Positions 1 through 58,320 of a DNA stretch of 58,320 bases are shown here, in pieces. The translations under genes and the position numbers were made by a program. Source of the stretch: a bacterium (lineage in GTDB: Bacteria; Bacillota; Clostridia; Christensenellales; Aristaeellaceae). The notes under the pieces are model-generated. The model saw only the letters and a program-made list of their open reading frames with translations. It was not told where the DNA came from and did not search any database. Position 1 is the first letter of the stretch. The number at the start of each line of letters is the position of its first letter. The DNA lies in NCBI GenBank assembly GCA_029009515.1, contig JAQXJZ010000158.1:1-58320 (forward strand), in the 5' to 3' direction.

Positions 1-1761
1 GGCGGAGGTGGAATAGCCCCTTGCGCTCTTCTTCTGCGGCGCAGGCAGACCCAGCTTGCCAAAGAGCACGTCGCTGAGCTGCGCGGGGCTGTTGAGGTTG
101 AAGTCACGCACGCCGCTGAGTTCATATACGGCCTCGCGGCATTCATTGACCTCGCGGGTGAACCACTCACCCAGATCGTTCAGCACCTCGCCGTCCACCA
201 GGAAGCCTTCGCGCTCCATATCAAACAGCACGCGGGTGAGCGGCTGCTCCATGTCCAGGAGCAGGCTGGTCAGGTTTCGCTTTTCAATGCGCGCAAACTG
301 GCGCACGGACAGCGCGTACACATCCCACGCGGTGGGATTTTCCTTCGCATCGCCATACTCGGCGGTCAGGGTGGAGGCAAGCGCGTAGTCCTTCTGCGCG
401 GTGTGCAGGAGGTACGCGGCGATCATGGTATCGCGGTGGATGGCCGGGATGGGCAGGCGGAAGCGGCTGAGCTGATGGAACAGCGCCTTTGCGCCGTGCA
501 CGATGACGGGCACGGTTTCCAATAGAGGCTTCAGCGCGGCGAAGATCATATCGTCGTACATGCCCAGCCCCATCAGATCGCGCAGGATGGGCATACGCCA
601 CAGCTGCATGCCGGGCGTGAGCAGGGAGATTTCCTCCTCGGCCACATGCAGCGCGATCCATTCGGGTTTTTCAGCGGTCAATTTCGCTGCAGCCTCAGAA
701 AGCGCCGCCTGATCGGTGTAGGTTTCCTCAGCGGAGACGGGCTGCGGCTTGGGCAGATCGGTTTCTCTTTCCACGGCCATGGAAGCGGCGGCAGGTTCAT
801 CCGCCTTGCGGGATGCGCGTCCTCCGCCTGCGGCGCGGCGGCTGGCGGCGGTGGCGCGGGGCGCATCGGCTGCGGGCGCCGCTTCGCCATTCAGAAGCGC
901 GTTCATGCTGCGCACCAGCGACTTGAGCTCGTATTCCTCCAGCATCGCTGCGCCGTCGCCCATGCGATCCCAGCCGCAGAGGGAGAAATCCACCTCCAGC
1001 GGCGCATTGCGGCGGATGGTGCCCAGATCGCGCGAAAGCAGCGCCACTTCCTTGCCTGCGCGCAGCTTTTCGCCCAGCTTGCCCTTCACCTCGTCGGCGT
1101 GGGCGAGCACCTCGTCCAGCGTGCCATACTGGGTGATGAGCTTGAGCGCGGTCTTTTCGCCGATGCCGGCAATGCCGGGAATGTTGTCGCTGGAGTCGCC
1201 CATCAGGCCCTTCATATCCGGCACCTGCGCAGGCGTGAAGCCATATTCATCAAACACGCCCTGTGCGTCCAGAAGCAGGCTTTCGGTAATGCCCTTGCGG
1301 GTGAGGATGACCTGCGTATCGCCGCCTGCCAGCTGCAGGCTGTCGCGGTCGCCGGTCAGCACCAGCGCGCGCATGCCGCGCTCGTTGGCCATGCGCGAGG
1401 CCGTGCCCAGCAGGTCGTCGGCCTCGTAGCCTTCCATCTCGCAAATGCGGATGTGCATGGCGGAAAGCAGCCTGCGCACCAGCGGCAGCTGCGGGCGCAG
1501 CTCCACCGGCATGGGCTTGCGGGTGCCTTTGTAGGCCTCGTACATGGTGTGGCGGAAGGTGGGCGCGTGCACGTCCATCATCACGCACAGCGCATCCGGA
1601 CGATAGGCGTCCAGCGCCTTGAAAAGCATGCTGAAAAAGCCATGCACAGCATTGGTATATTCGCCGCTGGCCGTCGTGAGAATGGGCAGGGCGTGAAAGC
1701 CGCGGAAGATGAGGCTGTAGCCATCCACCAGCAGCACAGTGGGCTTGCGCGTTTCGGTCAT
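1..1761 (-). CDS. polA: DNA polymerase I, N-terminal part (runs off left edge)
   Basis: Replication and repair polymerase; the first 587 codons are inside the window and the gene continues past base 1. The 5'-nuclease domain fills about residues 1-290: the start MTETRKPTVLLVDGYSLIFR, then VLTGDRDSLQL and the helix-hairpin-helix stretch GDSSDNIPGIAGIGEKTALK are family signatures. An alanine-rich linker follows, then a 3'-5' exonuclease-like domain, then the start of the polymerase domain (GYSTSA corresponds to the usual KTGYST). In the exonuclease-like domain the usual D-x-E motif reads LHVAEEEISL and the NLKYD motif reads HGAKAL, so proofreading is probably lost, as in several Bacillus-type Pol I proteins (inference). 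The start is the ATG at 1761, preceded by a GGGAGG-like site. It is upstream of nothing else visible on this strand. Confidence 0.93.
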   Translation of the reverse strand, partial: MTETRKPTVLLVDGYSLIFRGFHALPILTTASGEYTNAVHGFFSMLFKALDAYRPDALCVMMDVHAPTFRHTMYEAYKGTRKPMPVELRPQLPLVRRLLSAMHIRICEMEGYEADDLLGTASRMANERGMRALVLTGDRDSLQLAGGDTQVILTRKGITESLLLDAQGVFDEYGFTPAQVPDMKGLMGDSSDNIPGIAGIGEKTALKLITQYGTLDEVLAHADEVKGKLGEKLRAGKEVALLSRDLGTIRRNAPLEVDFSLCGWDRMGDGAAMLEEYELKSLVRSMNALLNGEAAPAADAPRATAASRRAAGGGRASRKADEPAAASMAVERETDLPKPQPVSAEETYTDQAALSEAAAKLTAEKPEWIALHVAEEEISLLTPGMQLWRMPILRDLMGLGMYDDMIFAALKPLLETVPVIVHGAKALFHQLSRFRLPIPAIHRDTMIAAYLLHTAQKDYALASTLTAEYGDAKENPTAWDVYALSVRQFARIEKRNLTSLLLDMEQPLTRVLFDMEREGFLVDGEVLNDLGEWFTREVNECREAVYELSGVRDFNLNSPAQLSDVLFGKLGLPAPQKKSARGYSTSA

Positions 1762-1815
1762 GTGGGAACCTCCCGGACAGGCGGTTTGGCCATAGGGCTG
1801 CCTGCTCAGCTTTTT

Positions 1816-1845
1816 ATTATACCACAAGCTGGCGCGGGGGGTAAA
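1816..1845 (-). promoter_or_regulatory. Candidate promoter for polA
   Basis: On the minus strand a perfect TATAAT (1816-1821) follows TTTACC (1840-1845) with an 18-base spacer. It lies about 55 bases upstream of the polA start. The rest of the 180-base gap holds a hairpin near the GH2 gene end and nothing else recognisable. Confidence 0.55.
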
Positions 1846-1892
1846 GATAGCGCCAGATTGACGTATTGCTGTTCACAGCGTTTGGTACAGCA

Positions 1893-1921
1893 AAATGCGC
1901 CAGCCCGCAAGGGGCTGGCGC
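1893..1921 (-). terminator. Terminator after the GH2 gene
   Basis: A perfect 10-bp stem (1897-1906 with 1912-1921, sequence GCGCCAGCCC and its complement) with a 5-base loop. On the minus strand it is followed by ATTTTG, a short T tract. It sits 20 bases past the stop of the GH2 gene and would end the importer/kinase transcript. Confidence 0.7.
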
Positions 1922-1941
1922 GTGTGAATGATCCTTTGACT

Positions 1942-4473
1942 TTACTTTTCCAACTGATACTGCAGCGTCTCCTGATTGGGAGAGTAGTGCGGCTTGAGAG
2001 TGATGACACCCTTGGTGTGGCGGCCCAGAATCTTGATACGCTTGGTATCGCCAGGCAGCAGATCGAAGAAGTTATCCTCGAACAGCCAGCCAAACTGATC
2101 ACCATCCTCATTACCATAGATCTCGATGCAGCGGGCATACTTGTCAGTGGTAATCACCAGTTCATCGTCTTCAATGTGCACATCCAGCTTGGCTTCGGGG
2201 AAGCGCTGATGACGTTCCACATCCACGCTGTCAATGGCAAAGTTACGGATCACGCCGTTCTCATCGGTGAACTTGGCATACAGCAGATAATTCTTGGGGA
2301 AGAAGTACAGGTAGTCCAGATTCAGCACGATGTCGCCCTCGCCCTGAGGCATAAAGACGGGAATGTCCTTCTGTTCGGAGAACTGGTTGGTAGCAGGATT
2401 AAACAGCGCAAACGTAACGGTACCCTTGATATCCTCGGCAGAGTCATTAACCAGCCAGAGATTGATGGTATCGTGGTTGTCGAAGCAAACCAATACCGGC
2501 TCCTGGCCTCGCTTGGTGGCGTAGTAAGGCATATAACCTTCGCCGAAGAAGTCGATCACCGCGCAGTAGCACTTGGGCCAGGTATCGTTGAGTTTGCAGG
2601 AGAAGTGTCCACGGCTGCGGCGCTTTCTGCCCAGACCGCCCTCGCGGCTGCCCATACGGACGCGCTCCAGGCCGTCGCGCATCTCCTGAGCATAGGACGC
2701 GCCGAAACGATAGAGCATCTCTTCAGGGGTATTGGCATCGTAGTACTCCCAGATCGGGCCTGTCTTAAGATGCATGTTGGAGGTCCAGTTCACGCGCTCC
2801 ATCCAGGACGGCGGCAGGGGGAAGCGATCCTGATAGGTGAGCATGCCGGTGTAATTCTCCGGCCAGAAGTCCTCCTCGCGCACGATGGCCTTGAGGCTGT
2901 GCATAACAGGCGGAGAAGTACGGATATGTTCGCTGACGAAGTTAGGATACTCCGTACCATGATACTGCCACACGCAGTCATAGGTATGATGGTCGCCCAC
3001 CTCGGGGTCGTTGGCCCAGCGGCCGATGGAGGGAGAACCCTCGTGATAGTAACGGCCGGGATCCAGACGCGCCACGATTTCAGGCAGATCCTTGGTGACC
3101 AGCACCTCGCCGTAGAAGGGACGGTTGCGATCGGTGAACTCGGAACCCATGCGGGTTTCGTTGCCGCCGCACCACATCAGCAGAGAAGCATGGTGACGGA
3201 TGCGCTTGACCAGATATTCGCCCTCGGCGCGGATGTACTTGCGGTAGTTGTCATCGTCCGGATAGGCGTTGAAGCCCAGGAAGAACTCCTGCCACACCAG
3301 AATGCCGCGGCGGTCGGTTTCCTCATAGAACTCATCCTTGTAGGGAATGCCCTCACCCCAGCAGCGCAGGGTATTCATATGGGCATTCTCCACCAGCAGG
3401 AGCAGGCGATCGACGCGATCAGGCTGCCAGACATGGGTATAGCCCTGGAAGGGATCCATGCTACCGCCCCACAGGCGCACATTCTTACCATTGATGACGA
3501 ACTGCAGGTCACCCACCATCTGGACATCTTTAAAGCCGACCAGCTTACTCAGGCGGTCGATTTCGCACACCTTGCCGGCAGCATCAGCACGGCCGAGGCT
3601 GACGGTGATGCGATAAAGTGGATGCTCGCCAAAGCCGCGCGGATACCACAGCTTGGGTTCGTTCACAGACAGAATAGCAGATACGGTCTCCTGATCGCCC
3701 ACGGCAATGGATGTCTTGCGGATCAGCGTGCCGTCTTCGTCCTCCAGCATGAAAGAAGCACGCAGGTCTTCGCCCTCGGCAAAGCGCTGGATATCAATCT
3801 CAGTCTTGACATGGCCCACGTAATAGTTCTGGGTCAGTTCAGTCACAATGTGATCGCCGCAGATGGCAGCGCTGTCCATGTAATCGAGCTTTACATCGTC
3901 ATACAGGCCAATGGGCGTGAAGTAGGGATGAGCACCCTGATAGTTGCTGCCGTGAGGAATATCCTGTACGCGGTCGTGGCCAGGCTTGCGCAGCACCTTC
4001 CAGTGGTCAACCAAACCTTCCCATTCAGGATTGTAGTAGTACTTGGGCATTTCGCCTTCAATATTGTGGAAGTGAACGGTCAGCACATTCTTTTTCTTCA
4101 GCTTACCAGTCACATCCGTCTCGTTGGGCAGGAAGAAATCGTCATGGTTGGAAATCTTCTCGCCATTGAGATAGATATCAGCCACGGTGTCCACACCCAT
4201 CATGCGCAGCATGGTGGGACGGTCACAGCATTCGGCTTCGAATTCACACTGGTATACCCAGTCATATTCGGCAATCCACTTGGCTTCGTCGCACCAGCCC
4301 ACCAGCACTTCCTGCGGCAGCAGGCCTTCATGCAGCAGCACATCCTGCACCTGCATTGGGAACTTGGGCACATTGAGCCACTTCAGATTCGGGAGCACGG
4401 AAAAATCCAACTTTTCCTGGGGATCAAGCTGCGCGATGGACCAGTTTTCTTTCAAGAATTGTATGCTTCGCAT
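1942..4473 (-). CDS. Glycoside hydrolase family 2, beta-mannosidase-like
   Basis: Cytoplasmic GH2 enzyme of 843 residues, the usual length for the family, with no signal peptide. The layout fits GH2: a sugar-binding jelly-roll (about 1-190), an Ig-like domain (190-310), a TIM barrel (about 320-620) and C-terminal beta domains. The stretch LLMWCGGNETRM places the acid/base at E439, and FVSEHIRTSPP places the nucleophile at E515; WCGGNE is closer to beta-mannosidases than to beta-galactosidases or glucuronidases. The ATG at 4473 has AGGAGG in front. It is the last gene of a run importer, DhaK, DhaL, GH2, so it probably releases a sugar from an imported glycoside whose keto product is then phosphorylated (inference). 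The exact substrate cannot be read from sequence. Confidence 0.88.
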   Translation of the reverse strand: MRSIQFLKENWSIAQLDPQEKLDFSVLPNLKWLNVPKFPMQVQDVLLHEGLLPQEVLVGWCDEAKWIAEYDWVYQCEFEAECCDRPTMLRMMGVDTVADIYLNGEKISNHDDFFLPNETDVTGKLKKKNVLTVHFHNIEGEMPKYYYNPEWEGLVDHWKVLRKPGHDRVQDIPHGSNYQGAHPYFTPIGLYDDVKLDYMDSAAICGDHIVTELTQNYYVGHVKTEIDIQRFAEGEDLRASFMLEDEDGTLIRKTSIAVGDQETVSAILSVNEPKLWYPRGFGEHPLYRITVSLGRADAAGKVCEIDRLSKLVGFKDVQMVGDLQFVINGKNVRLWGGSMDPFQGYTHVWQPDRVDRLLLLVENAHMNTLRCWGEGIPYKDEFYEETDRRGILVWQEFFLGFNAYPDDDNYRKYIRAEGEYLVKRIRHHASLLMWCGGNETRMGSEFTDRNRPFYGEVLVTKDLPEIVARLDPGRYYHEGSPSIGRWANDPEVGDHHTYDCVWQYHGTEYPNFVSEHIRTSPPVMHSLKAIVREEDFWPENYTGMLTYQDRFPLPPSWMERVNWTSNMHLKTGPIWEYYDANTPEEMLYRFGASYAQEMRDGLERVRMGSREGGLGRKRRSRGHFSCKLNDTWPKCYCAVIDFFGEGYMPYYATKRGQEPVLVCFDNHDTINLWLVNDSAEDIKGTVTFALFNPATNQFSEQKDIPVFMPQGEGDIVLNLDYLYFFPKNYLLYAKFTDENGVIRNFAIDSVDVERHQRFPEAKLDVHIEDDELVITTDKYARCIEIYGNEDGDQFGWLFEDNFFDLLPGDTKRIKILGRHTKGVITLKPHYSPNQETLQYQLEK

Positions 4474-4491
4474 CGCATTCTCCTCCTGTTG

Positions 4492-5112
4492 TTAATTGTT
4501 GCGCAGTCCTTCGAGTACATACACACACAGCGTGGCGCCGCCATCATATGTCTGCATGGCGCGCTCGCCAAGCCAGCGGGCCCTGCCGACAGAAGCCATC
4601 ATTCCCTTGGTAGCTTCCAGACCGGCCTTGGCTTCCACCAGTGCTTCATCATACGCCTGAACAAAATTACCCGTAGCTTTAAAGCTTTCTTCCAGCTTAT
4701 CCACGAAGGGATACAGAGCATCAAGAATCGTTTTATCACCGCGCTTGGCCTTTCCCAGACGTGCGATAGCGTCTGCAAAAGTACGCGCAGCCTGCACAAG
4801 ATCCGCATCCTCCAACTGGGTTTTGCCTTTCCAGCTGCCGCCCACAGACGCCAATCCCATGCCGATCAGCGTACCCATGGTAGAAGGCGCCGCACGGTTG
4901 AATGCTGCGCCACCCTGCATCAGCATCATGCCAATTTCCTCACCGGAATAACCTGCGATGCATTCCTGCAGCTTCAGAACACCAATTTCCATGGAAACGC
5001 CCAAATCACCGTCGCCGCTCATGCTGTCAATCTCTGTCAGGGCATCCTTTTTGCTTTTAACAATTTCTGCGCATTTTTCAATTGTTGCCTTGACATCTTC
5101 GATGGCATACAT
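4492..5112 (-). CDS. dhaL: DhaL-like kinase subunit (copy 1)
   Basis: ATP-binding (DhaL) half of a dihydroxyacetone-kinase-type enzyme, 206 residues, normal length for the family. The Mg-ATP aspartates are kept at D29, D34 and D36 in DSMSGDGDLG, but the histidine of the usual GDGDHG is leucine. Where canonical DhaL has a GASG-type loop, this protein has NRAAPSTMGTL. GDKTILDALYP and GRARWLGERA match other conserved blocks. A longer frame reaches 5175, but the ATG at 5112 has AAAGGAG ahead, and the extension would overlap the DhaK gene, so 5112 was chosen. It lies 22 bases downstream of DhaK copy 1 and is almost certainly its partner. No DhaM is nearby, so ATP rather than PTS phosphate is the likely donor (inference). 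Confidence 0.87.
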   Translation of the reverse strand: MYAIEDVKATIEKCAEIVKSKKDALTEIDSMSGDGDLGVSMEIGVLKLQECIAGYSGEEIGMMLMQGGAAFNRAAPSTMGTLIGMGLASVGGSWKGKTQLEDADLVQAARTFADAIARLGKAKRGDKTILDALYPFVDKLEESFKATGNFVQAYDEALVEAKAGLEATKGMMASVGRARWLGERAMQTYDGGATLCVYVLEGLRNN

Positions 5113-5134
5113 GGGTACGTTCACTCCTTTATGC

Positions 5135-6139
5135 TCAATAATAAAAGTTCGTAAAGGGAGATACAGCCGGCTCATCCAGATAATGAGTCAGTTCATCATC
5201 CAGCTTCATCAAGCTCAGAGACGCACCGGCCATTTCCATGGAGGTTGCATATTCACCCACATATACACGATGCACAGCAACGCCCTTTTCAGCCAGGATT
5301 GCGGACACATCATTGTAGAGGATATAGAGTTCCTCACGGGAAGTAGCGCCCAAACCATTAACCAGCACCGCAACCTTGTCGCCCTGCTGAATGGACAGGT
5401 CGCTGAGCAGCTCGCCGGTGAGGTGACTGGCCAGTTCTTCGCTGGTAATCATCTTGCCGCGCTTCACACCAGGTTCACCATGGATGCCCATGCCAACTTC
5501 CATCTCATCATCATCAAAGACGAAGATGGGCTTGCCCACATCAGGCAGGATGCAGGAGGAGAAAGCAACGCCGAAGGTAGCCGTATTCTCGCCGGCTTTT
5601 TCAGCCAGACGCTTTACCTCCCCCAGAGGCTTCATTTCTTCTGCTGCAGCGCCGGCAACCTTGTAGGCAAACATGATGCCTGCAATACCGCGGCGGGTCT
5701 GCCACTGCTCTCTGGGCGCACTGGCCACGTCGTCGGAACCAGTAACGATTTCAGCCTGAATGCCTGCAAAGCTGAGGAATTCCTTGGCCATGGCAAAGTT
5801 CATACCATCACCGGTGTAATTGCCAAACAGGAACAGCACGCCCGCCCCATTGTCCACACCGCGGCTGACGTTGAGGATGCTGTCGCTGGAAGGAGACGTG
5901 AACACGTTACCCACGGCAACACCGTCGCACAGTCCCTTACCCACATAGCCCAGGAACAGAGGCAGATGGCCATAACCGCCGCCGGTCACGATAGAGACCT
6001 TGCCGGGTTTCTTGCCGTCAACACGCGCCAAAGCACGGAGATCCTCATTACAGAAGGTGTAGAAATCGCCGTGAGCGGCAACGATTCCCTTCATGCTCTG
6101 GTCTACAAAATCTTTCGCTGCGTTCATGATCTTTTTCAT
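5135..6139 (-). CDS. dhaK: DhaK-like kinase subunit (copy 1)
   Basis: Substrate-binding half of a DhaK-DhaL kinase, 334 residues. In known DhaK a histidine binds the keto-sugar covalently as a hemiaminal; here it is H220 in GMGIHGEPG. The glycine-rich loop reads [11 protein letters not shown] (residues 52-62) where the canonical enzyme has GGGSGHEPAH, and [12 protein letters not shown] (108-118) matches the canonical NYTGD block. The altered loop lines the substrate pocket, so the substrate may not be dihydroxyacetone (inference). The ATG at 6139 follows AAGGAGG. It is 33 bases downstream of a permease gene and 22 bases upstream of DhaL copy 1, within one minus-strand operon. Confidence 0.88.
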
Positions 6140-6172
6140 ACGGTTTTTCCTCCTTGTTGATCGAATCCGTGT

Positions 6173-7078
6173 TTATCCCTTAATGGCGCCAACCATAACT
6201 CCCTTGGTGAAGAACCTCTGCAGGAACGGATAGAGAATCAGAATCGGAGCAGAGGAGATAACGATCAGTGCATACTTGACAAGTTCCAGCAGCATGCTGG
6301 ATGCATTATCCGTAAGTGCAGCAGCAGACGCACTTGCATTCTTATTAAGAAGAATAATCTGGCGCAGCACCACCTGCAGCGGATACATTTCCGGTTTCTG
6401 AATGAACAGGCTGGCGTAGAACCATGCATTCCAATGGCCGACGGCGTAGTACAGCACCATAACCGCAAGCGTAGCACCACTGAGCGGAAGGAAAATTTGC
6501 ACGAGGATGCGAGCATGACTCGCACCATCAATACGCGCCACCTCCACCAGACTATCCGGTACGGCTACAAAGGCCGAGCGCAGGATGAGCATATTGTAGG
6601 TGTTGATAGCCACCGGAATGATAACCGACCAGAGACTGTTCATCAAACCAAAGGACTGTACATTCAGATAGGTGGGAATGATGCCACCGTTGAAGTACAT
6701 GGTAAAGATAAACATGATGGTCAGCGGTTTTCTGAAAATGGAGCGGCGAAGCGACATCACATAGGCACCCAGGCAGGTAAACACCATGTTAACCGATACG
6801 CCTACCACCACAATGAATAGCGTGCTCTTCATGCCAGACATTACCAGCGGATTGAGTAGGGCGAATTCGTATGTTTCCAGCGACAGGGGGAATTTGGGCA
6901 ACCACATCAGGCCGTAGTCAGTGAGCATAGAGCTCGGGTCGCTCAGGGAAGCAATGATGACATACCACAGCGGATAAGCTGTCACCAGCACGACCAGCGC
7001 CATCAAGATGGTATTAAATACGGTAAAGACCCGATATCCTTTTCCCTCTTCTTTGAGCTTCATGTTGTTCTTGCGCAT
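6173..7078 (-). CDS. Carbohydrate ABC transporter permease, YtcP/LplC type
   Basis: Inner-membrane permease of the CUT1 sugar importer class, 301 residues, with six predicted membrane segments. The cytoplasmic EAA loop that docks the ATPase is visible as VEVARIDGASHARILVQIFLP, and the end YPFLQRFFTKGVMVGAIKG is the typical YtcP/LplC C-terminus. The ATG at 7078 follows AAGGGGG. It sits 13 bases after the partner permease and before DhaK copy 1. No ATPase gene lies in the operon; such importers usually share an MsmX-type ATPase encoded elsewhere (family knowledge). Confidence 0.9.
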   Translation of the reverse strand: MRKNNMKLKEEGKGYRVFTVFNTILMALVVLVTAYPLWYVIIASLSDPSSMLTDYGLMWLPKFPLSLETYEFALLNPLVMSGMKSTLFIVVVGVSVNMVFTCLGAYVMSLRRSIFRKPLTIMFIFTMYFNGGIIPTYLNVQSFGLMNSLWSVIIPVAINTYNMLILRSAFVAVPDSLVEVARIDGASHARILVQIFLPLSGATLAVMVLYYAVGHWNAWFYASLFIQKPEMYPLQVVLRQIILLNKNASASAAALTDNASSMLLELVKYALIVISSAPILILYPFLQRFFTKGVMVGAIKG

Positions 7079-7091
7079 GGTTGCACCCCCC

Positions 7092-8069
7092 TTACCACAG
7101 GCCTGCGCCCGTTACCTTGTGGCTGATCTTGTTAGCCGTCACCACAAAGGCAAAGTTGATCACGGAGTTGAACAGACCCACTGCCGTACCAAAGCTGAAG
7201 TCCGCCTGTTCAATACCGCGCCTGTACACGTAGGAAGAAATAACATCCGCAGAGTTGCGGTTCAAGTCATTATAAAGCAGAATAACCTTCTCGTAGCCGA
7301 CGTTCATTGCATTGCCAACCGCAAGGATCAGCAGCAGGATAATGGTGCTGGAGATGCCGGGAATCGTCACATGCAGTGTCTGCTTCCAGCGGTTTGCACC
7401 GTCGATACGAGCTGCCTCGTACAATTCCATGTCGATGGAAGAGAGAGCTGCCAGATAAATGATACTGTTCCAGCCCGTCGACTGCCATATGGTTGAAATT
7501 GTATAGATCGGCAAGAATGCCTTCTCGTAATTGAGAAGGTTGCCCGTGACGTCCATGCCAAACCAGCCGACGATTTCTGCAACAAATGCCTTTTCATCCG
7601 TGAAAAGCGTGATCATGGAGCACACAACAACGGTGGAAATGAAGTAGGGCATGTAGGAAACCGTCTGCACAAGGCGCTTGTACTTCTTGTTATGAATCTC
7701 GTTGATCAAAAGCGCCAGAATAATCGGAAGTGGGAAACCAAAGAGAATGTTAGCAAGACTGATGGTCAACGTATTGCGCAGCGTGCGCTCAAAATAGACA
7801 GAAGTAAAGAAATCGATAAAATGTTCAAAACCGAAATTGTCAGCCCAAGGACTTCCCCAAATACCCCTGCGCCTTGAGAAATCCTTAAATGCGATAATAG
7901 CGCCAAAGAGGGGCTTGTAGGCAAACAAAATAAAATAAGCGATGACCGGGACCGCCAGCAGGTAAGCACCGCCGTTGGCCTTGAAATCCCGCTGAAGGAT
8001 GGTTATCCATGACAATTTCCTGGTTGTTACACTTGCGGTCTTTCGTTCCACGTTCTTCTCCCCCGGCAT
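7092..8069 (-). CDS. Carbohydrate ABC transporter permease, LplB type
   Basis: Second permease of the same importer, 325 residues. The N-terminal YLLAVPVIAYFILFAYKPLFG and GAIIAFKDF blocks are typical of LplB, and the EAA loop reads ELYEAARIDGANRWKQTLHV. The C-terminus SHKVTGAGLW is also characteristic. The ATG at 8069 has no clear ribosome site. A GTG seven codons in (8051) is preceded by GGGGGAG at good spacing and may be the true start. The gene follows the solute-binding protein across an 83-base gap that holds a strong hairpin. Confidence 0.9.
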   Translation of the reverse strand: MPGEKNVERKTASVTTRKLSWITILQRDFKANGGAYLLAVPVIAYFILFAYKPLFGAIIAFKDFSRRRGIWGSPWADNFGFEHFIDFFTSVYFERTLRNTLTISLANILFGFPLPIILALLINEIHNKKYKRLVQTVSYMPYFISTVVVCSMITLFTDEKAFVAEIVGWFGMDVTGNLLNYEKAFLPIYTISTIWQSTGWNSIIYLAALSSIDMELYEAARIDGANRWKQTLHVTIPGISSTIILLLILAVGNAMNVGYEKVILLYNDLNRNSADVISSYVYRRGIEQADFSFGTAVGLFNSVINFAFVVTANKISHKVTGAGLW

Positions 8070-8082
8070 CAGATTTTGGAAT

Positions 8083-8116
8083 GCCGGAGCGTCAAACAGC
8101 TGTTTGACGCTCCGGC
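8083..8116 (-). promoter_or_regulatory. Strong intercistronic stem-loop
   Basis: A perfect 15-bp inverted repeat (8083-8097 with 8102-8116) around AGCT, itself palindromic. It lies just after the solute-binding protein gene and before its permeases. The minus strand has no good T tract after it (ATTCCAAAAT), so it is more likely a partial terminator or an mRNA stabiliser that keeps binding-protein mRNA above permease mRNA (inference). Confidence 0.7.
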
Positions 8117-8152
8117 AGGAATTATGTCACAAACTCACTTCTGGTTTATGAC

Positions 8153-9724
8153 TTAGTTGAAAGCCTCGAAGGACTCCTGCAGGATCTCCAGCACACGGGG
8201 CATACCCATCTTTTCGAGGGTAGGCAGGTACTCGCTCTCGAAGGTCTCGGGAGCCTTGGCGCCGATGATGAACTGAGAACGATACTCGGCCATGTAGGTC
8301 TTGATATCAGTCCACAGCTTGGCGTACTCATCAGCATACTTGGGCAGGATAGAGGTGTTCTGGATCTGGTACTTGTCGCCCTCGTTGGCAGCCCAGTTCT
8401 TGAAAGCCGCAGCCTGCTCAGGCAGACCATAGCGCTGCGCGAGCATCTCGTCGTCGTAATACATGGGCCAGTTCATCAGAGCGTAGGTGCGGAGCAGACC
8501 ATCCAGGGGCAGAGCATCGGGGTTGTTGACCATGAAATCGTTGAGAACGTACTTGCCGTCCACGATGTCAAAGGTTTCGCCTTCCACGCCGTAGTTGCTC
8601 AGGATGTGGCCAGCGTCGGTGTAGTAGTAGTTGAGGAGCTTGAGAGCGTTGATGCGGCGCTCGCCAGTGGTGGTTTCGGGGATGAAGGCGCAGAAGCTGC
8701 CCTCGATGTAAGTAGAGGCAAAGACGAAGTAAGCTTCGGTGCCATCAGCCTTGTTCAGCGGAGGAATGCCGACCAGGGAGAAGTTAGGATCGGTGCTGGC
8801 CTTCATCATGTTGGCGATGCGGCTGGCAGCGGTGAGCATCAGAGCAGACTTGCCGCTCATCATAGCAGAGTTGGCGATAGCTTCATCGGTCACGGTGAAG
8901 TTGGGATCCAGCAGGCCGTCAGCATACAGCTTGTTGAAGAACAGCAGGACGTCCTTGAATTCCTTTTCGGCAGCGCCGTAGTGCACGGTGCCGTTGTCAT
9001 TGTAAACACCAGTGGAGACCACACCGAAGGGAGCAGTGAAGGAGCCATCACCGGATTCCCAAGCCAGATTCCAGCGGCTGACGTCAGACATGAAGGGAGT
9101 TTCTACGCCCAGCTCGTCCTTGCAGCGCTTCAGGTAGGTGTACAGATCGTCGGGAGTCTTGGGGAATTCCATGCCCAGCTGATCCAGATACTCCTGGCGG
9201 GCAACCATGCCGAACCAGTAGCGATAGGGAGAGCCAGTGGGATAGATGGTGCTGGGGATGAGGTAGAAGCGGCCGTCATCCATGCGGGCATTGCTCAGAT
9301 ACTCGGGATGATTGTTGATATACTCCCAGTAGTCCGGAGCATACAGAGGAAGGTCGTCAGTCAGGTCGCTGGCAACACCGTCTTCGACCATCTTGCCAAT
9401 GCCACCGGGATACTCTCCGACGTTTTTCATCACAACGATATCAGGAAGATCACTGCTGGCCAGGTATACCAACAGAGCGTTGAGGTCCGCAGGCTCGATC
9501 ACTTCGATCTCGATGCCAGTCTGCTCTGCCCAAGCAGCAACGCCGGGAGCCTCGTTATAGGAAGTCATGCCAACGGTGGGCAGGTCGGGGTCGGCCTTGC
9601 GCACGATAGTGACCTTGGCGCCGTTACCAACGGGGTATTCCACGGCGGCTTCCGCCAGACAGCTGCCGAACGCCATCATGAGAACCAGAAGCATGAGAAC
9701 CATTTTGACTGCGAATTTCTTCAT
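8153..9724 (-). CDS. Extracellular solute-binding protein (LplA/YtcQ-like)
   Basis: Sugar-capture protein for the importer, 523 residues, exported. The N-terminus MKKFAVKMVLMLLVLMMAFG is a signal peptide. The only cysteine near it is in AFGSCLAEA, a poor lipobox (F at -3), so it may be a lipoprotein or may be cut by signal peptidase I after AEA. The body is a family 1 binding-protein fold: GMTSYNEAPGVAAWAEQTGIE at the start and VMKNVGEYPGGIG are typical. The ATG at 9724 follows AAGGAGG. It is the first gene of the minus-strand operon and is divergent from the XRE regulator, which may control it (inference). Confidence 0.88.
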   Translation of the reverse strand: MKKFAVKMVLMLLVLMMAFGSCLAEAAVEYPVGNGAKVTIVRKADPDLPTVGMTSYNEAPGVAAWAEQTGIEIEVIEPADLNALLVYLASSDLPDIVVMKNVGEYPGGIGKMVEDGVASDLTDDLPLYAPDYWEYINNHPEYLSNARMDDGRFYLIPSTIYPTGSPYRYWFGMVARQEYLDQLGMEFPKTPDDLYTYLKRCKDELGVETPFMSDVSRWNLAWESGDGSFTAPFGVVSTGVYNDNGTVHYGAAEKEFKDVLLFFNKLYADGLLDPNFTVTDEAIANSAMMSGKSALMLTAASRIANMMKASTDPNFSLVGIPPLNKADGTEAYFVFASTYIEGSFCAFIPETTTGERRINALKLLNYYYTDAGHILSNYGVEGETFDIVDGKYVLNDFMVNNPDALPLDGLLRTYALMNWPMYYDDEMLAQRYGLPEQAAAFKNWAANEGDKYQIQNTSILPKYADEYAKLWTDIKTYMAEYRSQFIIGAKAPETFESEYLPTLEKMGMPRVLEILQESFEAFN

Positions 9725-9988
9725 TTTTCGCGCCTCCTTATTTTCTTTTCTGCCAAGTCCACAAAGAATGCAGAAGATTTATGCACGACAGTTTTCTTCT
9801 TTCTGAATTCTTTCAGGCACTCGACAGATCTGTTGTTTTGTTTATACAACACAATTTGAAGAATTAAGAGAAAATTGAGAATGTATAATCATCAACGCAT
9901 TTTCTACTTCCAAAATTAATATCATCTTAATTTCCCGTCTTCGAATAAAACTTGTCTATATAATAAGGATATAAGTTGGAGGTGGAAA
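9725..9988. promoter_or_regulatory. AT-rich divergent control region
   Basis: This 264-base gap separates the minus-strand importer operon from the plus-strand XRE/DhaK/DhaL genes. A perfect TATAAT lies at 9959-9964, 25 bases before the XRE start, with no good -35. On the minus strand a TATAAA is visible near 9840. It is much richer in AT than the flanking genes. No clear palindromic operator was found. Confidence 0.5.
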
Positions 9989-10438
9989 ATGATCGGCGAT
10001 ATTATCAGCGAATTGCGCAAGGATCGTAACATGACCCAGCGTGATCTTGCCAGAGTCCTGAATACTTCCGTTGCTACCATATCGCATTATGAAACAGAAA
10101 CAAATGCACCGGATATCGTTTCCCTGATCAAACTGGCCGATTTTTTTGGCGTATCCGTCGACTATCTTTTAGGGCGAACCCGCTTGAGAATGGACTTCAA
10201 CATGTTTTCCCGCGATGTGCGTATGATTGACGGTACCGTTACATCTGCCGAAAAGGTACTGACACAGTTTTTGCAGTTATCCGACAAAAGCCAGACAGAA
10301 GTGCTCAACCTGATCTCCCTGTTCCAGTTAAGAGATTCTGTTAAACACAACAGTATCATCAGTCCCTTCAAGGGAAACACGCCTTCCAGAGGAAAGAAGG
10401 CAAAAGCTGACAAAACAAAGGTTTCACCAGCGGAGTGA
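9989..10438 (+). CDS. XRE-family DNA-binding regulator
   Basis: Transcription regulator of 149 residues. The Cro/C1-type helix-turn-helix occupies residues 3-62: IISELRKDRNMTQRDLARVL, then VATISHYETETNAPDIVSLI, then LADFFGVSVDYLLGRT. The C-terminal half has no recognised domain and ends in a lysine-rich tail. The ATG at 9989 is preceded by TTGGAGG. It is 34 bases upstream of DhaK copy 2 and probably co-transcribed with it, and it faces away from the importer operon, so it is a candidate regulator of both directions (inference). No ligand domain is visible. Confidence 0.88.
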   Translation: MIGDIISELRKDRNMTQRDLARVLNTSVATISHYETETNAPDIVSLIKLADFFGVSVDYLLGRTRLRMDFNMFSRDVRMIDGTVTSAEKVLTQFLQLSDKSQTEVLNLISLFQLRDSVKHNSIISPFKGNTPSRGKKAKADKTKVSPAE

Positions 10439-10472
10439 GCATATCCGCATCCACATACCAAGGAGGAGCCTT

Positions 10473-11471
10473 ATGAAGAAATTCTTAAATGATCCGCGCC
10501 AATTTGTGGAGGACTGTCTGGAAGGCATCCTGGCAGCCCATGCCGATTTTTACCGCACACAGCCCGGTAACTCCAAAGCAATTGTTTTGCAGCATTTTTC
10601 TGCTCAGAACAGGGTTTCTATCGTTACAGGAGGAGGCATGGGACATCTGCCCCTGTTTCTTGGGTATTTGGGCGATGGCCTGTGTGCCGGCGCTGCTATG
10701 GGCAACATGTTTTCCACACCGGGCTATGACAGCGTAACCTGGGTAACCGAACAGGTGCCGCACGATCAAGGAATTCTTTATATCATTGGCAATTATGTTG
10801 GCGACATCATGAATTTCGAGCTTGCCGCCTCTCAGGCCCGCCAAAAGGGAATTCCCACCCGAACTGTTATCGTAACAGATGATATTGCAACCGCCCCAAG
10901 CGAGGAGCGCCCCAGCAGGCGCTGCATCAGCGGCATCGCCCTGATTTATAAAGTAGCGGGCGCAGCCGCTGCAATGGGCTGTTCTCTGGATGAAGTTGCT
11001 GAAATTGCGGAGTACGCAAACAACCATCTGGGGTCTATCGGGGTTGCCTTCACGCCCTGTCAGCTTCCCGATACTCAAACGCCCATTTTTTCGATTGGCG
11101 AAAATGAAATGGAAATCGGCGTAGGTATTCATGGCGAACCCGGTGTCAGGCGCACCAAGGTACGCCGCAGCCGCGAAATAGCCGAATATATGTTTGACCA
11201 GATTCAGGCAGATCTCACACTGGATGAAGGCGATGAGATTGCTCTGATGGTGAACGGTTTGGGAGCAACCGCTCAGGAAGAATTGTTCATTCTGTACCTT
11301 GATCTTCATCAGCTGTGCGAAAAACAAAAAATCAGCATTGGGTGTCGATACATCGGAAACTATGCTACCACCTTTGGTATGAACGGTGCGTCTGTTTCTG
11401 TGCTGAAGCTGGATCAACGCCTGCGCTCATTGCTGATGGCGCCTTCCTATTCTCCGCTTGTGCGCTACTGA
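10473..11471 (+). CDS. dhaK: DhaK-like kinase subunit (copy 2)
   Basis: Second substrate-binding subunit, 332 residues. It aligns with copy 1 without gaps over the key blocks: [14 protein letters not shown] at 52-65, GNYVGDIMNF at 106-115, and GVGIHGEPG with H220 in the same position. Like copy 1 it has GHLP instead of GHEP. The two copies differ widely elsewhere, so this is not a recent duplication. The ATG at 10473 follows AAGGAGG. It is 34 bases after the XRE gene and 37 bases before DhaL copy 2. Together they make a second kinase pair that may act on another keto-sugar or serve a different induction state (inference). Confidence 0.87.
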   Translation: MKKFLNDPRQFVEDCLEGILAAHADFYRTQPGNSKAIVLQHFSAQNRVSIVTGGGMGHLPLFLGYLGDGLCAGAAMGNMFSTPGYDSVTWVTEQVPHDQGILYIIGNYVGDIMNFELAASQARQKGIPTRTVIVTDDIATAPSEERPSRRCISGIALIYKVAGAAAAMGCSLDEVAEIAEYANNHLGSIGVAFTPCQLPDTQTPIFSIGENEMEIGVGIHGEPGVRRTKVRRSREIAEYMFDQIQADLTLDEGDEIALMVNGLGATAQEELFILYLDLHQLCEKQKISIGCRYIGNYATTFGMNGASVSVLKLDQRLRSLLMAPSYSPLVRY

Positions 11472-11508
11472 TATCAATCAGCCGATACAGAGGGTGAGGT
11501 GAACATAC

Positions 11509-12147
11509 TTGTCGTTCTCGTTGGATGATATGCTGCAGGCTTTGAAACGAATCTCCTATGAGCTGATCGATGCCAAAGATCTGTTGACTTATATTGACAA
11601 CCTTTCCGGCGATGGTGATTTGGGTATTTCTATGGAAAAAGCTGCTTTCAGCATTTTGCAGGAAATCGATGTTCCAGCTGAGAGCATATCCGATGTGCTG
11701 TTTCGCTGTGCCCGTCAAATCAACATCAATGCGCCCTCCACCATGGGAACATTGCTGAGTTTTTCGCTCTTCGAAGCTGCCAAGCTCATGCAGAACAAGG
11801 CAACCATCGAAGACCGCGACGCCCTGATGATGCCCCGAAAAATGGTTGAAACCATCATGATCAACGGCCGTGCTCAGTTAGGAGATAAAACCGTTCTTGA
11901 TGCGCTGATTCCTTACACGGACGCACTGCAGGATCATTATCTGGAGCAGTTTGATATCGTAAAGGCAGCAAAACATGCGGCGATTCAGGCTGAAGACGCT
12001 GCCAATGCCACCAAGGGCTGTATTGCCAAAATAGGCCGTGCCAAATGGATTGCCGAACGCTCACGGAACTGTCCTGACGGTGGTGCTGTCGTGTGTGCCA
12101 TCATTGCCAATATGCTCATTCATCGCAAGATCAACATCCATGTATGA
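11509..12147 (+). CDS. dhaL: DhaL-like kinase subunit (copy 2)
   Basis: ATP-binding subunit of 212 residues, partner of DhaK copy 2. The aspartates D30, D35 and D37 lie in DNLSGDGDLG, followed by NINAPSTMGTLLSF, GDKTVLDALIP and GRAKWIAERS. The subfamily signatures (GDGDLG and APSTMGTL) match copies 1 and 3. The start is a TTG at 11509 with GAGGTG nine bases upstream; no ATG fits better, since the first in-frame ATG is only at residue 8 of this reading and lies farther from the site. A strong terminator follows 13 bases after the stop. Confidence 0.86.
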   Translation: MSFSLDDMLQALKRISYELIDAKDLLTYIDNLSGDGDLGISMEKAAFSILQEIDVPAESISDVLFRCARQININAPSTMGTLLSFSLFEAAKLMQNKATIEDRDALMMPRKMVETIMINGRAQLGDKTVLDALIPYTDALQDHYLEQFDIVKAAKHAAIQAEDAANATKGCIAKIGRAKWIAERSRNCPDGGAVVCAIIANMLIHRKINIHV

Positions 12148-12160
12148 TGCCCTTCATCCT

Positions 12161-12202
12161 AAAACATCGTCCGCTTCTTTGTACGAAGCGGACGATGTTT
12201 TT
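12161..12202. terminator. Bidirectional terminator
   Basis: A 17-bp stem (12161-12177 with 12185-12201) with a 7-base loop, A-rich on the left arm and T-rich on the right. It serves DhaL copy 2 on the plus strand and the convergent AraC-type gene, whose stop codon overlaps the T tract. Confidence 0.9.
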
Positions 12203-14522
12203 ACTCTTTGGACATTTTTTCTCCGTTACGTCTATAGCTGTTTGGCGTCATACCAGTACTCTTTTTAAAAATGGTAATGAAATAGGTGTTGCTTTGGAAA
12301 CCAACCCGCGCGCTGATCTCATTGACAGACAGATGCGTACTGCACAAAAGTTCCTTTGCCTTTTCGACACGCCGATTGTTCAGGTACTCCGAGAAGCCGC
12401 ATCCGGCGTAGGAGGAAAAAATCTTTCCTGCATAGCCTGAGGAGATCCCCACCATTTCTGCTGCAAAGGCCAAGGACAGATCCGAATTGCACAGTTCACG
12501 TTCCACCACGCTCAGAATCTTTCGGTACATCTGATAGCGCTGATTGCCTTGCACATCCGTAATAACATCCATCAGTTGCTCGCAGAATGCAATCAGATGT
12601 TTCTTCACGTCTGCAAGCGTCAGCAGATTGTTGCACTCACCGTATACCTCGTCTACATTATAGGGCAGTTCCTCATCGGTAAACGTTTTGAGCACGCCAG
12701 ATCCCGTCTGTAAAACATGAAAATACAACGTATTCACCATCAAACGCGCAAACTCCGGCGGGCACAGAGCAAGCCGTGCCAACGTTTCGTCTAACACTTC
12801 CACGGTTTTTTCTTTCTGTACCGATCTCACAGAATCGATCAGTTCTTTCAGTTTGAAAGAATCCAGAAACTCCGAAGTCGTCACGGTGCTTAGTTCTTCT
12901 CCATCCAGAACCGAACCAAACCCTCTGGTAAAGATATATTTTTCAAGAGCGAGAACATGCTGATAGGAGCGCTGAACCTCTTCCAGTTCCTTCACCACGC
13001 AGCCGATACACAAGGTGACGTCACAGCCCTTTTCTTCATACTGCATGCGCAGCGGTTCAAAGAAAGCCGGGGAGAGCAGCTGACAATCCTGTACGTATCC
13101 ACAAACAATATATGTACACAGATATCCATGCTTTTCTGCACGGGATTCGTACAATACAAACGCCATATCGCCATGCATCGCCAAAAAGCCAGACGCCATC
13201 TGCTCAATTTCCAAGCGCGTGGTAATCTGGTGTACAGACAGCCCGTCCTCCAGCGTACTCTCTTCCGGAATACGCATCAGCAGAGCCAGCACCTGATAGC
13301 TATGCTTGCTGGCAAGTGTTGGAAAGTGCTCGGAAAGCAACGGCAATTCTGCCGCCGGATGTCCCATCAGCAAACCGGCGATCAGCTGTTTGTGAATATA
13401 GGGCTCCGTACTCGCCAGCTTTTGTGTATGCGCACTCAGAGAACTGCGCAGTCGGTCAAACTGAATGCCAATATATTCAATTTCATCGCTGGCATAGCTG
13501 AACAGATCCCAGTCGTGCTGATTCTTGGATACATCTGCCAGAACATAGGCCACTGTGCTGTAGGAGCGGCGCAGCAGAAAAAACACACCCGCCAGCGAAA
13601 CCAGCAAAATCAGACCAATAACCGCATATGTATCGCGCAAATAATCGTTCATACTGGCAAACAGCCGCCCTCGTTCCTCTACCACCATAACGGTGTAGTG
13701 CGCTTCCTTCTGATAGGCTACCATATAGGTGGCCTCATTCACATGCAGCTCAATCTGTCCCTCTTCCTCCTGCAATTTTCCATCGCTTTCAGTCAGGATT
13801 TCTTCAAGCGTACTGGTGTCGAAAGAAGCCGCCTTGCACAGTAAGCCGGAATGATTCAGAATCAGAATGTCAGAGCCAATGCCGCCGCGTTTTTCCAAGT
13901 ATGTGGCAAAGAAATAATCCGCTTTGACATTGATAACGATGCCGCTGGCCAGCACAGGCAGATTGTTTTGCTGTTTGGATACCTGATGATATCCCACTGG
14001 GATCACCATGCTCATCAGCGCCTCGCCGGACGCACCCGTTATGCTTCGCGCAAGAAAGCAGTACGGCACAACTCCTTGCTGTTCAAAAAAATCGGAAATA
14101 TCCGCCTGCAATATCCGTTTGTCTACAATGCCTGAGTTGTAATAGAATTCATGCCGCGTATCAATGACTGATATTGAATCAATACATGGATATTGAGCCA
14201 AAATACTTCGGATCTTTCCGTTGATGGCAAAGCGATCATATTCATCATTAGATTTGCCAGAAAAAACATTTTTGATCTGGACAGCATTGGTCATCATCGA
14301 TGCAGCTGCATTGACCTGCTGATGCAGCCCGTCAAACTGTGATGCATAGGTTACGCTGATCTGTTCGAGCATACCGTAGGCATCTTTTTGCATATATCGA
14401 AAAAAATGATTGTTTAAAAAGAAGGAAATAACGCATATCGTCAGTACCAGAGCGCAGCCAAAAAGAACCATGACACGCACAAAAAAACGTTTCGCCTTCA
14501 TTAAGCGTCTCAGCTTTTGCAT
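12201..14522 (-). CDS. Membrane-anchored AraC-family regulator with extracellular sensor
   Basis: One-component sensor-regulator of 773 residues. A membrane segment at about 16-35 (VMVLFGCALVLTICVISFF) is followed by a long extracellular region to about 295, in the position of a Cache-type sensor, and by a second segment (YAVIGLILLVSLAGVFFLL). The cytoplasmic part ends in two AraC helix-turn-helix motifs (about 670-770): LSLAFAAEMVGISSGYAGKI and LSVNEISARVGFQSNTYFIT. YesN/YtdP-like proteins of this build usually control a neighbouring CUT1 importer. It is divergent from the permease gene at 14800, so that importer is the likely target. The ATG at 14522 follows AAGGAGG. Confidence 0.88.
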   Translation of the reverse strand: MQKLRRLMKAKRFFVRVMVLFGCALVLTICVISFFLNNHFFRYMQKDAYGMLEQISVTYASQFDGLHQQVNAAASMMTNAVQIKNVFSGKSNDEYDRFAINGKIRSILAQYPCIDSISVIDTRHEFYYNSGIVDKRILQADISDFFEQQGVVPYCFLARSITGASGEALMSMVIPVGYHQVSKQQNNLPVLASGIVINVKADYFFATYLEKRGGIGSDILILNHSGLLCKAASFDTSTLEEILTESDGKLQEEEGQIELHVNEATYMVAYQKEAHYTVMVVEERGRLFASMNDYLRDTYAVIGLILLVSLAGVFFLLRRSYSTVAYVLADVSKNQHDWDLFSYASDEIEYIGIQFDRLRSSLSAHTQKLASTEPYIHKQLIAGLLMGHPAAELPLLSEHFPTLASKHSYQVLALLMRIPEESTLEDGLSVHQITTRLEIEQMASGFLAMHGDMAFVLYESRAEKHGYLCTYIVCGYVQDCQLLSPAFFEPLRMQYEEKGCDVTLCIGCVVKELEEVQRSYQHVLALEKYIFTRGFGSVLDGEELSTVTTSEFLDSFKLKELIDSVRSVQKEKTVEVLDETLARLALCPPEFARLMVNTLYFHVLQTGSGVLKTFTDEELPYNVDEVYGECNNLLTLADVKKHLIAFCEQLMDVITDVQGNQRYQMYRKILSVVERELCNSDLSLAFAAEMVGISSGYAGKIFSSYAGCGFSEYLNNRRVEKAKELLCSTHLSVNEISARVGFQSNTYFITIFKKSTGMTPNSYRRNGEKMSKE

Positions 14523-14799
14523 CTCCGCTGCCTCCTTATGAAATTCAGCAAACTGTGCAATTATGATACCCTGATTTTTTCAGAGCCGCTCTTTTTTATC
14601 GTAAAACGAAATTTTTTCCGTATTCAAAACTGTATATTTTAAATTGGTTTCGAAATTTGAAATGTCGTTTTTGACTAAAAACAGAACATTTCTGACTATT
14701 TAAGATTGCTCAAATGCAGTTGCAAACATATCATAAAAGCAGATCAAACAACCGGATGACAAGTGAAAAAATACAGTTAAAGAAACGGAGGAAATAAGC
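14523..14799. promoter_or_regulatory. Divergent control region with a helically phased direct repeat
   Basis: AT-rich 277-base gap between the AraC-type sensor and the importer it probably controls. TGACTA occurs at 14672-14677 and again at 14693-14698, 21 bases apart (two helical turns), which is how AraC-family proteins often bind. TTGACT at 14671-14676 could also serve as a -35, but no convincing -10 follows at normal spacing. Confidence 0.4.
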
Positions 14800-15732
14800 A
14801 TGATTCCCACGGCCCCCGTCTCCTTTCGGCAAAAGCTTCTGCGTTTGGGCAAGTACAAAACCTACTACATCATGTTTTTTCCTGTGGCACTCTGGTACAT
14901 CATCTTCTGCTACATCCCCATGGCTGGCGTATCGATCGCTTTCAAAGACTTTTCCTTTAAAGCAGGTATTTTCGGCAGTGAATGGGTAGGCCTCAAGCAC
15001 ATCAACCGCATGCTCAGCAGCCGCGACTTCCGCCGTGTGATGGGCAATACCCTGGAGCTGAGTGCACTGAGAATTCTGATCGGCTTTCCTTTCCCCATTA
15101 TCTTTGCTCTGATGTTGAATGAAGTGCGCTTTCCTAAAACAAAGAAAGCGCTGCAGACCATTTCTTATCTGCCTCACTTCGTATCTTGGGTAGTTATCAG
15201 CGGTATTCTTTTTAGTTTTTTCTCATCCGGCGGTTTCGTCAATCAGTTCATTCGCCGTTTGGGCGGACAGGCCATTCCTTTCATGTCATCGGAGGAATTG
15301 TTTCCGTGGTTCCTGGCGCTGTCAGCGCTGTGGAAGGAACTCGGATGGAACGCCATCATCTATCTGGCAACGTTATCCTCTATCGATCCGCAGCTGTACG
15401 AGGCAGCCATGATCGACGGCGCAGGACGCTGGAAGCAGCTGATTCACATCACCTTCCCGTCTATCCGTTCCGTAGTCAGCATCATGCTGATTCTGTCTTT
15501 GACCAATGTACTGAGCGCCGGTTTTGATCAGGTGCTGGTTATGATCAATGCAGCAGTGCAGAGCAGCGCTGAAACCATTGACTATTACATCTTCCGTATT
15601 GGCGTTCAGCGCGTGAACAACTATTCTTACGCCACAGCAAATGGTCTGGCCAAATCGCTCATCAGCCTTGTGCTGGTTGTAACTGCCAACTGGGGCGCCA
15701 AGAAGATTGATCCGGAAGGAGGTCTTTGGTAA
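14800..15732 (+). CDS. Carbohydrate ABC transporter permease, LplB type
   Basis: First permease of the second importer, 310 residues. The blocks YYIMFFPVALWYIIFCYIP and GVSIAFKDFS near the N-terminus, the EAA loop QLYEAAMIDGAGRWKQLIHI and the end KKIDPEGGLW are typical of LplB. The ATG at 14800 follows CGGAGG. The next gene begins at the last base of its stop codon (TAATG), so the two permeases are translationally coupled. The permeases precede the solute-binding protein here, the reverse of block 1. Confidence 0.91.
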   Translation: MIPTAPVSFRQKLLRLGKYKTYYIMFFPVALWYIIFCYIPMAGVSIAFKDFSFKAGIFGSEWVGLKHINRMLSSRDFRRVMGNTLELSALRILIGFPFPIIFALMLNEVRFPKTKKALQTISYLPHFVSWVVISGILFSFFSSGGFVNQFIRRLGGQAIPFMSSEELFPWFLALSALWKELGWNAIIYLATLSSIDPQLYEAAMIDGAGRWKQLIHITFPSIRSVVSIMLILSLTNVLSAGFDQVLVMINAAVQSSAETIDYYIFRIGVQRVNNYSYATANGLAKSLISLVLVVTANWGAKKIDPEGGLW

Positions 15733-16631
15733 TGATGGATCAGCAGCCTACGCTGGCTAATAAATCGCCGGCAATGAAAATCGGTTGGGGCGACTATGTC
15801 AATCTCGGCCTGATCATCCTCATCTGTGTCACCATGCTCTATCCCTTCCTGTATCTTCTTCTGCTTTCCCTTGCACCCATTGAACAGGTGGCTCAGGGCG
15901 GTTTCCTGGTCATTCCTAAGTACATTGAGCTGGAATCCTACCGTTATGTGCTGCGTGCTTCAGGTATTGGCAAGGCGTACGCAGTTACCATCACAGTTAC
16001 CTTTCTTGGCACGCTGCTGAGTCTGACGCTGACCAGTCTGGGTGCGTATGTGCTGGCCAACCGCCGTCTGCCCGGTGTGGACGTCCTGAACGTTTTCCTC
16101 ATTATTACCATGATTTTCAACGGCGGCATGATTCCTACCTATCTGGTGGTGAAATCGCTGGGTATGATCGACACGCTGTTTGCCATGTTCATTCCCAATG
16201 CGATGAACACTTTCTGGTTGTTCGTCATGCGCAACTTTGTGCGCAGCATCCCGGATACGCTGTTTGAATCGGCCCGTCTGGACGGCTGCGGCGAGTTTGG
16301 CATCTTCACCCGCATCGTGCTGCCGGTGTCCGGCGCTATTCTGGCTTCGCTCACCCTGTTCTACGGCGTCGGCTTCTGGAATCAGTATTTCATTCCCCTC
16401 ATGTATATCAACTCCACCCCCAAGCAGCCGCTGCAGGTGCTCATCCGTTCCATGTATCAGTCCACCACCTCCATGACCGGCAGCGTGGTCATGTCCGACA
16501 CACTGCCTCCGCCGGTGGAATCCATCCGCGCCGCTACCATCATTCTGGCTACCGCGCCGATCCTGACTGTCTACCCCTTCCTGCAGAAGTATTTCACCAA
16601 GGGCATCATGGTTGGTGCCATCAAAGGGTAA
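15732..16631 (+). CDS. Carbohydrate ABC transporter permease, YtcP/LplC type
   Basis: Second permease, 299 residues, six predicted membrane segments. The EAA loop reads LFESARLDGCGEFGIFTRIV and the end YPFLQKYFTKGIMVGAIKG is typical. An upstream TTG at 15726 keeps the frame open, but AAGGAGG at 15716-15722 is best spaced for the ATG at 15732, which overlaps the previous stop. The 113-base gap after it holds the ribosome site of the binding protein and no clear hairpin. Confidence 0.91.
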   Translation: MMDQQPTLANKSPAMKIGWGDYVNLGLIILICVTMLYPFLYLLLLSLAPIEQVAQGGFLVIPKYIELESYRYVLRASGIGKAYAVTITVTFLGTLLSLTLTSLGAYVLANRRLPGVDVLNVFLIITMIFNGGMIPTYLVVKSLGMIDTLFAMFIPNAMNTFWLFVMRNFVRSIPDTLFESARLDGCGEFGIFTRIVLPVSGAILASLTLFYGVGFWNQYFIPLMYINSTPKQPLQVLIRSMYQSTTSMTGSVVMSDTLPPPVESIRAATIILATAPILTVYPFLQKYFTKGIMVGAIKG

Positions 16632-16744
16632 TCCGAAAGCCGCTCTGCTTTGAAAGGCATAGAAAGGAGGTACATCTTCGAGCCGGGCTTTCTGAACATA
16701 CGAACAATTTACCTGCATATCACAAAACGAAAGGAGCTATCATC

Positions 16745-18253
16745 ATGAAGAAACTGGTTTCTCTGCTGCTGGCTATGATCCTGTGCTTCGGCTGCTTCGG
16801 CGGTCTGAGCGCGCTTGCCGAGGAAGAGCGCGTACCGATCTCCATCATCTCCTTTGACTATGCCCGTGTTGTGAAGGAAGACGATCCTATTCGTGAGAAG
16901 ATCGGCGAGATCACCGGCACGGAAGTCAACGTGAACATCGTTCCTACCGATCAGTTCCTGCAGAAGGTCAACCTGATGATCGCTGCCAACGATGTGCCCG
17001 ACCTGATCCGCTTCAACGGCTATGATCACTTCCAGTACATCGACACCGGCGCTCTGCTGGATCTGACCCCCTATCTGGAGAAGTACCCCGAGCTGAAGGC
17101 TGTCATGCCTCAGGAAGCTTGGGATCTGGTCACCGTTGACGGCCACATCTACACCATCCCCAACTACAACGTTCCCGGCAAGTACAGCTACTACGTCCGT
17201 CAGGACTGGCTGGAGAACCTGGGCCTGAAGCAGCCCAAGACGCTGGAAGAGCTGCGCGAAGTGCTGCTTGCCTTCACCTACAATGATCCCGATGGCAACG
17301 GCGTGGATGATACCTACGGCCTGTCCGTGCACGAGATGATCGGCGGCATGGAAGTGACTTGCTTCATGCCCGTGTTCGGCGCCTACGGCATTCAGCCCAA
17401 CCGCTTCTTCGAGAAGGACGGCAAGGCTTATAACCCCGTGCTGACCGAGAACTACAAGCAGGCCCTGGAGTTCTGCCACCAGCTGTACGCCGTGGATAAG
17501 GTTGTCGACCCCGACATCTTCATCATCCAGAGCGACGCTGCCCTGCAGAACATCGTTAACAGCAAGACCGGTACCACTGTCGGCTGGTGGGCCACCATCT
17601 GCGAAGCTGTCAACGACCGCCTGAAGATGCCCTCCATCTGCCCCGAGGCCAAGTGGGTGATGTGCAACGACATTACCGGCCCCAACGGCGACTACGGCAT
17701 GATGGCCAACAACCTCAACTCCTTCACCGTCTCCATCTCTGCCAACAGCAAGAACATCGAAAAGTGCTTTGAGCTGCTCACCTACCTGGGCTCCGACGAA
17801 GGCTTCATGCTCAGCTGCTACGGCGAAGAAGGCGTGCACTACACTGTGGACGAGAACGGCAAGTTCCTGGCCCGTACCGAGGAAGGCACCCTGGCTATGA
17901 ACGACATGTGGCTGGACCTGATGAGCCAGTACGTGTACCGCGTCATGGAATACCAGGAGATCCTGTGCACCATCAACCCCGGCTATCGTGAGTTCCAGCA
18001 GGCTGCTATGAACGCCAAGCTGTACCAGAACCTGTTCGAAGGCATCACCACCGAGGAGAGCACCATCTATCTGGCTGACCTCAACCAGATCCTGCTCGAC
18101 TGGTCCGTGAAGTTCATCACCGGCAAGGAGCCTCTGGAGAACTTCGACGAGTTCGTGGAGGATTACAAGGCCAACGGCGGCGACGAAGTGCTGCAGTCTT
18201 ACATCGACGTGTACAACGCTCGCAAGGGCACCAACCTGGTGGCTGGCAACTAA
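16745..18253 (+). CDS. Extracellular solute-binding protein (LplA/YtcQ-like)
   Basis: Sugar-capture protein for the second importer, 502 residues. The signal peptide MKKLVSLLLAMILCFGCFGG ends in SALA, so signal peptidase I cleavage before EEERV looks best; the cysteine in CFGC is not in a standard lipobox. The core is a family 1 binding-protein fold, and DNDPDGNGVDDTYG-like text (here YNDPDGNGVDDTYGL) is the calcium-loop-like segment common in this group. The ATG at 16745 follows AAAGGAG. A strong hairpin sits 12 bases after the stop, so downstream genes are probably expressed less. Confidence 0.89.
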   Translation: MKKLVSLLLAMILCFGCFGGLSALAEEERVPISIISFDYARVVKEDDPIREKIGEITGTEVNVNIVPTDQFLQKVNLMIAANDVPDLIRFNGYDHFQYIDTGALLDLTPYLEKYPELKAVMPQEAWDLVTVDGHIYTIPNYNVPGKYSYYVRQDWLENLGLKQPKTLEELREVLLAFTYNDPDGNGVDDTYGLSVHEMIGGMEVTCFMPVFGAYGIQPNRFFEKDGKAYNPVLTENYKQALEFCHQLYAVDKVVDPDIFIIQSDAALQNIVNSKTGTTVGWWATICEAVNDRLKMPSICPEAKWVMCNDITGPNGDYGMMANNLNSFTVSISANSKNIEKCFELLTYLGSDEGFMLSCYGEEGVHYTVDENGKFLARTEEGTLAMNDMWLDLMSQYVYRVMEYQEILCTINPGYREFQQAAMNAKLYQNLFEGITTEESTIYLADLNQILLDWSVKFITGKEPLENFDEFVEDYKANGGDEVLQSYIDVYNARKGTNLVAGN

Positions 18254-18264
18254 CGCCTCACAAC

Positions 18265-18300
18265 GAACGGAAGGCGCCTTCCGGCGCCTTCCGTTCTTCT
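18265..18300 (+). terminator. Stem-loop after the binding-protein gene
   Basis: A perfect 14-bp stem (18265-18278 with 18283-18296) with loop TTCC, followed by TTCTCTTC. It may be a partial terminator that lets some transcription through to the epimerase and DhaL-VOC genes. Confidence 0.75.
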
Positions 18301-18351
18301 CTTCACTGCTGTTGACCCTCAACAGCGATCTTAAGAAGGAGCTTTGAGTAT

Positions 18352-19332
18352 ATGCGTATTGTTGTTATCGGCGGCAAGGGCCATATTGGCACCTATCTGG
18401 TTCCCCGCCTGGTGGAAAGCGGATTTGAAGTCATCAGCGTTTCGCGTGGTCAGAGCAAGCCCTATTCCAACCATGGTGCATGGAAGTCTGTTAAGGAAGT
18501 GCTTTTGGATCGCACAGCCCTGGAAAAAGATCATGCCTTTGGACAGAGTATTGCTGATCTGAAACCGGATGTGGTGGTGGATCTGATCAACTTCGAAACC
18601 TCCAGCACCATTGAAATGGTCGAGGCGCTGCGCGGAAAGGTGCAACAGTACCTGTACTGCAGCTCCGTCTGGGCGCATGGCTATGCTACGGTGGTTCCCG
18701 CCAGCGAATCGGATCCCAAAGTGGGTATCTGCGACTACGGCCGCAAAAAGAGGGAAAGCGAACTGTACCTGCTGGATGAAGCCCGCAGGGGTCGTTTCCC
18801 CGCCACCACCATCGGCCCCGGCCACATCACCGGTCCCGGCTGGACCTGCATCAACTGCGCCGGCAACTTCAATCCCAGAATTTTTGAAAAGGTTCTGCGC
18901 GGTGAAGAAATCGCCCTGCCGCACTTCGGCATGGAAATGCTGCACCATGTGCATGCCGATGACGTTGCCCAGATGTTCCATCAGGCCATCCTGCGCATGC
19001 CCGCCGCCATCGGCGAGGACTTCTATGCCGTTGCGCCGCAGGCCATCACCCTGCGCGGCCTGACCGAGGATCTGTTCACCTATTTCGGTTATCCCGAAGC
19101 CCGCATCCGGTACCTGCCCTGGAAGGAGTGGTGCGAGGAAACGCTGGCGGAAGAACCGGAAAACGGCCAGTCCTACATCAACAGCACCTACAGCCATCTC
19201 ACGCACAGCGACTGCTACTCCATTGAGAAGTCCTGCCGCCTGATTGGCTACCGTCCGCGCTACACCATCCCGCAGGCCGTTCACGAGTGCGTAGACAGCC
19301 TGATCGCGCGCAGCGTCATCACCAAAGACTGA
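18352..19332 (+). CDS. NAD-dependent epimerase/dehydratase (extended SDR family)
   Basis: Cytoplasmic oxidoreductase or epimerase of 326 residues. The Rossmann fingerprint GGKGHIG is at residues 7-13; YLYCSSVWAHGY carries the serine region, and YGRKK the catalytic Tyr-x-x-x-Lys. The protein is in the group of sugar or sugar-nucleotide SDRs, but the substrate is not readable. It lies between the importer and DhaL-VOC gene, 22 bases upstream of the latter, so it may act on the imported sugar, for example by oxidising or epimerising it to a keto form (inference). The ATG at 18352 has AAGGAG upstream at slightly long spacing. Confidence 0.85.
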   Translation: MRIVVIGGKGHIGTYLVPRLVESGFEVISVSRGQSKPYSNHGAWKSVKEVLLDRTALEKDHAFGQSIADLKPDVVVDLINFETSSTIEMVEALRGKVQQYLYCSSVWAHGYATVVPASESDPKVGICDYGRKKRESELYLLDEARRGRFPATTIGPGHITGPGWTCINCAGNFNPRIFEKVLRGEEIALPHFGMEMLHHVHADDVAQMFHQAILRMPAAIGEDFYAVAPQAITLRGLTEDLFTYFGYPEARIRYLPWKEWCEETLAEEPENGQSYINSTYSHLTHSDCYSIEKSCRLIGYRPRYTIPQAVHECVDSLIARSVITKD

Positions 19333-19354
19333 TCGTAAAAGGAGCGTATTCGCT

Positions 19355-20458
19355 TTGTACACACATTCAGACATTCAAAAGGTACTGCGAATTATTTCCC
19401 AATCGTGGATCGCATCTGAACCGGCGCTGACAGAACTGGATGGCCATCTTGGAGACGGCGATCTGGGTCAGTCTCTGCTCAAGGGCGGTGAAGCCCTGAA
19501 CGAGGTATTGGATCACGCAGGCGGACAATCCATCTCGGAATGTTTGACCCTGTGTGCACAAGCGTTCAACCGTGCGGCTCCCTCTACCATGGGAACGCTG
19601 CTGAGCTTTTCGATGATGGATCTGGCAAATGCCTTCAAGGGCATGGACGCGCTGAGCGATCAGGACGTCATCGGCATTCCACGCCGTCTGGCACAGAGCA
19701 TTGAACGGCTCGGCAAGGCTCATCCCGGCGACAAAACCATTCTGGACGCCCTCTATCCCTGTGCTGATGCGATGGAAGCCAGCTTCGCTGCTGAACCTTC
19801 CCTGCGCAAAGCGCTTATCTGCGGCGCCAAAGCCGCCCGGGAAGGCGCTGAGAAAACCAAGGGCATGGAAGCGCGCATGGGTCGCGCTCGCTGGATGGGT
19901 TCGCGCAACGCGGAATATCCGGATCCCGGCTGTGTGATGCTTGCTGAAGTACTTGCTGCCTTGGAAAAAGCTGCAGCTCCAGGTCACATCGACAGTCTGG
20001 ATATCATGCAGCTCACCATCCTCGTACCCGATATAGAAGCGGCTGTCCGCAATGTGAGCGAGTTGTTCGGCATTGAAGCCCCCAATATCCGCCATCATTC
20101 CGGCCCGGACAAATGCGCCTTCTATTTCCGCGGCGAACGTTGTGAAGTCGGTGCAGCACGGCTGTGTACCTTCACATTTGGCCCTGTTGGGTTCGAATTT
20201 GTAGAAGTCTGCGATTCTCAGAATAATTCCTGGAAGGATTATCTGGATAAGTATGGCTATGGAGTGCACAATATCGGCTTCTATGTTAACGATCTTTCAG
20301 GCGCCTTAGGTGCATTGGAAGCCAAGGGAGCATTTCCCATTCATGAAGCTTATTTCCCCAACGAAAGTTATCGTGTCGTCGATTCTGAAAAACTGATCGG
20401 AACCCGTCTGAACATCAAGCACCGCGGGGAAGAAAACACCCGCATGATTCATCCATAA
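19355..20458 (+). CDS. DhaL-like kinase subunit fused to a VOC (glyoxalase-fold) domain
   Basis: Two-domain protein of 367 residues. Residues 1-205 are a DhaL domain with D29, D34 and D36 (LDGHLGDGDLG), NRAAPSTMGTL and GRARWMGSRN. Residues 215-355 are a VOC domain of two beta-alpha-beta modules: IMQLTILVPDIEAAV starts the first and VHNIGFYVNDLSGAL the second. At the four metal positions of glyoxalase I this protein shows Q219, E281 or E284, H305 and N353, so three resemble the eukaryotic-type Q/E/H/E set and the last is changed. Start is a TTG at 19355 with AAAGGAG upstream. No DhaK lies in this operon, so its DhaL half may pair with a DhaK from 5135 or 10473. I know of no described DhaL-VOC enzyme. 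Confidence 0.85.
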   Translation: MYTHSDIQKVLRIISQSWIASEPALTELDGHLGDGDLGQSLLKGGEALNEVLDHAGGQSISECLTLCAQAFNRAAPSTMGTLLSFSMMDLANAFKGMDALSDQDVIGIPRRLAQSIERLGKAHPGDKTILDALYPCADAMEASFAAEPSLRKALICGAKAAREGAEKTKGMEARMGRARWMGSRNAEYPDPGCVMLAEVLAALEKAAAPGHIDSLDIMQLTILVPDIEAAVRNVSELFGIEAPNIRHHSGPDKCAFYFRGERCEVGAARLCTFTFGPVGFEFVEVCDSQNNSWKDYLDKYGYGVHNIGFYVNDLSGALGALEAKGAFPIHEAYFPNESYRVVDSEKLIGTRLNIKHRGEENTRMIHP

Positions 20459-20479
20459 CCCCTTAAGCCAACCACTCCA

Positions 20480-20520
20480 CAAAACAGGAGCCGCTCCCTT
20501 CCGGGGCAGCTCCTGTTTTG
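20480..20520. terminator. Bidirectional terminator
   Basis: A 12-bp stem CAAAACAGGAGC (20480-20491) with its complement at 20509-20520 and a partly paired GC-rich interior, followed by TTG. It closes the DhaL-VOC operon and the convergent SIS gene. Confidence 0.85.
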
Positions 20521-20529
20521 TTGCTTTGA

Positions 20530-21261
20530 TTACAAATGCCGCACGCGCGCCTTGAACTTGTCAAGCATGCGCTTGTTGTAGGCGTCGCCCTCCGGGCAGT
20601 TGCCGCTGATGAACACGTCCGGCTCCCTGCCGCGCTCGCGCAGGATTTCGCAGGCGGTGAGCATGATGCTGTCGGCGATGAACAGCGAGGCCATGCTGGA
20701 CACCGGGCCGGCCTTGGTACCGTCCGAGCGCACGGTGATCACGGCGTCGCCGGCGGGCACGTGGTTGTTGATCACCAGGTCGCCCGTGTCATGCAGGTGG
20801 CGGCCGTCGGCGGTGCGGGGCTTGCGGTCGGCGTAGTTGAGGGAGGTGACGGCAATCACCTTCGCGCCTTTGGCACGGGCAGCGTCGGCCATTTCGATGG
20901 GGAAGGGGTTGAGGCCAGAGGTGGACACCACCAGCAGCACGTCGTTTTCGCCGATGGGATAGCGATCCATCACGTGGCTGGCGTAGCCGCTCATGCGCTC
21001 GATCTGCGAGGACTTCACCGCGCCCTCGTGCAGCATGGCGGACGTTTCAAAAATGGGCGCAACGGCCAGCAAGCCGCCTGCGCGGTAGAACAGCTCCTCC
21101 TCAATCATGTGGGAATGGCCGCAGCCAAATACGTAGAGCAGGCCGTCCTTCTCCAGCGCATCGGCCACATATTCGCCCGCCTTGCGGATGGCGCCGCTTT
21201 CCTGTTCAAAAATATCCGAAAGCAGCCTGGTGACAATCTGATAGTAGTTTTCTGCGTACAT
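20530..21261 (-). CDS. SIS-domain sugar-phosphate-binding protein (UPF0309-like)
   Basis: Protein of 243 residues with a sugar isomerase (SIS) fold. LYVFGCGHSHMIEEELFYRAGG (shortened: FGCGHSH at about 44-50) and VLLVVSTSGLNPFPIEMA are the phosphosugar-binding loops, with STSG in the usual place. The group (UPF0309) has no firmly assigned reaction; GmhA- and GlmS-like isomerases are relatives. ATG at 21261 follows GGGAGG. The gene stands alone between a terminator and the anti-sigma gene, near but convergent to the kinase operon, so a role in the same sugar route is possible but unproven. Confidence 0.85.
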   Translation of the reverse strand: MYAENYYQIVTRLLSDIFEQESGAIRKAGEYVADALEKDGLLYVFGCGHSHMIEEELFYRAGGLLAVAPIFETSAMLHEGAVKSSQIERMSGYASHVMDRYPIGENDVLLVVSTSGLNPFPIEMADAARAKGAKVIAVTSLNYADRKPRTADGRHLHDTGDLVINNHVPAGDAVITVRSDGTKAGPVSSMASLFIADSIMLTACEILRERGREPDVFISGNCPEGDAYNKRMLDKFKARVRHL

Positions 21262-21385
21262 GCTCTTGCCTCCCTGTGTGTTGCTTGCTCTCTCCGGTTA
21301 TGCTTTTCGCAGATCTGCTTCTCCTGCGCAAACACATCGTGGATGGTTTCCAGCTGCATGCGCAGCCGGCTTGTCATCGGTGGAT

Positions 21386-21414
21386 ATGATATCACGAATG
21401 GCGGCCGGCCACAA
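21386..21414 (-). promoter_or_regulatory. Candidate promoter for the SIS gene
   Basis: On the minus strand TTGTGG (21409-21414) and TATCAT (21386-21391) are 17 bases apart, just past the stop of the upstream anti-sigma gene. The remaining 120 bases to the SIS start show no other structure. Confidence 0.45.
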
Positions 21415-21418
21415 CCAT

Positions 21419-22564
21419 TCACCGCACCCGCACCCCATCCTCCATACGCGCCTGTCCGTTTTCCACCGGGGCAAGCCACAGCTCATCCGGCAGGTGCTCG
21501 ATGTGGGGATACAGGAACTCCGCCTGTTCGCGGCCCAGCATGCTCACGCCGTAGTGGCCGGGGAACAGCTCGTTTCCGTCCGCGTCCACCAGCGACAGGC
21601 TGTGCACCCAGCCGCCGTGCACGTCGGATGCATCGTACGGCCATGCCAGCGCGCCTTCGTCGTCGTACAGGCCTTCGCCGTGCTCGGCCTTGTAACGTTC
21701 CAGCGCGGCGGGATCGGGAGCGATGGCCAGCGTGAGGTAGGTCATCAGCGGGCTGAAGGCGGCCTCGCTCACGCGGAAGGTTCCAAGCTCGTTGGTGGTG
21801 GGAAGGTTGGGCGCTTCGGTCAGCACGCGGCTGAGCGTGTCGCCCGTGTTCAGGCGGAAGGTCACCAACCCCTGGTCGGGCTTTTTCATGCTGCCGTCGG
21901 CGTTGAACCACTCGGGGTGATCCTTGCGCGGGAAGTAGCGCGAGGTATCCGGCTTTGCGCCGATGGGCAGGGCGATTTCCACCTCACCGGAGAGTTTCAC
22001 ATTCCCCTCGTCCAGCCGCCAGTATTCCGTGTGGATCACCTCGCCCGGCGCGCCGCCGGTGAGCTCGCTGCCGGAGCCTGCGAACATGTCCATGTTCACG
22101 CCGTCAATCCAGAAGTTGTCCGTCCACCAGCCCACACCGCGATCGAACACCATGCTCTCGCACTCGTAGGGGTCCATCGGAGGATTCTCATCCGGCAGGC
22201 GGTAGCTGTACTGAATCAGCAGCATGCGCCCGTCGTATCCCGCCTCGCGGATGGTAACATCTACGCCGTTCACCGTTTCCTGATGGAGGCTGGCGGACAT
22301 GATTTCACCCGCGTTCACGGGGTTCTGACCCGTGAGGAAGCTGAGCACGTCAAAGGTGGTGAAGCGGTATACCGCATACGCCGCCGTGGCCAGCAGTAGG
22401 GCGATGGCCGCCGCCAGCGCCAGCGCGCGCCTCATGCGCACAACGGGCTGCGGGCGTTCCTCGCGCACAATGCGGGCAAGGGTTTCTTCCATGGCCTGAT
22501 GGAACTGCTCCGGCACCTCGGGTACAGATTGTTCCAGCATTCTGCAAATCTCGTGCTCGTTCAT
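21419..22564 (-). CDS. DUF4179 membrane protein, probable anti-sigma factor
   Basis: Single-pass membrane protein of 381 residues. Residues 1-40 are cytoplasmic and acidic (ICRMLEQSVPEVPEQFHQAM), a membrane segment lies at about 45-64 (ALALAAAIALLLATAAYAVY), and the rest is extracytoplasmic DUF4179, with VDVTIREAGYDGRMLLIQYSY as a typical block. The ATG at 22564 overlaps the stop of the ECF sigma gene (ATGA), so the pair is translationally coupled; this is the standard layout of a sigma factor and its anti-sigma. The open frame continues upstream to 22921, but that part overlaps the sigma gene in another frame and is rejected. Confidence 0.87.
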   Translation of the reverse strand: MNEHEICRMLEQSVPEVPEQFHQAMEETLARIVREERPQPVVRMRRALALAAAIALLLATAAYAVYRFTTFDVLSFLTGQNPVNAGEIMSASLHQETVNGVDVTIREAGYDGRMLLIQYSYRLPDENPPMDPYECESMVFDRGVGWWTDNFWIDGVNMDMFAGSGSELTGGAPGEVIHTEYWRLDEGNVKLSGEVEIALPIGAKPDTSRYFPRKDHPEWFNADGSMKKPDQGLVTFRLNTGDTLSRVLTEAPNLPTTNELGTFRVSEAAFSPLMTYLTLAIAPDPAALERYKAEHGEGLYDDEGALAWPYDASDVHGGWVHSLSLVDADGNELFPGHYGVSMLGREQAEFLYPHIEHLPDELWLAPVENGQARMEDGVRVR

Positions 22565-23046
22565 GTCCACTCCTCCTTTCTCTCCTGCGCGATGATTTCG
22601 CCCAGTTCCTTGCGCGCCCGCTTCATGCGCGATTTCACCGTGCCCGCGGGCGTGCGGGTTATGCGGGCGATTTCCTCCACCGTGCAGCCTTCCAGATAGT
22701 GCAGCACCATCACCAGCCGCAGTTCCGGCCGCAGGCAGCCCAGCGTGTCCAGCAGCGCCGATTCCTTCGGCTGCTCGGCCGCCAGCTCCCCGGCCTCTTC
22801 CAAAGGGAAAGCATTCTGCCTTTTGCGCCTGCGCAGCATGTCGTTGCACTGGTTGATGAGAATGCGCATCAGCCATGGCTTGAACTGCTCCGGATTGCGC
22901 AGCGATGCGCGCTTCTGCCACGCGCGCGTCAGCGCCTCCTGCACCGCGTCGGCGCAGTCCTCGGTGTTGCGCAACAGCGACCAGCTGATGTGGTACATCA
23001 GCCGTTCCAGCCGCATGGCCTCGGCCTGAAATGTCAGGGCGTCCAC
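22561..23046 (-). CDS. ECF-type RNA polymerase sigma factor
   Basis: Sigma-70 family factor of about 161 residues. Region 2 is seen in RNTEDCADAVQEALTRAWQK and FKPWLMRILINQCNDMLRRR; region 4 in LPELRLVMVLHYLEGCTVEEI-type text (RPELRLVMVLHYLEG) followed by IARITRTPAGTVKSRMKRAR. The frame is open to an ATG at 23142, but AAAGGAG sits correctly before the GTG at 23046 and the resulting length is normal for the family, so that start was chosen. It is coupled to the DUF4179 gene. No autoregulated promoter motif could be identified. Confidence 0.87.
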   Translation of the reverse strand: MDALTFQAEAMRLERLMYHISWSLLRNTEDCADAVQEALTRAWQKRASLRNPEQFKPWLMRILINQCNDMLRRRKRQNAFPLEEAGELAAEQPKESALLDTLGCLRPELRLVMVLHYLEGCTVEEIARITRTPAGTVKSRMKRARKELGEIIAQERKEEWT

Positions 23047-23120
23047 CTGTTCCTCGCTCCTTTCGGATGACTTTTGTCTATCAGGACGCTTGAAGGATGG
23101 GTTTTGGATGACAGAAATGA

Positions 23121-23150
23121 AAAAAAGACGGCCCCCGTGCATGGGGGCCG
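23121..23150 (-). terminator. Terminator of the glutamine synthetase gene
   Basis: An 8-bp GC stem (23129-23136 with 23143-23150) followed on the minus strand by TCTTTTTT. It lies 14 bases after the glnA stop. Confidence 0.88.
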
Positions 23151-23163
23151 CAGAAAAACGGGG

Positions 23164-25251
23164 TCAGATGCTGGTCAGCAGCTCCTGATAGGTGGGCAGG
23201 GGCCAGTGCTTTTCGCCCACCAGCGGCTCCAGCGCATCGGCGGATGCACGCACAGCGTTCATGGCGGGCACCACGCAATCGCGGGTGTACTGGGCCTGGG
23301 CGATCATGGGCTGGGTGGTGTCCATGTCCTGCAACGCCTTGTGCAGCGCCTCGATGGCGTTGTACAGCTCGCTGGTGTGGATGCTCAGGCGCTTGAGCAG
23401 CGGCTCCTCGGCTGCGGCCAGATCCGGCATCACCGCGCGCTTGGCCTGCAGGGCCGAGGCTACCTCGCCGCTGTAGGCGATGGCGGCGGGCAGGATCATG
23501 CGGCGGGCCACGTCGATGGTGGAGAGCGCCTCGATGTCGATGATCTTGATGTAGTTCTCGATCTTCACTTCGCAGCGGCTTTCCACTTCCAGACGGCTGT
23601 ACACCTTCTGGCGCTCAAACAGGGCGATGTTCTTGTCGTCGGTGTAGTGCGGCAGGGCGTCCACCGTGGTGCGCAGGTTGGACAGCCCGCGGCGCTCGGC
23701 CTCCTCCACCCACGCCTGGTCGTAGCCGTTGCCGTTGAAGATGATGCGCTTGTGCGCACGCAGCGTGCGGCGGATGAGCGCATCCACGGCGGTGGTGAAG
23801 TCCTGCGCCTTTTCCAGCTCGTCGGCCATGTGCATGAGCACGTCGGCGATGGCAGTGTTGAGCACCACGTTGGGGCCGGAGATGGACTGCGAGGAGCCCA
23901 GGGAGCGGAACTCGAACTTGTTGCCGGTAAAGGCAAAGGGCGAGGTGCGGTTGCGGTCGGTGGAGTCCTTGGGGAACTTGGGCAGGATGTGCACGCCCAG
24001 CCTCATCTGGCTGGGTTCGTGGCCGGCGTAGCGGCTTTCGGACACGATGGATTCAATCACGCCGTTGAGCTCATCGCCCAGGAAGATGGACATGATGGCA
24101 GGCGGGGCTTCCGCCGCGCCCAGACGGTGATCGTTGCCGGCAGAGGCCACGGTGACGCGCAAAAGCTCCTGATACTCATCCACCGCAGCGATGACCGCCG
24201 TGAGGAAGAGCAGGAACTGCGCGTTCTCGCTGGGCGTATCGCCGGGGTTGAGCAGGTTCACGCCGCTGTCGGTGGCGATGGAGTAGTTGTTGTGCTTGCC
24301 GCTGCCGTTGACGCCGCCGAAGGGTTTTTCGTGCAGCAGGCACACCATGCCGTGGCGGTCGGCCACCTTCTTCATGATGTCCATGGTCAGCTGGTTGTGG
24401 TCGGCGGCGATGTTGACGGTGGTAAAGATGGGGGCCATCTCGTGCTGGGCGGGCGCGGCCTCGTTGTGCTCGGTCTTGGCCAGAATGCCCAGCTTCCACA
24501 GCTCCGTGTTCAGCTCCTTCATGAAGGCCTGCACGCGGGGCTTGATGACGCCGAAGAAATGGTCGTCCAGCTCCTGACCCTTGGGCGGCCTGGCGCCAAA
24601 GAGGGTGCGGCCGGTGACCATCAGGTCGGGACGGCGGCGGTACACTTCCTTATCGATGAGGAAGTACTCCTGCTCCGCGCCCACGGTAGGCACCACGCGC
24701 ACCACGCGGTCGTTGCCAAAGAGCCTGAGAATGCGCAGCGCCTGCTTGTTGAGCGCCTGCATGGAGCGCAGAAGGGGCGTTTTCTTGTCCAGCGCCTGAC
24801 CGCCGTAGGAGCAGTAGGCCGTGGGGATGCACAGCGTGCCTTCCTTGATGAAGGCGAAGCTGGAGGGATCCCACGCGGTGTAGCCGCGCGCTTCAAACGT
24901 GGCGCGCAGGCCGCCGGACGGGAAGGAGGATGCGTCGGTCTCGCCGCGCACAAGCTCCTTGCCGGAGAACTCCAAAAGCACCTTGCCATCCGCCTTGGGG
25001 CTGATGAAGGCGTCGTGCTTTTCGGCGGTTACGCCGTTCATGGGCTGGAACCAGTGGGTGTAATGCGTCGCGCCCATTTCCAGCGCCCAGTCCTTCATGG
25101 CGTTGGCCACCACGCCTGCAATGGCAGGATCCAGCGACCGGCCTTCCTCGGTGGTGCGCTTGAGGGCTCTGTAGGTTTCCTTGGGCAGGCGGCGCTGCAT
25201 CATCGCGTCGTCAAAGACATATGCGCCAAAGATTTCATCAGGATTGGGCAT
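23164..25251 (-). CDS. glnN: Glutamine synthetase, type III
   Basis: Makes glutamine from glutamate, ammonia and ATP in the cytosol; about 695 residues, as expected for the large type III enzymes. [38 protein letters not shown] and the C-terminal all-alpha region ([18 protein letters not shown]) identify the family. Two starts are possible. The ATG at 25269 has no ribosome site, whereas the in-frame ATG at 25251 has GGGAG eleven bases upstream, so 25251 was preferred. The gene follows a secreted protein gene by about 24 bases and may be co-transcribed with it, and it has its own terminator. No GlnR-like operator was seen. Confidence 0.95.
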
Positions 25252-25275
25252 GAAGGTTTCATCTCCCATAATCGA

Positions 25276-26721
25276 TTATTCGGCCGTTTCGGCGGGCTGC
25301 TGCGGAATGCTGAGGAACGGGGCGGTGAGCGCGGCAAAGCGCACAGCCGTGCCGGGCAGGATGGACAGGAGATCCGCCTCGGTCAGGTCGCTGACATCGG
25401 TGCGTCCGCCGCTGAGGGGTTCGGGCTCCCACTTCTTGCGGGTGGAGCCGTTGAAGTGCAGCTTCACCGTGGAATCATCATCCTGCACGGAAAGGGTGAT
25501 ATCCGTCTCGGTGGGCGCGGATTTGAGCTCGCGGCTCATAAAGCGGCTCACCAGCACAAGCTGTGTTTCGCTCTCGCTCTCCTGCGGGCGCAGGGTGAGG
25601 TCGATATCGTAGCCGTACACGTCGCGGCTTTCATCGTCGCGGTTCAGGCTTTCCTCCTGCTTGAGGGTGAAGGCCACGGCCTTCCCGTCCGCGGTGAAGG
25701 TGCCCTGCATCACGTTCACGCCCGTCATGGAGCTGTACGCCTGATACAGAAGCGCAAAGACGTGATCCGCCGTTTCAAAGCGCAGCGCGCGGTTGTCCGG
25801 CAGGTCGCCTTCGCCCTGCGTGCGCTCGTAGGAGAGGGTGCTCTCGCCGCTGTGCGCATCGTACAGCGGCAGGGACAAGCGGGTTTCCAGCACGTCACCC
25901 TTGATGCTCACGGTGCGGGAAAGGGTGATGCAGCCGGTGAGGGGCAGTTCCTCGATGACGCCGAAGTACCAGTTCTGCAAAGCGGGGTTGAAGTAGTACC
26001 GTCCCGTCTCGCCGCCGAATGCATCGTAGAGCGCCATGAGCAGCTCTTCATCCGCCAGCACGTCCAGCACCAGCTGCTTCATCTGCGCCTTGATGGCGGC
26101 GGAAGGAATGGTGTAGCGCGACTGCATGGTGGTTACGCCGTCGGCAGTTTTGTCCAGCAGCGCTTCCTCGCGGTAGCCCTCCATCCACACGTCGATGCGG
26201 GTGGTATAGCTTTCCAGCGCGTCGGACAGATCGCTGTCCTCCTGGCAAAGGGGCAGAAGCATGAGCGCGGTCTGGACAATCTGCGCAGCGCCGGTGTGCG
26301 CAAGCGCGCCGTCCTTGAGCGCATCCAGCTGGCTTTGGGCAGGCGAGGCTTCCTTGCCGGGCGCGTACACATACCAGTCGGGGCTGATGACGTCCGCCTG
26401 GAAGCTCAGCGCGCCGTCCTTGATTTGCGCATAGACCGCGCTCAGAGCGTTTTCGCCGTCCATGAGGGTCACATCCAAGCGGTGCTCGGCCGTTTTTTCC
26501 GCCGTTTCACGCACGTAGATGTAATCCGCATCCAGCACGATGGGTTTCACGGTGGATGCGCCCGTTTCGGACTGCACGTCCACCGTCAGCGTTCCGCTGA
26601 AGCCGCTGCCGGCCCACAGCTGTTTGACCAGCTTTTCAGCCACGGTATAGTCCTCGGCCGCCTGTGCCATCAGGGGGCACAGCAGGCACAGCACCAGCAG
26701 GAGCGATGCAAGGCGTTTCAT
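25276..26721 (-). CDS. Secreted protein of unknown function
   Basis: Protein of 481 residues with a clear signal peptide (MKRLASLLLVLCLLCPLMAQ, cut after AQA). The cysteines in the signal are not in a good lipobox. No domain is recognised. The body is mostly beta-rich and repeats short motifs such as TLSYERTQGEG. The upstream secreted protein has SASYERQTGEG in a matching place, and both have helical SRY/SRI plus Q-L-rich segments, so the two may be distant paralogues. The ATG at 26721 follows AAGGAGG. Four genes (dus, this pair, glnN) run head to tail, but a functional tie to glutamine synthetase is not evident. Confidence 0.75.
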   Translation of the reverse strand: MKRLASLLLVLCLLCPLMAQAAEDYTVAEKLVKQLWAGSGFSGTLTVDVQSETGASTVKPIVLDADYIYVRETAEKTAEHRLDVTLMDGENALSAVYAQIKDGALSFQADVISPDWYVYAPGKEASPAQSQLDALKDGALAHTGAAQIVQTALMLLPLCQEDSDLSDALESYTTRIDVWMEGYREEALLDKTADGVTTMQSRYTIPSAAIKAQMKQLVLDVLADEELLMALYDAFGGETGRYYFNPALQNWYFGVIEELPLTGCITLSRTVSIKGDVLETRLSLPLYDAHSGESTLSYERTQGEGDLPDNRALRFETADHVFALLYQAYSSMTGVNVMQGTFTADGKAVAFTLKQEESLNRDDESRDVYGYDIDLTLRPQESESETQLVLVSRFMSRELKSAPTETDITLSVQDDDSTVKLHFNGSTRKKWEPEPLSGGRTDVSDLTEADLLSILPGTAVRFAALTAPFLSIPQQPAETAE

Positions 26722-26748
26722 ACGGAAAACCTCCTTACTTTACGGGGT

Positions 26749-28317
26749 TTACAGACCTTCGACCAGCTTGAGCAGCGCGTCGAAGTCGCTTGCGGACAGG
26801 CTGTCCTGCAGAAGCACGCTGTCTTCCCTGGGCAGCCTGGCGATGGCGATGATCAGCTTGCCGGCCAGGTTCTGAGCAAGCTCATCCATCAGCGCGGCGG
26901 ATTCCTCCACCGTCAGGTGATCCATGTCCACCACGGTTTGCTGTCCGGGCGCGGTGTGGCTTTCGTATCCGGCCGGAGGCTTGCCCACCAGATAATCATC
27001 GGGATCGTCCTGCGCGGGTACGTCCATGTTCTGCATCAGGCTGCTCTGGGGCTGATCGCCGTCGTCGATGACGATGAAGAGCATGCCGGTGTCCGCCGCC
27101 TCGGCAAAACGCTCGGCGGGCTCCTCGTCAAAGGTGATCACCGCGCTCATCTCGACGGTCTTGCCGCCCTTTTTGCGCTCGATTTCCACCTTGCCGCTCA
27201 TCACGCCGCTGCCTTCGCTGGACAGGAGGGTGAGGCTGGGCGAAATGGCAGTGGTCACGGTGGAGGCGCTGTCGCCTTTGACGGTGCGCACGGTGGTGGT
27301 CACACTGCCATTCAGGCTGCGCTCGCTGCCGTTTTCCGCGCCGGTCAGGTCATGGGTGATGGTGGTGGTCACGCTTTCGCCGGTTTCGGGGCTGCGGATC
27401 AGGCACTTGCTTTCGCCCTCCAGCTTTACGCCCTCGCCGGTCTGGCGCTCATAGCTGGCGCTGATTTCGCGGTCGTCCTTAGCGCCCTTGGAGCGGTTCA
27501 TTTCAAACTTGTAGGTGTCCACGCGCACGCCGTCCTGCTTGTCGGCAAAGGCCCACTGGTAGCTCAGCGTGCGGTAGCCGCCGTCGGCAAAGGTCACGCC
27601 GCCCTTGATGTACACGGCCAGGTCCTCGCCGCCCTCCTCCGTCTGATACAGGCCCACGATGAAGCCCTTGGAGAAGGTCATGTTCTGAAGCTCCTTGCGG
27701 TAGGCTTCGTCCATGCCGCAGCCCAGCACCTGCGCGATGAGGGGTGCAAGCTCCTTGCCCTGCTCGGGGGTGAGGCGGGCGATGCGGCTCCACTTGGAGG
27801 TGCCCACGCCGCTGATTTTGTAGTTGGCTGCCTTCTGCTCGGCATAGGGCAGGATGGCGTCGGTGAGCTGCTGGTAGCAGCTTTGTGCCTCCGCCACAGC
27901 CCTGAAGAAATCGAAGGGCTCTTCCGTCTTTCCCAGACCCAGCTTATCCATCACGGAGCCGGAGCTGGTCAGCGTGCGGTTGGGGAGCAGCGGGGTGACG
28001 AGGGTGCTGCCTTCGTCCGTCACGGTTTCGGTGAGCGACACAACGGGGTCGCCCGCCACGCAGATATCCATCTCTGTGGTGCCGCCCGTCACCTGCGCCG
28101 CCACGCTCACATGGCGCAGCGCGGTGTTGAACAGCGCCACGGTTTCGTCGCCGTAGGGCACCAGCGCATCCAGCTGGGCGGAGAGCGCAAAGCGCACGTC
28201 GGCGTTTTCATCCCAGAAGGCGCTGAACGCCGCATCCAGCGGCGCGGCCAGCGCCGGGGCTGCAGCGAGCATGCAGGCCGTCAACACAGCCAGCATGCGC
28301 AAAAGAAAGGTTTTCAT
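26749..28317 (-). CDS. Secreted protein of unknown function
   Basis: Protein of 522 residues beginning MKTFLLRMLAVLTACMLAAA, a signal peptide cut after ALA. No known domain; the middle is beta-rich with many TTT/VTTT runs (GESVTTTITHDLTG, LNGSVTTTVRTVKG), and the C-terminal 50 residues are helical (LMDELAQNLAGKLIIAIARL). The start ATG at 28317 overlaps the stop of the tRNA-dihydrouridine synthase gene (ATGA). The frame is open far upstream, but that part lies within dus in another frame. It resembles the next gene in size and in the YERQTGEG motif. A cell-surface role is inferred only from the signal peptide. Confidence 0.75.
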   Translation of the reverse strand: MKTFLLRMLAVLTACMLAAAPALAAPLDAAFSAFWDENADVRFALSAQLDALVPYGDETVALFNTALRHVSVAAQVTGGTTEMDICVAGDPVVSLTETVTDEGSTLVTPLLPNRTLTSSGSVMDKLGLGKTEEPFDFFRAVAEAQSCYQQLTDAILPYAEQKAANYKISGVGTSKWSRIARLTPEQGKELAPLIAQVLGCGMDEAYRKELQNMTFSKGFIVGLYQTEEGGEDLAVYIKGGVTFADGGYRTLSYQWAFADKQDGVRVDTYKFEMNRSKGAKDDREISASYERQTGEGVKLEGESKCLIRSPETGESVTTTITHDLTGAENGSERSLNGSVTTTVRTVKGDSASTVTTAISPSLTLLSSEGSGVMSGKVEIERKKGGKTVEMSAVITFDEEPAERFAEAADTGMLFIVIDDGDQPQSSLMQNMDVPAQDDPDDYLVGKPPAGYESHTAPGQQTVVDMDHLTVEESAALMDELAQNLAGKLIIAIARLPREDSVLLQDSLSASDFDALLKLVEGL

Positions 28318-29288
28318 GCCATTTCCTCCTGTTGCGCCGCTTCCAGCAGGCGATCCAGCAGACCGCGCATCTGCGAAAGCGTGAGCATGAAGTTGACCTC
28401 GCGGCGGATGGAGGCCGCGCCGCGCAGGCCGCTGATGTAATGGCCCAGATGCTTGCGCATTTCCACAATGCCCATGCGCTCGCCCTTGGCCTCCACCATC
28501 CACTCGGCGTGCTGCATGGCGGTTTCGATGCGCTCGCTGAGGGTTTCGCGCACCACAGGTTTTCCTTCCAGCGCCTGACGCGCCGTGCGGAACAGCCACG
28601 GATTGCCCATCGCGCCGCGGCCGATCATCAGCCCGTCCGCGCCGGTTTCGCGCTTCATGCGCAGGGCGTCCTCGGGGGTGAAGAGATCGCCGTTGGCGAC
28701 GACGGGGATGGAAAGCCTTGCCTTGAGGCTGCCGATGGCGGCGTAATCCGCCTGGCCGGAATACTGCTGCTGACGGGTTCTGCCGTGGACGGTGACCCAC
28801 GCAAAGCCCAGCGACTGCGCGGCCTCGCACAGCCTGAGCGCGTTCATGGAGTCCTGATCAAAGCCAAGGCGCGTCTTGAGCGTGACGGGCAGCGAGGTGT
28901 TGTTCTTCACCGCCTCCATCACGCGGTAGGCCTTGTCCGGGTCCAGAAGCAGCGCGCTTCCGTCGCCGCCGCCCACCACCTTGCGCGCCGGGCAGCCCAT
29001 GTTGATGTCCAGCATGGTAAAGCGCCCAAGCTCCGTCAGCTTCGCGGCGGCCTCGCCCATCACGGCGGGATCGCTGCCGAAGAGCTGGCAGGCGGTGTTT
29101 TTCTCCTCCGGATGCACGCCCAGCAGCATGCGGTAGGTTTCGTTATTGGTTTTGGCGTGGGTGAATCCCATCGCGCTCACCATCTCCGAGCAGGCGTAGT
29201 CCGCGCCCATGCGGTAGCACAGCACGCGCAGCGGCCAGTCGGTCACGCCGGCCATGGGGGCCAGCAATAAAACGTCGGGTTTTGCCAT
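28314..29288 (-). CDS. dusB: tRNA-dihydrouridine synthase
   Basis: FMN enzyme that reduces uridine in the tRNA D-loop; 324 residues, normal length. LLLAPMAGVTDWPLRVLCYR starts the TIM barrel, the catalytic cysteine is in DINMGCPARKV, and VHGRTRQQQYSG and ANGDLFTPEDA are FMN/tRNA-binding blocks; GADGLMIGRGAMGNPWLF is typical of the DusB group. The ATG at 29288 has no strong ribosome site. It overlaps the next gene by four bases. Upstream is an 81-base gap with hairpin repeats. Confidence 0.93.
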   Translation of the reverse strand: MAKPDVLLLAPMAGVTDWPLRVLCYRMGADYACSEMVSAMGFTHAKTNNETYRMLLGVHPEEKNTACQLFGSDPAVMGEAAAKLTELGRFTMLDINMGCPARKVVGGGDGSALLLDPDKAYRVMEAVKNNTSLPVTLKTRLGFDQDSMNALRLCEAAQSLGFAWVTVHGRTRQQQYSGQADYAAIGSLKARLSIPVVANGDLFTPEDALRMKRETGADGLMIGRGAMGNPWLFRTARQALEGKPVVRETLSERIETAMQHAEWMVEAKGERMGIVEMRKHLGHYISGLRGAASIRREVNFMLTLSQMRGLLDRLLEAAQQEEMA

Positions 29289-29306
29289 TTTCGTCCTTGT
29301 CTGCGG

Positions 29307-29357
29307 CCCAAGGGCTCTGCCCTTGGGAATCCCGCTTAAGGGGCTGAGCCCCTTAAG
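29307..29357. repeat. Tandem palindromic (REP-like) hairpins
   Basis: Two adjacent perfect 9-bp hairpins: CCCAAGGGC at 29307-29315 with 29319-29327, and CTTAAGGGG at 29335-29343 with 29349-29357. Each is followed by GAATCCCGC, so the unit is repeated. There is no T tract, so this looks like an intergenic palindromic repeat more than a terminator. It lies between the GH127-like gene and dus. Confidence 0.7.
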
Positions 29358-29369
29358 AATCCCGCATTC

Positions 29370-31031
29370 TTATCTTTCTCTTACGCAGGGGAAGGCGGCG
29401 ATGCGGCCTTCGGCGCCGGCGAAGGGGATGAGGGTGAGTTCATAGGCGGGGCCCATGGGCACGTCCTGAGGCGGTGGGGTGATGAAGCCGCTCTTCTCGC
29501 GCCAGGTAGGAGCCTCGCAGGAGGTGATGAGCACATAGGGCACGCCCTCGTCCTCCACCTGCGTCATGGGCAGGCTGCGGATGACGGCATAGCGCCAGCT
29601 CACGTTGGTATCCGGAAGCGCCAGCGCCATCAGCTGTGCGCCCACATACACGCTCGCGCTGCCGCGCCAGCCGGTTTCCATGCGGGGGGCAAGGGTGAGC
29701 ACGATGCGGATGACGTCGCCGTTGTTGAAGGTGCGCTTCACATCCACCATGCCGCCCTTGGGCACGGACTGCAGCTTTTCTCCGCCCACGGCCATCTGGG
29801 CTTCTTCGGCGTAGGCGGGGATGCGCACCTTGAGGGTGGCCTGCACGCTCTGGCGGCACTCCACGCGGATGGCGATCTCCTTGTGGAAAACACCGCTCAC
29901 CCGGGCGGTGAAGCGCATGGGCACGCCGTTCAGGCGGGTGAGGCAGCCGCCGGACACGGGCAGCATATAGGCCAGCGTGCCGTCGTCGCGGCTGAGCCAC
30001 ACACTGCGGCGCAGGGCATACACGGCGCGCAGCAGGGCGGATACATCCGCCTTGTCCGCCTTTTCCACGGCGGTGCAGCTGTCGTCGTCAAACAGGCGGT
30101 TGGTGGGCGCGAGGGTGCGCACGCCGTTTTCGGTGAGCAGATCGGGCAGGACGTTTACCAGCAGCATTTCCAGCTTTTCAGCCATCGCGGCCTCGCCGGT
30201 GGTGAGCAGCGCGTCCAGATAGGCCTCGGCCTGCGCGCACACAGCGGTCAGATCCGCCGCGCGGGCAGGATCGCGCCCGGCCAGATAGGGATCGGCCGAG
30301 AAAGCGCCGGAGGGCATGCCGTGATAGCGCATCAGCGCCGCAAGGCCGGTCTTGGCCGCAGCCGCATCGCGTCCGCTGCCGCTGTACTGCGAAAGCAGCG
30401 CGCTCATGGCCAGCGAATCCGCCGTGAGCTTGCCGGTGGCAAAGCGCTCCATGCGGTCGTAGTACTCCTGCTCCTGCGCGGTGTGCTGGCCCTTTTCGGG
30501 CTGATAATCGCTCTGGAAGGGGAAGGAGTGCATCACGCCGGACACGTCGGGCAGACGGGAGCGCAGGTTTTCCAAAAGATCCAGCAGGAAGCGCTGGCCG
30601 GTGCGGCGGTAGAGATCCACCGTCAGCCTCAGCACATCCGCGCCAGCCTTGAACAGCGCTTCCTCGCTCACATGGGGCAGCGCCGCGGCAAACGCCTGCA
30701 TGGCGTCCAGCACGCTCAGCATGGCCTCCTTGTCGCGGTTCATGGCGGCGGTGAGGGAGGCGGCATAGGCGCTTTCCACAAAGGCGGACACATTGCCCGG
30801 CAGCTGCTGCGTAAGCGCGGGCAGATCCGGCATGGGCGGGGTCTGGGTGTAGCCGCCCAGCTTGGTGGCCACAATGGCGTCCAGCGCAGACATCTGCTGC
30901 ACGTCCACCAGTTTGAGCACACGCTCGGAAAGCTGCTGAATCAAGCCGTCAGCATGCACGGCGGCGTCGCTGAGGGCGGTGTAAGCGGGGTCCACCAGAG
31001 GGGCGCGGCGGTAGGCGATGGCGGTAGGCAT
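29370..31031 (-). CDS. Protein with GH127/DUF1680-like C-terminal half
   Basis: Cytoplasmic protein of 553 residues with no signal peptide. The C-terminal third matches the beta-sandwich end of DUF1680/GH127 beta-L-arabinofuranosidases: ATLKVRIPAYAEEAQMAVGG, then RTFNNGDVIRIVLTLAPRME and GSASVYVGAQLMALALP resemble the VRIPxW, xxGDxVxLxLPM and GxVALQRGPL blocks. The middle is helical, as expected of an alpha/alpha toroid, but the catalytic cysteine/glutamate cluster was not found. It may be an inactive or highly divergent relative. A start at 31079 is open, but AAGGAGG precedes the ATG at 31031. The gene stands alone. Confidence 0.7.
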   Translation of the reverse strand: MPTAIAYRRAPLVDPAYTALSDAAVHADGLIQQLSERVLKLVDVQQMSALDAIVATKLGGYTQTPPMPDLPALTQQLPGNVSAFVESAYAASLTAAMNRDKEAMLSVLDAMQAFAAALPHVSEEALFKAGADVLRLTVDLYRRTGQRFLLDLLENLRSRLPDVSGVMHSFPFQSDYQPEKGQHTAQEQEYYDRMERFATGKLTADSLAMSALLSQYSGSGRDAAAAKTGLAALMRYHGMPSGAFSADPYLAGRDPARAADLTAVCAQAEAYLDALLTTGEAAMAEKLEMLLVNVLPDLLTENGVRTLAPTNRLFDDDSCTAVEKADKADVSALLRAVYALRRSVWLSRDDGTLAYMLPVSGGCLTRLNGVPMRFTARVSGVFHKEIAIRVECRQSVQATLKVRIPAYAEEAQMAVGGEKLQSVPKGGMVDVKRTFNNGDVIRIVLTLAPRMETGWRGSASVYVGAQLMALALPDTNVSWRYAVIRSLPMTQVEDEGVPYVLITSCEAPTWREKSGFITPPPQDVPMGPAYELTLIPFAGAEGRIAAFPCVRER

Positions 31032-31087
31032 AGGGTCCTCCTTGAAAATGAAATCGGCAAGTGCCGAAAATTCACGCATTCTACATT

Positions 31088-31116
31088 ATTATAATGCAAA
31101 ATGGGCATGCCTGCAA
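31088..31116 (-). promoter_or_regulatory. Candidate promoter for the GH127-like gene
   Basis: TATAAT on the minus strand at 31088-31093 with TTGCAG at 31111-31116, 17-base spacer. The -35 is weak. Confidence 0.45.
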
Positions 31117-31130
31117 GCCTGAGGGCGCGT

Positions 31131-31159
31131 TTCCCAAAAGGCGCTGAATGTGATATAAT
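31131..31159 (+). promoter_or_regulatory. Candidate promoter for the GT-C gene
   Basis: TTCCCA (31131-31136), 17-base spacer and TATAAT (31154-31159) with a TG extension just upstream of the -10. It precedes the start codon by about 40 bases. Confidence 0.6.
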
Positions 31160-31198
31160 CATTTTTGGATTGCTGTTTTTCAGAAAGGAAGGATCCGC

Positions 31199-32686
31199 AT
31201 GACGGCACGCCGCAGACAGGATCTTGGCATTTTCGGCTTTGCGCTTTTGATTGCCGCAGCCGTTCTGTTCTTTGCCACCCGTTCCTCCCCCGCCTATCCC
31301 ATCAACGACTGGTGCGACGCCAACATCTACCTGTCCATCGGCAAGGGCATGTCGCAGGGGCAGGTAGTGTACCGCGACCTGTATGACCACAAGGGGCCGC
31401 TTTTGTACTTTATGCACATGCTGTGCGCGTTCATCCGGTTTGAGGATTTCTTTGGCGTGTATGTGATGGAGACGCTCCTGTGCGCGTCCTTTCTGTTTCT
31501 GAGCCACAAGGTCATCTGTCTCTATGGCGCCAGGAAAGCCGCGTGGGCTGCGCTGCCGGTGCTGGCGCTGATGGTGTACACCTCCGTGAGCTTTGCCGAG
31601 GGCGACAGCGCCGAGGAGATGTGCATGCCGCTGATGATGGGCATGATTTACCTCACGCTGCGATTTCTCAGAAGCGGCGACGCGTCCATGAAAACGGGCA
31701 CGCTGATGATGCACGGCGTGCTGGCCGGGTGCATTTTCTGGATCAAGTTCACCATCATGGGCGTTCCGGCTGGTCTTTTGCTGGCGCTGTTCATCCGCCA
31801 CGCGGTCAGGCGCGAGTGGAAGGAATGCGGGCGGATGGTGCTGTGGGTGGCTGCGGGCTTTGCGCTCTCCACCGTGCCGTGGATTCTCTACTTCGGCTTC
31901 GCACACGGCATTGGCGAATGGCTGGGCGTGTACCTGTACGACAACCTGTTCCTCTACGGCGGCACCGGGCTTGGTCTGATGGCGCGCGCCAAAACCATGA
32001 TCAAGCTGGTGCTGGATTGGCTCCTTTCCAACTGGCGCTACACGGTGGTGATGGCGCTGGGCCTTGTGTGGTTCATCCGCCGCGGCTGGGAAGGCGCGGC
32101 CCTGTGGCTGGGCGCGGGTTTCGGCGCGCTGGTGGTGTACGTGGGCTGCGTGGAGTTTCCCTACTACGGGCAGGCGCTCACGCCCTTTGCCATTGCGGGT
32201 GTGATTCCGCTGTGCATGCTGGCGGAGAAACACCTGCACGGCAAGCGGACGGCAGCTGTTCCTGCCCTGCTCACGGCGGCGTGCGTGGCGCTGTGCCCGC
32301 TGGTATGCTTCAACATGAACGCGGATTACGGCGTCAAGTTCGGCCAGCCGCGCGAGGAAACCATGCACTACCAGTTTGCCGCTTACATCAACCAGACCGA
32401 GGACCCCGTGCTGATCAACTACGGCTTCATGGATGCAGGCTTCTTTACGGCGGCGGGCATTGCGCCCAAAAACCTGTATTTCCACTGCAACAACGTCTCC
32501 AACCCCGAGATGCACTACGAGCAGCGCCGCTACATCCGCGATGGCATTGCGGACTACGTGGTGACGGCGGTGGTGGGCCTGCCGGAAATGGACGACCACT
32601 ACGAGCTGATCGCCACGGCCAAAACGCCGGATTTCTGGTATGACGAAGTGTACCTCTACCGCCGCAAAGGCCTAAGAAACAGTTAA
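31199..32686 (+). CDS. GT-C type membrane glycosyltransferase (ArnT/PMT-like)
   Basis: Polytopic membrane protein of 495 residues with about ten membrane segments. The first extracytoplasmic loop reads INDWCDANIYLSIGKGMSQG followed by VVYRDLYDHKGPLLYF, which is the acidic loop plus YRD..DHKGP block of GT39/GT83-like lipid-linked sugar transferases. The end is a soluble extracytoplasmic segment (MDDHYELIATAKTPDFWYDE). It probably adds a sugar from a polyprenyl donor to a surface glycan or protein, but the acceptor cannot be inferred. The ATG at 31199 follows AAAGGAAGG. It stands alone between a promoter and the antiporter operon. Confidence 0.82.
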   Translation: MTARRRQDLGIFGFALLIAAAVLFFATRSSPAYPINDWCDANIYLSIGKGMSQGQVVYRDLYDHKGPLLYFMHMLCAFIRFEDFFGVYVMETLLCASFLFLSHKVICLYGARKAAWAALPVLALMVYTSVSFAEGDSAEEMCMPLMMGMIYLTLRFLRSGDASMKTGTLMMHGVLAGCIFWIKFTIMGVPAGLLLALFIRHAVRREWKECGRMVLWVAAGFALSTVPWILYFGFAHGIGEWLGVYLYDNLFLYGGTGLGLMARAKTMIKLVLDWLLSNWRYTVVMALGLVWFIRRGWEGAALWLGAGFGALVVYVGCVEFPYYGQALTPFAIAGVIPLCMLAEKHLHGKRTAAVPALLTAACVALCPLVCFNMNADYGVKFGQPREETMHYQFAAYINQTEDPVLINYGFMDAGFFTAAGIAPKNLYFHCNNVSNPEMHYEQRRYIRDGIADYVVTAVVGLPEMDDHYELIATAKTPDFWYDEVYLYRRKGLRNS

Positions 32687-32710
32687 TTTTTCAACAAATT
32701 TCAGCAAGCG

Positions 32711-32739
32711 TTGACTTTCCCTGAAGATGGGCGTACAAT
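32711..32739 (+). promoter_or_regulatory. Promoter of the Mrp-like operon
   Basis: TTGACT (32711-32716), 17-base spacer, TACAAT (32734-32739). The start point would be near 32746, leaving an 84-base leader. Confidence 0.75.
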
Positions 32740-32760
32740 GTCATGCTGATCGCATATCCA

Positions 32761-32794
32761 CGACGTTTCTTCCTATTAAAGGGGGGAAACGTCG
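32761..32794 (+). promoter_or_regulatory. Leader hairpin of the Mrp-like operon
   Basis: CGACGTTTC (32761-32769) pairs with GAAACGTCG (32786-32794), with further CC/GG pairing inside. It lies between the promoter and the GGGAGG site of mrpE. It could act in regulation, but it has no T tract and no known riboswitch signature was recognised. Confidence 0.5.
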
Positions 32795-32829
32795 CTTACT
32801 GCCCGGACATAAAGGGAGGATGAAAGAAG

Positions 32830-33297
32830 ATGTTTGTGGTATTGTTCCTGCTCTGGGTCGTCTTCAACGGCAAACTCAACTGGGAGATCGCCATCTTCGG
32901 CGTGGTGCTTGCGGGCGCTGTGTACGCGTTCAGCTGCGCTTTTCTGGGCTGCAGCCCCAGGAAAGAGCTGGCTGTGGCGAAAAAGATTCCGCAGATTCTG
33001 CGCTACCTGTGCCTGCTGGTGCGTGAGATCATCAAAAGCAATCTGACGCTGATCCGCATCGTCTACAGCCGCAGGATTGAGGTAAAGCCCCAGCTGGTCA
33101 CCTTCAAAACCCCGCTGAAGGGATCGCTCAAGAGCATTCTGGCGGACTGCATCACCGTCACCCCCGGCACCATCAGCGTGCACTCGGCCGAGGACATCCT
33201 CACCGTGCACTGCCTGGATGAATCGCTGGCGGACGGCATTGAAAACACGGACTTCCAGCAGCAGCTGCTGGAGATGAGCAAGGAGGCGGGCAAGTGA
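32830..33297 (+). CDS. mrpE: Na+/H+ antiporter subunit E (MrpE/MbhA-like)
   Basis: First gene of the cation antiporter operon, 155 residues, the usual MrpE length. Two or three N-terminal membrane segments (VVLFLLWVVFNGKLNWEIAI) are followed by a cytoplasmic region with KSNLTLIRIVYSRRIEVKPQ, VTVTPGTISVHSAEDILTVH and CLDE, all typical of MrpE. The ATG at 32830 follows GGGAGG at a 10-base spacing; another ATG at 32820 is out of frame. The stop overlaps the start of the next gene. Confidence 0.92.
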   Translation: MFVVLFLLWVVFNGKLNWEIAIFGVVLAGAVYAFSCAFLGCSPRKELAVAKKIPQILRYLCLLVREIIKSNLTLIRIVYSRRIEVKPQLVTFKTPLKGSLKSILADCITVTPGTISVHSAEDILTVHCLDESLADGIENTDFQQQLLEMSKEAGK

Positions 33298-33611
33298 CTA
33301 TCGCAATGGCTTACGAAACGCTGTACACGGTTGTGCTGGTGGTTCTGAGCGTGCTGACGCTTCTGTGCCTGGTGCGCGCCATTCAGGGGCCCAGCATTCC
33401 GGACCGCATCGTTTCCATCAACATGATCTCCACCCTCACCATCGCCATGATCTGCATTCTGGCCATCCGCCAGCATCAGGGCTATCTGGTGGATGTGGCG
33501 CTCATCTACGCGCTCATCGGCTTCCTGGCCGTGGTGGTGCTGTGCAAGGTGTACATGGGCATTACGCTGGAAAAGCGCGAAAAGCAGAAGGAGGGCGAAA
33601 AGCATGCTTGA
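33294..33611 (+). CDS. mrpF: Antiporter subunit F (MrpF/MbhB-like)
   Basis: Small membrane protein of 105 residues with three membrane segments. LVRAIQGPSIPDRIVSINMI is the MrpF signature with its conserved aspartate. GTG start at 33294 overlaps the mrpE stop (GTGA) and has AAGGAGG seven bases upstream. An ATG at 33306 is farther from the site. It is slightly longer than most MrpF proteins because of a charged tail. Confidence 0.9.
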   Translation: MTIAMAYETLYTVVLVVLSVLTLLCLVRAIQGPSIPDRIVSINMISTLTIAMICILAIRQHQGYLVDVALIYALIGFLAVVVLCKVYMGITLEKREKQKEGEKHA

Positions 33612-33927
33612 GTGGATCCGCTTCATTCTGACCGCGGTGCTGATGCTGATGGGCCTGTTCCTGATGGTGACCTCCGTCATCGCGCAGTTCCGCTTCCACT
33701 ACGTGCTCAACCGCATGCACGCCGCCTCCATGATCGACTCGCTGGGTCTGCTGCTGGTGGTTGCGGCGCTGTGCCTCAACGCGCCGGACGGCTGGGTGAT
33801 TGTCAAGTTCATCCTGGTGTCCTTCTTCCTGTGGATCACCAGCCCCACCGCCAGTCACCTGATCGCCCGTTTGGAGATCACCCTCAACGAGCACCCCGAA
33901 GAGGAAATGGAGGTCATTCAGAAATGA
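33604..33927 (+). CDS. mrpG: Antiporter subunit G (MrpG/MbhC-like)
   Basis: Membrane protein of 107 residues with three segments: FILTAVLMLMGLFLMVTSVI, then RMHAASMIDSLGLLLVVAAL and FFLWITSPTASHLIARLEI; the latter two are MrpG hallmarks. The frame is open upstream to 33493, but the ATG at 33604 lies in the usual overlap with mrpF, with GGAGG before it (33590 region), and gives a normal length. The stop overlaps the next start (ATGA). Confidence 0.9.
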   Translation: MLEWIRFILTAVLMLMGLFLMVTSVIAQFRFHYVLNRMHAASMIDSLGLLLVVAALCLNAPDGWVIVKFILVSFFLWITSPTASHLIARLEITLNEHPEEEMEVIQK

Positions 33928-34202
33928 ACAGTCTGTTTGGCATCATCGTACTGAGTTTTCTGCTGGTGTGCGCCATCGCCACCTGTCTGAGCCGGAGCCT
34001 GCTGGCCAGCGTGGTCATCTTCATGGCCTACAGCCTGCTGATGAGCATCGTGTGGATTCTGATGCAGTCGCCCGACCTGGCCATCACCGAGGCCGCCGTG
34101 GGCGCGGGCGTGACGAGCCTGCTGTTCTTTATCACCCTGAAAAAGATTCACGCCATCAAGCCGGGAGAGGAGGATCGTCATGAGCCTGATCAAAAAGCTT
34201 GA
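33924..34202 (+). CDS. DUF4040 subunit (MbhD-like, MrpA C-terminal part)
   Basis: Membrane protein of 92 residues, three segments. SLLASVVIFMAYSLLMSIVW and MQSPDLAITEAAVGAGVTSL form the DUF4040 domain, which is the detached C-terminal region of MrpA and is MbhD in membrane-bound hydrogenases. The ATG at 33924 overlaps the mrpG stop. The tail overlaps the next gene by 23 bases. Its place after E-F-G follows the archaeal Mbh order rather than the classic Mrp A-B-C-D-E-F-G order. Confidence 0.87.
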   Translation: MNSLFGIIVLSFLLVCAIATCLSRSLLASVVIFMAYSLLMSIVWILMQSPDLAITEAAVGAGVTSLLFFITLKKIHAIKPGEEDRHEPDQKA

Positions 34203-35178
34203 AAGCTACCTCTATGACGACGACAGCGCCCTCGACCGCGAGATTGAGCACAGCCTGGGCGAGCCCAGCGAGCGCATGCAGCGCGAGATCAGCCCGGAAA
34301 CCTTCGCCCGCCGCGAGCAGCAGGTGGACGACCTGCGTCACGCCCTGCTGGAAGAGGAGCATGAGCAGTACCTGCGCATGCACCAGTGGAGCGTGACCAA
34401 GGGCGCCAAGTGGCTCAAGCGCCTCTACCGCGCCATGGCCGTGTGCATGCTGGCGGTGATGGGCGTGTTCCTGCTGCAGACGGTGGTGGCTCTGCCTCCC
34501 TTCGGCGCGGCGGATAACCCCTACAACAACGAAGTGTCCCAGCGCTACATCGAGCAGGGCATTCCCGAAACCGGCGCCATCAACTTCGTGGCCGGCATGA
34601 TTCTGGACTACCGCGCCTTCGACACCTTCGGCGAATCCACGGTTCTGTTCGTGGCGGCCAGCAGCGTGCTGCTGCTGCTCAAGCTGGGCGATCACGGCAA
34701 GAACGAAAAGCCCACCCAGGCCATGCTGGAAGCCGAATGGGACGACCGCCACTACGAGCCCAAGAACGACGAGATCCTGCAGTTTGCGGCCAAAATTCTG
34801 GTGCCCGTCGTCCTGCTCTACGGCATCTACGTGGTTCTCAACGGCCACCTGAGCCCGGGCGGCGGCTTCTCGGGCGGCGCCATCATGGGCGCGGCGCTGA
34901 TTTTGTACCTCAACGCCTTCGGCTTTGAAAAGACCGGCCGCTTCTTCACCTTCAAGCTGTTCCGCTGGGCCACCTTCCTGCCGCTGATGACCTACGCGGG
35001 GCTGAAGAGCTACTCCTTCTTCACCGGCGCCAACCACATCGACAGCGGCATTCCGCTGGGCACGCCGGGCGCGATTCTCTCCTCCGGTCTGATTCTGCCG
35101 CTCAACATCTGCGTGGGCCTCATCGTCATGTGCACGATGTACGCGTTCTACACGCTGTTCCGCAAAGGAGGCATGTGA
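34180..35178 (+). CDS. mrpB: Fused MbhE-like and MrpB/MbhF-like subunit
   Basis: Membrane protein of 332 residues, far larger than MrpB (about 140). Residues 1-75 are charged, cytoplasmic and helical (REQQVDDLRHALLEEEHEQY) and match nothing known. Residues 80-185 resemble MbhE/MrpA C-terminal text: NFVAGMILDYRAFDTFGEST is its signature. Residues 200-330 are MrpB: ILVPVVLLYGIYVVLNGHLS, PGGGFSGGAIMGAALIL. So it fuses two subunits that are separate in Mbh. The ATG at 34180 follows GAGGAGG. It is within the operon between MbhD-like and mrpC. Confidence 0.86.
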   Translation: MSLIKKLESYLYDDDSALDREIEHSLGEPSERMQREISPETFARREQQVDDLRHALLEEEHEQYLRMHQWSVTKGAKWLKRLYRAMAVCMLAVMGVFLLQTVVALPPFGAADNPYNNEVSQRYIEQGIPETGAINFVAGMILDYRAFDTFGESTVLFVAASSVLLLLKLGDHGKNEKPTQAMLEAEWDDRHYEPKNDEILQFAAKILVPVVLLYGIYVVLNGHLSPGGGFSGGAIMGAALILYLNAFGFEKTGRFFTFKLFRWATFLPLMTYAGLKSYSFFTGANHIDSGIPLGTPGAILSSGLILPLNICVGLIVMCTMYAFYTLFRKGGM

Positions 35179-35181
35179 GAG

Positions 35182-35556
35182 ATGTTTGAGATCTTCATGG
35201 AGCACATTGCCGAGATCGTGGCGGTTTTCCTGTTCTGCATCGGCTTTACTTCGCTTCTGCTCAACCGCAATCTCATCAAAAAGATCATCGGCTTCAACAT
35301 CATGGATACGGCCATCTACCTGTTCCTCACCTCCGTGGGCTACATCGAGGGCCGCACCGCTCCCATTCTGGTGGATGGCATCACCTCCGCCTCCCACTAC
35401 ATCAACCCCATCCCCAGCGGCCTGGTGCTGACGGGCATCGTGGTTTCGGTTTCCGTTTCCGCGCTGATGCTCTCCCTCACCATCCGCCTCTACCGCAAGT
35501 ACCACACGCTCAACATCGACCAGATCACGCTGCTGATGAAGGGAGAGGATGAGTAA
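35182..35556 (+). CDS. mrpC: Antiporter subunit C (MrpC, NuoK-like)
   Basis: Membrane protein of 124 residues with three segments. FCIGFTSLLLNRNLIKKIIG and FNIMDTAIYLFLTSVGYIEG match MrpC/NuoK, and DGITSASHYINPIPSGLVLT is the usual DP.PQALVLT block with ASHYINPIPSGLVLT here. It is four bases after the fused subunit and runs into mrpD. Confidence 0.92.
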   Translation: MFEIFMEHIAEIVAVFLFCIGFTSLLLNRNLIKKIIGFNIMDTAIYLFLTSVGYIEGRTAPILVDGITSASHYINPIPSGLVLTGIVVSVSVSALMLSLTIRLYRKYHTLNIDQITLLMKGEDE

Positions 35557-35557
35557 C

Positions 35558-37057
35558 ATGCATATGCAGTTTGTGCAGAACGTTCCCTTCTTCTCCATCA
35601 TGGTATGCATGGTCAGCGGCATTGTCAGCTCCATGCTGCCGGGCCGTGTGGCCAAGTGGATTACCGTGGCTGCAAGCGCCCTGGTGGCTGCCATGAACGG
35701 CTTCCTGGTCAGCTTCTTTGCGCAGGGAAACAGCAGCTATGTCTACCTGATGGGTCACTTCCCCGCCCCGTGGGGCAACGAGATCCGCGCGGGCATGCTG
35801 GAAGCGGTGCTGGCCGTGTGCTTCGCGCTGATCATGCTGTTCAGCATACTGGGCGGCATGAAAAAGATGACCGAGCAGGTGGACAAGAACAAGACGCATC
35901 TGGTGTGCGTCATGCTGGATCTGGTGCTGGCTGCCATGATGAGCATGATTTACACCAACGACCTGTTCACCGCCTACGTGTTCATCGAGATCATGACGCT
36001 GGCCTCCTGCGCGCTCATCATGAGCCGCCAGAACGGCCGCACCATGGTATCCGCCATGCGCTACATGATCATGAGCCTGCTGGGCAGCGGCCTGACGCTT
36101 CTGGCCATCACGCTCATCTACAACATCACCGGTCACCTGCTGATGGAAAACATCAAGGAAACGCTCGGCGTGATGTACGCAAGCGGGGAATACACCACCC
36201 CCATCACCGTCATCATCGGCCTGTTCTTTGCCGGTCTTGGCCTCAAGAGCGCGCTGTATCCCTTCCACACCTGGCTGCCGGATGCTTACGGCTACTCCAC
36301 GCCTTCGGCCAGCGCTGCGCTGTCCTCCATCGTGAGCAAGGCGTACATCATCCTGCTGATCAAGATCATGTACCGCGTCATCGGCGTGAACATCGTCATG
36401 GCGAACAACGCCCTCAAGCTGGCGTTCGTGTTCGGCGTGATTGGCATGATCATGGGCAGTGTGAACGCCATTGGTTCGCATGACCTGCGCAGGATGATCG
36501 CCTTCTCGTCCGTTGCGCAGATCGGCTACATCTACGCCGGTCTGGGTTTGGGCGTGCAGGCGGGCTATGTGGCGGCTGTGTACCACATGATCATGCACGC
36601 CTTTGCCAAGAGCGCGCTGTTCATTTCTGCCTCCGCGCTGTCTGACGCCAGCGGCAACTCCAAGCGCTTCTCCGACCTGCGGGGCGCAGGCTTCCGTGAA
36701 AAGGTGGCGGGCGTGTGCTTCTGCGTGTCGGCCATGAGCCTGGTGGGCGTGCCCGTGCTGGGCGGCTTCATCAGCAAGTTGTTTCTGAGCGACGCCGCCA
36801 TCACCCACGGCGGAATCACCATGTGGGTGATGCTGATTGTGCTGGCGGTCAGCACGCTGCTCAACGTCCTGTACCTGATGAAGACCATCATCACCCTCTA
36901 CCGTCCCGCGCGCGAAGGCTTCTGCGCGCCGGAGGTGAAGCGCAGCCGTCTGGCCGACTTTGCCATGTGCGGTTTCATCGTGCTCAATGTGCTGGTGGGT
37001 CTGCTGGCGGAGCCGCTGATGCAGGCGATCCGTCTTGGCCTTGTGATGTTTGACTAA
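35558..37057 (+). CDS. mrpD: Antiporter subunit D (MrpD, NuoM/N-like), antiporter subunit 1 of 4
   Basis: Proton-antiporter-like membrane protein of about 499 residues with 14 segments. The TM5 glutamate lies in FIEIMTLASCALIMSRQNGR and the channel lysines in GLGLKSALYPFHTWLPDAYG and SSIVSKAYIILLIKIMYRV, as needed for proton translocation in this family. The frame opens at ATG 35549, but GGGAGAGG ends right there; the ATG at 35558 has the better spacing and was chosen. First of four homologous subunits in this operon. Confidence 0.9.
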   Translation: MHMQFVQNVPFFSIMVCMVSGIVSSMLPGRVAKWITVAASALVAAMNGFLVSFFAQGNSSYVYLMGHFPAPWGNEIRAGMLEAVLAVCFALIMLFSILGGMKKMTEQVDKNKTHLVCVMLDLVLAAMMSMIYTNDLFTAYVFIEIMTLASCALIMSRQNGRTMVSAMRYMIMSLLGSGLTLLAITLIYNITGHLLMENIKETLGVMYASGEYTTPITVIIGLFFAGLGLKSALYPFHTWLPDAYGYSTPSASAALSSIVSKAYIILLIKIMYRVIGVNIVMANNALKLAFVFGVIGMIMGSVNAIGSHDLRRMIAFSSVAQIGYIYAGLGLGVQAGYVAAVYHMIMHAFAKSALFISASALSDASGNSKRFSDLRGAGFREKVAGVCFCVSAMSLVGVPVLGGFISKLFLSDAAITHGGITMWVMLIVLAVSTLLNVLYLMKTIITLYRPAREGFCAPEVKRSRLADFAMCGFIVLNVLVGLLAEPLMQAIRLGLVMFD

Positions 37058-37071
37058 GGAGGAAAGAGCAA

Positions 37072-38562
37072 ATGCAAACCCTTCTGTTGATCCTCGTTGC
37101 GCTGCTGCCCGCCGTGTGTGCGGCGGTGTGCTGGTTCGCCCCTGCTGTTCGTGAGGACAAGAAGCGCGATGGTTTCGTGTTCGTGTCCCTGCTGGTGGAA
37201 TTCGTGCTGGTCATCTGGCTGTGCACGATGGGCGATGCGCGCGTCACCCTGTTTGAAATGACCGAAAGCCTGCCCGTGATCCTCGCCAGTGACGGCCTGG
37301 CCCGCCTGTTCGCCATCCTGATGAGCGGCATGTGGCTGATGAGCGGCGCTTTCAGCTTCCGCTACATGGAGCACGAAGGCAGCCAGAGGCGCTACTACAC
37401 CTTCTATCTGCTCACCCTGAGCGCGCTGATGGGCCTGTGCTTTGCCGGTACGCTGGCCACCATGTACCTGTTCTTCGAGCTGATGACCCTGCTGTCCGTG
37501 GCGATGGTGCTGCATTCCCTCACCAAGGAAGCGGTCGCGGCCGGTATGAAGTACCTGCTGTACTCCATCGCCGGTGCGATGATGGGTTTGCTGGGCGTGT
37601 TCTACTTCACCAAGCACGCCATCACCCCCGTGTTCACCGCGGGCGGCAACCTGGACCTGACGGTGGCCTCCAGCCAGAGCGGCATGATGCTGGCCATCCT
37701 GTTCGTGACCATCGTGGGCTTTGGCACCAAGGCCGGTATGTTCCCCATGCACGGCTGGCTGCCCACCGCTCACCCCATCGCTCCCGCTCCTGCCTCCGCC
37801 GTGCTCTCCGGCGTGATCACCAAGGCGGGCGTCATCTGCATCATCCGCTTCCTGTACTACGTGGTGGGCGCGGATCTGGTGCGCGGCACCTGGGTGCAGA
37901 CCGCGCTGATCATCCTGAGCCTGCTGACCGTGTTCATGGGCTCCATGATGGCCTTCAAGACCACCGGCCTCAAGAAGCGCCTGGCCTACTCCAGCGTGTC
38001 TCAGGTCAGCTACGTGCTCTTCGGCCTGTTCATGCTCAATGAGGTGGCCTTCCGCGGCGCGATGCTGCATGTGTACTTCCACTCCCTGATGAAGAACCTG
38101 CTGTTCTTCGCCGCCGGTTCCATCATCTTCAAGACCGGCCTCACCGACGTGCGCGACCTGACCGGCATCGGCAAGAAGATGCCCGTCACCCTGTGGTGCT
38201 TCACCATCGCGGGCGTGAGCCTGGTGGGCGTGCCTCCGCTGTGCGGCTTCTTCAGCAAGTGGCAGCTGGCGCAGGGCGCGCTGTCCAGCGGCGTGGCCGT
38301 ATTCAGCTGGCTGGGCCCGGTGGTGCTGCTGGTATCCGCCCTGCTGACCGGCGCTTACCTGCTGCCGGTGAGCATCAATGGCTTCTTCCCCGGCCACGAA
38401 GGCCATGGCCACGGCCATGAGGAAGCGGCTGTGGAAAGCTGCGAAGTGCCCGCCTGCATGTACATTCCCATGATCGTGCTGGCTGTGCTGATCGTGGTGC
38501 TGGGCCTGTGCCCGTCTCTGGTGGAAAACGCCATCGCTGCGGTGGCTTCCGCTCTGCTGTAA
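37072..38562 (+). CDS. NuoM/MrpD-like antiporter subunit 2 of 4
   Basis: Membrane protein of 496 residues, 14 segments. TM5 glutamate in LFFELMTLLSVAMVLHSLTK; lysines in GFGTKAGMFPMHGWLPTAHP and LSGVITKAGVICIIRFLYYV; the histidine-rich loop GHEGHGHGHEEAA near residue 445 is unusual and could bind metal (inference). The ATG at 37072 follows AAGGAGG, 14 bases after mrpD. In classic Mrp there are only two antiporter-like subunits, A and D; this is an extra one. Confidence 0.88.
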   Translation: MQTLLLILVALLPAVCAAVCWFAPAVREDKKRDGFVFVSLLVEFVLVIWLCTMGDARVTLFEMTESLPVILASDGLARLFAILMSGMWLMSGAFSFRYMEHEGSQRRYYTFYLLTLSALMGLCFAGTLATMYLFFELMTLLSVAMVLHSLTKEAVAAGMKYLLYSIAGAMMGLLGVFYFTKHAITPVFTAGGNLDLTVASSQSGMMLAILFVTIVGFGTKAGMFPMHGWLPTAHPIAPAPASAVLSGVITKAGVICIIRFLYYVVGADLVRGTWVQTALIILSLLTVFMGSMMAFKTTGLKKRLAYSSVSQVSYVLFGLFMLNEVAFRGAMLHVYFHSLMKNLLFFAAGSIIFKTGLTDVRDLTGIGKKMPVTLWCFTIAGVSLVGVPPLCGFFSKWQLAQGALSSGVAVFSWLGPVVLLVSALLTGAYLLPVSINGFFPGHEGHGHGHEEAAVESCEVPACMYIPMIVLAVLIVVLGLCPSLVENAIAAVASALL

Positions 38563-38577
38563 GGGAGGAAAACAATC

Positions 38578-40029
38578 ATGCTGTTTCTTTCCATGAGCCT
38601 GCCCGCGGTGGGCGCGGCGCTGCTGTTTTTGAGCCGCCCCAAGGACCGCCGCGTGTGCCATGTGATCACCATGCTTTTCACACTGGCAGCCTCCCTGATG
38701 GTGGCGCTTTGCGTGTTCAACCCCGCTGCACAGCAGATGACGCTTTTGCAGCTGTCGTGGATCCTGTCCATCAGCCTCAAGCTGGATGGTCTGGGCCGCG
38801 TGTTTGCGGGCATGGTGGCGCTGCTGTGGCCGCTTGCCACGCTCTATGCCTTTGAGTACATGGAGCACGAGGGCGGCGAAAACCATTTCTTCGGATTCTA
38901 TCTGCTCAGCTACAGCGTAACGCTCGGCATCGCCTTTGCCGAGGACCTGATGACGCTGTACGTGTTCTACGAGCTGCTCACCCTTGCCACGCTCTTCCTT
39001 GTCATGCACGGCATGAAAGCCAAGAACGTGCACGCCGGGCGCAAGTATGTGTACTACATGCTGGGCGGCGCGGCGATGGCCTTCCTTGCGCTGGCGACCG
39101 TCATCCATTACAGCGGCGCGGCCAACTTCACCTACGGCGGTATCGGCTCGCTCTCCGGCGCGCCCATGAATCTGATCCTGATCATGTTTGTACTGGCGTT
39201 CCTGGGCTTTGGCGTGAAGGCGGCGGTGTTCCCCTTCCACGCCTGGCTGCCCACGGCGGGCGTTGCGCCCACGCCGGTGACGGCGCTGCTGCATGCGGTG
39301 GCCGTGGTCAAGGCGGGCGTGTTTGCGGTGATCCGCATGAGCTACTACGTCTTTGATCCCAACCTCATCCGCGGCACCTGGGCGCACAGCGTGTGCCTGA
39401 TTCTGGCCATGGTGAGCATCCTCTACGGCAGCTCCATGGCCGTGCGCGAGCCGCACCTGAAGCGCCGCCTGGCCTACTCCACCATGAGCAACCTGAGTTA
39501 CGTCCTGCTGGGCGCGATGCTGCTGACGCCTCAGGGCCTCAAGGGCGGTCTGATGCACATGGTGTACCACGCGCTGATGAAGATCACCCTGTTCAGCTGC
39601 GTGGGCGCGGTGATGGTGAAAACCGGCCGCAGCTACGTGCAGGAGATCCGCGGCATGGGCAAGCGCATGCCCTTCATCATGGGCGTGTTCCTGTTTGCTG
39701 GCGCCGCGCTGGTGGGCATTCCGCCGCTGGTGGGCTTCCAGAGCAAGTGGACGCTGGCCGCGGCTGCGCTGTCCGCCGGTCCTTTGGGCATGGCCGCCGT
39801 GTGCGTGCTGCTCATCTCTGCCGTGCTGACGGCCATCTACCTGCTGGTGCCCGCGTTTGGCGCGTTCTTCCTGCCGCTGGATGAAAGCGGGCTGGAAAGC
39901 CGCAGCTACGATCCCGGCTGGCAGATGAAAGTGCCGCTTCTGATTCTGTGCGTGCTGATGGCGATTCTCGTGTTCGCCTCCAAGCCGCTGACCACGCTGC
40001 TGGGCCATGTGGCCCAGGGCCTGCTGTAA
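38578..40029 (+). CDS. NuoM/NuoL-like antiporter subunit 3 of 4
   Basis: Membrane protein of 483 residues, 14 segments. The TM5 glutamate is in YVFYELLTLATLFLVMHGMK, with lysines in GFGVKAAVFPFHAWLPTAGV and LHAVAVVKAGVFAVIRMSYY. It has a proper GGGAGG site before the ATG at 38578 and follows subunit 2 by 15 bases. It is about equally like subunits 2 and 4 in its motifs and lacks the C-terminal extension of the fourth. Confidence 0.87.
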   Translation: MLFLSMSLPAVGAALLFLSRPKDRRVCHVITMLFTLAASLMVALCVFNPAAQQMTLLQLSWILSISLKLDGLGRVFAGMVALLWPLATLYAFEYMEHEGGENHFFGFYLLSYSVTLGIAFAEDLMTLYVFYELLTLATLFLVMHGMKAKNVHAGRKYVYYMLGGAAMAFLALATVIHYSGAANFTYGGIGSLSGAPMNLILIMFVLAFLGFGVKAAVFPFHAWLPTAGVAPTPVTALLHAVAVVKAGVFAVIRMSYYVFDPNLIRGTWAHSVCLILAMVSILYGSSMAVREPHLKRRLAYSTMSNLSYVLLGAMLLTPQGLKGGLMHMVYHALMKITLFSCVGAVMVKTGRSYVQEIRGMGKRMPFIMGVFLFAGAALVGIPPLVGFQSKWTLAAAALSAGPLGMAAVCVLLISAVLTAIYLLVPAFGAFFLPLDESGLESRSYDPGWQMKVPLLILCVLMAILVFASKPLTTLLGHVAQGLL

Positions 40030-40044
40030 GGGAGGGACGAAAGA

Positions 40045-42168
40045 ATGTACTGGTTTTTGCTCGTTCCCGTCCTGATTCCCATCATCGCTGCGCTGCTTCT
40101 GTACGTGCGCACCCGCGCCTTCCACTGCGAAGATAAGCACCAGAGCGCCATCCACTGGATGATCGGCGCGACGGCGCTGACCGCGGCCTGCCTGATCTGG
40201 ATTCTGGTGCAGGCGCAAAACGGCGTCATCCGTACGCTGACCATCGACGGCCTCGTGGGCATGGGCCTCAAGCTGCGCGCCGACGGCTTCCGCGCCCTGT
40301 ACGCGCTGGTGGCTGGCGTGATGTGGGTGGTCACCTCCGTGTTCAGCCGCGATTACTTCAAGCATGAACACGCGGTGGAGCGCTATGTGTTCTTCGTGCT
40401 GCTCACCTTTGGCGCGACGGTTGGCCTGTTCCTGTCCGATTCGCTCTTCTCCGCCTTCTGCTTCTTCGAGGTCATGTCCATGGCCAGCTACCCCTGGGTG
40501 GCACAGGAGGAGGACAAGGACGCCATGCGCGCCGGTGAAACGTACCTGTACATCGCCGTGATCGGCGGATTGGTGATGCTGATGGGCATCTTCCTGCTGC
40601 CTTCCGGCATGGCCACCGCCAGCTATGCGGAGATTCCCGCCATGGGCGCGGAGCTTTCCGCGCTGATGCTGCCCGCGCTGCTGATCCTTGTGGGCTTCGG
40701 CGCCAAGGCCGGCGCGTTCCCCATCCACATCTGGCTGCCCAAGGCGCACCCGGTGGCTCCCGCCCCGGCCAGCGCGCTGCTTTCCGGCATGCTCACCAAG
40801 GCGGGCGTGCTGGGCATGCTCATCCTCACCCTGTATGTGATGCGCGGCTCCATGGGCTTTGCCAATCTCATCTTCTGGCTGGGCGTGATCACCATGTTCC
40901 TGGGCGCGTTCCTGGCCATCTTCTCCACCAACCTCAAGCGTACCCTTGCCTGCTCGTCTCTGAGCCAGATTGGCTTCATCATGGTGGGTGTGGGCACGCA
41001 GGGCCTGTGCGTGTGCGAAAACGGCCTGGCCGCCTTCGGCACCGTGCAGCACATGGTGAACCATTCCCTGTTCAAGCTCATCCTGTTCCTGTCCGCCGGT
41101 GCGGTGGCCATGAACCTGCATGCGCTCAAGCTGGATGACGTGCGCGGCTTCGGCCGCAAAAAGCCCGCGCTGCACTTCGCGTTCCTGTGCGCGGCGGCGG
41201 GCATCAGCGGCATTCCCGGCCTGAGCGGCTACATCAGCAAGAGCCTGCTGCACGAGGGTCTGGTGGAGTATATCCACGAGCTGGCGCATCACGGCGCAAA
41301 CGCGCTGCCCTATGAGATCGCCGAGTGGGTGTTCATCATCTCCGGCGGCATGACGCTGTGCTACATGACCAAGCTCTACATCTGCCTGTTCTGGCAGAAG
41401 CATCCCACCCGTCAGGCGGAGTTCGACGGCATGAAGAAGTACATGAGCGCTCCCAGCGCCATCGCGCTGTGCGCCGGCGGCTGCTTCGTGCTGGCGTTGG
41501 GTCTGCTGCCCGATGTGCTGATGACCGGCATCGGCCAGCTGGCGCAGCCCTTCATGAACGCTGCCGATCCGCATCACATGCCCGTTCCCTACTTCAGCAG
41601 CGAGAACCTGATTGGCGCTCTGAAATCCATCGTCATCGGCGTTGTGCTGTTCTTCCTGCAGCGCAGGTTTGTGATGGGCAAGGGCGGCAGCTATCCCGAG
41701 CGCTGGCCCAAGTGGCTGGATCTGGAGGATCTCGTGTACCGTCCGCTGATCGGCCTCATGATCAAGCTGGGCTATGCCTTTGCGTGGGTGCTGGATCACC
41801 TGATGGATTGGGGCATCGTGGCCATGAACGCTGTGGGCAGCGTGTGCGCTCGCCTTCTCAACGGCGCCGGCGACGGCGTGGCCATGGGCGTGCGCAGCCT
41901 GTTCCTGCGCCCCCTGCACCGCAAGCAGGCCATCCCGGTGGGCAACCGCTTCACCTACGGCCTGGGCCGCATGCTGGACGGCGTGGCGGTGTTCTTCGCC
42001 CGCGTGTTCCACAAGTCCAGCCTCAAGACCCACTTCGAAAGCCTGCTGGCCGCCACCCAGGAGGAAGCCTCCACGGAGTTCAAGCGCTTCACGCGCTCCG
42101 TCAGCTTCGGCCTGTTCATGGTGTGCGTGGGTCTGATTGTGACCCTCGGCTATCTGCTTCTGTCCTGA
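40045..42168 (+). CDS. NuoL/MrpA-like antiporter subunit 4 of 4, with C-terminal extension
   Basis: Membrane protein of 707 residues. The first 480 or so are the antiporter core: TM5 glutamate in FCFFEVMSMASYPWVAQEED, lysines in GFGAKAGAFPIHIWLPKAHP and LSGMLTKAGVLGMLILTLYV. The last 200 residues are amphipathic helices and a final membrane segment (FGLFMVCVGLIVTLGYLLLS), like the lateral-helix extension of NuoL. It takes the place of the MrpA N-terminal part, whose C-terminal part is the separate DUF4040 gene. The ATG at 40045 follows GGGAGG. A terminator follows 8 bases after the stop, so this is the last gene of the operon. Confidence 0.88.
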   Translation: MYWFLLVPVLIPIIAALLLYVRTRAFHCEDKHQSAIHWMIGATALTAACLIWILVQAQNGVIRTLTIDGLVGMGLKLRADGFRALYALVAGVMWVVTSVFSRDYFKHEHAVERYVFFVLLTFGATVGLFLSDSLFSAFCFFEVMSMASYPWVAQEEDKDAMRAGETYLYIAVIGGLVMLMGIFLLPSGMATASYAEIPAMGAELSALMLPALLILVGFGAKAGAFPIHIWLPKAHPVAPAPASALLSGMLTKAGVLGMLILTLYVMRGSMGFANLIFWLGVITMFLGAFLAIFSTNLKRTLACSSLSQIGFIMVGVGTQGLCVCENGLAAFGTVQHMVNHSLFKLILFLSAGAVAMNLHALKLDDVRGFGRKKPALHFAFLCAAAGISGIPGLSGYISKSLLHEGLVEYIHELAHHGANALPYEIAEWVFIISGGMTLCYMTKLYICLFWQKHPTRQAEFDGMKKYMSAPSAIALCAGGCFVLALGLLPDVLMTGIGQLAQPFMNAADPHHMPVPYFSSENLIGALKSIVIGVVLFFLQRRFVMGKGGSYPERWPKWLDLEDLVYRPLIGLMIKLGYAFAWVLDHLMDWGIVAMNAVGSVCARLLNGAGDGVAMGVRSLFLRPLHRKQAIPVGNRFTYGLGRMLDGVAVFFARVFHKSSLKTHFESLLAATQEEASTEFKRFTRSVSFGLFMVCVGLIVTLGYLLLS

Positions 42169-42176
42169 TCAACACG

Positions 42177-42203
42177 AAAAAGCCCGTAACATGCGGGCTT
42201 TTT
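42177..42203 (+). terminator. Terminator of the Mrp-like operon
   Basis: A 10-bp stem AAAAAGCCCG (42177-42186) with CGGGCTTTTT (42194-42203) around a 7-base loop, ending in T5. The start codon of the next gene lies 23 bases downstream. Confidence 0.9.
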
Positions 42204-42226
42204 CCCATGTCTGGAGGAACGGTTTC

Positions 42227-43327
42227 ATGAAGAAAATGCTTGCCTTTTTCAAAGGCGAAATGGTGCTGACCATCGCCCTGATCGCGGCGCTGCTGTCCAT
42301 GCTGCTCATCGCGCCCGATACGGGCTACGCGGCCTATGTGGACTGGAATGTGCTGATGCTTCTGTTTGCGCTGATGGCGGTGGTGGCTGGGCTGAAGAAG
42401 TGCGGCGTGATGGGCCGCGTATCGCAGGCGCTTCTGAGCCGCGCGGGCGATGCGCGCAAGCTGTGCCTGGCGCTGTCCATGGCGTGCTTCTTTTCCGCCA
42501 TGCTTCTCACCAACGACGTGGCGCTGCTCACCTTCGTGCCGCTGACAGCCGCGCTGCTGGCCGGAAAACCCGGCGCGCTGATCCTGACCGTATCGCTGGA
42601 GACGGTGGCGGCCAACCTGGGCAGCATGGCCACGCCCATCGGCAATCCGCAGAACCTGTACCTCTACGCGCACTACGAAATGCCCATCGGCCAGTTCTTT
42701 GGCGCGGTGCTGCCGCTGACCATCGCCAGCCTTGTGATGGTGATCGCCGCCAGCTTCCTTGTGAAGAAGGAAACCCTCGCCCTGCCTGAAAAGCAGGAGC
42801 AGCAGGCCATTGGCGGCGTCATCTGGCTGTATGCGGCGCAGTTTGTGCTGTGCCTGATCTGCGTGCTGGGCGTGCTGCCCAAGTGGGTGTGCTTTGCGGC
42901 GGTGCTGGTATCCACCCTGATCACCGACCGCAGCCTGCTTAAGCAGGTGGATTACGCGCTGCTGTTCACTTTTGTGTGCTTCTTTGTGTTCGTGGGCAAT
43001 CTGGGCCGCATCGAGGCGGTAAGCAGCTGGCTGGGCGGCCTGATGGCCGGGCGCGAGCTGGAGATGGGCATCCTCTGCTCGCAGGTCATCAGCAACGTGC
43101 CTGCGGCGCTGATGCTGTCCGGCTTTACCGAAAATGCGGCGGAACTCATGCGCGGCGTGGATCTGGGCGGCCTTGGCACGCTGGTGGCGTCGCTGGCCAG
43201 CCTGATCTCCTTCAAGCTCTACCTGAAGGCCCCAGGCGCAAAGGCCGGCAGGTACCTGGGCGTATTCACCGCCATGAACCTGGCCTTCCTTGCCGTTCTC
43301 TACGCGCTGGCAAAGCTGGGGCTGTAA
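42227..43327 (+). CDS. ArsB/NhaD-superfamily ion transporter (citrate-transporter-like)
   Basis: Polytopic membrane protein of 366 residues, about ten segments. LLTNDVALLTFVPLTAALLA in the middle and NLGSMATPIGNPQNLYLYAH are the two hairpin motifs of the ArsB/NhaD/SLC13 transporters (TNDVA and P-x-GNPQN). The ion cannot be told from sequence; anions, arsenite, Na+/H+ or dicarboxylates are all possible. The ATG at 42227 follows GGAGG at 9 bases; an upstream ATG at 42191 lies inside the terminator and was rejected. It stands after the Mrp-like operon and may be expressed with it at low level by read-through. Confidence 0.85.
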   Translation: MKKMLAFFKGEMVLTIALIAALLSMLLIAPDTGYAAYVDWNVLMLLFALMAVVAGLKKCGVMGRVSQALLSRAGDARKLCLALSMACFFSAMLLTNDVALLTFVPLTAALLAGKPGALILTVSLETVAANLGSMATPIGNPQNLYLYAHYEMPIGQFFGAVLPLTIASLVMVIAASFLVKKETLALPEKQEQQAIGGVIWLYAAQFVLCLICVLGVLPKWVCFAAVLVSTLITDRSLLKQVDYALLFTFVCFFVFVGNLGRIEAVSSWLGGLMAGRELEMGILCSQVISNVPAALMLSGFTENAAELMRGVDLGGLGTLVASLASLISFKLYLKAPGAKAGRYLGVFTAMNLAFLAVLYALAKLGL

Positions 43328-43330
43328 CGC

Positions 43331-43360
43331 TTGTGAAGCCTTGGCGGGATGTGCTATAAT
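43331..43360 (+). promoter_or_regulatory. Promoter of the AMP-forming synthetase gene
   Basis: TTGTGA (43331-43336), 18-base spacer and TATAAT (43355-43360). It begins four bases after the stop of the transporter gene. Confidence 0.65.
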
Positions 43361-43393
43361 AGGCTGTCCCGTGCGGACAGAAAGAGGATGATC

Positions 43394-44809
43394 ATGGATA
43401 CCGGTATGATGTACAACATGCTGCACGCTTTTACGCAGCTGAAGGAAAGCGACATGGCCTTTGCACTGTGGAACGGCGAAGAAGTGCGAGATGTGAGCTA
43501 TCCCGTTTTTCTCAATGATATCCTGCATGCGGCGGGCTACTTCCGCATGAAAAACATGCAGGGCGAGCACGTGGTGCTCTGCGCCGACAACAGCTATGAC
43601 TGGCTGGTGGTGTTCATGGCGGTGCTGGCCAGCGGCAACGTGGCCGTGCTGCTCAACCCCGCCCTGCCGGAAGAAACCCTCATGGAGCAGAGCCGTCTGG
43701 CCGACGCCACTTATCTGTGGACGGACCGCGATTTCGACCTGCACCTGCCCACGCTCAGCTATGCCGACATGATCGCCGCCGAAGCCATGCCGGTGGATGA
43801 AACCGCGCATCACGCGCAGGACGACACCGTGGCGCTGCTTGGCACCAGCGGCACCACCGGCAAGAGCAAGATTGTGGAAATCACCAGTGGCAACCTGCAG
43901 GGCAGCATGGAGAACTTCTCGCGCCTGAGCTCGGTGCGGGACATGGCGCGCAGTTTCCTGGTGCTGCCGCTGTACCACATCGGCGGAGCCATCACGGCGC
44001 TGATGATCTTTGACCAGAAGAAGACCCTGTGCGTGGGCCGCGGCATGCGCTACCTGCTGGCGGATATGCCCGCGCTCAACCCCACCTACGCATCGCTGGT
44101 GCCCGCCATGACCGAAACGCTGGAGCGCATCTTCCGCAACACCGCCGATCCCGAAAAGCGCGCCCGCCTCATCGGCCATCGCCTCAGCCGCGTGTACATC
44201 GGCGGCGCTGCGCCCAAGGCCTCCACCTGCCGCTACTTTGCCAGTCAGGGCATCACCATCGACACCGGCTACGGCATGACCGAAACCTGCGGCGACGGCA
44301 CCTGGTGCGAGCTGGAGGAAAGCCTGATCGGCACCATCGGCAAGCCGCGCGGAAAGATGCAGTGCCGCATTGTGGACGGCGAATTGATGTTCAAGGGCGC
44401 GTCCGTGATGAAGGGCTACTACAAGGACCCCGAGGAAACCGCCAAGGTCATCACCGACGGCTGGCTGCACACCGGCGATATGGGCCGCGTGGACGAAAAC
44501 GGCTACTTCTTCGTGACCGGCCGCAAGAAGAACGTCATCATCCTCTCCAACGGCGAAAACGTGAACCCCGAGGAGATCGAGGCGTCGCTTGGCAAGTGCC
44601 CGGACATTCTGGAGTGCCTGGTCTACGGCGACGAAAAGGGCATCCGCGCCGACGTATACACCGAAAACGAGGAGGCCGCGCGCCAGTTCATCCGCCAGTA
44701 CAACATGACCGTGCCCATGTACCGTCAGGTGTACAAGGTGGAATGCCAGACCGAGCCGCTGGAAAAGACCCCCACCGGCAAGATCAAGCGCAAGGAAAAC
44801 AAGCTGTAA
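43394..44809 (+). CDS. AMP-forming acyl-CoA synthetase/ligase
   Basis: ANL-superfamily adenylating enzyme, 471 residues, slightly shorter than most acyl-CoA synthetases. The P-loop-like A3 motif is TSGTTGKSKI at 151-160, the A5 block is GYGMTETCGDG, the A7 block is WLHTGDMGRVDENGYFFVTG, and the catalytic lysine is in PTGKIKRKE (about K463). Substrate is not predictable; a carboxylic acid is activated to the acyl-AMP and probably passed to CoA. The ATG at 43394 has AAAGAGG seven bases upstream; the earlier in-frame ATG at 43388 touches the site. A monocistronic gene with its own promoter and terminator. Confidence 0.88.
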   Translation: MDTGMMYNMLHAFTQLKESDMAFALWNGEEVRDVSYPVFLNDILHAAGYFRMKNMQGEHVVLCADNSYDWLVVFMAVLASGNVAVLLNPALPEETLMEQSRLADATYLWTDRDFDLHLPTLSYADMIAAEAMPVDETAHHAQDDTVALLGTSGTTGKSKIVEITSGNLQGSMENFSRLSSVRDMARSFLVLPLYHIGGAITALMIFDQKKTLCVGRGMRYLLADMPALNPTYASLVPAMTETLERIFRNTADPEKRARLIGHRLSRVYIGGAAPKASTCRYFASQGITIDTGYGMTETCGDGTWCELEESLIGTIGKPRGKMQCRIVDGELMFKGASVMKGYYKDPEETAKVITDGWLHTGDMGRVDENGYFFVTGRKKNVIILSNGENVNPEEIEASLGKCPDILECLVYGDEKGIRADVYTENEEAARQFIRQYNMTVPMYRQVYKVECQTEPLEKTPTGKIKRKENKL

Positions 44810-44815
44810 ACGATC

Positions 44816-44855
44816 AACATCCCGGAAAGCCGCTTTGGCTTCCGGGATGTTTTTT
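44816..44855. terminator. Bidirectional terminator
   Basis: AACATCCCGGAA (44816-44827) pairs with 44840-44851, extended by GCC/GGC inside with one bulged A, followed by T6. It serves the synthetase and the convergent MATE gene. Confidence 0.9.
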
Positions 44856-44861
44856 CACGTT

Positions 44862-46253
44862 TTATACGGCTTCCTTCAGCTGCGCATAGGTGCTGCGGAT
44901 CAGAAGCAGGGCGATTACAAAGGTGAGCAGATCCGACAGCGGCATGGAGTACAGCACGCCGTCCAGTCCGAAGAACAAGGGCAGCAGCAGCGCAAAGCCC
45001 ACGCCGAACACCACCTCGCGGATCATGGAAAGCGCGGTGGATGCAGCCGCCCGGCCCATGGCCTGCAGGAAGATGAAACATGCCTTGTTGACGCAGGCAA
45101 AGATCATCATGCACAGGTAGATGCGGAAGGCTTTGACAGCAAAATCCGTATAGCAGGCGCTTTCGTTAGCTGCGCCAAAGATCTGGATGAGCTGCCCGGG
45201 AATTCCCTCCACCAGCACCAGCGCCACGGCGCCCACCGCCGCCTCCGAAAGCAGCAGCAGCGTAAACAGCCTGCTCACGCGTCTTTTGAGCCCGGCGCCC
45301 ATGTTGAAACCCACAATGGGAATGCAGCCGGCTGCCATGCCCACCACGATGGAAATGACGATCTGAAAGAACTTCATCACGATGTCCACCACCGCCATAG
45401 GGATCTGCGCAAACTGCGGCTGCGAGAACACCGCATCCATCGCGCCGTACTTGCGCAGCATGTTGTTGATGGCTGCCATGGCCGCCACCAGCGAAATCTG
45501 TGAAAGAAAGCTGGTCCCGCCCAGCAGCAGGGTCTTTTGGCAGATGCGCGGGCTGATAACATAATCCGCCCTTGCAGGCTTGATGGCCTTCATATGCAGC
45601 AGATACCACACCGCCAGCGCTGCGGTGATCATCTGTCCGATGACCGTGGCTACTGCCGCGCCCATCATGCCCCAGCGCAGGCCAAAGATGAACAGCGGGT
45701 CCAGCACGATGTTGGCCAGCGCACCCGCCAGTGTGGACACCATGGCAAACCTCGGGCTGCCATCGGCGCGGATGACGGGGTTCATGGCCTGTCCGAACAT
45801 GTAAAACGGCAGGCCCACCGTGATCCAGAAGAAGTATTCCCTGGAATAAGCAAAGGTCTCCGCATTGACCGTGCCGCCGAACATGGCGATGATCTGATCG
45901 TCAAAGAGCAGATAGATGGCCGTGAGCACAAGGCTCGTCGCAACAGTCATGACCACGCTGCTGCCCACGCTGCGTCTGGCATCGCCGCTGCTGCCCTTGC
46001 CAAGGCTGATGCTGACAAACGCGCAGCAGCCATCGCCGATCATCACCGCAATGGCCAGCGCCACCACCGTAAGCGGAAACACCACCGTATTGGCGGCATT
46101 GCCATACGAGCCCAGATAGCTGGCGTTTGCGATGAAAATCTGATCCACAATGTTGTACAGCGCGCCCACCAACAGTGAAATGATGCAGGGCACTGCGTAG
46201 CGGCGCATCAGCGCCCCCACGCGCTCCTGCCCCAGATGCTGATTGAGTTCCAT
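44862..46253 (-). CDS. MATE-family multidrug exporter
   Basis: Inner-membrane cation-coupled exporter of 463 residues with 12 segments in two homologous halves, like MepA and NorM. LYNIVDQIFIANASYLGSYG, then GDGCCAFVSISLGKGSSGDA in the first half and MAAGCIPIVGFNMGAGLKRR in the second are family blocks. The frame is open to 46298, but GGAGG at the correct distance precedes the ATG at 46253, giving a normal length. The export substrate is unknown. The gene has its own promoter and an unusual hairpin leader. Confidence 0.92.
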   Translation of the reverse strand: MELNQHLGQERVGALMRRYAVPCIISLLVGALYNIVDQIFIANASYLGSYGNAANTVVFPLTVVALAIAVMIGDGCCAFVSISLGKGSSGDARRSVGSSVVMTVATSLVLTAIYLLFDDQIIAMFGGTVNAETFAYSREYFFWITVGLPFYMFGQAMNPVIRADGSPRFAMVSTLAGALANIVLDPLFIFGLRWGMMGAAVATVIGQMITAALAVWYLLHMKAIKPARADYVISPRICQKTLLLGGTSFLSQISLVAAMAAINNMLRKYGAMDAVFSQPQFAQIPMAVVDIVMKFFQIVISIVVGMAAGCIPIVGFNMGAGLKRRVSRLFTLLLLSEAAVGAVALVLVEGIPGQLIQIFGAANESACYTDFAVKAFRIYLCMMIFACVNKACFIFLQAMGRAAASTALSMIREVVFGVGFALLLPLFFGLDGVLYSMPLSDLLTFVIALLLIRSTYAQLKEAV

Positions 46254-46286
46254 CCTCCTGTAAACCTCCATTTGCACAAAAAAATA

Positions 46287-46332
46287 AACGAGTGGCACTC
46301 AACCGGATTTACGCAGTTGAGTGCCACTCGTT
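46287..46332 (-). promoter_or_regulatory. Promoter-proximal hairpin with T tract ahead of the MATE gene
   Basis: A perfect 17-bp inverted repeat (46287-46303 with 46316-46332) with a 12-base loop. On the minus strand it is followed by TTTATTTTTTT and then the MATE ribosome site. It lies right at the expected start point of the promoter at 46341-46369, so it is either a transcription attenuator or an operator for a dimeric repressor. Each arm contains GAGTGGCACTC, itself a near-palindrome. Confidence 0.7.
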
Positions 46333-46340
46333 GTGGATGT

Positions 46341-46369
46341 ATGATAACACAATTCCGTCTTTTTTTCAA
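46341..46369 (-). promoter_or_regulatory. Promoter of the MATE gene
   Basis: On the minus strand TTGAAA (46364-46369), 17-base spacer and TATCAT (46341-46346). Start point expected near 46334, right before the hairpin. Confidence 0.75.
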
Positions 46370-46400
46370 AAGGGACTGCGAAAAAAATTTTTTCGGTTCA

Positions 46401-46985
46401 TCACCACAGCGCGCTGGTGCGCACGATGATCACGGCGCGGATGCCCACGTTGTCGCGGTCGCAGCGGGCGATGCCGATGCTGCCGTTGGTGCGCACCTGG
46501 AAGAGGGTTTCGCTGTCGTTGGGGGTGAGGGTGTAGTAGGAGCAGTAGTTGCCGCGGTTCACCCACAATCCGCCGGAGACGGCATAGCCGTTGCCCATGG
46601 CCGCGCGGCTGAAGTCCTGCGCGGTGCGGCTGCGGGAATAGCCATAGCTGGTCATGTCGCCCAGGCTGGGCAGGCGGACCAGGTCGTTGTTGAGGGTGCA
46701 CATCTGGGCGCGCTCGGCGCGGCTGAAGGCGTTGTAGGCAAAGGAGTCGTTCAGCCCTGCGCGCACGTCGCTGGTGGTCCAGTTGCTGTTGTGGCGGTCA
46801 AAGGGCATGCAGGCAATCACGTATTCGCTGATGAGGCGGGTGTACTGGCTGTCGGACGAAAGCACCTGCCAGGTGAGCGGCTCGTAGCCGTAGGAACCAA
46901 ACACAACCGTATCGCCGCAGGCCTGCGCGGCGGTCATGGCAAACAGCATCATCAGGGCAAAAACGAGGGCGGCAAACTTCTTCAT
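46401..46985 (-). CDS. Small secreted protein with DUF6273-like domain
   Basis: Exported protein of 194 residues. The signal peptide MKKFAALVFALMMLFAMTAA is cut after AQA. The mature part has the DUF6273 pattern: VFGSYGYEPLTWQVLSSDSQ, then LISEYVIACMPFD, WTTSDVRAGLNDSFAYNAFS and the late GIRAVIIVRTSALW. It lacks other domains; DUF6273 proteins are often found on surfaces, with no established job. ATG at 46985 follows AAAGGAG. No terminator was seen between it and the MATE promoter at 46341-46369. Confidence 0.8.
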   Translation of the reverse strand: MKKFAALVFALMMLFAMTAAQACGDTVVFGSYGYEPLTWQVLSSDSQYTRLISEYVIACMPFDRHNSNWTTSDVRAGLNDSFAYNAFSRAERAQMCTLNNDLVRLPSLGDMTSYGYSRSRTAQDFSRAAMGNGYAVSGGLWVNRGNYCSYYTLTPNDSETLFQVRTNGSIGIARCDRDNVGIRAVIIVRTSALW

Positions 46986-47175
46986 GACGGATTTCTCCTT
47001 TCAATATGACACAGATGCGGGGGAAAGAGGCAATTCCACTGTTGAAGCGCTTCACTGCAACTGCCTGACATAAGGAATACTTCCAGGGCGGCGGAAAGGT
47101 TACAGGGTTTTCAAGTTTTTTGAAAAAAGTTTTTTGCGCCTTCTCAAGTTGTGTTTTTTTTTGACGGTATGGCTA

Positions 47176-47204
47176 TTGACAGCCCCTTTTGGACATGGTA
47201 AAAT
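47176..47204 (+). promoter_or_regulatory. Promoter of the LacI-controlled importer operon
   Basis: Consensus TTGACA (47176-47181), 17-base spacer and TAAAAT (47199-47204). Transcription would begin near 47211, a few bases before the operator. Confidence 0.85.
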
Positions 47205-47218
47205 AATTTCAACAAATA

Positions 47219-47234
47219 GGGTAAACGTTTACCC
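47219..47234 (+). promoter_or_regulatory. LacI-family operator
   Basis: A perfect 16-base palindrome, GGGTAAACGTTTACCC, with the central CG typical of LacI/GalR operators. It lies just past the start point of the promoter, so a bound repressor would block elongation or open-complex formation. The likely ligand-responsive repressor is the LacI-type protein at 54658-55638 at the end of the same operon (inference). Confidence 0.82.
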
Positions 47235-47264
47235 AACAATGAAAAAAGCACGGAGGTGTCTATC

Positions 47265-48722
47265 ATGAAGAAATGGATGGCGATTCTCCTGACGGTTGCG
47301 ATGCTGCTGGGCATGACCAGCTTCGCCGCTGCTGAAGTGGAAACCATCGAGGTTGGCTATCTGCTGGCCATGAACGCCGCTGAAGAGCGCGACCTGGTGC
47401 AGCAGGCCATCAACGATCTGCTGGACGAGAAGGGCATGGGCTTCCATGTCAATCTGGTGTGCATCGACTTTGCGTCCTGGGGCACGCAGATCAACCTGAT
47501 GCTGGCCGACGGCAGCATTGACCTGTTCAATGCCTGCTTCATGTCCAGCGTTCCCGTTCTGGCCGATAACGGCTCCATCGCCCCCATCGGCGATCTGCTG
47601 AATGAGTACGGCAAGGACATCCTGAACATCCTGGGCGATTACATCGCCTGCGCCACCATCGGAGGCGAAATCTACGGCACGCCCAAGATTGACGCGTATG
47701 CCACCACCAGCCTGTTCTTCATGGACAAGAAGATGGCGGATGACGCCGGCGTGGATCCTGAATCCATCACCGACCTGGCCACCCTCACCGAGGCCTTCAA
47801 GAAGGTCAAGGCTGTCTACCCCGATCTCACCATGGTTGCCAACGGCAACGGCGGCGCCTGGTGGACCATGAGCGGCGTGGACGTGCTGGGCACCGAGGAT
47901 CCCCTGGGCTGCCTGATGCTCAACGAGAGCGGCGACCTGAAGGTTGTCAACTACTACGAGAGCGAAGAGTTCAAGACCCTGATGGAGTACGGCAAGCTGT
48001 GGAACGAGCTGGGCTTCTTCATGAAGGATCCCCTCAACGCCCAGGACGGCGCCTTCTCCTACCTGAGCAACGGTCAGGCCTTCGGCGCTACCGGCGCTTA
48101 CTGCTCTGAGGCCGTGGGCGAGAGCGTGCAGGAAAAGGGCAATGGCCGCGACCTGTATGTCGCTCAGATCTCCCCCGACGCCTGGGCCACCACCAACCTC
48201 GTGACCGCCATGACCTGGTGCGTGCCTGCGCTGAGCGATCACAAGGAAGCTGCCGTCAAGTTCCTCAACGAGCTGTATGTCAACCCCGAGCTGGCCAACC
48301 TGGTCTGCAACGGCATTGAAGGCAAGCACTACGTGGTCACCGAGGAAGGCAACATCGACTTCGCCGAGGGCCTGGACGCCTTCACCACCGGCTGGCCGAG
48401 CGGCATGGGCACCTTCTGGCCCAACATCACCATCAGCCGTCCCTGGAAGCCCGATGCTGCGGATTCCTACGACGCCTGGCTGGCTGCCAACGAAACCTGC
48501 AAGAAGTCTCCCGCGCTGGGCTTTGCGTTTGACGCCTTCAACGTGTCCGACGAAATCAGCGCCTGCTCCAGCGTGGTGGATCAGTACGTGAACGCGCTGC
48601 TGCTGGCCCAGGGAGACACCGAAGCCCTCTACGCCGAGTTCCTCGAGGCTCTCAGGGACGCCGGCATCGACTCCATCATCGAAGAGAAGCAGGCTCAGCT
48701 GGACGCCTGGGCTGCCATCTGA
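47265..48722 (+). CDS. Extracellular solute-binding protein with DUF3502
   Basis: Sugar-capture protein of 485 residues for the third importer. The signal peptide MKKWMAILLTVAMLLGMTSF ends in AAA with no cysteine at all, so it is not a standard lipoprotein. The C-terminus (FAFDAFNVSDEISACSSVVD and GIDSIIEEKQAQLDAW) is the DUF3502 domain of YtcQ/LipO-type binding proteins. The start is the ATG at 47265, with CGGAGG upstream; a GTG at 47256 is too close to that site. Preceded by a LacI operator and followed by a hairpin. Confidence 0.89.
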   Translation: MKKWMAILLTVAMLLGMTSFAAAEVETIEVGYLLAMNAAEERDLVQQAINDLLDEKGMGFHVNLVCIDFASWGTQINLMLADGSIDLFNACFMSSVPVLADNGSIAPIGDLLNEYGKDILNILGDYIACATIGGEIYGTPKIDAYATTSLFFMDKKMADDAGVDPESITDLATLTEAFKKVKAVYPDLTMVANGNGGAWWTMSGVDVLGTEDPLGCLMLNESGDLKVVNYYESEEFKTLMEYGKLWNELGFFMKDPLNAQDGAFSYLSNGQAFGATGAYCSEAVGESVQEKGNGRDLYVAQISPDAWATTNLVTAMTWCVPALSDHKEAAVKFLNELYVNPELANLVCNGIEGKHYVVTEEGNIDFAEGLDAFTTGWPSGMGTFWPNITISRPWKPDAADSYDAWLAANETCKKSPALGFAFDAFNVSDEISACSSVVDQYVNALLLAQGDTEALYAEFLEALRDAGIDSIIEEKQAQLDAWAAI

Positions 48723-48733
48723 TCAACCCCTTC

Positions 48734-48766
48734 GCGGAGGCGGATGATGCATCCGCCTCCGCTTTT
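48734..48766 (+). terminator. Stem-loop after the binding-protein gene
   Basis: A perfect 13-bp stem (48734-48746 with 48750-48762) followed by TTTTGATTTCTTTT. Likely partial termination between the binding protein and its permeases. Confidence 0.82.
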
Positions 48767-48792
48767 GATTTCTTTTGAAACGGAGGAACACC

Positions 48793-49731
48793 ATGCAGAA
48801 CACCATGAAACGCCGAGGCGAACTGATCCGGCAGCTCAAACGCCACTGGCCGCTGTATGTGATGATGCTGCCGGGACTTGCCTACCTGTTCATCAACAAC
48901 TATCTGCCGCTCGCCGGCCTTCAGCTGGCCTTCAAAAAGTTCAAGTACAACCTTGGCATCTGGGGCAGCCCCTGGAACAAGGGCAAAAACTTTACCTTCC
49001 TGTTCCGCTCCAAGGATGCGGGCATCATCATCCGCAACACCCTGGGCTATAACCTTACCTTTCTGGTTCTGGGCACTGTGATGGCGCTTGCCGTGGCCAT
49101 CCTGCTCAATGAGGTGCGCCGCAAAAAGCTGCAGCAGACCTATCAGACCATCATCCTCATCCCGCACCTCATCTCCTACGTCATCGTCAGCTACATCGCC
49201 TATGCCTTCCTTGGCGGAGACAACGGCATGATCAACAACAGCCTGCTCATCCCGCTGGGGTTTGAGAGCATTCCGTGGTATACCAAACCCGGATACTGGC
49301 CGTTCATCCTCATCATCATCCATCTGTGGAAGGTGTTCGGCTACAACAGCATCGTCTATTATGCCTCCATCGTGGGCATTGACCGCACCTATTACGAGGC
49401 CGCCGTGGTGGATGGCGCCAGCACCTGGAAACAGATTACCGCCATCACGCTGCCCATGCTCAAACCCGTTATCATCACGCTCACGCTTTTGTCCGTGGGC
49501 AGGCTGTTCTATTCGGATTTCGGCCTGTTCTATCAGGTGCCCATGAACAGCGGCTTGCTGTACAACACCACCAACACCATCGATACCTTCGTCTACCGCG
49601 GACTGCTGGAGACCAACGATATCGGCCGCGCGTCGGCTGCGGGCTTCATTCAGTCCATCATGGGCTTTGTGCTGATCCTCACCACCAACGCCATCGTGCG
49701 CAAGGTGGAAGCGGAACATGCGCTGTTCTGA
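48793..49731 (+). CDS. Carbohydrate ABC transporter permease, LplB type
   Basis: Permease of 312 residues. YVMMLPGLAYLFINNYLPLA and GLQLAFKKFKY near the N-terminus, and the EAA loop TYYEAAVVDGASTWKQITAI, mark LplB. It ends IVRKVEAEHALF. A TTG at 48775 keeps the frame open, but CGGAGG precedes the ATG at 48793, which was chosen. Confidence 0.9.
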   Translation: MQNTMKRRGELIRQLKRHWPLYVMMLPGLAYLFINNYLPLAGLQLAFKKFKYNLGIWGSPWNKGKNFTFLFRSKDAGIIIRNTLGYNLTFLVLGTVMALAVAILLNEVRRKKLQQTYQTIILIPHLISYVIVSYIAYAFLGGDNGMINNSLLIPLGFESIPWYTKPGYWPFILIIIHLWKVFGYNSIVYYASIVGIDRTYYEAAVVDGASTWKQITAITLPMLKPVIITLTLLSVGRLFYSDFGLFYQVPMNSGLLYNTTNTIDTFVYRGLLETNDIGRASAAGFIQSIMGFVLILTTNAIVRKVEAEHALF

Positions 49732-49747
49732 GAAAGGAGGGACAACC

Positions 49748-50635
49748 ATGGCTTTGGCTGGAAAGAAATTCAGCATTTTTGCAAACATCATTCTCGTCCT
49801 GCTGTGCTTGAGCTGCATTCTGCCGCTGCTGCTGCTGGTGTCGTCCTCCGTCACCTCGGAGGCGGCGCTCAACCGCAATGGCTACGCCTTCTGGCCGGCG
49901 GAATTCGGCCTGGATGCGTACAAGTACCTGTGGCACAGCCGCGCGCAGATTGCCCGCGCCTACGGCATGACCTTCATGGCCACGCTGTGCGGCACGTCGC
50001 TCAATGTGGCGCTGACCACGCTGCTGGCCTATCCGCTGTCCCGCCGCACGCTGCCGGGACGCAACTTCTTCTCCTTCATGGTGTTTTTCACGCTGCTGTT
50101 CAACGGAGGCATGATTCCCAGCTATCTGACGTGGACGCAGATGTTCCACATCAAGGACACGTTCTGGGCGCTCATCTTCCCCAACCTGCTGATGAACGGC
50201 TTTGGCGTGATTGTGATGCGCACGTACTTCTCCACCAGCATTCCCTATGAAATCCTCGAGGCGGCGCGCATCGACGGCGCGGGCGAGACCAAGACGCTTC
50301 TGTCCATCGTGCTGCCGCTGAGCAAGCCCATCCTGAGCACCACGGCGCTTCTGAGCGGCCTGGCCTACTGGAACGACTGGATCAACGGCCTGTACTACCT
50401 TGTCAAGCGTACCGACCTGTACACCATCCAGAACCTGCTCAACCGCCTCATCGCCAGCGCGGACTTCATCAGCAACAACGCGGCCAACTCCGCCATCACC
50501 GCTGGCATCACCGTGCCCAGCGTGGGCGTGCGCATGGCCATTGCCGTCATCGCGCTGGTGCCCGTGATGGCAGTGTACCCCTTCCTGCAGAAGGGCTTTG
50601 TGAAGGGCATTGTGATTGGCGGTGTGAAGGGATGA
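49748..50635 (+). CDS. Carbohydrate ABC transporter permease, YtcP/LplC type
   Basis: Permease of 295 residues. FFTLLFNGGMIPSYLTWTQM is the LplC core, the EAA loop reads EILEAARIDGAGETKTLLSI, and it ends YPFLQKGFVKGIVIGGVKG. The ATG at 49748 has AAAGGAGG ahead; an open frame from 49718 overlaps the previous gene and was rejected. Its stop overlaps the ATG of the next gene, so the hydrolase is translationally coupled to the importer. Confidence 0.9.
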   Translation: MALAGKKFSIFANIILVLLCLSCILPLLLLVSSSVTSEAALNRNGYAFWPAEFGLDAYKYLWHSRAQIARAYGMTFMATLCGTSLNVALTTLLAYPLSRRTLPGRNFFSFMVFFTLLFNGGMIPSYLTWTQMFHIKDTFWALIFPNLLMNGFGVIVMRTYFSTSIPYEILEAARIDGAGETKTLLSIVLPLSKPILSTTALLSGLAYWNDWINGLYYLVKRTDLYTIQNLLNRLIASADFISNNAANSAITAGITVPSVGVRMAIAVIALVPVMAVYPFLQKGFVKGIVIGGVKG

Positions 50636-52011
50636 TGAACAGAGGCATTTGCGCATCCAGCGTGCGGGACTTTCTGCGTGCGCTGGACGATCACCACTAC
50701 CGCCTGCACGCGCTGATGATTCAGCAGGGCGATGAGCTGCTCTATGCAGACGCTGCCGCCCCCTACACGCTGGACACGCCGCACCGCCTGTGCTCGGCGG
50801 CCAAGTCCATCCTGTCGCTCAATGTGCTGCTGGCAGCGCAGGAGGGCAAGCTGCGCTTTGACGACCGCGTGGCGGACTATTTTCCGGAATTTGAGGTAAC
50901 CGATCCGCTGCTGAAGGACATGACGGTGGAGGATCTGCTGACCATGCGCACGGGACAGGTGGAGGACCCCTTCATCGCGATGCTTGGCGATCTGGACTCG
51001 GACATCATCACGCCGTTCTTCCAGACCCCTGCCGTGGAAAAGCCCGGTACCACCTTCCGCTATAACAACACCGTGCCTCACATCGTGTACGCGGTGGCGG
51101 AGCGCGCCATGGGCGTGCAGATTGAGCCCTTCCAGAACGAGCGGCTCTGCCGTCCGCTGGGCGCGTCGCTGCATGCGCCCACCAATTCCAAGGGGCAGTA
51201 CAACCCCGTCATCACCTGCGCCAGCGCCAACAGCCTGATGGCCTTTGGCCGGCTGTATCTGAACGAGGGCAGGTGGAACGGCCAGCAGATCATCGATGCC
51301 TCGCTCATGCGCCGCGCCATGGAGCTGCGCGCCGACCCCATGCAGCCGGAGGTCACGTCCGGCTACGGCTATCAGCTTTGGGGCAACCCCTTCGGCGGTA
51401 TCCGCATGGACGGCGGATGGGGCCAGTACGCGGTCATCCTGCCCGAATACGATGCGGTGATCGTGCTGCTTTCCGACATGACGGATTCCTCCTATGCCAT
51501 GAAGGCGGTGGAAGCCTATCTGCTGCCCGGTCTTGAAAAGGGAGCGGAAGAAGGTCAATCCTTCCCGCCGGTTCATTCCATCGCGCCTGTGGGTCGGGCG
51601 CAGCCCGCCATCCATCAGGCCCAATGGCAGCTGGAGGACGGCCGCATGCTGCGCATGGAAGCCAAAGCAGAGGAAGTCATCCTCCAGCTGGGCGAAGAGA
51701 CCTTCCGCATCGGCCTGAACGATGCCTTCATCCGCAACCCGAAGCATCTGCTTGCTGGAAAACGCGGCGGGCTGGATCACACCGCGTACGGATTTGATCC
51801 GGACGAGATGCTGCTGGGCGGCGCGTGGACGGACGGATGCACGCTGGACTTTGTGGGCAAGTGCTTTGCCGAGATGGGCGAGTGCCGCTACCAGCTGCGC
51901 TTTGATCAGGATACCTGCACGCTTTCTTATCCCGAAGCCTCCGAGCACGGGATTGCCACCCTTGACCACAACCGGCTGATGAAAGGAGCGCTGCTATGCA
52001 AAAGCCTGTAA
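50632..52011 (+). CDS. Beta-lactamase-fold serine hydrolase (class C-like), copy A
   Basis: Cytoplasmic serine hydrolase of 459 residues with no signal peptide. The SxxK nucleophile motif is S55-A-A-K58 in LCSAAKSILS, and YxN is Y144-N-N146 in FRYNNTVPHIV. The third motif, usually KTG or HxG, is GWG in DGGWGQYAVIL. Family members are esterases, peptidases or transesterases more often than antibiotic resistance enzymes. The C-terminal 130 residues look like a beta-barrel (lipocalin-like) domain. It is coupled to the permease and overlaps the MFS gene by 16 bases, so it likely processes an imported compound. Confidence 0.85.
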   Translation: MMNRGICASSVRDFLRALDDHHYRLHALMIQQGDELLYADAAAPYTLDTPHRLCSAAKSILSLNVLLAAQEGKLRFDDRVADYFPEFEVTDPLLKDMTVEDLLTMRTGQVEDPFIAMLGDLDSDIITPFFQTPAVEKPGTTFRYNNTVPHIVYAVAERAMGVQIEPFQNERLCRPLGASLHAPTNSKGQYNPVITCASANSLMAFGRLYLNEGRWNGQQIIDASLMRRAMELRADPMQPEVTSGYGYQLWGNPFGGIRMDGGWGQYAVILPEYDAVIVLLSDMTDSSYAMKAVEAYLLPGLEKGAEEGQSFPPVHSIAPVGRAQPAIHQAQWQLEDGRMLRMEAKAEEVILQLGEETFRIGLNDAFIRNPKHLLAGKRGGLDHTAYGFDPDEMLLGGAWTDGCTLDFVGKCFAEMGECRYQLRFDQDTCTLSYPEASEHGIATLDHNRLMKGALLCKSL

Positions 52012-53168
52012 AGCTTCTCAACCGTGCCTATATCGCGCTGTTTTGCATCAACCTCATCGTTTCCATCAGCTTCAGCATGGTCAGCACCACCATCTCCCTG
52101 TATGTGACCCAGCTGGGCGCGGCAGCGTCCGTGGCGGGCACGGTGGTGGGCGCCCTGTCGGTGGCGTCGCTGTGCGTGCGCCCCTTCAGCGGCGTCATCA
52201 GCGACCGGATGGAGCGCCGGAAACTATTGATGATTTCGCTGGCCATCATCAGCCTGTCCATGCTGGGCTACAGCCTCACCCATTCCATTCCGGTGCTGTT
52301 CGTTCTGCGCATCACCCACGGCATTGGCTTCTCCATTGCCACGACGGTGACCATGGCGCTGGTGGCCGGCACCATTCCTGAAAAGCAGATGACGCAGGGC
52401 CTGGGCTACTTTGCCCTCGGTCAGACCGTATCCACCGCCGTCGCGCCGTCCATCGGCCTTTGGCTGGGCGAGCACTGGGGACTGGGCGTGGCCTTTGCGC
52501 TTGCCTCCGTGCTGCTGGTGGGCGCCATTGCGCTGGCCATTACGCTGGTCAAACCCACCGAGGCGGTCCGTGACAAGCGCAGCATCCGCCTGCAGGATCT
52601 CATCGCCCGCGAGGCGCTGCCCTTCTGCCTGCTGTCCATTGTGGTGGCGGGCGCGACCGGCCTGGAAAACGGCTTTGTGCCGCTGTTTGGCAAGGAGCTG
52701 GGGCTGGGCAATGTGGGCTGGTACTTCACCGTGGGCGCGTTTGCGCTGTTCACGGCGCGAATGTTTGGCGGCAAGCTGGCCGACCGCAGCATGCGCACGG
52801 TCATCAGCTGCGGCCTTGGCGTGATGGCGCTGGCGTTTGTGGTGCTGGGCGGCTTTGGAACGGCGGCAGCCTTTGCCGCGGCGGCGCTTTTGAAGGCGCT
52901 GGGTCTTGGCACGGTGCAGCCCGCGCTGCAGGCCGCCAGCATGCGCAGTGTGCCGGAAAACCGCCGCGGCGCAGCCAGCTGCACCTATTATCTGGGCACC
53001 GATATCGGTCAGGCGTTCATGCCCATGCTGGGCGGCGTGGTGATGGAGCGCGCGGGCGCATCGCGCATGTTTATGCTCTACGCCCTGCCTTTGGCCGCAG
53101 CCATCGTATTCTATCTGGTCTATATGCACCGCAAGGAGAAAGGAGCTGCCCTCCATGGCACGATGTGA
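51996..53168 (+). CDS. MFS transporter
   Basis: Twelve-segment transporter of 390 residues. The MFS loop 2-3 motif is RPFSGVISDRMERRKLLMIS (G-x-x-x-D-R-x-x-R-R); the second half has ARMFGGKLADRSMRTV in the matching place. It could export a product or exchange a metabolite; direction is not predictable. Overlaps the hydrolases on both sides (16 and 14 bases), showing tight co-expression between copies A and B. Confidence 0.87.
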   Translation: MQKPVKLLNRAYIALFCINLIVSISFSMVSTTISLYVTQLGAAASVAGTVVGALSVASLCVRPFSGVISDRMERRKLLMISLAIISLSMLGYSLTHSIPVLFVLRITHGIGFSIATTVTMALVAGTIPEKQMTQGLGYFALGQTVSTAVAPSIGLWLGEHWGLGVAFALASVLLVGAIALAITLVKPTEAVRDKRSIRLQDLIAREALPFCLLSIVVAGATGLENGFVPLFGKELGLGNVGWYFTVGAFALFTARMFGGKLADRSMRTVISCGLGVMALAFVVLGGFGTAAAFAAAALLKALGLGTVQPALQAASMRSVPENRRGAASCTYYLGTDIGQAFMPMLGGVVMERAGASRMFMLYALPLAAAIVFYLVYMHRKEKGAALHGTM

Positions 53169-54639
53169 ACTGGTACGCTGCACCCCCGAAAGCGTGGGTC
53201 TGAGCAGCCGTAAACTGCTGGAAATGGTCAAAAAGCTGGAACGCTGCGGCACCGAAATGCACGGTCTCATGGTGACCCGTCACGGCAAAGTGGTGCTGGA
53301 GGGTTGGTGGGCTCCCCACACGAAGGACACCGTGCACATCTGCCACTCCTTCGGCAAATCCTACGTGGCCACCGCAGTGGGCGCTGCCTGCACCGACGGC
53401 CTGATGACCGTGGAGGACCGCGTGGCGGATATCTTCCGCGATGATCTGAAGGCATTCGGCGTGGCGGACGAGGGCAATCTGTCCCGCCTGAAGGTGAAGC
53501 ACGTGCTGAGCATGACCAACGGCATGAAGGTGCACGCGCTGGCCGGCAAGGATCTGGTGCGCAACTACCTGACCACCCATGTGGATTTTGAGCCCGGCAG
53601 CGTGTTCATGTACAACACCGCCGGTTCCTGCATGCTGGGCGAGATGGTGCGCCGCGTGACGGGCAAGAGCGTGTACGACTATATGAAGGAGCGCGTGTTC
53701 GATCCCATCGGCATCGATACGGAGCACTTCCACTGGATGACCTTCGAGGGCGGCCTGCATGCCGCGCCCGGCGTGGCCTCCACCACGGAAAACAACCTGC
53801 GCCTGGGTATGCTCTACCTGCAGAATGGCCAGTGGGACGGCAAGCAGATCATCGACGCGGAGTGGATCAAGGCCGCCACCGTCAAGCAGATTGACAATCA
53901 CCTGTGCGGCTACGGCTATCAGCTGTGGATGAACAGCCCGCCCGAGTCCTTCCGCTTCTGCGGCGGCCACGGCCAGGACTGCATCATGAGCCGCCCACAG
54001 GACATTGCCGTGTCCATCACGCAGGCCGGCAGCGAACCCCACGACACCGACGCAACGCTTTCCATCATCAACCAGTCCCTCCTGCTGGATTCCCTGCCGG
54101 ATGTTCTGCCCGAGGACGAAGCTGCGTATGCTGAGCTGTGCGCCTATATGCAGACCCGCCGCGTCGGTACCTGCGCCAGCCGTCCGGAGCGCGCGTTTGC
54201 AAAAGACTGGGAAGGCCGCTATAATGTAGTGGAAGGAAAATTCCACTTGCACCCCGAGCTGCGTCCCTTTGGCAACATCAACGTCAACGCGGACTTTTAC
54301 ACCATCCCCGACCCCGACGTGCGCACCATTGACATCCGCCGCGTGGAGGAAGGATTTGAGCTGGTCTTCAACGATGATCTGACCATTCTGGCCCGTCTGG
54401 ACGGCCAGTGGATTCCGCACTTTGCACAGTCCGCCATGCCGGCCTACAACCAGTCTTGCGCCTGTGCGCAGGTGGACTTTGACGAGCTGATCATCCACCA
54501 CTGGTTCTGTCAGACCTGCTTCAAGACCCGGATGGTGCTCAAACGCGAAGACGGCGTTGTTCGCGCGCAGATCCGCAAGGAGCGTCTGCACGACGACTGG
54601 CCGTACATCGAGCTTTCGGCGGTGCTTGAAAAAGTGTAA
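53155..54639 (+). CDS. Beta-lactamase-fold serine hydrolase (class C-like), copy B
   Basis: Second cytoplasmic serine hydrolase, 494 residues. SxxK is S65-F-G-K68 in CHSFGKSYVATA. The tyrosine is kept in FMYNTAGSCM (Y153), but the motif is YNT instead of YxN. The third motif reads GGHGQDCIM (HGQ). Residues 340-494 form a C-terminal barrel-like domain. It is not close to copy A in sequence, so the pair is not a recent duplication. The open frame starts with ATG 53155 inside the end of the MFS gene, after AAAGGAG. Likely role in the same pathway as copy A. Confidence 0.85.
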   Translation: MARCELVRCTPESVGLSSRKLLEMVKKLERCGTEMHGLMVTRHGKVVLEGWWAPHTKDTVHICHSFGKSYVATAVGAACTDGLMTVEDRVADIFRDDLKAFGVADEGNLSRLKVKHVLSMTNGMKVHALAGKDLVRNYLTTHVDFEPGSVFMYNTAGSCMLGEMVRRVTGKSVYDYMKERVFDPIGIDTEHFHWMTFEGGLHAAPGVASTTENNLRLGMLYLQNGQWDGKQIIDAEWIKAATVKQIDNHLCGYGYQLWMNSPPESFRFCGGHGQDCIMSRPQDIAVSITQAGSEPHDTDATLSIINQSLLLDSLPDVLPEDEAAYAELCAYMQTRRVGTCASRPERAFAKDWEGRYNVVEGKFHLHPELRPFGNINVNADFYTIPDPDVRTIDIRRVEEGFELVFNDDLTILARLDGQWIPHFAQSAMPAYNQSCACAQVDFDELIIHHWFCQTCFKTRMVLKREDGVVRAQIRKERLHDDWPYIELSAVLEKV

Positions 54640-54657
54640 CGAAAGGACGATGAAGCC

Positions 54658-55638
54658 TTGAGCCGCGAAAAGAAACCGTCCATACAGGAAGTATCGCGCC
54701 TGTCCGGCGTATCGGTAGCCACCGTATCTCGCGTCATTCACCAGAACGGCCGTTTTTCCGCCGAGACGGAGCGGCGCGTGCGCGAGGTGATGGAGCAATT
54801 GCACTACCGGCCGGATTCCATCGCGCAGGGCATGCGCATGCGCACCATGCCCATTGCCGGCATTATCGTGCCGGATATTCTGGATGAGCGCTACGGGCAG
54901 ATGGTGCGCACCGCACAGCAGACGCTGTTTACCAACGGCTATTCCGCCGTGGTTTTCAACTCCAACGAAAGCGGCGCGCAGACCCAGCGCTTCATTGACA
55001 GCCTGGAAAGCCAGCACGCTGGCGGACTGATCTACGTGCCGGACAGCCGGGAAACGCGGGTATCCCTGCGCGGCATTCCCACGGTGTTTTTCGAGCGCGA
55101 GCCCGCCTTTGAGCCGGACGCCGCTCACATCCAGATCTGTATGAACGATTTCGACAGCGCCCGCACCGCCATGCAGCGCCTGCTGGACGACGGCCTGAAG
55201 CGCATCGTGCTGCTGGGCAGCAGCATGCCCATCTCCACCATGCAGCACCGCATGGAGGGCGCGCTGGAAACAATGAAGCAGGCCGGGCTGGAGCCCGCCG
55301 CCATCCTCAGGGTGGATCCCCAGCGCACCAGCGAGGCCGTAACCGCCATGGAGCAGCTGATGCAAAGCGGCATGGATTTTGACGCGGTGTTCAGCATTTC
55401 CCAGCGTCTGACGGTGGGCGCGCTGAAGGTGCTCAACGACAGCCAGTCCCGCAAGCCCGTTCTGGGCATGGGTCAGCTGCGCCTGCACCGCTACGGCCTG
55501 CTGGATTATCTTGCCGTGCGCGAGCCCATCGACGACATGGCCTGTGCCGCTGCCGAGGCGGTCATTCAGCTGATGAAGGGCGAAAGCAATCTGCCCAGCC
55601 GTCAGGTGTACCGCACGGAGTGGGCTGATGTGAAATGA
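54658..55638 (+). CDS. LacI-family transcription regulator
   Basis: Repressor-like regulator of 326 residues. The helix-turn-helix is at residues 8-27 (SIQEVSRLSGVSVATVSRVI), followed by HQNGRFSAETERRVREVMEQ and a hinge helix SIAQGMR, in which methionine replaces the usual leucine. A sugar-binding periplasmic-binding-protein-like domain fills 60-326. The start is a TTG at 54658 with GAAAGGA upstream. It is the last gene of the operon whose promoter carries the GGGTAAACGTTTACCC operator, so autoregulation is likely (inference). Confidence 0.92.
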   Translation: MSREKKPSIQEVSRLSGVSVATVSRVIHQNGRFSAETERRVREVMEQLHYRPDSIAQGMRMRTMPIAGIIVPDILDERYGQMVRTAQQTLFTNGYSAVVFNSNESGAQTQRFIDSLESQHAGGLIYVPDSRETRVSLRGIPTVFFEREPAFEPDAAHIQICMNDFDSARTAMQRLLDDGLKRIVLLGSSMPISTMQHRMEGALETMKQAGLEPAAILRVDPQRTSEAVTAMEQLMQSGMDFDAVFSISQRLTVGALKVLNDSQSRKPVLGMGQLRLHRYGLLDYLAVREPIDDMACAAAEAVIQLMKGESNLPSRQVYRTEWADVK

Positions 55639-55795
55639 ATCTTTACAAAAAGAATCAGTTCAACTGCCTGATCTTTTTGTACACGGTTATCTGTTTGTTG
55701 TACAACGTATATTCGGAAAGGGGTGAATCCCGTGGGCTGAGAGGCCAAGTTCTCAGGTATTCCTCATTCATACTGCGCAAAAAGGAGCGAAAACC
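55639..55795 (+). promoter_or_regulatory. Leader with TPP-riboswitch-like half motif
   Basis: The 157 bases before the hydrolase gene hold a 10-base palindrome GTTGTACAAC (55697-55706), TATATT at 55708-55713 as a possible -10, GGGGTG (55720-55725) and CTGAGA (55737-55742). The last two, 11 bases apart, look like the 5' half of a TPP riboswitch, but the 3' half is not recognisable. A small hairpin CTGAGA/TCTCAG also fits. No firm call. Confidence 0.25.
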
Positions 55796-57763
55796 ATGAA
55801 AAAGAGAACCCGGATCTGGCTGATCATTGCTGCACTCATCTGTCTGGTGGGCATGCTGGGCGCAAGCCTCGTGCAGAGCAACTTTGGAAAAATTGACGTC
55901 AGTTATCACCGCCTCTCCCTGTCGGAGATGATCTCCGGCATCGAAGCCAACAACAAAGCCTACGGCAAGGACGTGGAAGTGTCCTTCGGCACGGCCGGTT
56001 CCGCCATCGTGTTCGGCACGGCCACCTCGGCCCGTGTGGAATTCAAGCTGCTGGTTCCCGACGGCGCGTCGGAAAAGAACCCCGCTCCCGCCATCGTGCT
56101 GGCTCCCGGCATGGATGACACCAAGGAGCAGATGTACACCCTGTTTACCGAGCTGGCCCGCCGCGGCTACGTGGTGGCTGTAATGGACAAGGCCGGCGAG
56201 GGCAACAGCGACCTGGCCGCCGATGGCTACACCAACGGCAGCGCCGGCACCGAAGCCGTGATTGAGTACGTGATGAGCCTGCCCTTTGTCGATGAGAATC
56301 GCGTGGGCGTGAGCGGCCACTCCAACGGCAACAAGTTCCTCATCATCGCCATGAACAACATCAACAACAACACCCGCAATCACGTCTCCGCCTTCCTGAT
56401 GGGTCAGGGCACGGGCTTCCTGTTCCGCATCGGCGAGACGACCATGAACGACGTGAAGTTCGGCATGATCGTTGGCAAGAACGATGAGATGGACACCCTC
56501 TATTTCAACTCCGCCGTCTACGACGAGACCGACGCGGGCAAGAACTGGATCCGCGCGGCCTATCCCGCCTTTGAGGGCAAGAGCGTGCCGCTGGGCCAGT
56601 GGTTCACCGCGGAAGGCCCGCAGGATGTGAAGCCCGGCGAAATGCTGGACGCCACCACCGCCCGCGTGCTCTACAACCCGCCCACCACGCACCCCGGCAT
56701 GGAGTTTGCCAAGAGCGGCACCTCCGCCTATGTGGACTTCTTCTACGGCGCGTTCGGCGTTCCCGCCGGTCACAAGTACATCCCGTCCAGCAACCAGGCA
56801 TGCTGGTGGATGGTGGCCTTCTCCTTCATCGGCATGCTGGGCATGCTGGCGCTCATCTTCCCCGTGTGCGAAGTGCTGCTGAGCATCCCGCTGTTCGCTG
56901 CTCTGAAGCAGGAGCCCGACGACGCTGCCGCGCTGCCCTCCATCCGCAGCTGGAAGGAGAGCGTGCCGCTGCTGGTGATGATGGTTGGCCTGTCCATCTT
57001 TGGCGCGCTCAGCTACTTCCCGGTGTTCACCGAGGGCGCCACGCAGCTGCCGCCCACCACGCTGCTGCCGCTTAGCTCCAACTTCATGAACCAGACCACC
57101 TTCTGGGTCATGGTGATGGCGGCGGTCACCTGCGCGGCGGTCATCGTGATCTATCTGATCAAAAAGCTGCTCTACGGCAAAAACGCCCAGGGCCTGCCCG
57201 TCAATCCCTTTGCCTGTGCGGATATCAGCCTGCGCACCCTGCTGCGCTCCCTGCTGTTTGCCGGCTTCCTGTACATGGTGATGTACATTCCCGTGGTGGT
57301 TGCGCGCATGGTGTTCAAGGTTGACCTGCGCCTGGCCATTGTGCAGTTCACCTGGTACCGCCCGGAGCGCGTGTTCATCATCCTGCGCTACGCGGCGCTG
57401 TTCCTGCCCTTCTACATGATGAACGCCATCCTCGTGGCCAACACCCGCTTCTCCGACCTGCCCGACTGGGCCTCCACCGGCATCGTGTCTCTGGGCAACG
57501 CGCTGGGCGTGGCGGTGCTGGAGATTGTGCAGTACACCGCGCTGGTGAACAACCACCTGCTCTACGTGTCCAACATGGGCGGCGCCAGCATCCACCTGTG
57601 GAAGATGTTCCTGCCCATGGTGCTTGGCCCCTACGTCTGCCGCTTCATCTACAACCGCACCAGGAACGTGTGGATCGCCGCGGTGTTCAACACCCTGTTC
57701 TTCATGGCTGCCGCTTTCGCCATGACCGGCATCACCACCTCTCTGGGACTGTTTGGCATGTAA
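55796..57763 (+). CDS. Alpha/beta-hydrolase fused to a polytopic membrane domain
   Basis: Protein of 655 residues. A signal-anchor (WLIIAALICLVGMLGASLV) leads to an extracytoplasmic alpha/beta-hydrolase domain (about 60-330): APAIVLAPGMDDTKEQMYTL is the oxyanion region, the nucleophile S176 lies in GVSGHSNGN, and MDKAGEGNSD follows the fold. Residues 335-655 hold about eight membrane segments, starting WWMVAFSFIGMLGMLALIFP. I cannot match the membrane part to a family. A dienelactone-hydrolase-like enzyme anchored in the membrane, acting on the outside, is the most natural reading (inference). ATG at 55796 follows AAAGGAG. A GC hairpin follows the stop. Confidence 0.8.
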   Translation: MKKRTRIWLIIAALICLVGMLGASLVQSNFGKIDVSYHRLSLSEMISGIEANNKAYGKDVEVSFGTAGSAIVFGTATSARVEFKLLVPDGASEKNPAPAIVLAPGMDDTKEQMYTLFTELARRGYVVAVMDKAGEGNSDLAADGYTNGSAGTEAVIEYVMSLPFVDENRVGVSGHSNGNKFLIIAMNNINNNTRNHVSAFLMGQGTGFLFRIGETTMNDVKFGMIVGKNDEMDTLYFNSAVYDETDAGKNWIRAAYPAFEGKSVPLGQWFTAEGPQDVKPGEMLDATTARVLYNPPTTHPGMEFAKSGTSAYVDFFYGAFGVPAGHKYIPSSNQACWWMVAFSFIGMLGMLALIFPVCEVLLSIPLFAALKQEPDDAAALPSIRSWKESVPLLVMMVGLSIFGALSYFPVFTEGATQLPPTTLLPLSSNFMNQTTFWVMVMAAVTCAAVIVIYLIKKLLYGKNAQGLPVNPFACADISLRTLLRSLLFAGFLYMVMYIPVVVARMVFKVDLRLAIVQFTWYRPERVFIILRYAALFLPFYMMNAILVANTRFSDLPDWASTGIVSLGNALGVAVLEIVQYTALVNNHLLYVSNMGGASIHLWKMFLPMVLGPYVCRFIYNRTRNVWIAAVFNTLFFMAAAFAMTGITTSLGLFGM

Positions 57764-57773
57764 AAGCCACTCA

Positions 57774-57807
57774 AAGGCCCGGGTCCGGACAACCGGCTCC
57801 GGGCCTT
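57774..57807 (+). terminator. Hairpin after the hydrolase gene
   Basis: AAGGCCCGG (57774-57782) pairs with CCGGGCCTT (57799-57807); the loop can form a further CCGG/CCGG pairing. The following bases (CTTGATCTTCTTC) are a weak T tract. The next gene's only possible starts lie at or just after its base. Confidence 0.65.
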
Positions 57808-57808
57808 C

Positions 57809-58123
57809 TTGATCTTCTTCTCCCGTTTGACTTTCCCACCCGGCAAGGAGATCACCTTTGCCCATGTCATCGGCGGCCCGTCGCCGGTCATTTATCAGAA
57901 GCTGGGCCTCAATCCGTCCATCGATTACGGCGCGGCGGCCATTGGCGTGCTCAATATCACGCCGTCGGAGTCGGCCATCATCGCGTCGGATATCGCTGTG
58001 AAGAGCGGCGATATCTACCTTGGCTTTGCCGACCGCTTTACCGGCACCATGATCATCACCGGCGAGATTGCCGATGTGGAAACCGCCCTGCGCGAATGGG
58101 ACGCCTATCCCGGCGCAAACTGA
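57809..58123 (+). CDS. EutS/PduU-like microcompartment shell protein, orphan, start uncertain
   Basis: About 104 residues of a bacterial microcompartment (BMC) shell protein with the EutS/PduU circular permutation: FPPGKEITFAHVIGG matches the VPGKQVTLAHLI start of EutS, AIGVLNITPSESAIIASDIA matches the GIMTLTPGETAMIAGDLA block, and LGFADRFTGTMIITGEIADV matches the IGFLDRFSGALVIYG block. The frame is open without a stop from the TAA of the upstream hydrolase (57761-57763) and has no ATG or GTG start. Only TTG codons at 57809 and 57827 are available, and neither has a ribosome site. It may be read from a weak TTG, or be a leftover of a larger BMC gene set. No other BMC gene is visible; a terminator follows directly. 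Confidence 0.72.
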   Translation: MIFFSRLTFPPGKEITFAHVIGGPSPVIYQKLGLNPSIDYGAAAIGVLNITPSESAIIASDIAVKSGDIYLGFADRFTGTMIITGEIADVETALREWDAYPGAN

Positions 58124-58132
58124 ACAGCGCTT

Positions 58133-58164
58133 TCCTCTCCTTACAAAAAAGGAGAGGATTTTCT
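58133..58164 (+). terminator. Terminator after the shell-protein gene
   Basis: TCCTCTCCTT (58133-58142) pairs with AAGGAGAGGA (58149-58158), 10 bp, followed by TTTTCTTT. Confidence 0.88.
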
Positions 58165-58222
58165 TTGCCGAAGTTACGATATTGTTGAGGTACAATAGAT
58201 CGGTAACATAAACAAAGAAAAA

Positions 58223-58281
58223 CAGAGAGCCAAGTGGTATAATGAGTTTGCGACAACACACAACCACGAGGAGGCTCTCTG
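58223..58281 (+). promoter_or_regulatory. Inverted repeat masking the ribosome site of the edge gene
   Basis: CAGAGAGCC (58223-58231) pairs with GGCTCTCTG (58273-58281), reaching over the GGAGG ribosome site. TATAAT at 58238-58243 lies in the loop. Transposase genes often hide their start this way so that outside transcripts are not translated. Confidence 0.45.
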
Positions 58282-58282
58282 C

Positions 58283-58320
58283 ATGGACAGAATAACACAA
58301 GAAGCCCAAGCTCGTCAACG
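58283..58320 (+). mobile_element. Start of a probable transposase gene (runs off right edge)
   Basis: Only 38 bases are visible, reading MDRITQEAQARQR. This resembles the start of helix-turn-helix IS transposases of the IS3/IS481 kind, which often open with MDxxTQEA. The ATG at 58283 follows GGAGG within an inverted repeat. The IS ends cannot be seen, and the call could change with the next kilobase. Confidence 0.4.

Follow-up and report, generated by a model that had tools for sequence, protein, structure and literature searches.

DhaK-DhaL pairs of a separate, widespread branch, encoded beside sugar importers in an Aristaeellaceae genome, probably phosphorylate a small sugar with ATP

Introduction

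Which sugar is phosphorylated by proteins that resemble dihydroxyacetone kinases, carry altered active-site motifs and are encoded beside sugar importers? The question is raised by a 58,320-nucleotide contig (JAQXJZ010000158.1, assembly GCA_029009515.1; Christensenellales, Aristaeellaceae), here called the window, which encodes two DhaK-like and three DhaL-like proteins. In DhaK, His56 and Asp109 (E. coli numbering) act as acid and base. By analogy with the family, DhaK would form a covalent bond with a small sugar's carbonyl by way of its His218 equivalent, and DhaL would supply Mg-ATP held by three aspartates. A sequence-only reading of the window had proposed an ATP-using kinase subfamily for a keto-sugar other than dihydroxyacetone, possibly a tetrulose or a branched ketose such as apulose. 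Public records label such proteins dihydroxyacetone kinase; many sugar operons would carry wrong names should the substrate be a different one.

Genes of the first locus

All five genes are open reading frames where that reading had placed them, and the neighbours that it listed (a GH2 enzyme, an SDR called an epimerase, XRE and AraC regulators, and two importers) are confirmed by Pfam. Each importer has a permease pair that matches BPD_transp_1 and a binding protein that matches SBP_bac_1, in all cases above the cut-offs; we presume that these importers are of the CUT1 class. On the reverse strand, cassette 1 encodes a sugar-binding protein (8153..9724; SBP_bac_1 45 bits), permease B (7092..8069; BPD_transp_1 66 bits), permease C (6173..7078; 36 bits), DhaK1, a predicted ketose-binding kinase subunit of the GHLP type (5135..6139; Dak1 378 bits), DhaL1, its predicted ATP-binding partner (4492..5112, with the ATG at 5112 chosen by us as start; Dak2 127 bits), and, as last gene, a GH2 enzyme of the beta-mannosidase type (1942..4473). 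The latter carries Glyco_hydro_2_N2, Ig_mannosidase and Glyco_hydro_2_C domains, and beta-mannosidases rank first among its solved relatives (5n6u, 194 bits). Divergent from these genes, the forward strand encodes an XRE-family regulator (9989..10438; HTH_3 57 bits), DhaK2, also of the GHLP type (10473..11471; Dak1 339 bits), beginning 34 bases 3' of the regulator gene, and DhaL2 (11509..12147; Dak2 114 bits). After the end of DhaL2 stands a terminator-like stem of 17 pairs (12161..12201), identified by a consensus scan that yielded 23 such sites in the stretch where shuffled sequences gave 16.0 (sd 3.9). A promoter scan of the same stretch found 15 against 13.8 expected.

Synteny of cassette 1 was found in one other genus (genome G033), where the binding protein is 74%, permease B 84%, permease C 85% and the GH2 orthologue 72% identical, and where the XRE counterpart occupies the same position with 72% identity over 126 residues. 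XRE-DhaK2-DhaL2 belongs to this GH2 cassette and not to the AraC locus that follows. The sequence-only reading had not placed DhaK2-DhaL2 in the first locus.

A DhaK branch found in several phyla

Direct reading bears out the DhaK motifs reported earlier, [10 protein letters not shown] and GGGMGHLPLF, with GIHGEPG in both copies. These motifs are not peculiar to the window; they mark one DhaK branch found in several phyla. In trees that omitted two very long branches (L111 and L119) and the erythrulose kinases LerK and DerK, the GHLP branch comprises 105 of 130 rows with an SH-aLRT of 99, or 98 when the motif columns are removed. Duplicate DhaK rows were collapsed (149 to 119) in an alignment. 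A pattern-limited scan returned 392 relatives, the best 80 of which were viewed. His56, Asp109 and His218 are kept in 104 of 104 aligned GHLP DhaK, including both window copies. The canonical Glu57 is replaced by Leu in 102 and by Met in 2 of these proteins, and Phe replaces His60 and Gly replaces Lys104 in all 104; a chance motif is excluded by this conservation throughout the branch. Both window DhaK have Leu, Phe and Gly at 57, 60 and 104, and lie inside the subfamily as we delimit it (the branch, with Leu or Met57, Phe60 and Gly104, and with partner DhaL that lack the His and carry Ser for the second Gly). The change from Lys104 to Gly was absent from the earlier reading.

Compared with E. 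coli DhaK-DhaL-DhaM, the window proteins thus share the Dak1 and Dak2 families, the three catalytic residues and the three aspartates, but differ at Glu57, His60 and Lys104. The placement that might have undone the proposed subfamily was not seen: GHLP DhaK are placed apart from the branch containing E. coli DhaK and a Citrobacter-type glycerone kinase, for which an excerpt of PMC4661931 gives ATP as the donor.

The two window DhaK are well above the Dak1 cut-off of 31.4 bits. Against the DhaK equivalog TIGR02363 (cut-off 406) they score 349 and 320, and three other GHLP members 342-391, whereas E. coli DhaK reaches 521. That all five scanned GHLP DhaK fall below this curated cut-off counts against the triose reading given below, although it is also missed by two Sinorhizobium meliloti DhaK that belong to other types. 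The window proteins also lie below the PRK14479 kinase model (NF011049, cut-off 492; DhaK 420 and 386, DhaL 154, 142 and 151, chains scored singly), and far below the DhaQ model TIGR02362 (cut-off 413; 222 and 224).

DhaQ is a second DhaK copy adjoining a regulator, and the window too has such a copy; the DhaQ-like paralogues share Gly104 in their four GHKP rows, but differ from the window proteins in model score and in lacking the GHLP motif. The DhaK of the Rhizobium etli apiose cluster and the SorC-DhaK of S. meliloti likewise have Gly104 and adjoining ABC importers, and no DhaM is annotated in the stretches shown, as in the window. They nevertheless read GHEPTF and GHEPCF, are accompanied by DhaL with the His and a VGAS block, and fall outside the GHLP branch. 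GHEPCF ruled out the S. meliloti protein as a GHLP member, and the GHEPTF of the R. etli DhaK ruled out membership of the GHLP type in the apiose cluster.

Coupled changes in the partner DhaL

The DhaL motifs (GDGDLG, three invariant Asp and APSTMGTL) were likewise found in all three window copies. Where E. coli DhaL has His and VGGASG, the window copies have Leu and APSTMG. The three Mg-binding Asp are kept in 101 of 101 GHLP partners; the His of GDxDHG is absent from every partner and present in 22 of 26 other DhaL. Ser occupies the second-Gly column, where others have Gly or Ala, in 102 of 102 partners and in 0 of 26 others. It is this Ser that separates GHLP DhaL from the rest, and the DhaK and DhaL changes co-segregate, which offers a marker for re-annotation.

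Two simpler markers were rejected. GDGDLG alone occurs with canonical GHEPAH in single-chain kinases of Agrobacterium and Paracoccus, and the GG block is not universal outside the GHLP type, as the DhaL of R. etli, Agrobacterium (L198) and the second of S. meliloti read VGAS. The Citrobacter-type enzyme shares the ATP donor, and the four single-chain kinases examined also lack the His (GDGDTG in two, GDGDLG in two), but are one chain, with canonical GHEPAH and KNYTGD in the K half and a GG block in all four. The window DhaL exceed the Dak2 cut-off of 27 bits and fall below that of the DhaL equivalog TIGR02365 (138 bits), with 108, 93 and 99.

The phosphate donor

The earlier statement that DhaM is missing holds more widely, as a phmmer query with E. 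coli DhaM matched none of 85 stretches, the window's included. Neither enzyme I nor EIIA-Man was matched in the window's genome (86% complete), in searches whose controls were positive in 7 and 5 of 14 cases, respectively. Unlike the E. coli system, therefore, this genome shows neither the DhaM nor the enzyme I of a PTS-dependent DhaKLM. Because PTS enzyme I and EIIA-Man are both without a match, an ATP-using kinase is very likely here, and ATP as phosphate donor is well supported; such absences are provisional, given a genome completeness of 86% and 13 loci of 84 that span less than 12 kb. The proposal of a distinct, ATP-using subfamily is thus upheld by the tree and by the PTS searches. We conclude that GHLP pairs form a separate, widespread branch that probably phosphorylates a small sugar with ATP beside sugar importers. 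Among the titles listed in literature searches, in which the motif did not serve as a term, none dealt with a GHLP subfamily, and we claim no absence from print.

The substrate

In the mechanism that we infer, cassette 1 would take up a glycoside, GH2 would then cleave it, and the resulting small ketose or aldose would be phosphorylated by the cassette's kinase. The likeliest substrate class would be a triose (dihydroxyacetone or glyceraldehyde), which would yield DHAP or GAP without further steps. Our preferred reading, in which the window encodes two complete GHLP ATP-kinase pairs and an orphan DhaL-VOC chain and the substrate of cassette 1 is a triose, has in our estimate a little less than an even chance of being correct.

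A triose is favoured because TpiA-like and RpiB-like genes are rare near GHLP loci (1 and 2 of 85), and is supported by the single TIM and single RpiB of the window's genome. Same-strand runs made up solely of kinase and ABC importer genes (16 of 86) point the same way, 7 of them having no probed enzyme anywhere in the stretch, as do class II and Fba-type aldolases (in 4 and 3 of 86 runs), which could release a triose. These labels come from a greedy choice of open reading frames, made without a gene caller, and a Pfam scan of cluster representatives; several clusters are unnamed, and some of these fall in the 26 runs for which no enzyme is labelled. The triose reading is weakened by an aldo-keto reductase gene that lies outside the run but in its stretch for 9 of the 16 importer-plus-kinase runs, and by a TIM-barrel isomerase in five, and made doubtful by the changes at 57, 60 and 104, whose fixation in the branch would be odd for dihydroxyacetone. 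The GH2 context in the window gives by itself no pointer to a triose.

Those fixed changes lend some weight to the larger ketoses proposed earlier, with GHLP pairs acting as ATP kinases for D- or L-erythrulose, apulose or another branched ketose; loss of Lys104 and Glu57 would leave room for an extra carbon. The position of the branch in the tree agrees with such a substrate, as does an annotated R. etli D-apiose cluster (oiaX, TIM-like, RpiB-like) that ends in a non-canonical DhaK-DhaL with Gly104, and between 3 and 6 of 85 GHLP loci, depending on the query, have transketolase-half genes nearby. A larger ligand is also suggested by the importers: in each of four GHLP loci the top solved relative of the binding protein is 5bra, whose record names ribose as substrate. 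However, Gly104 is common to DhaQ-like and other types and is by itself no mark of a larger substrate, and the R. etli pair is of another type (GHEPTF, GDGDHG), so that it links GHLP pairs to apiose or tetrulose by relation only. The Mycolicibacterium tetrulose-phosphate isomerases that mark LerK/DerK clusters, which we take to be TIM- and RpiB-like, have no counterpart in the window stretch, and the rarity of such genes near other GHLP loci and their single copies in this genome also tell against a larger ketose. Apulose in particular finds no support in the window: apiose dehydrogenase, OiaX and other apiose genes were absent among the scanned proteins of 1942-21261. The claim of a substrate other than dihydroxyacetone is therefore favoured by the pocket and disfavoured by the neighbourhoods, and we regard a larger ketose as rather unlikely. 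Tetrose transporter and kinase sets are described as unreported in an excerpt of a 2025 paper (PMC12780249); GHLP operons that include an importer are candidates for such sets.

In a narrower form of the triose reading, the pairs would be triokinases whose main substrate is glyceraldehyde (D or L), or an aldehyde like it, freed by an aldolase of a sugar-acid or ketose-1-phosphate pathway. Human TKFC offers a precedent, with glyceraldehyde as phosphorylation substrate (an excerpt of PMC6429413). In genome G190 the order RraA-like-SDR-DhaK-AKR-DhaL adjoins importer genes and a gene of the enolase superfamily, whose product is similar to sugar-acid dehydratases but scores below their cut-offs, and the 86 GHLP runs include DHDPS-type (7), APH (5) and IF-2B (5) genes, the last two together in four runs, besides the class II aldolases. 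But many GHLP runs have no aldolase label, and no aldolase is among the scanned window proteins. We judge this narrower form improbable.

A possible sensor pair

DhaK1 and DhaK2 are sister branches, and DhaK2 evolves faster: it is 53% identical to its G033 copy, against 71% for DhaK1, with branch lengths of 0.54 and 0.72 plus a stem of 0.68, against 0.22 and 0.35. These longer branches, and the order XRE-DhaK2-DhaL2 with its 34-base gap, conserved in G033, would fit a ligand sensor acting on XRE, with DhaK1-DhaL1 as the kinase. The DhaQ-DhaS and DhaR systems are comparable, and in S. meliloti a regulator-DhaK fusion adjoins another DhaK-DhaL pair as well as an importer. DhaK2 nevertheless retains catalytic His56, Asp109 and His218; the G190 DhaK, a member of the DhaK1 group, likewise sits on a long branch (0.73); the S. 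meliloti proteins belong to different types (GHEPAF and GHEPCF); and divergent-promoter alignment and a repeat search gave no convincing XRE operator common to the two genera. We accordingly give the sensor little credence, and favour a second kinase pair. A combined account seems just as poor a bet. In it, GHLP pairs of several phyla, whose residues for substrate and subunit contact have been remodelled, would form with dedicated importers a transporter-kinase set for a tetrose or another rare sugar, and not for dihydroxyacetone; in the window's clade the duplicated pair DhaK2-DhaL2 would have become a sugar sensor for XRE, and a VOC enzyme would have been joined to the orphan DhaL.

The second locus and the DhaL-VOC fusion

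Locus 2 includes an AraC-type regulator on the reverse strand (12201..14522; HTH_18 75 bits), followed on the forward strand by permease B (14800..15732; BPD_transp_1 50 bits), permease C (15726..16631; 38 bits), a sugar-binding protein (16745..18253; SBP_bac_1 67 bits) and a NAD-dependent epimerase/dehydratase family SDR (18352..19332; PF01370 68 bits), whose relatives at E 1e-30 occur in 3 other genomes of 308 in the family. DhaL3 (19355..20458, forward; Dak2 129 bits) has no adjoining DhaK and forms one chain with a VOC/glyoxalase domain at about residues 211-356 (Glyoxalase_4, 34 bits against a cut-off of 27), a fusion absent from the sequence-only reading. No full-length match to it was among the matches listed for 149 other genomes of the family, nor was one among those listed at E 1e-25 for 395 other order-level genomes, a set that overlaps the first. 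The next gene, on the opposite strand, encodes a SIS-domain sugar isomerase-like protein (20530..21261; SIS_2 162 bits) whose membership in the locus is unsure and which scores 286 bits against PRK02947, above the cut-off of 135.

GHLP proteins form a coherent DhaK-DhaL subfamily

We aligned 120 distinct DhaK rows, comprising the best 80 of 392 relatives from a pattern-limited scan of genome contigs together with hits from plasmids, E. coli and the family level. Throughout the 104 aligned rows of the branch carrying GGG-x-GHLPLF (hereafter GHLP; E. coli DhaK numbering), His56, Asp109 and His218 are invariant, position 57 is Leu (102/104) or Met (2/104), and positions 60 and 104 are Phe and Gly, respectively (104/104 each). 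Canonical rows (n = 5) carry Glu57 (5/5), His60 (4/5) and Lys104 (4/5), and Gly104 also occurs in 4/4 DhaQ-like and 5/7 other rows. Because Gly104 is common to most DhaQ-like and other rows and the canonical proteins group separately, Lys104 marks the canonical proteins and Leu/Met57 marks GHLP.

After two very long rows were dropped and 12 references added, quick trees with a single support measure placed all 105 GHLP rows of a 130-row set on one side of a branch with an SH-aLRT of 99, and of 98 following removal of two motif blocks. The phylogeny that the sequence-only reading had proposed as a check thus sets them apart: E. coli DhaK and the Citrobacter-type glycerone kinase fall in a separate group (support 98 and 97). 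By record titles, members occur in Bacillota, Pseudomonadota, Chloroflexota, Deinococcota, Bacteroidota and others. GHLP DhaK-DhaL is a real, coherent and widely distributed kinase subfamily rather than a quirk of the window, which holds an accessory version, partly duplicated and partly fused. If the GHLP substrate differs from dihydroxyacetone, annotation would change.

The DhaL partners follow the DhaK type. Among DhaL proteins having a same-strand DhaK no more than 400 bases away (n = 116), the His of GDxDxG is absent from 101/101 GHLP partners (Leu in 92), all 101 of which carry Ser (after P, A, S or G) in place of the GG of the others; partners of non-GHLP DhaK have both His and GG in 15/15 cases. 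No DhaK lies in reach of 6/122 DhaL proteins, DhaL3 included. Among 12 reference DhaL sequences added later, the single GHLP partner fits its type (GDGDLG, APSTLGTL); the 11 others have GG (8) or GA (3), with His in 7 and absent from 4, all single-chain kinases. In total, Ser occupies that column in 102/102 GHLP partners versus 0/26 others, and the His is found in 0/102 versus 22/26. Judged from the alignments, this joint change would fit paired residues facing each other across the DhaK-DhaL interface.

ATP is the likely phosphoryl donor

The ATP-using subfamily proposed by the sequence-only reading is well supported. Neither PTS enzyme I (control match in 7/14 named genomes) nor an EIIA-Man domain (5/14) had a match in the 175 contigs of the window genome, which is 86% complete, and an E. 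coli DhaM query matched 0/85 neighbourhoods (84 loci plus the window), results that make ATP the likely donor. The DhaL His missing from GHLP is also missing from the four single-chain kinases examined, which may likewise fit ATP use by GHLP.

Organization and origin of the window loci

Open reading frames, Pfam scans, direct reading and alignment bore out the coordinates, motifs and neighbouring genes described earlier. DhaK1 (5135..6139, minus strand) and DhaK2 (10473..11471, plus strand) both contain GGG-x-GHLPLF and GIHGEPG, with Gly at the position of the canonical Lys104; DhaL1 (4492..5112, minus strand), DhaL2 (11509..12147, plus strand) and DhaL3 keep three Asp residues and carry GDGDLG and APSTMGTL. 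DhaK2-DhaL2 belongs to the first locus, since it begins 34 bases after the XRE regulator gene (9989..10438, plus strand) and is followed by a terminator-like stem (12161-12201).

One other genus (G033) shares the gene order of this cassette, with a binding protein, two permeases, DhaK1, DhaL1 and GH2 (1942..4473, minus strand) to one side and XRE, DhaK2 and DhaL2 to the other. Matches to the GH2 gene at E < 1e-150 occur in 3/308 family genomes, counting its own, the third at 39% identity, and G+C is 0.46-0.57 at 4000-20000 versus 0.56-0.66 elsewhere in the window. Low G+C and patchy occurrence suggest horizontal gain of the 4-20 kb stretch.

In the tree, DhaK1 and DhaK2 are sister groups, with longer branches for DhaK2. 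Identity between the window and G033 is 53% for DhaK2, 71% for DhaK1 and 72% for XRE, with the opposite trend for DhaL1 (51%) and DhaL2 (61%). On S. meliloti pSymB (L191 10699-12786), a SorC/DeoR-type sugar-binding regulator is fused to DhaK and adjoins a second DhaK-DhaL pair and an ABC importer. This fusion shows that DhaK-regulator coupling occurs elsewhere, and by analogy a sensing role for DhaK2-DhaL2 would be worth testing.

In the second locus, DhaL3 (19355..20458, plus strand) has no adjoining DhaK and continues in frame into a VOC domain (19985-20458) within the same chain; its TTG start codon lies ten bases downstream of the end of an AGGAG. No such fusion was seen in 149 other family genomes, or in 395 others of an overlapping order-level set at E 1e-25. 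An operon from the same genus (G190) resembles this locus, with RraA-like, SDR, DhaK, AKR and DhaL genes adjoining importer and enolase-superfamily genes; the window version lacks DhaK and AKR but has the VOC domain. The sole strong solved relative of the VOC part, 3gm5, is named merely as a lactoylglutathione lyase relative, and the nearest relatives found, in several family genomes, are free VOC proteins encoded next to same-class importer genes. In four stretches (L155, L157, L158, L159) a free VOC gene recurs near importer genes, some with Gfo/Idh/MocA, TIM-barrel AP_endonuc_2 and 3-keto-disaccharide hydrolase genes; these proteins possibly represent an unassigned step of keto-sugar breakdown. 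Given such importer and sugar-enzyme neighbours, the VOC part of DhaL3 is probably a sugar-pathway enzyme.

Neighbourhoods and candidate substrates

Of the 85 neighbourhoods, 58 have a CUT2-type ATPase, 55 its permease and 3, counting the window, a window-like permease. Enzyme genes include AKR (26/85), FGGY kinase (14/85), an APH-family kinase that we take to be MtnK-like (11/85), DHDPS (9/85), class II aldolase (6/85) and Fba (4/85); TctA occurs in 9/85. The kinase is the only labelled enzyme in 26 of 86 same-strand runs, 16 of which include ABC importer genes. Of these 16, nine carry an AKR gene elsewhere in the stretch and five carry a TIM-barrel isomerase gene there; in 7/16, none of the probed enzymes occurs anywhere in the stretch.

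TIM-like genes lie near 1/85 neighbourhoods and RpiB-like genes near 2/85, and the window genome has one TIM and one RpiB. This rarity, with single genomic copies, favours a triose phosphate product entering glycolysis directly. A triose as the substrate falls a little short of an even prospect. The pocket changes fixed across GHLP speak against it, as do the binding proteins of GHLP operons, for which the best solved relative in 4/4 tested is 5bra, named with ribose as substrate. We regard a tetrulose or other ketose as somewhat less likely than a triose for GHLP. The known Mycolicibacterium pathway leads from erythrulose phosphates to erythrose 4-phosphate (PMC12780249), and LerK, LerI and DerI are named in PMC10733421. 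A DhaK-DhaL of another type ends an annotated D-apiose cluster on R. etli p42f (L192 15569-17239), beside oiaX, TIM-like and RpiB-like genes, which by analogy makes a tetrulose role plausible elsewhere in the family. The same cluster already has a four-carbon acid sugar kinase.

Two further arrangements accompany GHLP genes. Five loci (L029 9277-9831, with relatives in L030, L032, L053 and L055) encode, directly before GHLP DhaK, a protein of ~185 residues whose representative had no Pfam match. Citrobacter and E. coli plasmids (L007, L009) carry PTS, class II aldolase, GHLP DhaK-DhaL and HPr-like genes, with a second DhaK-DhaL pair, of GHEPTF type, on the opposite strand.
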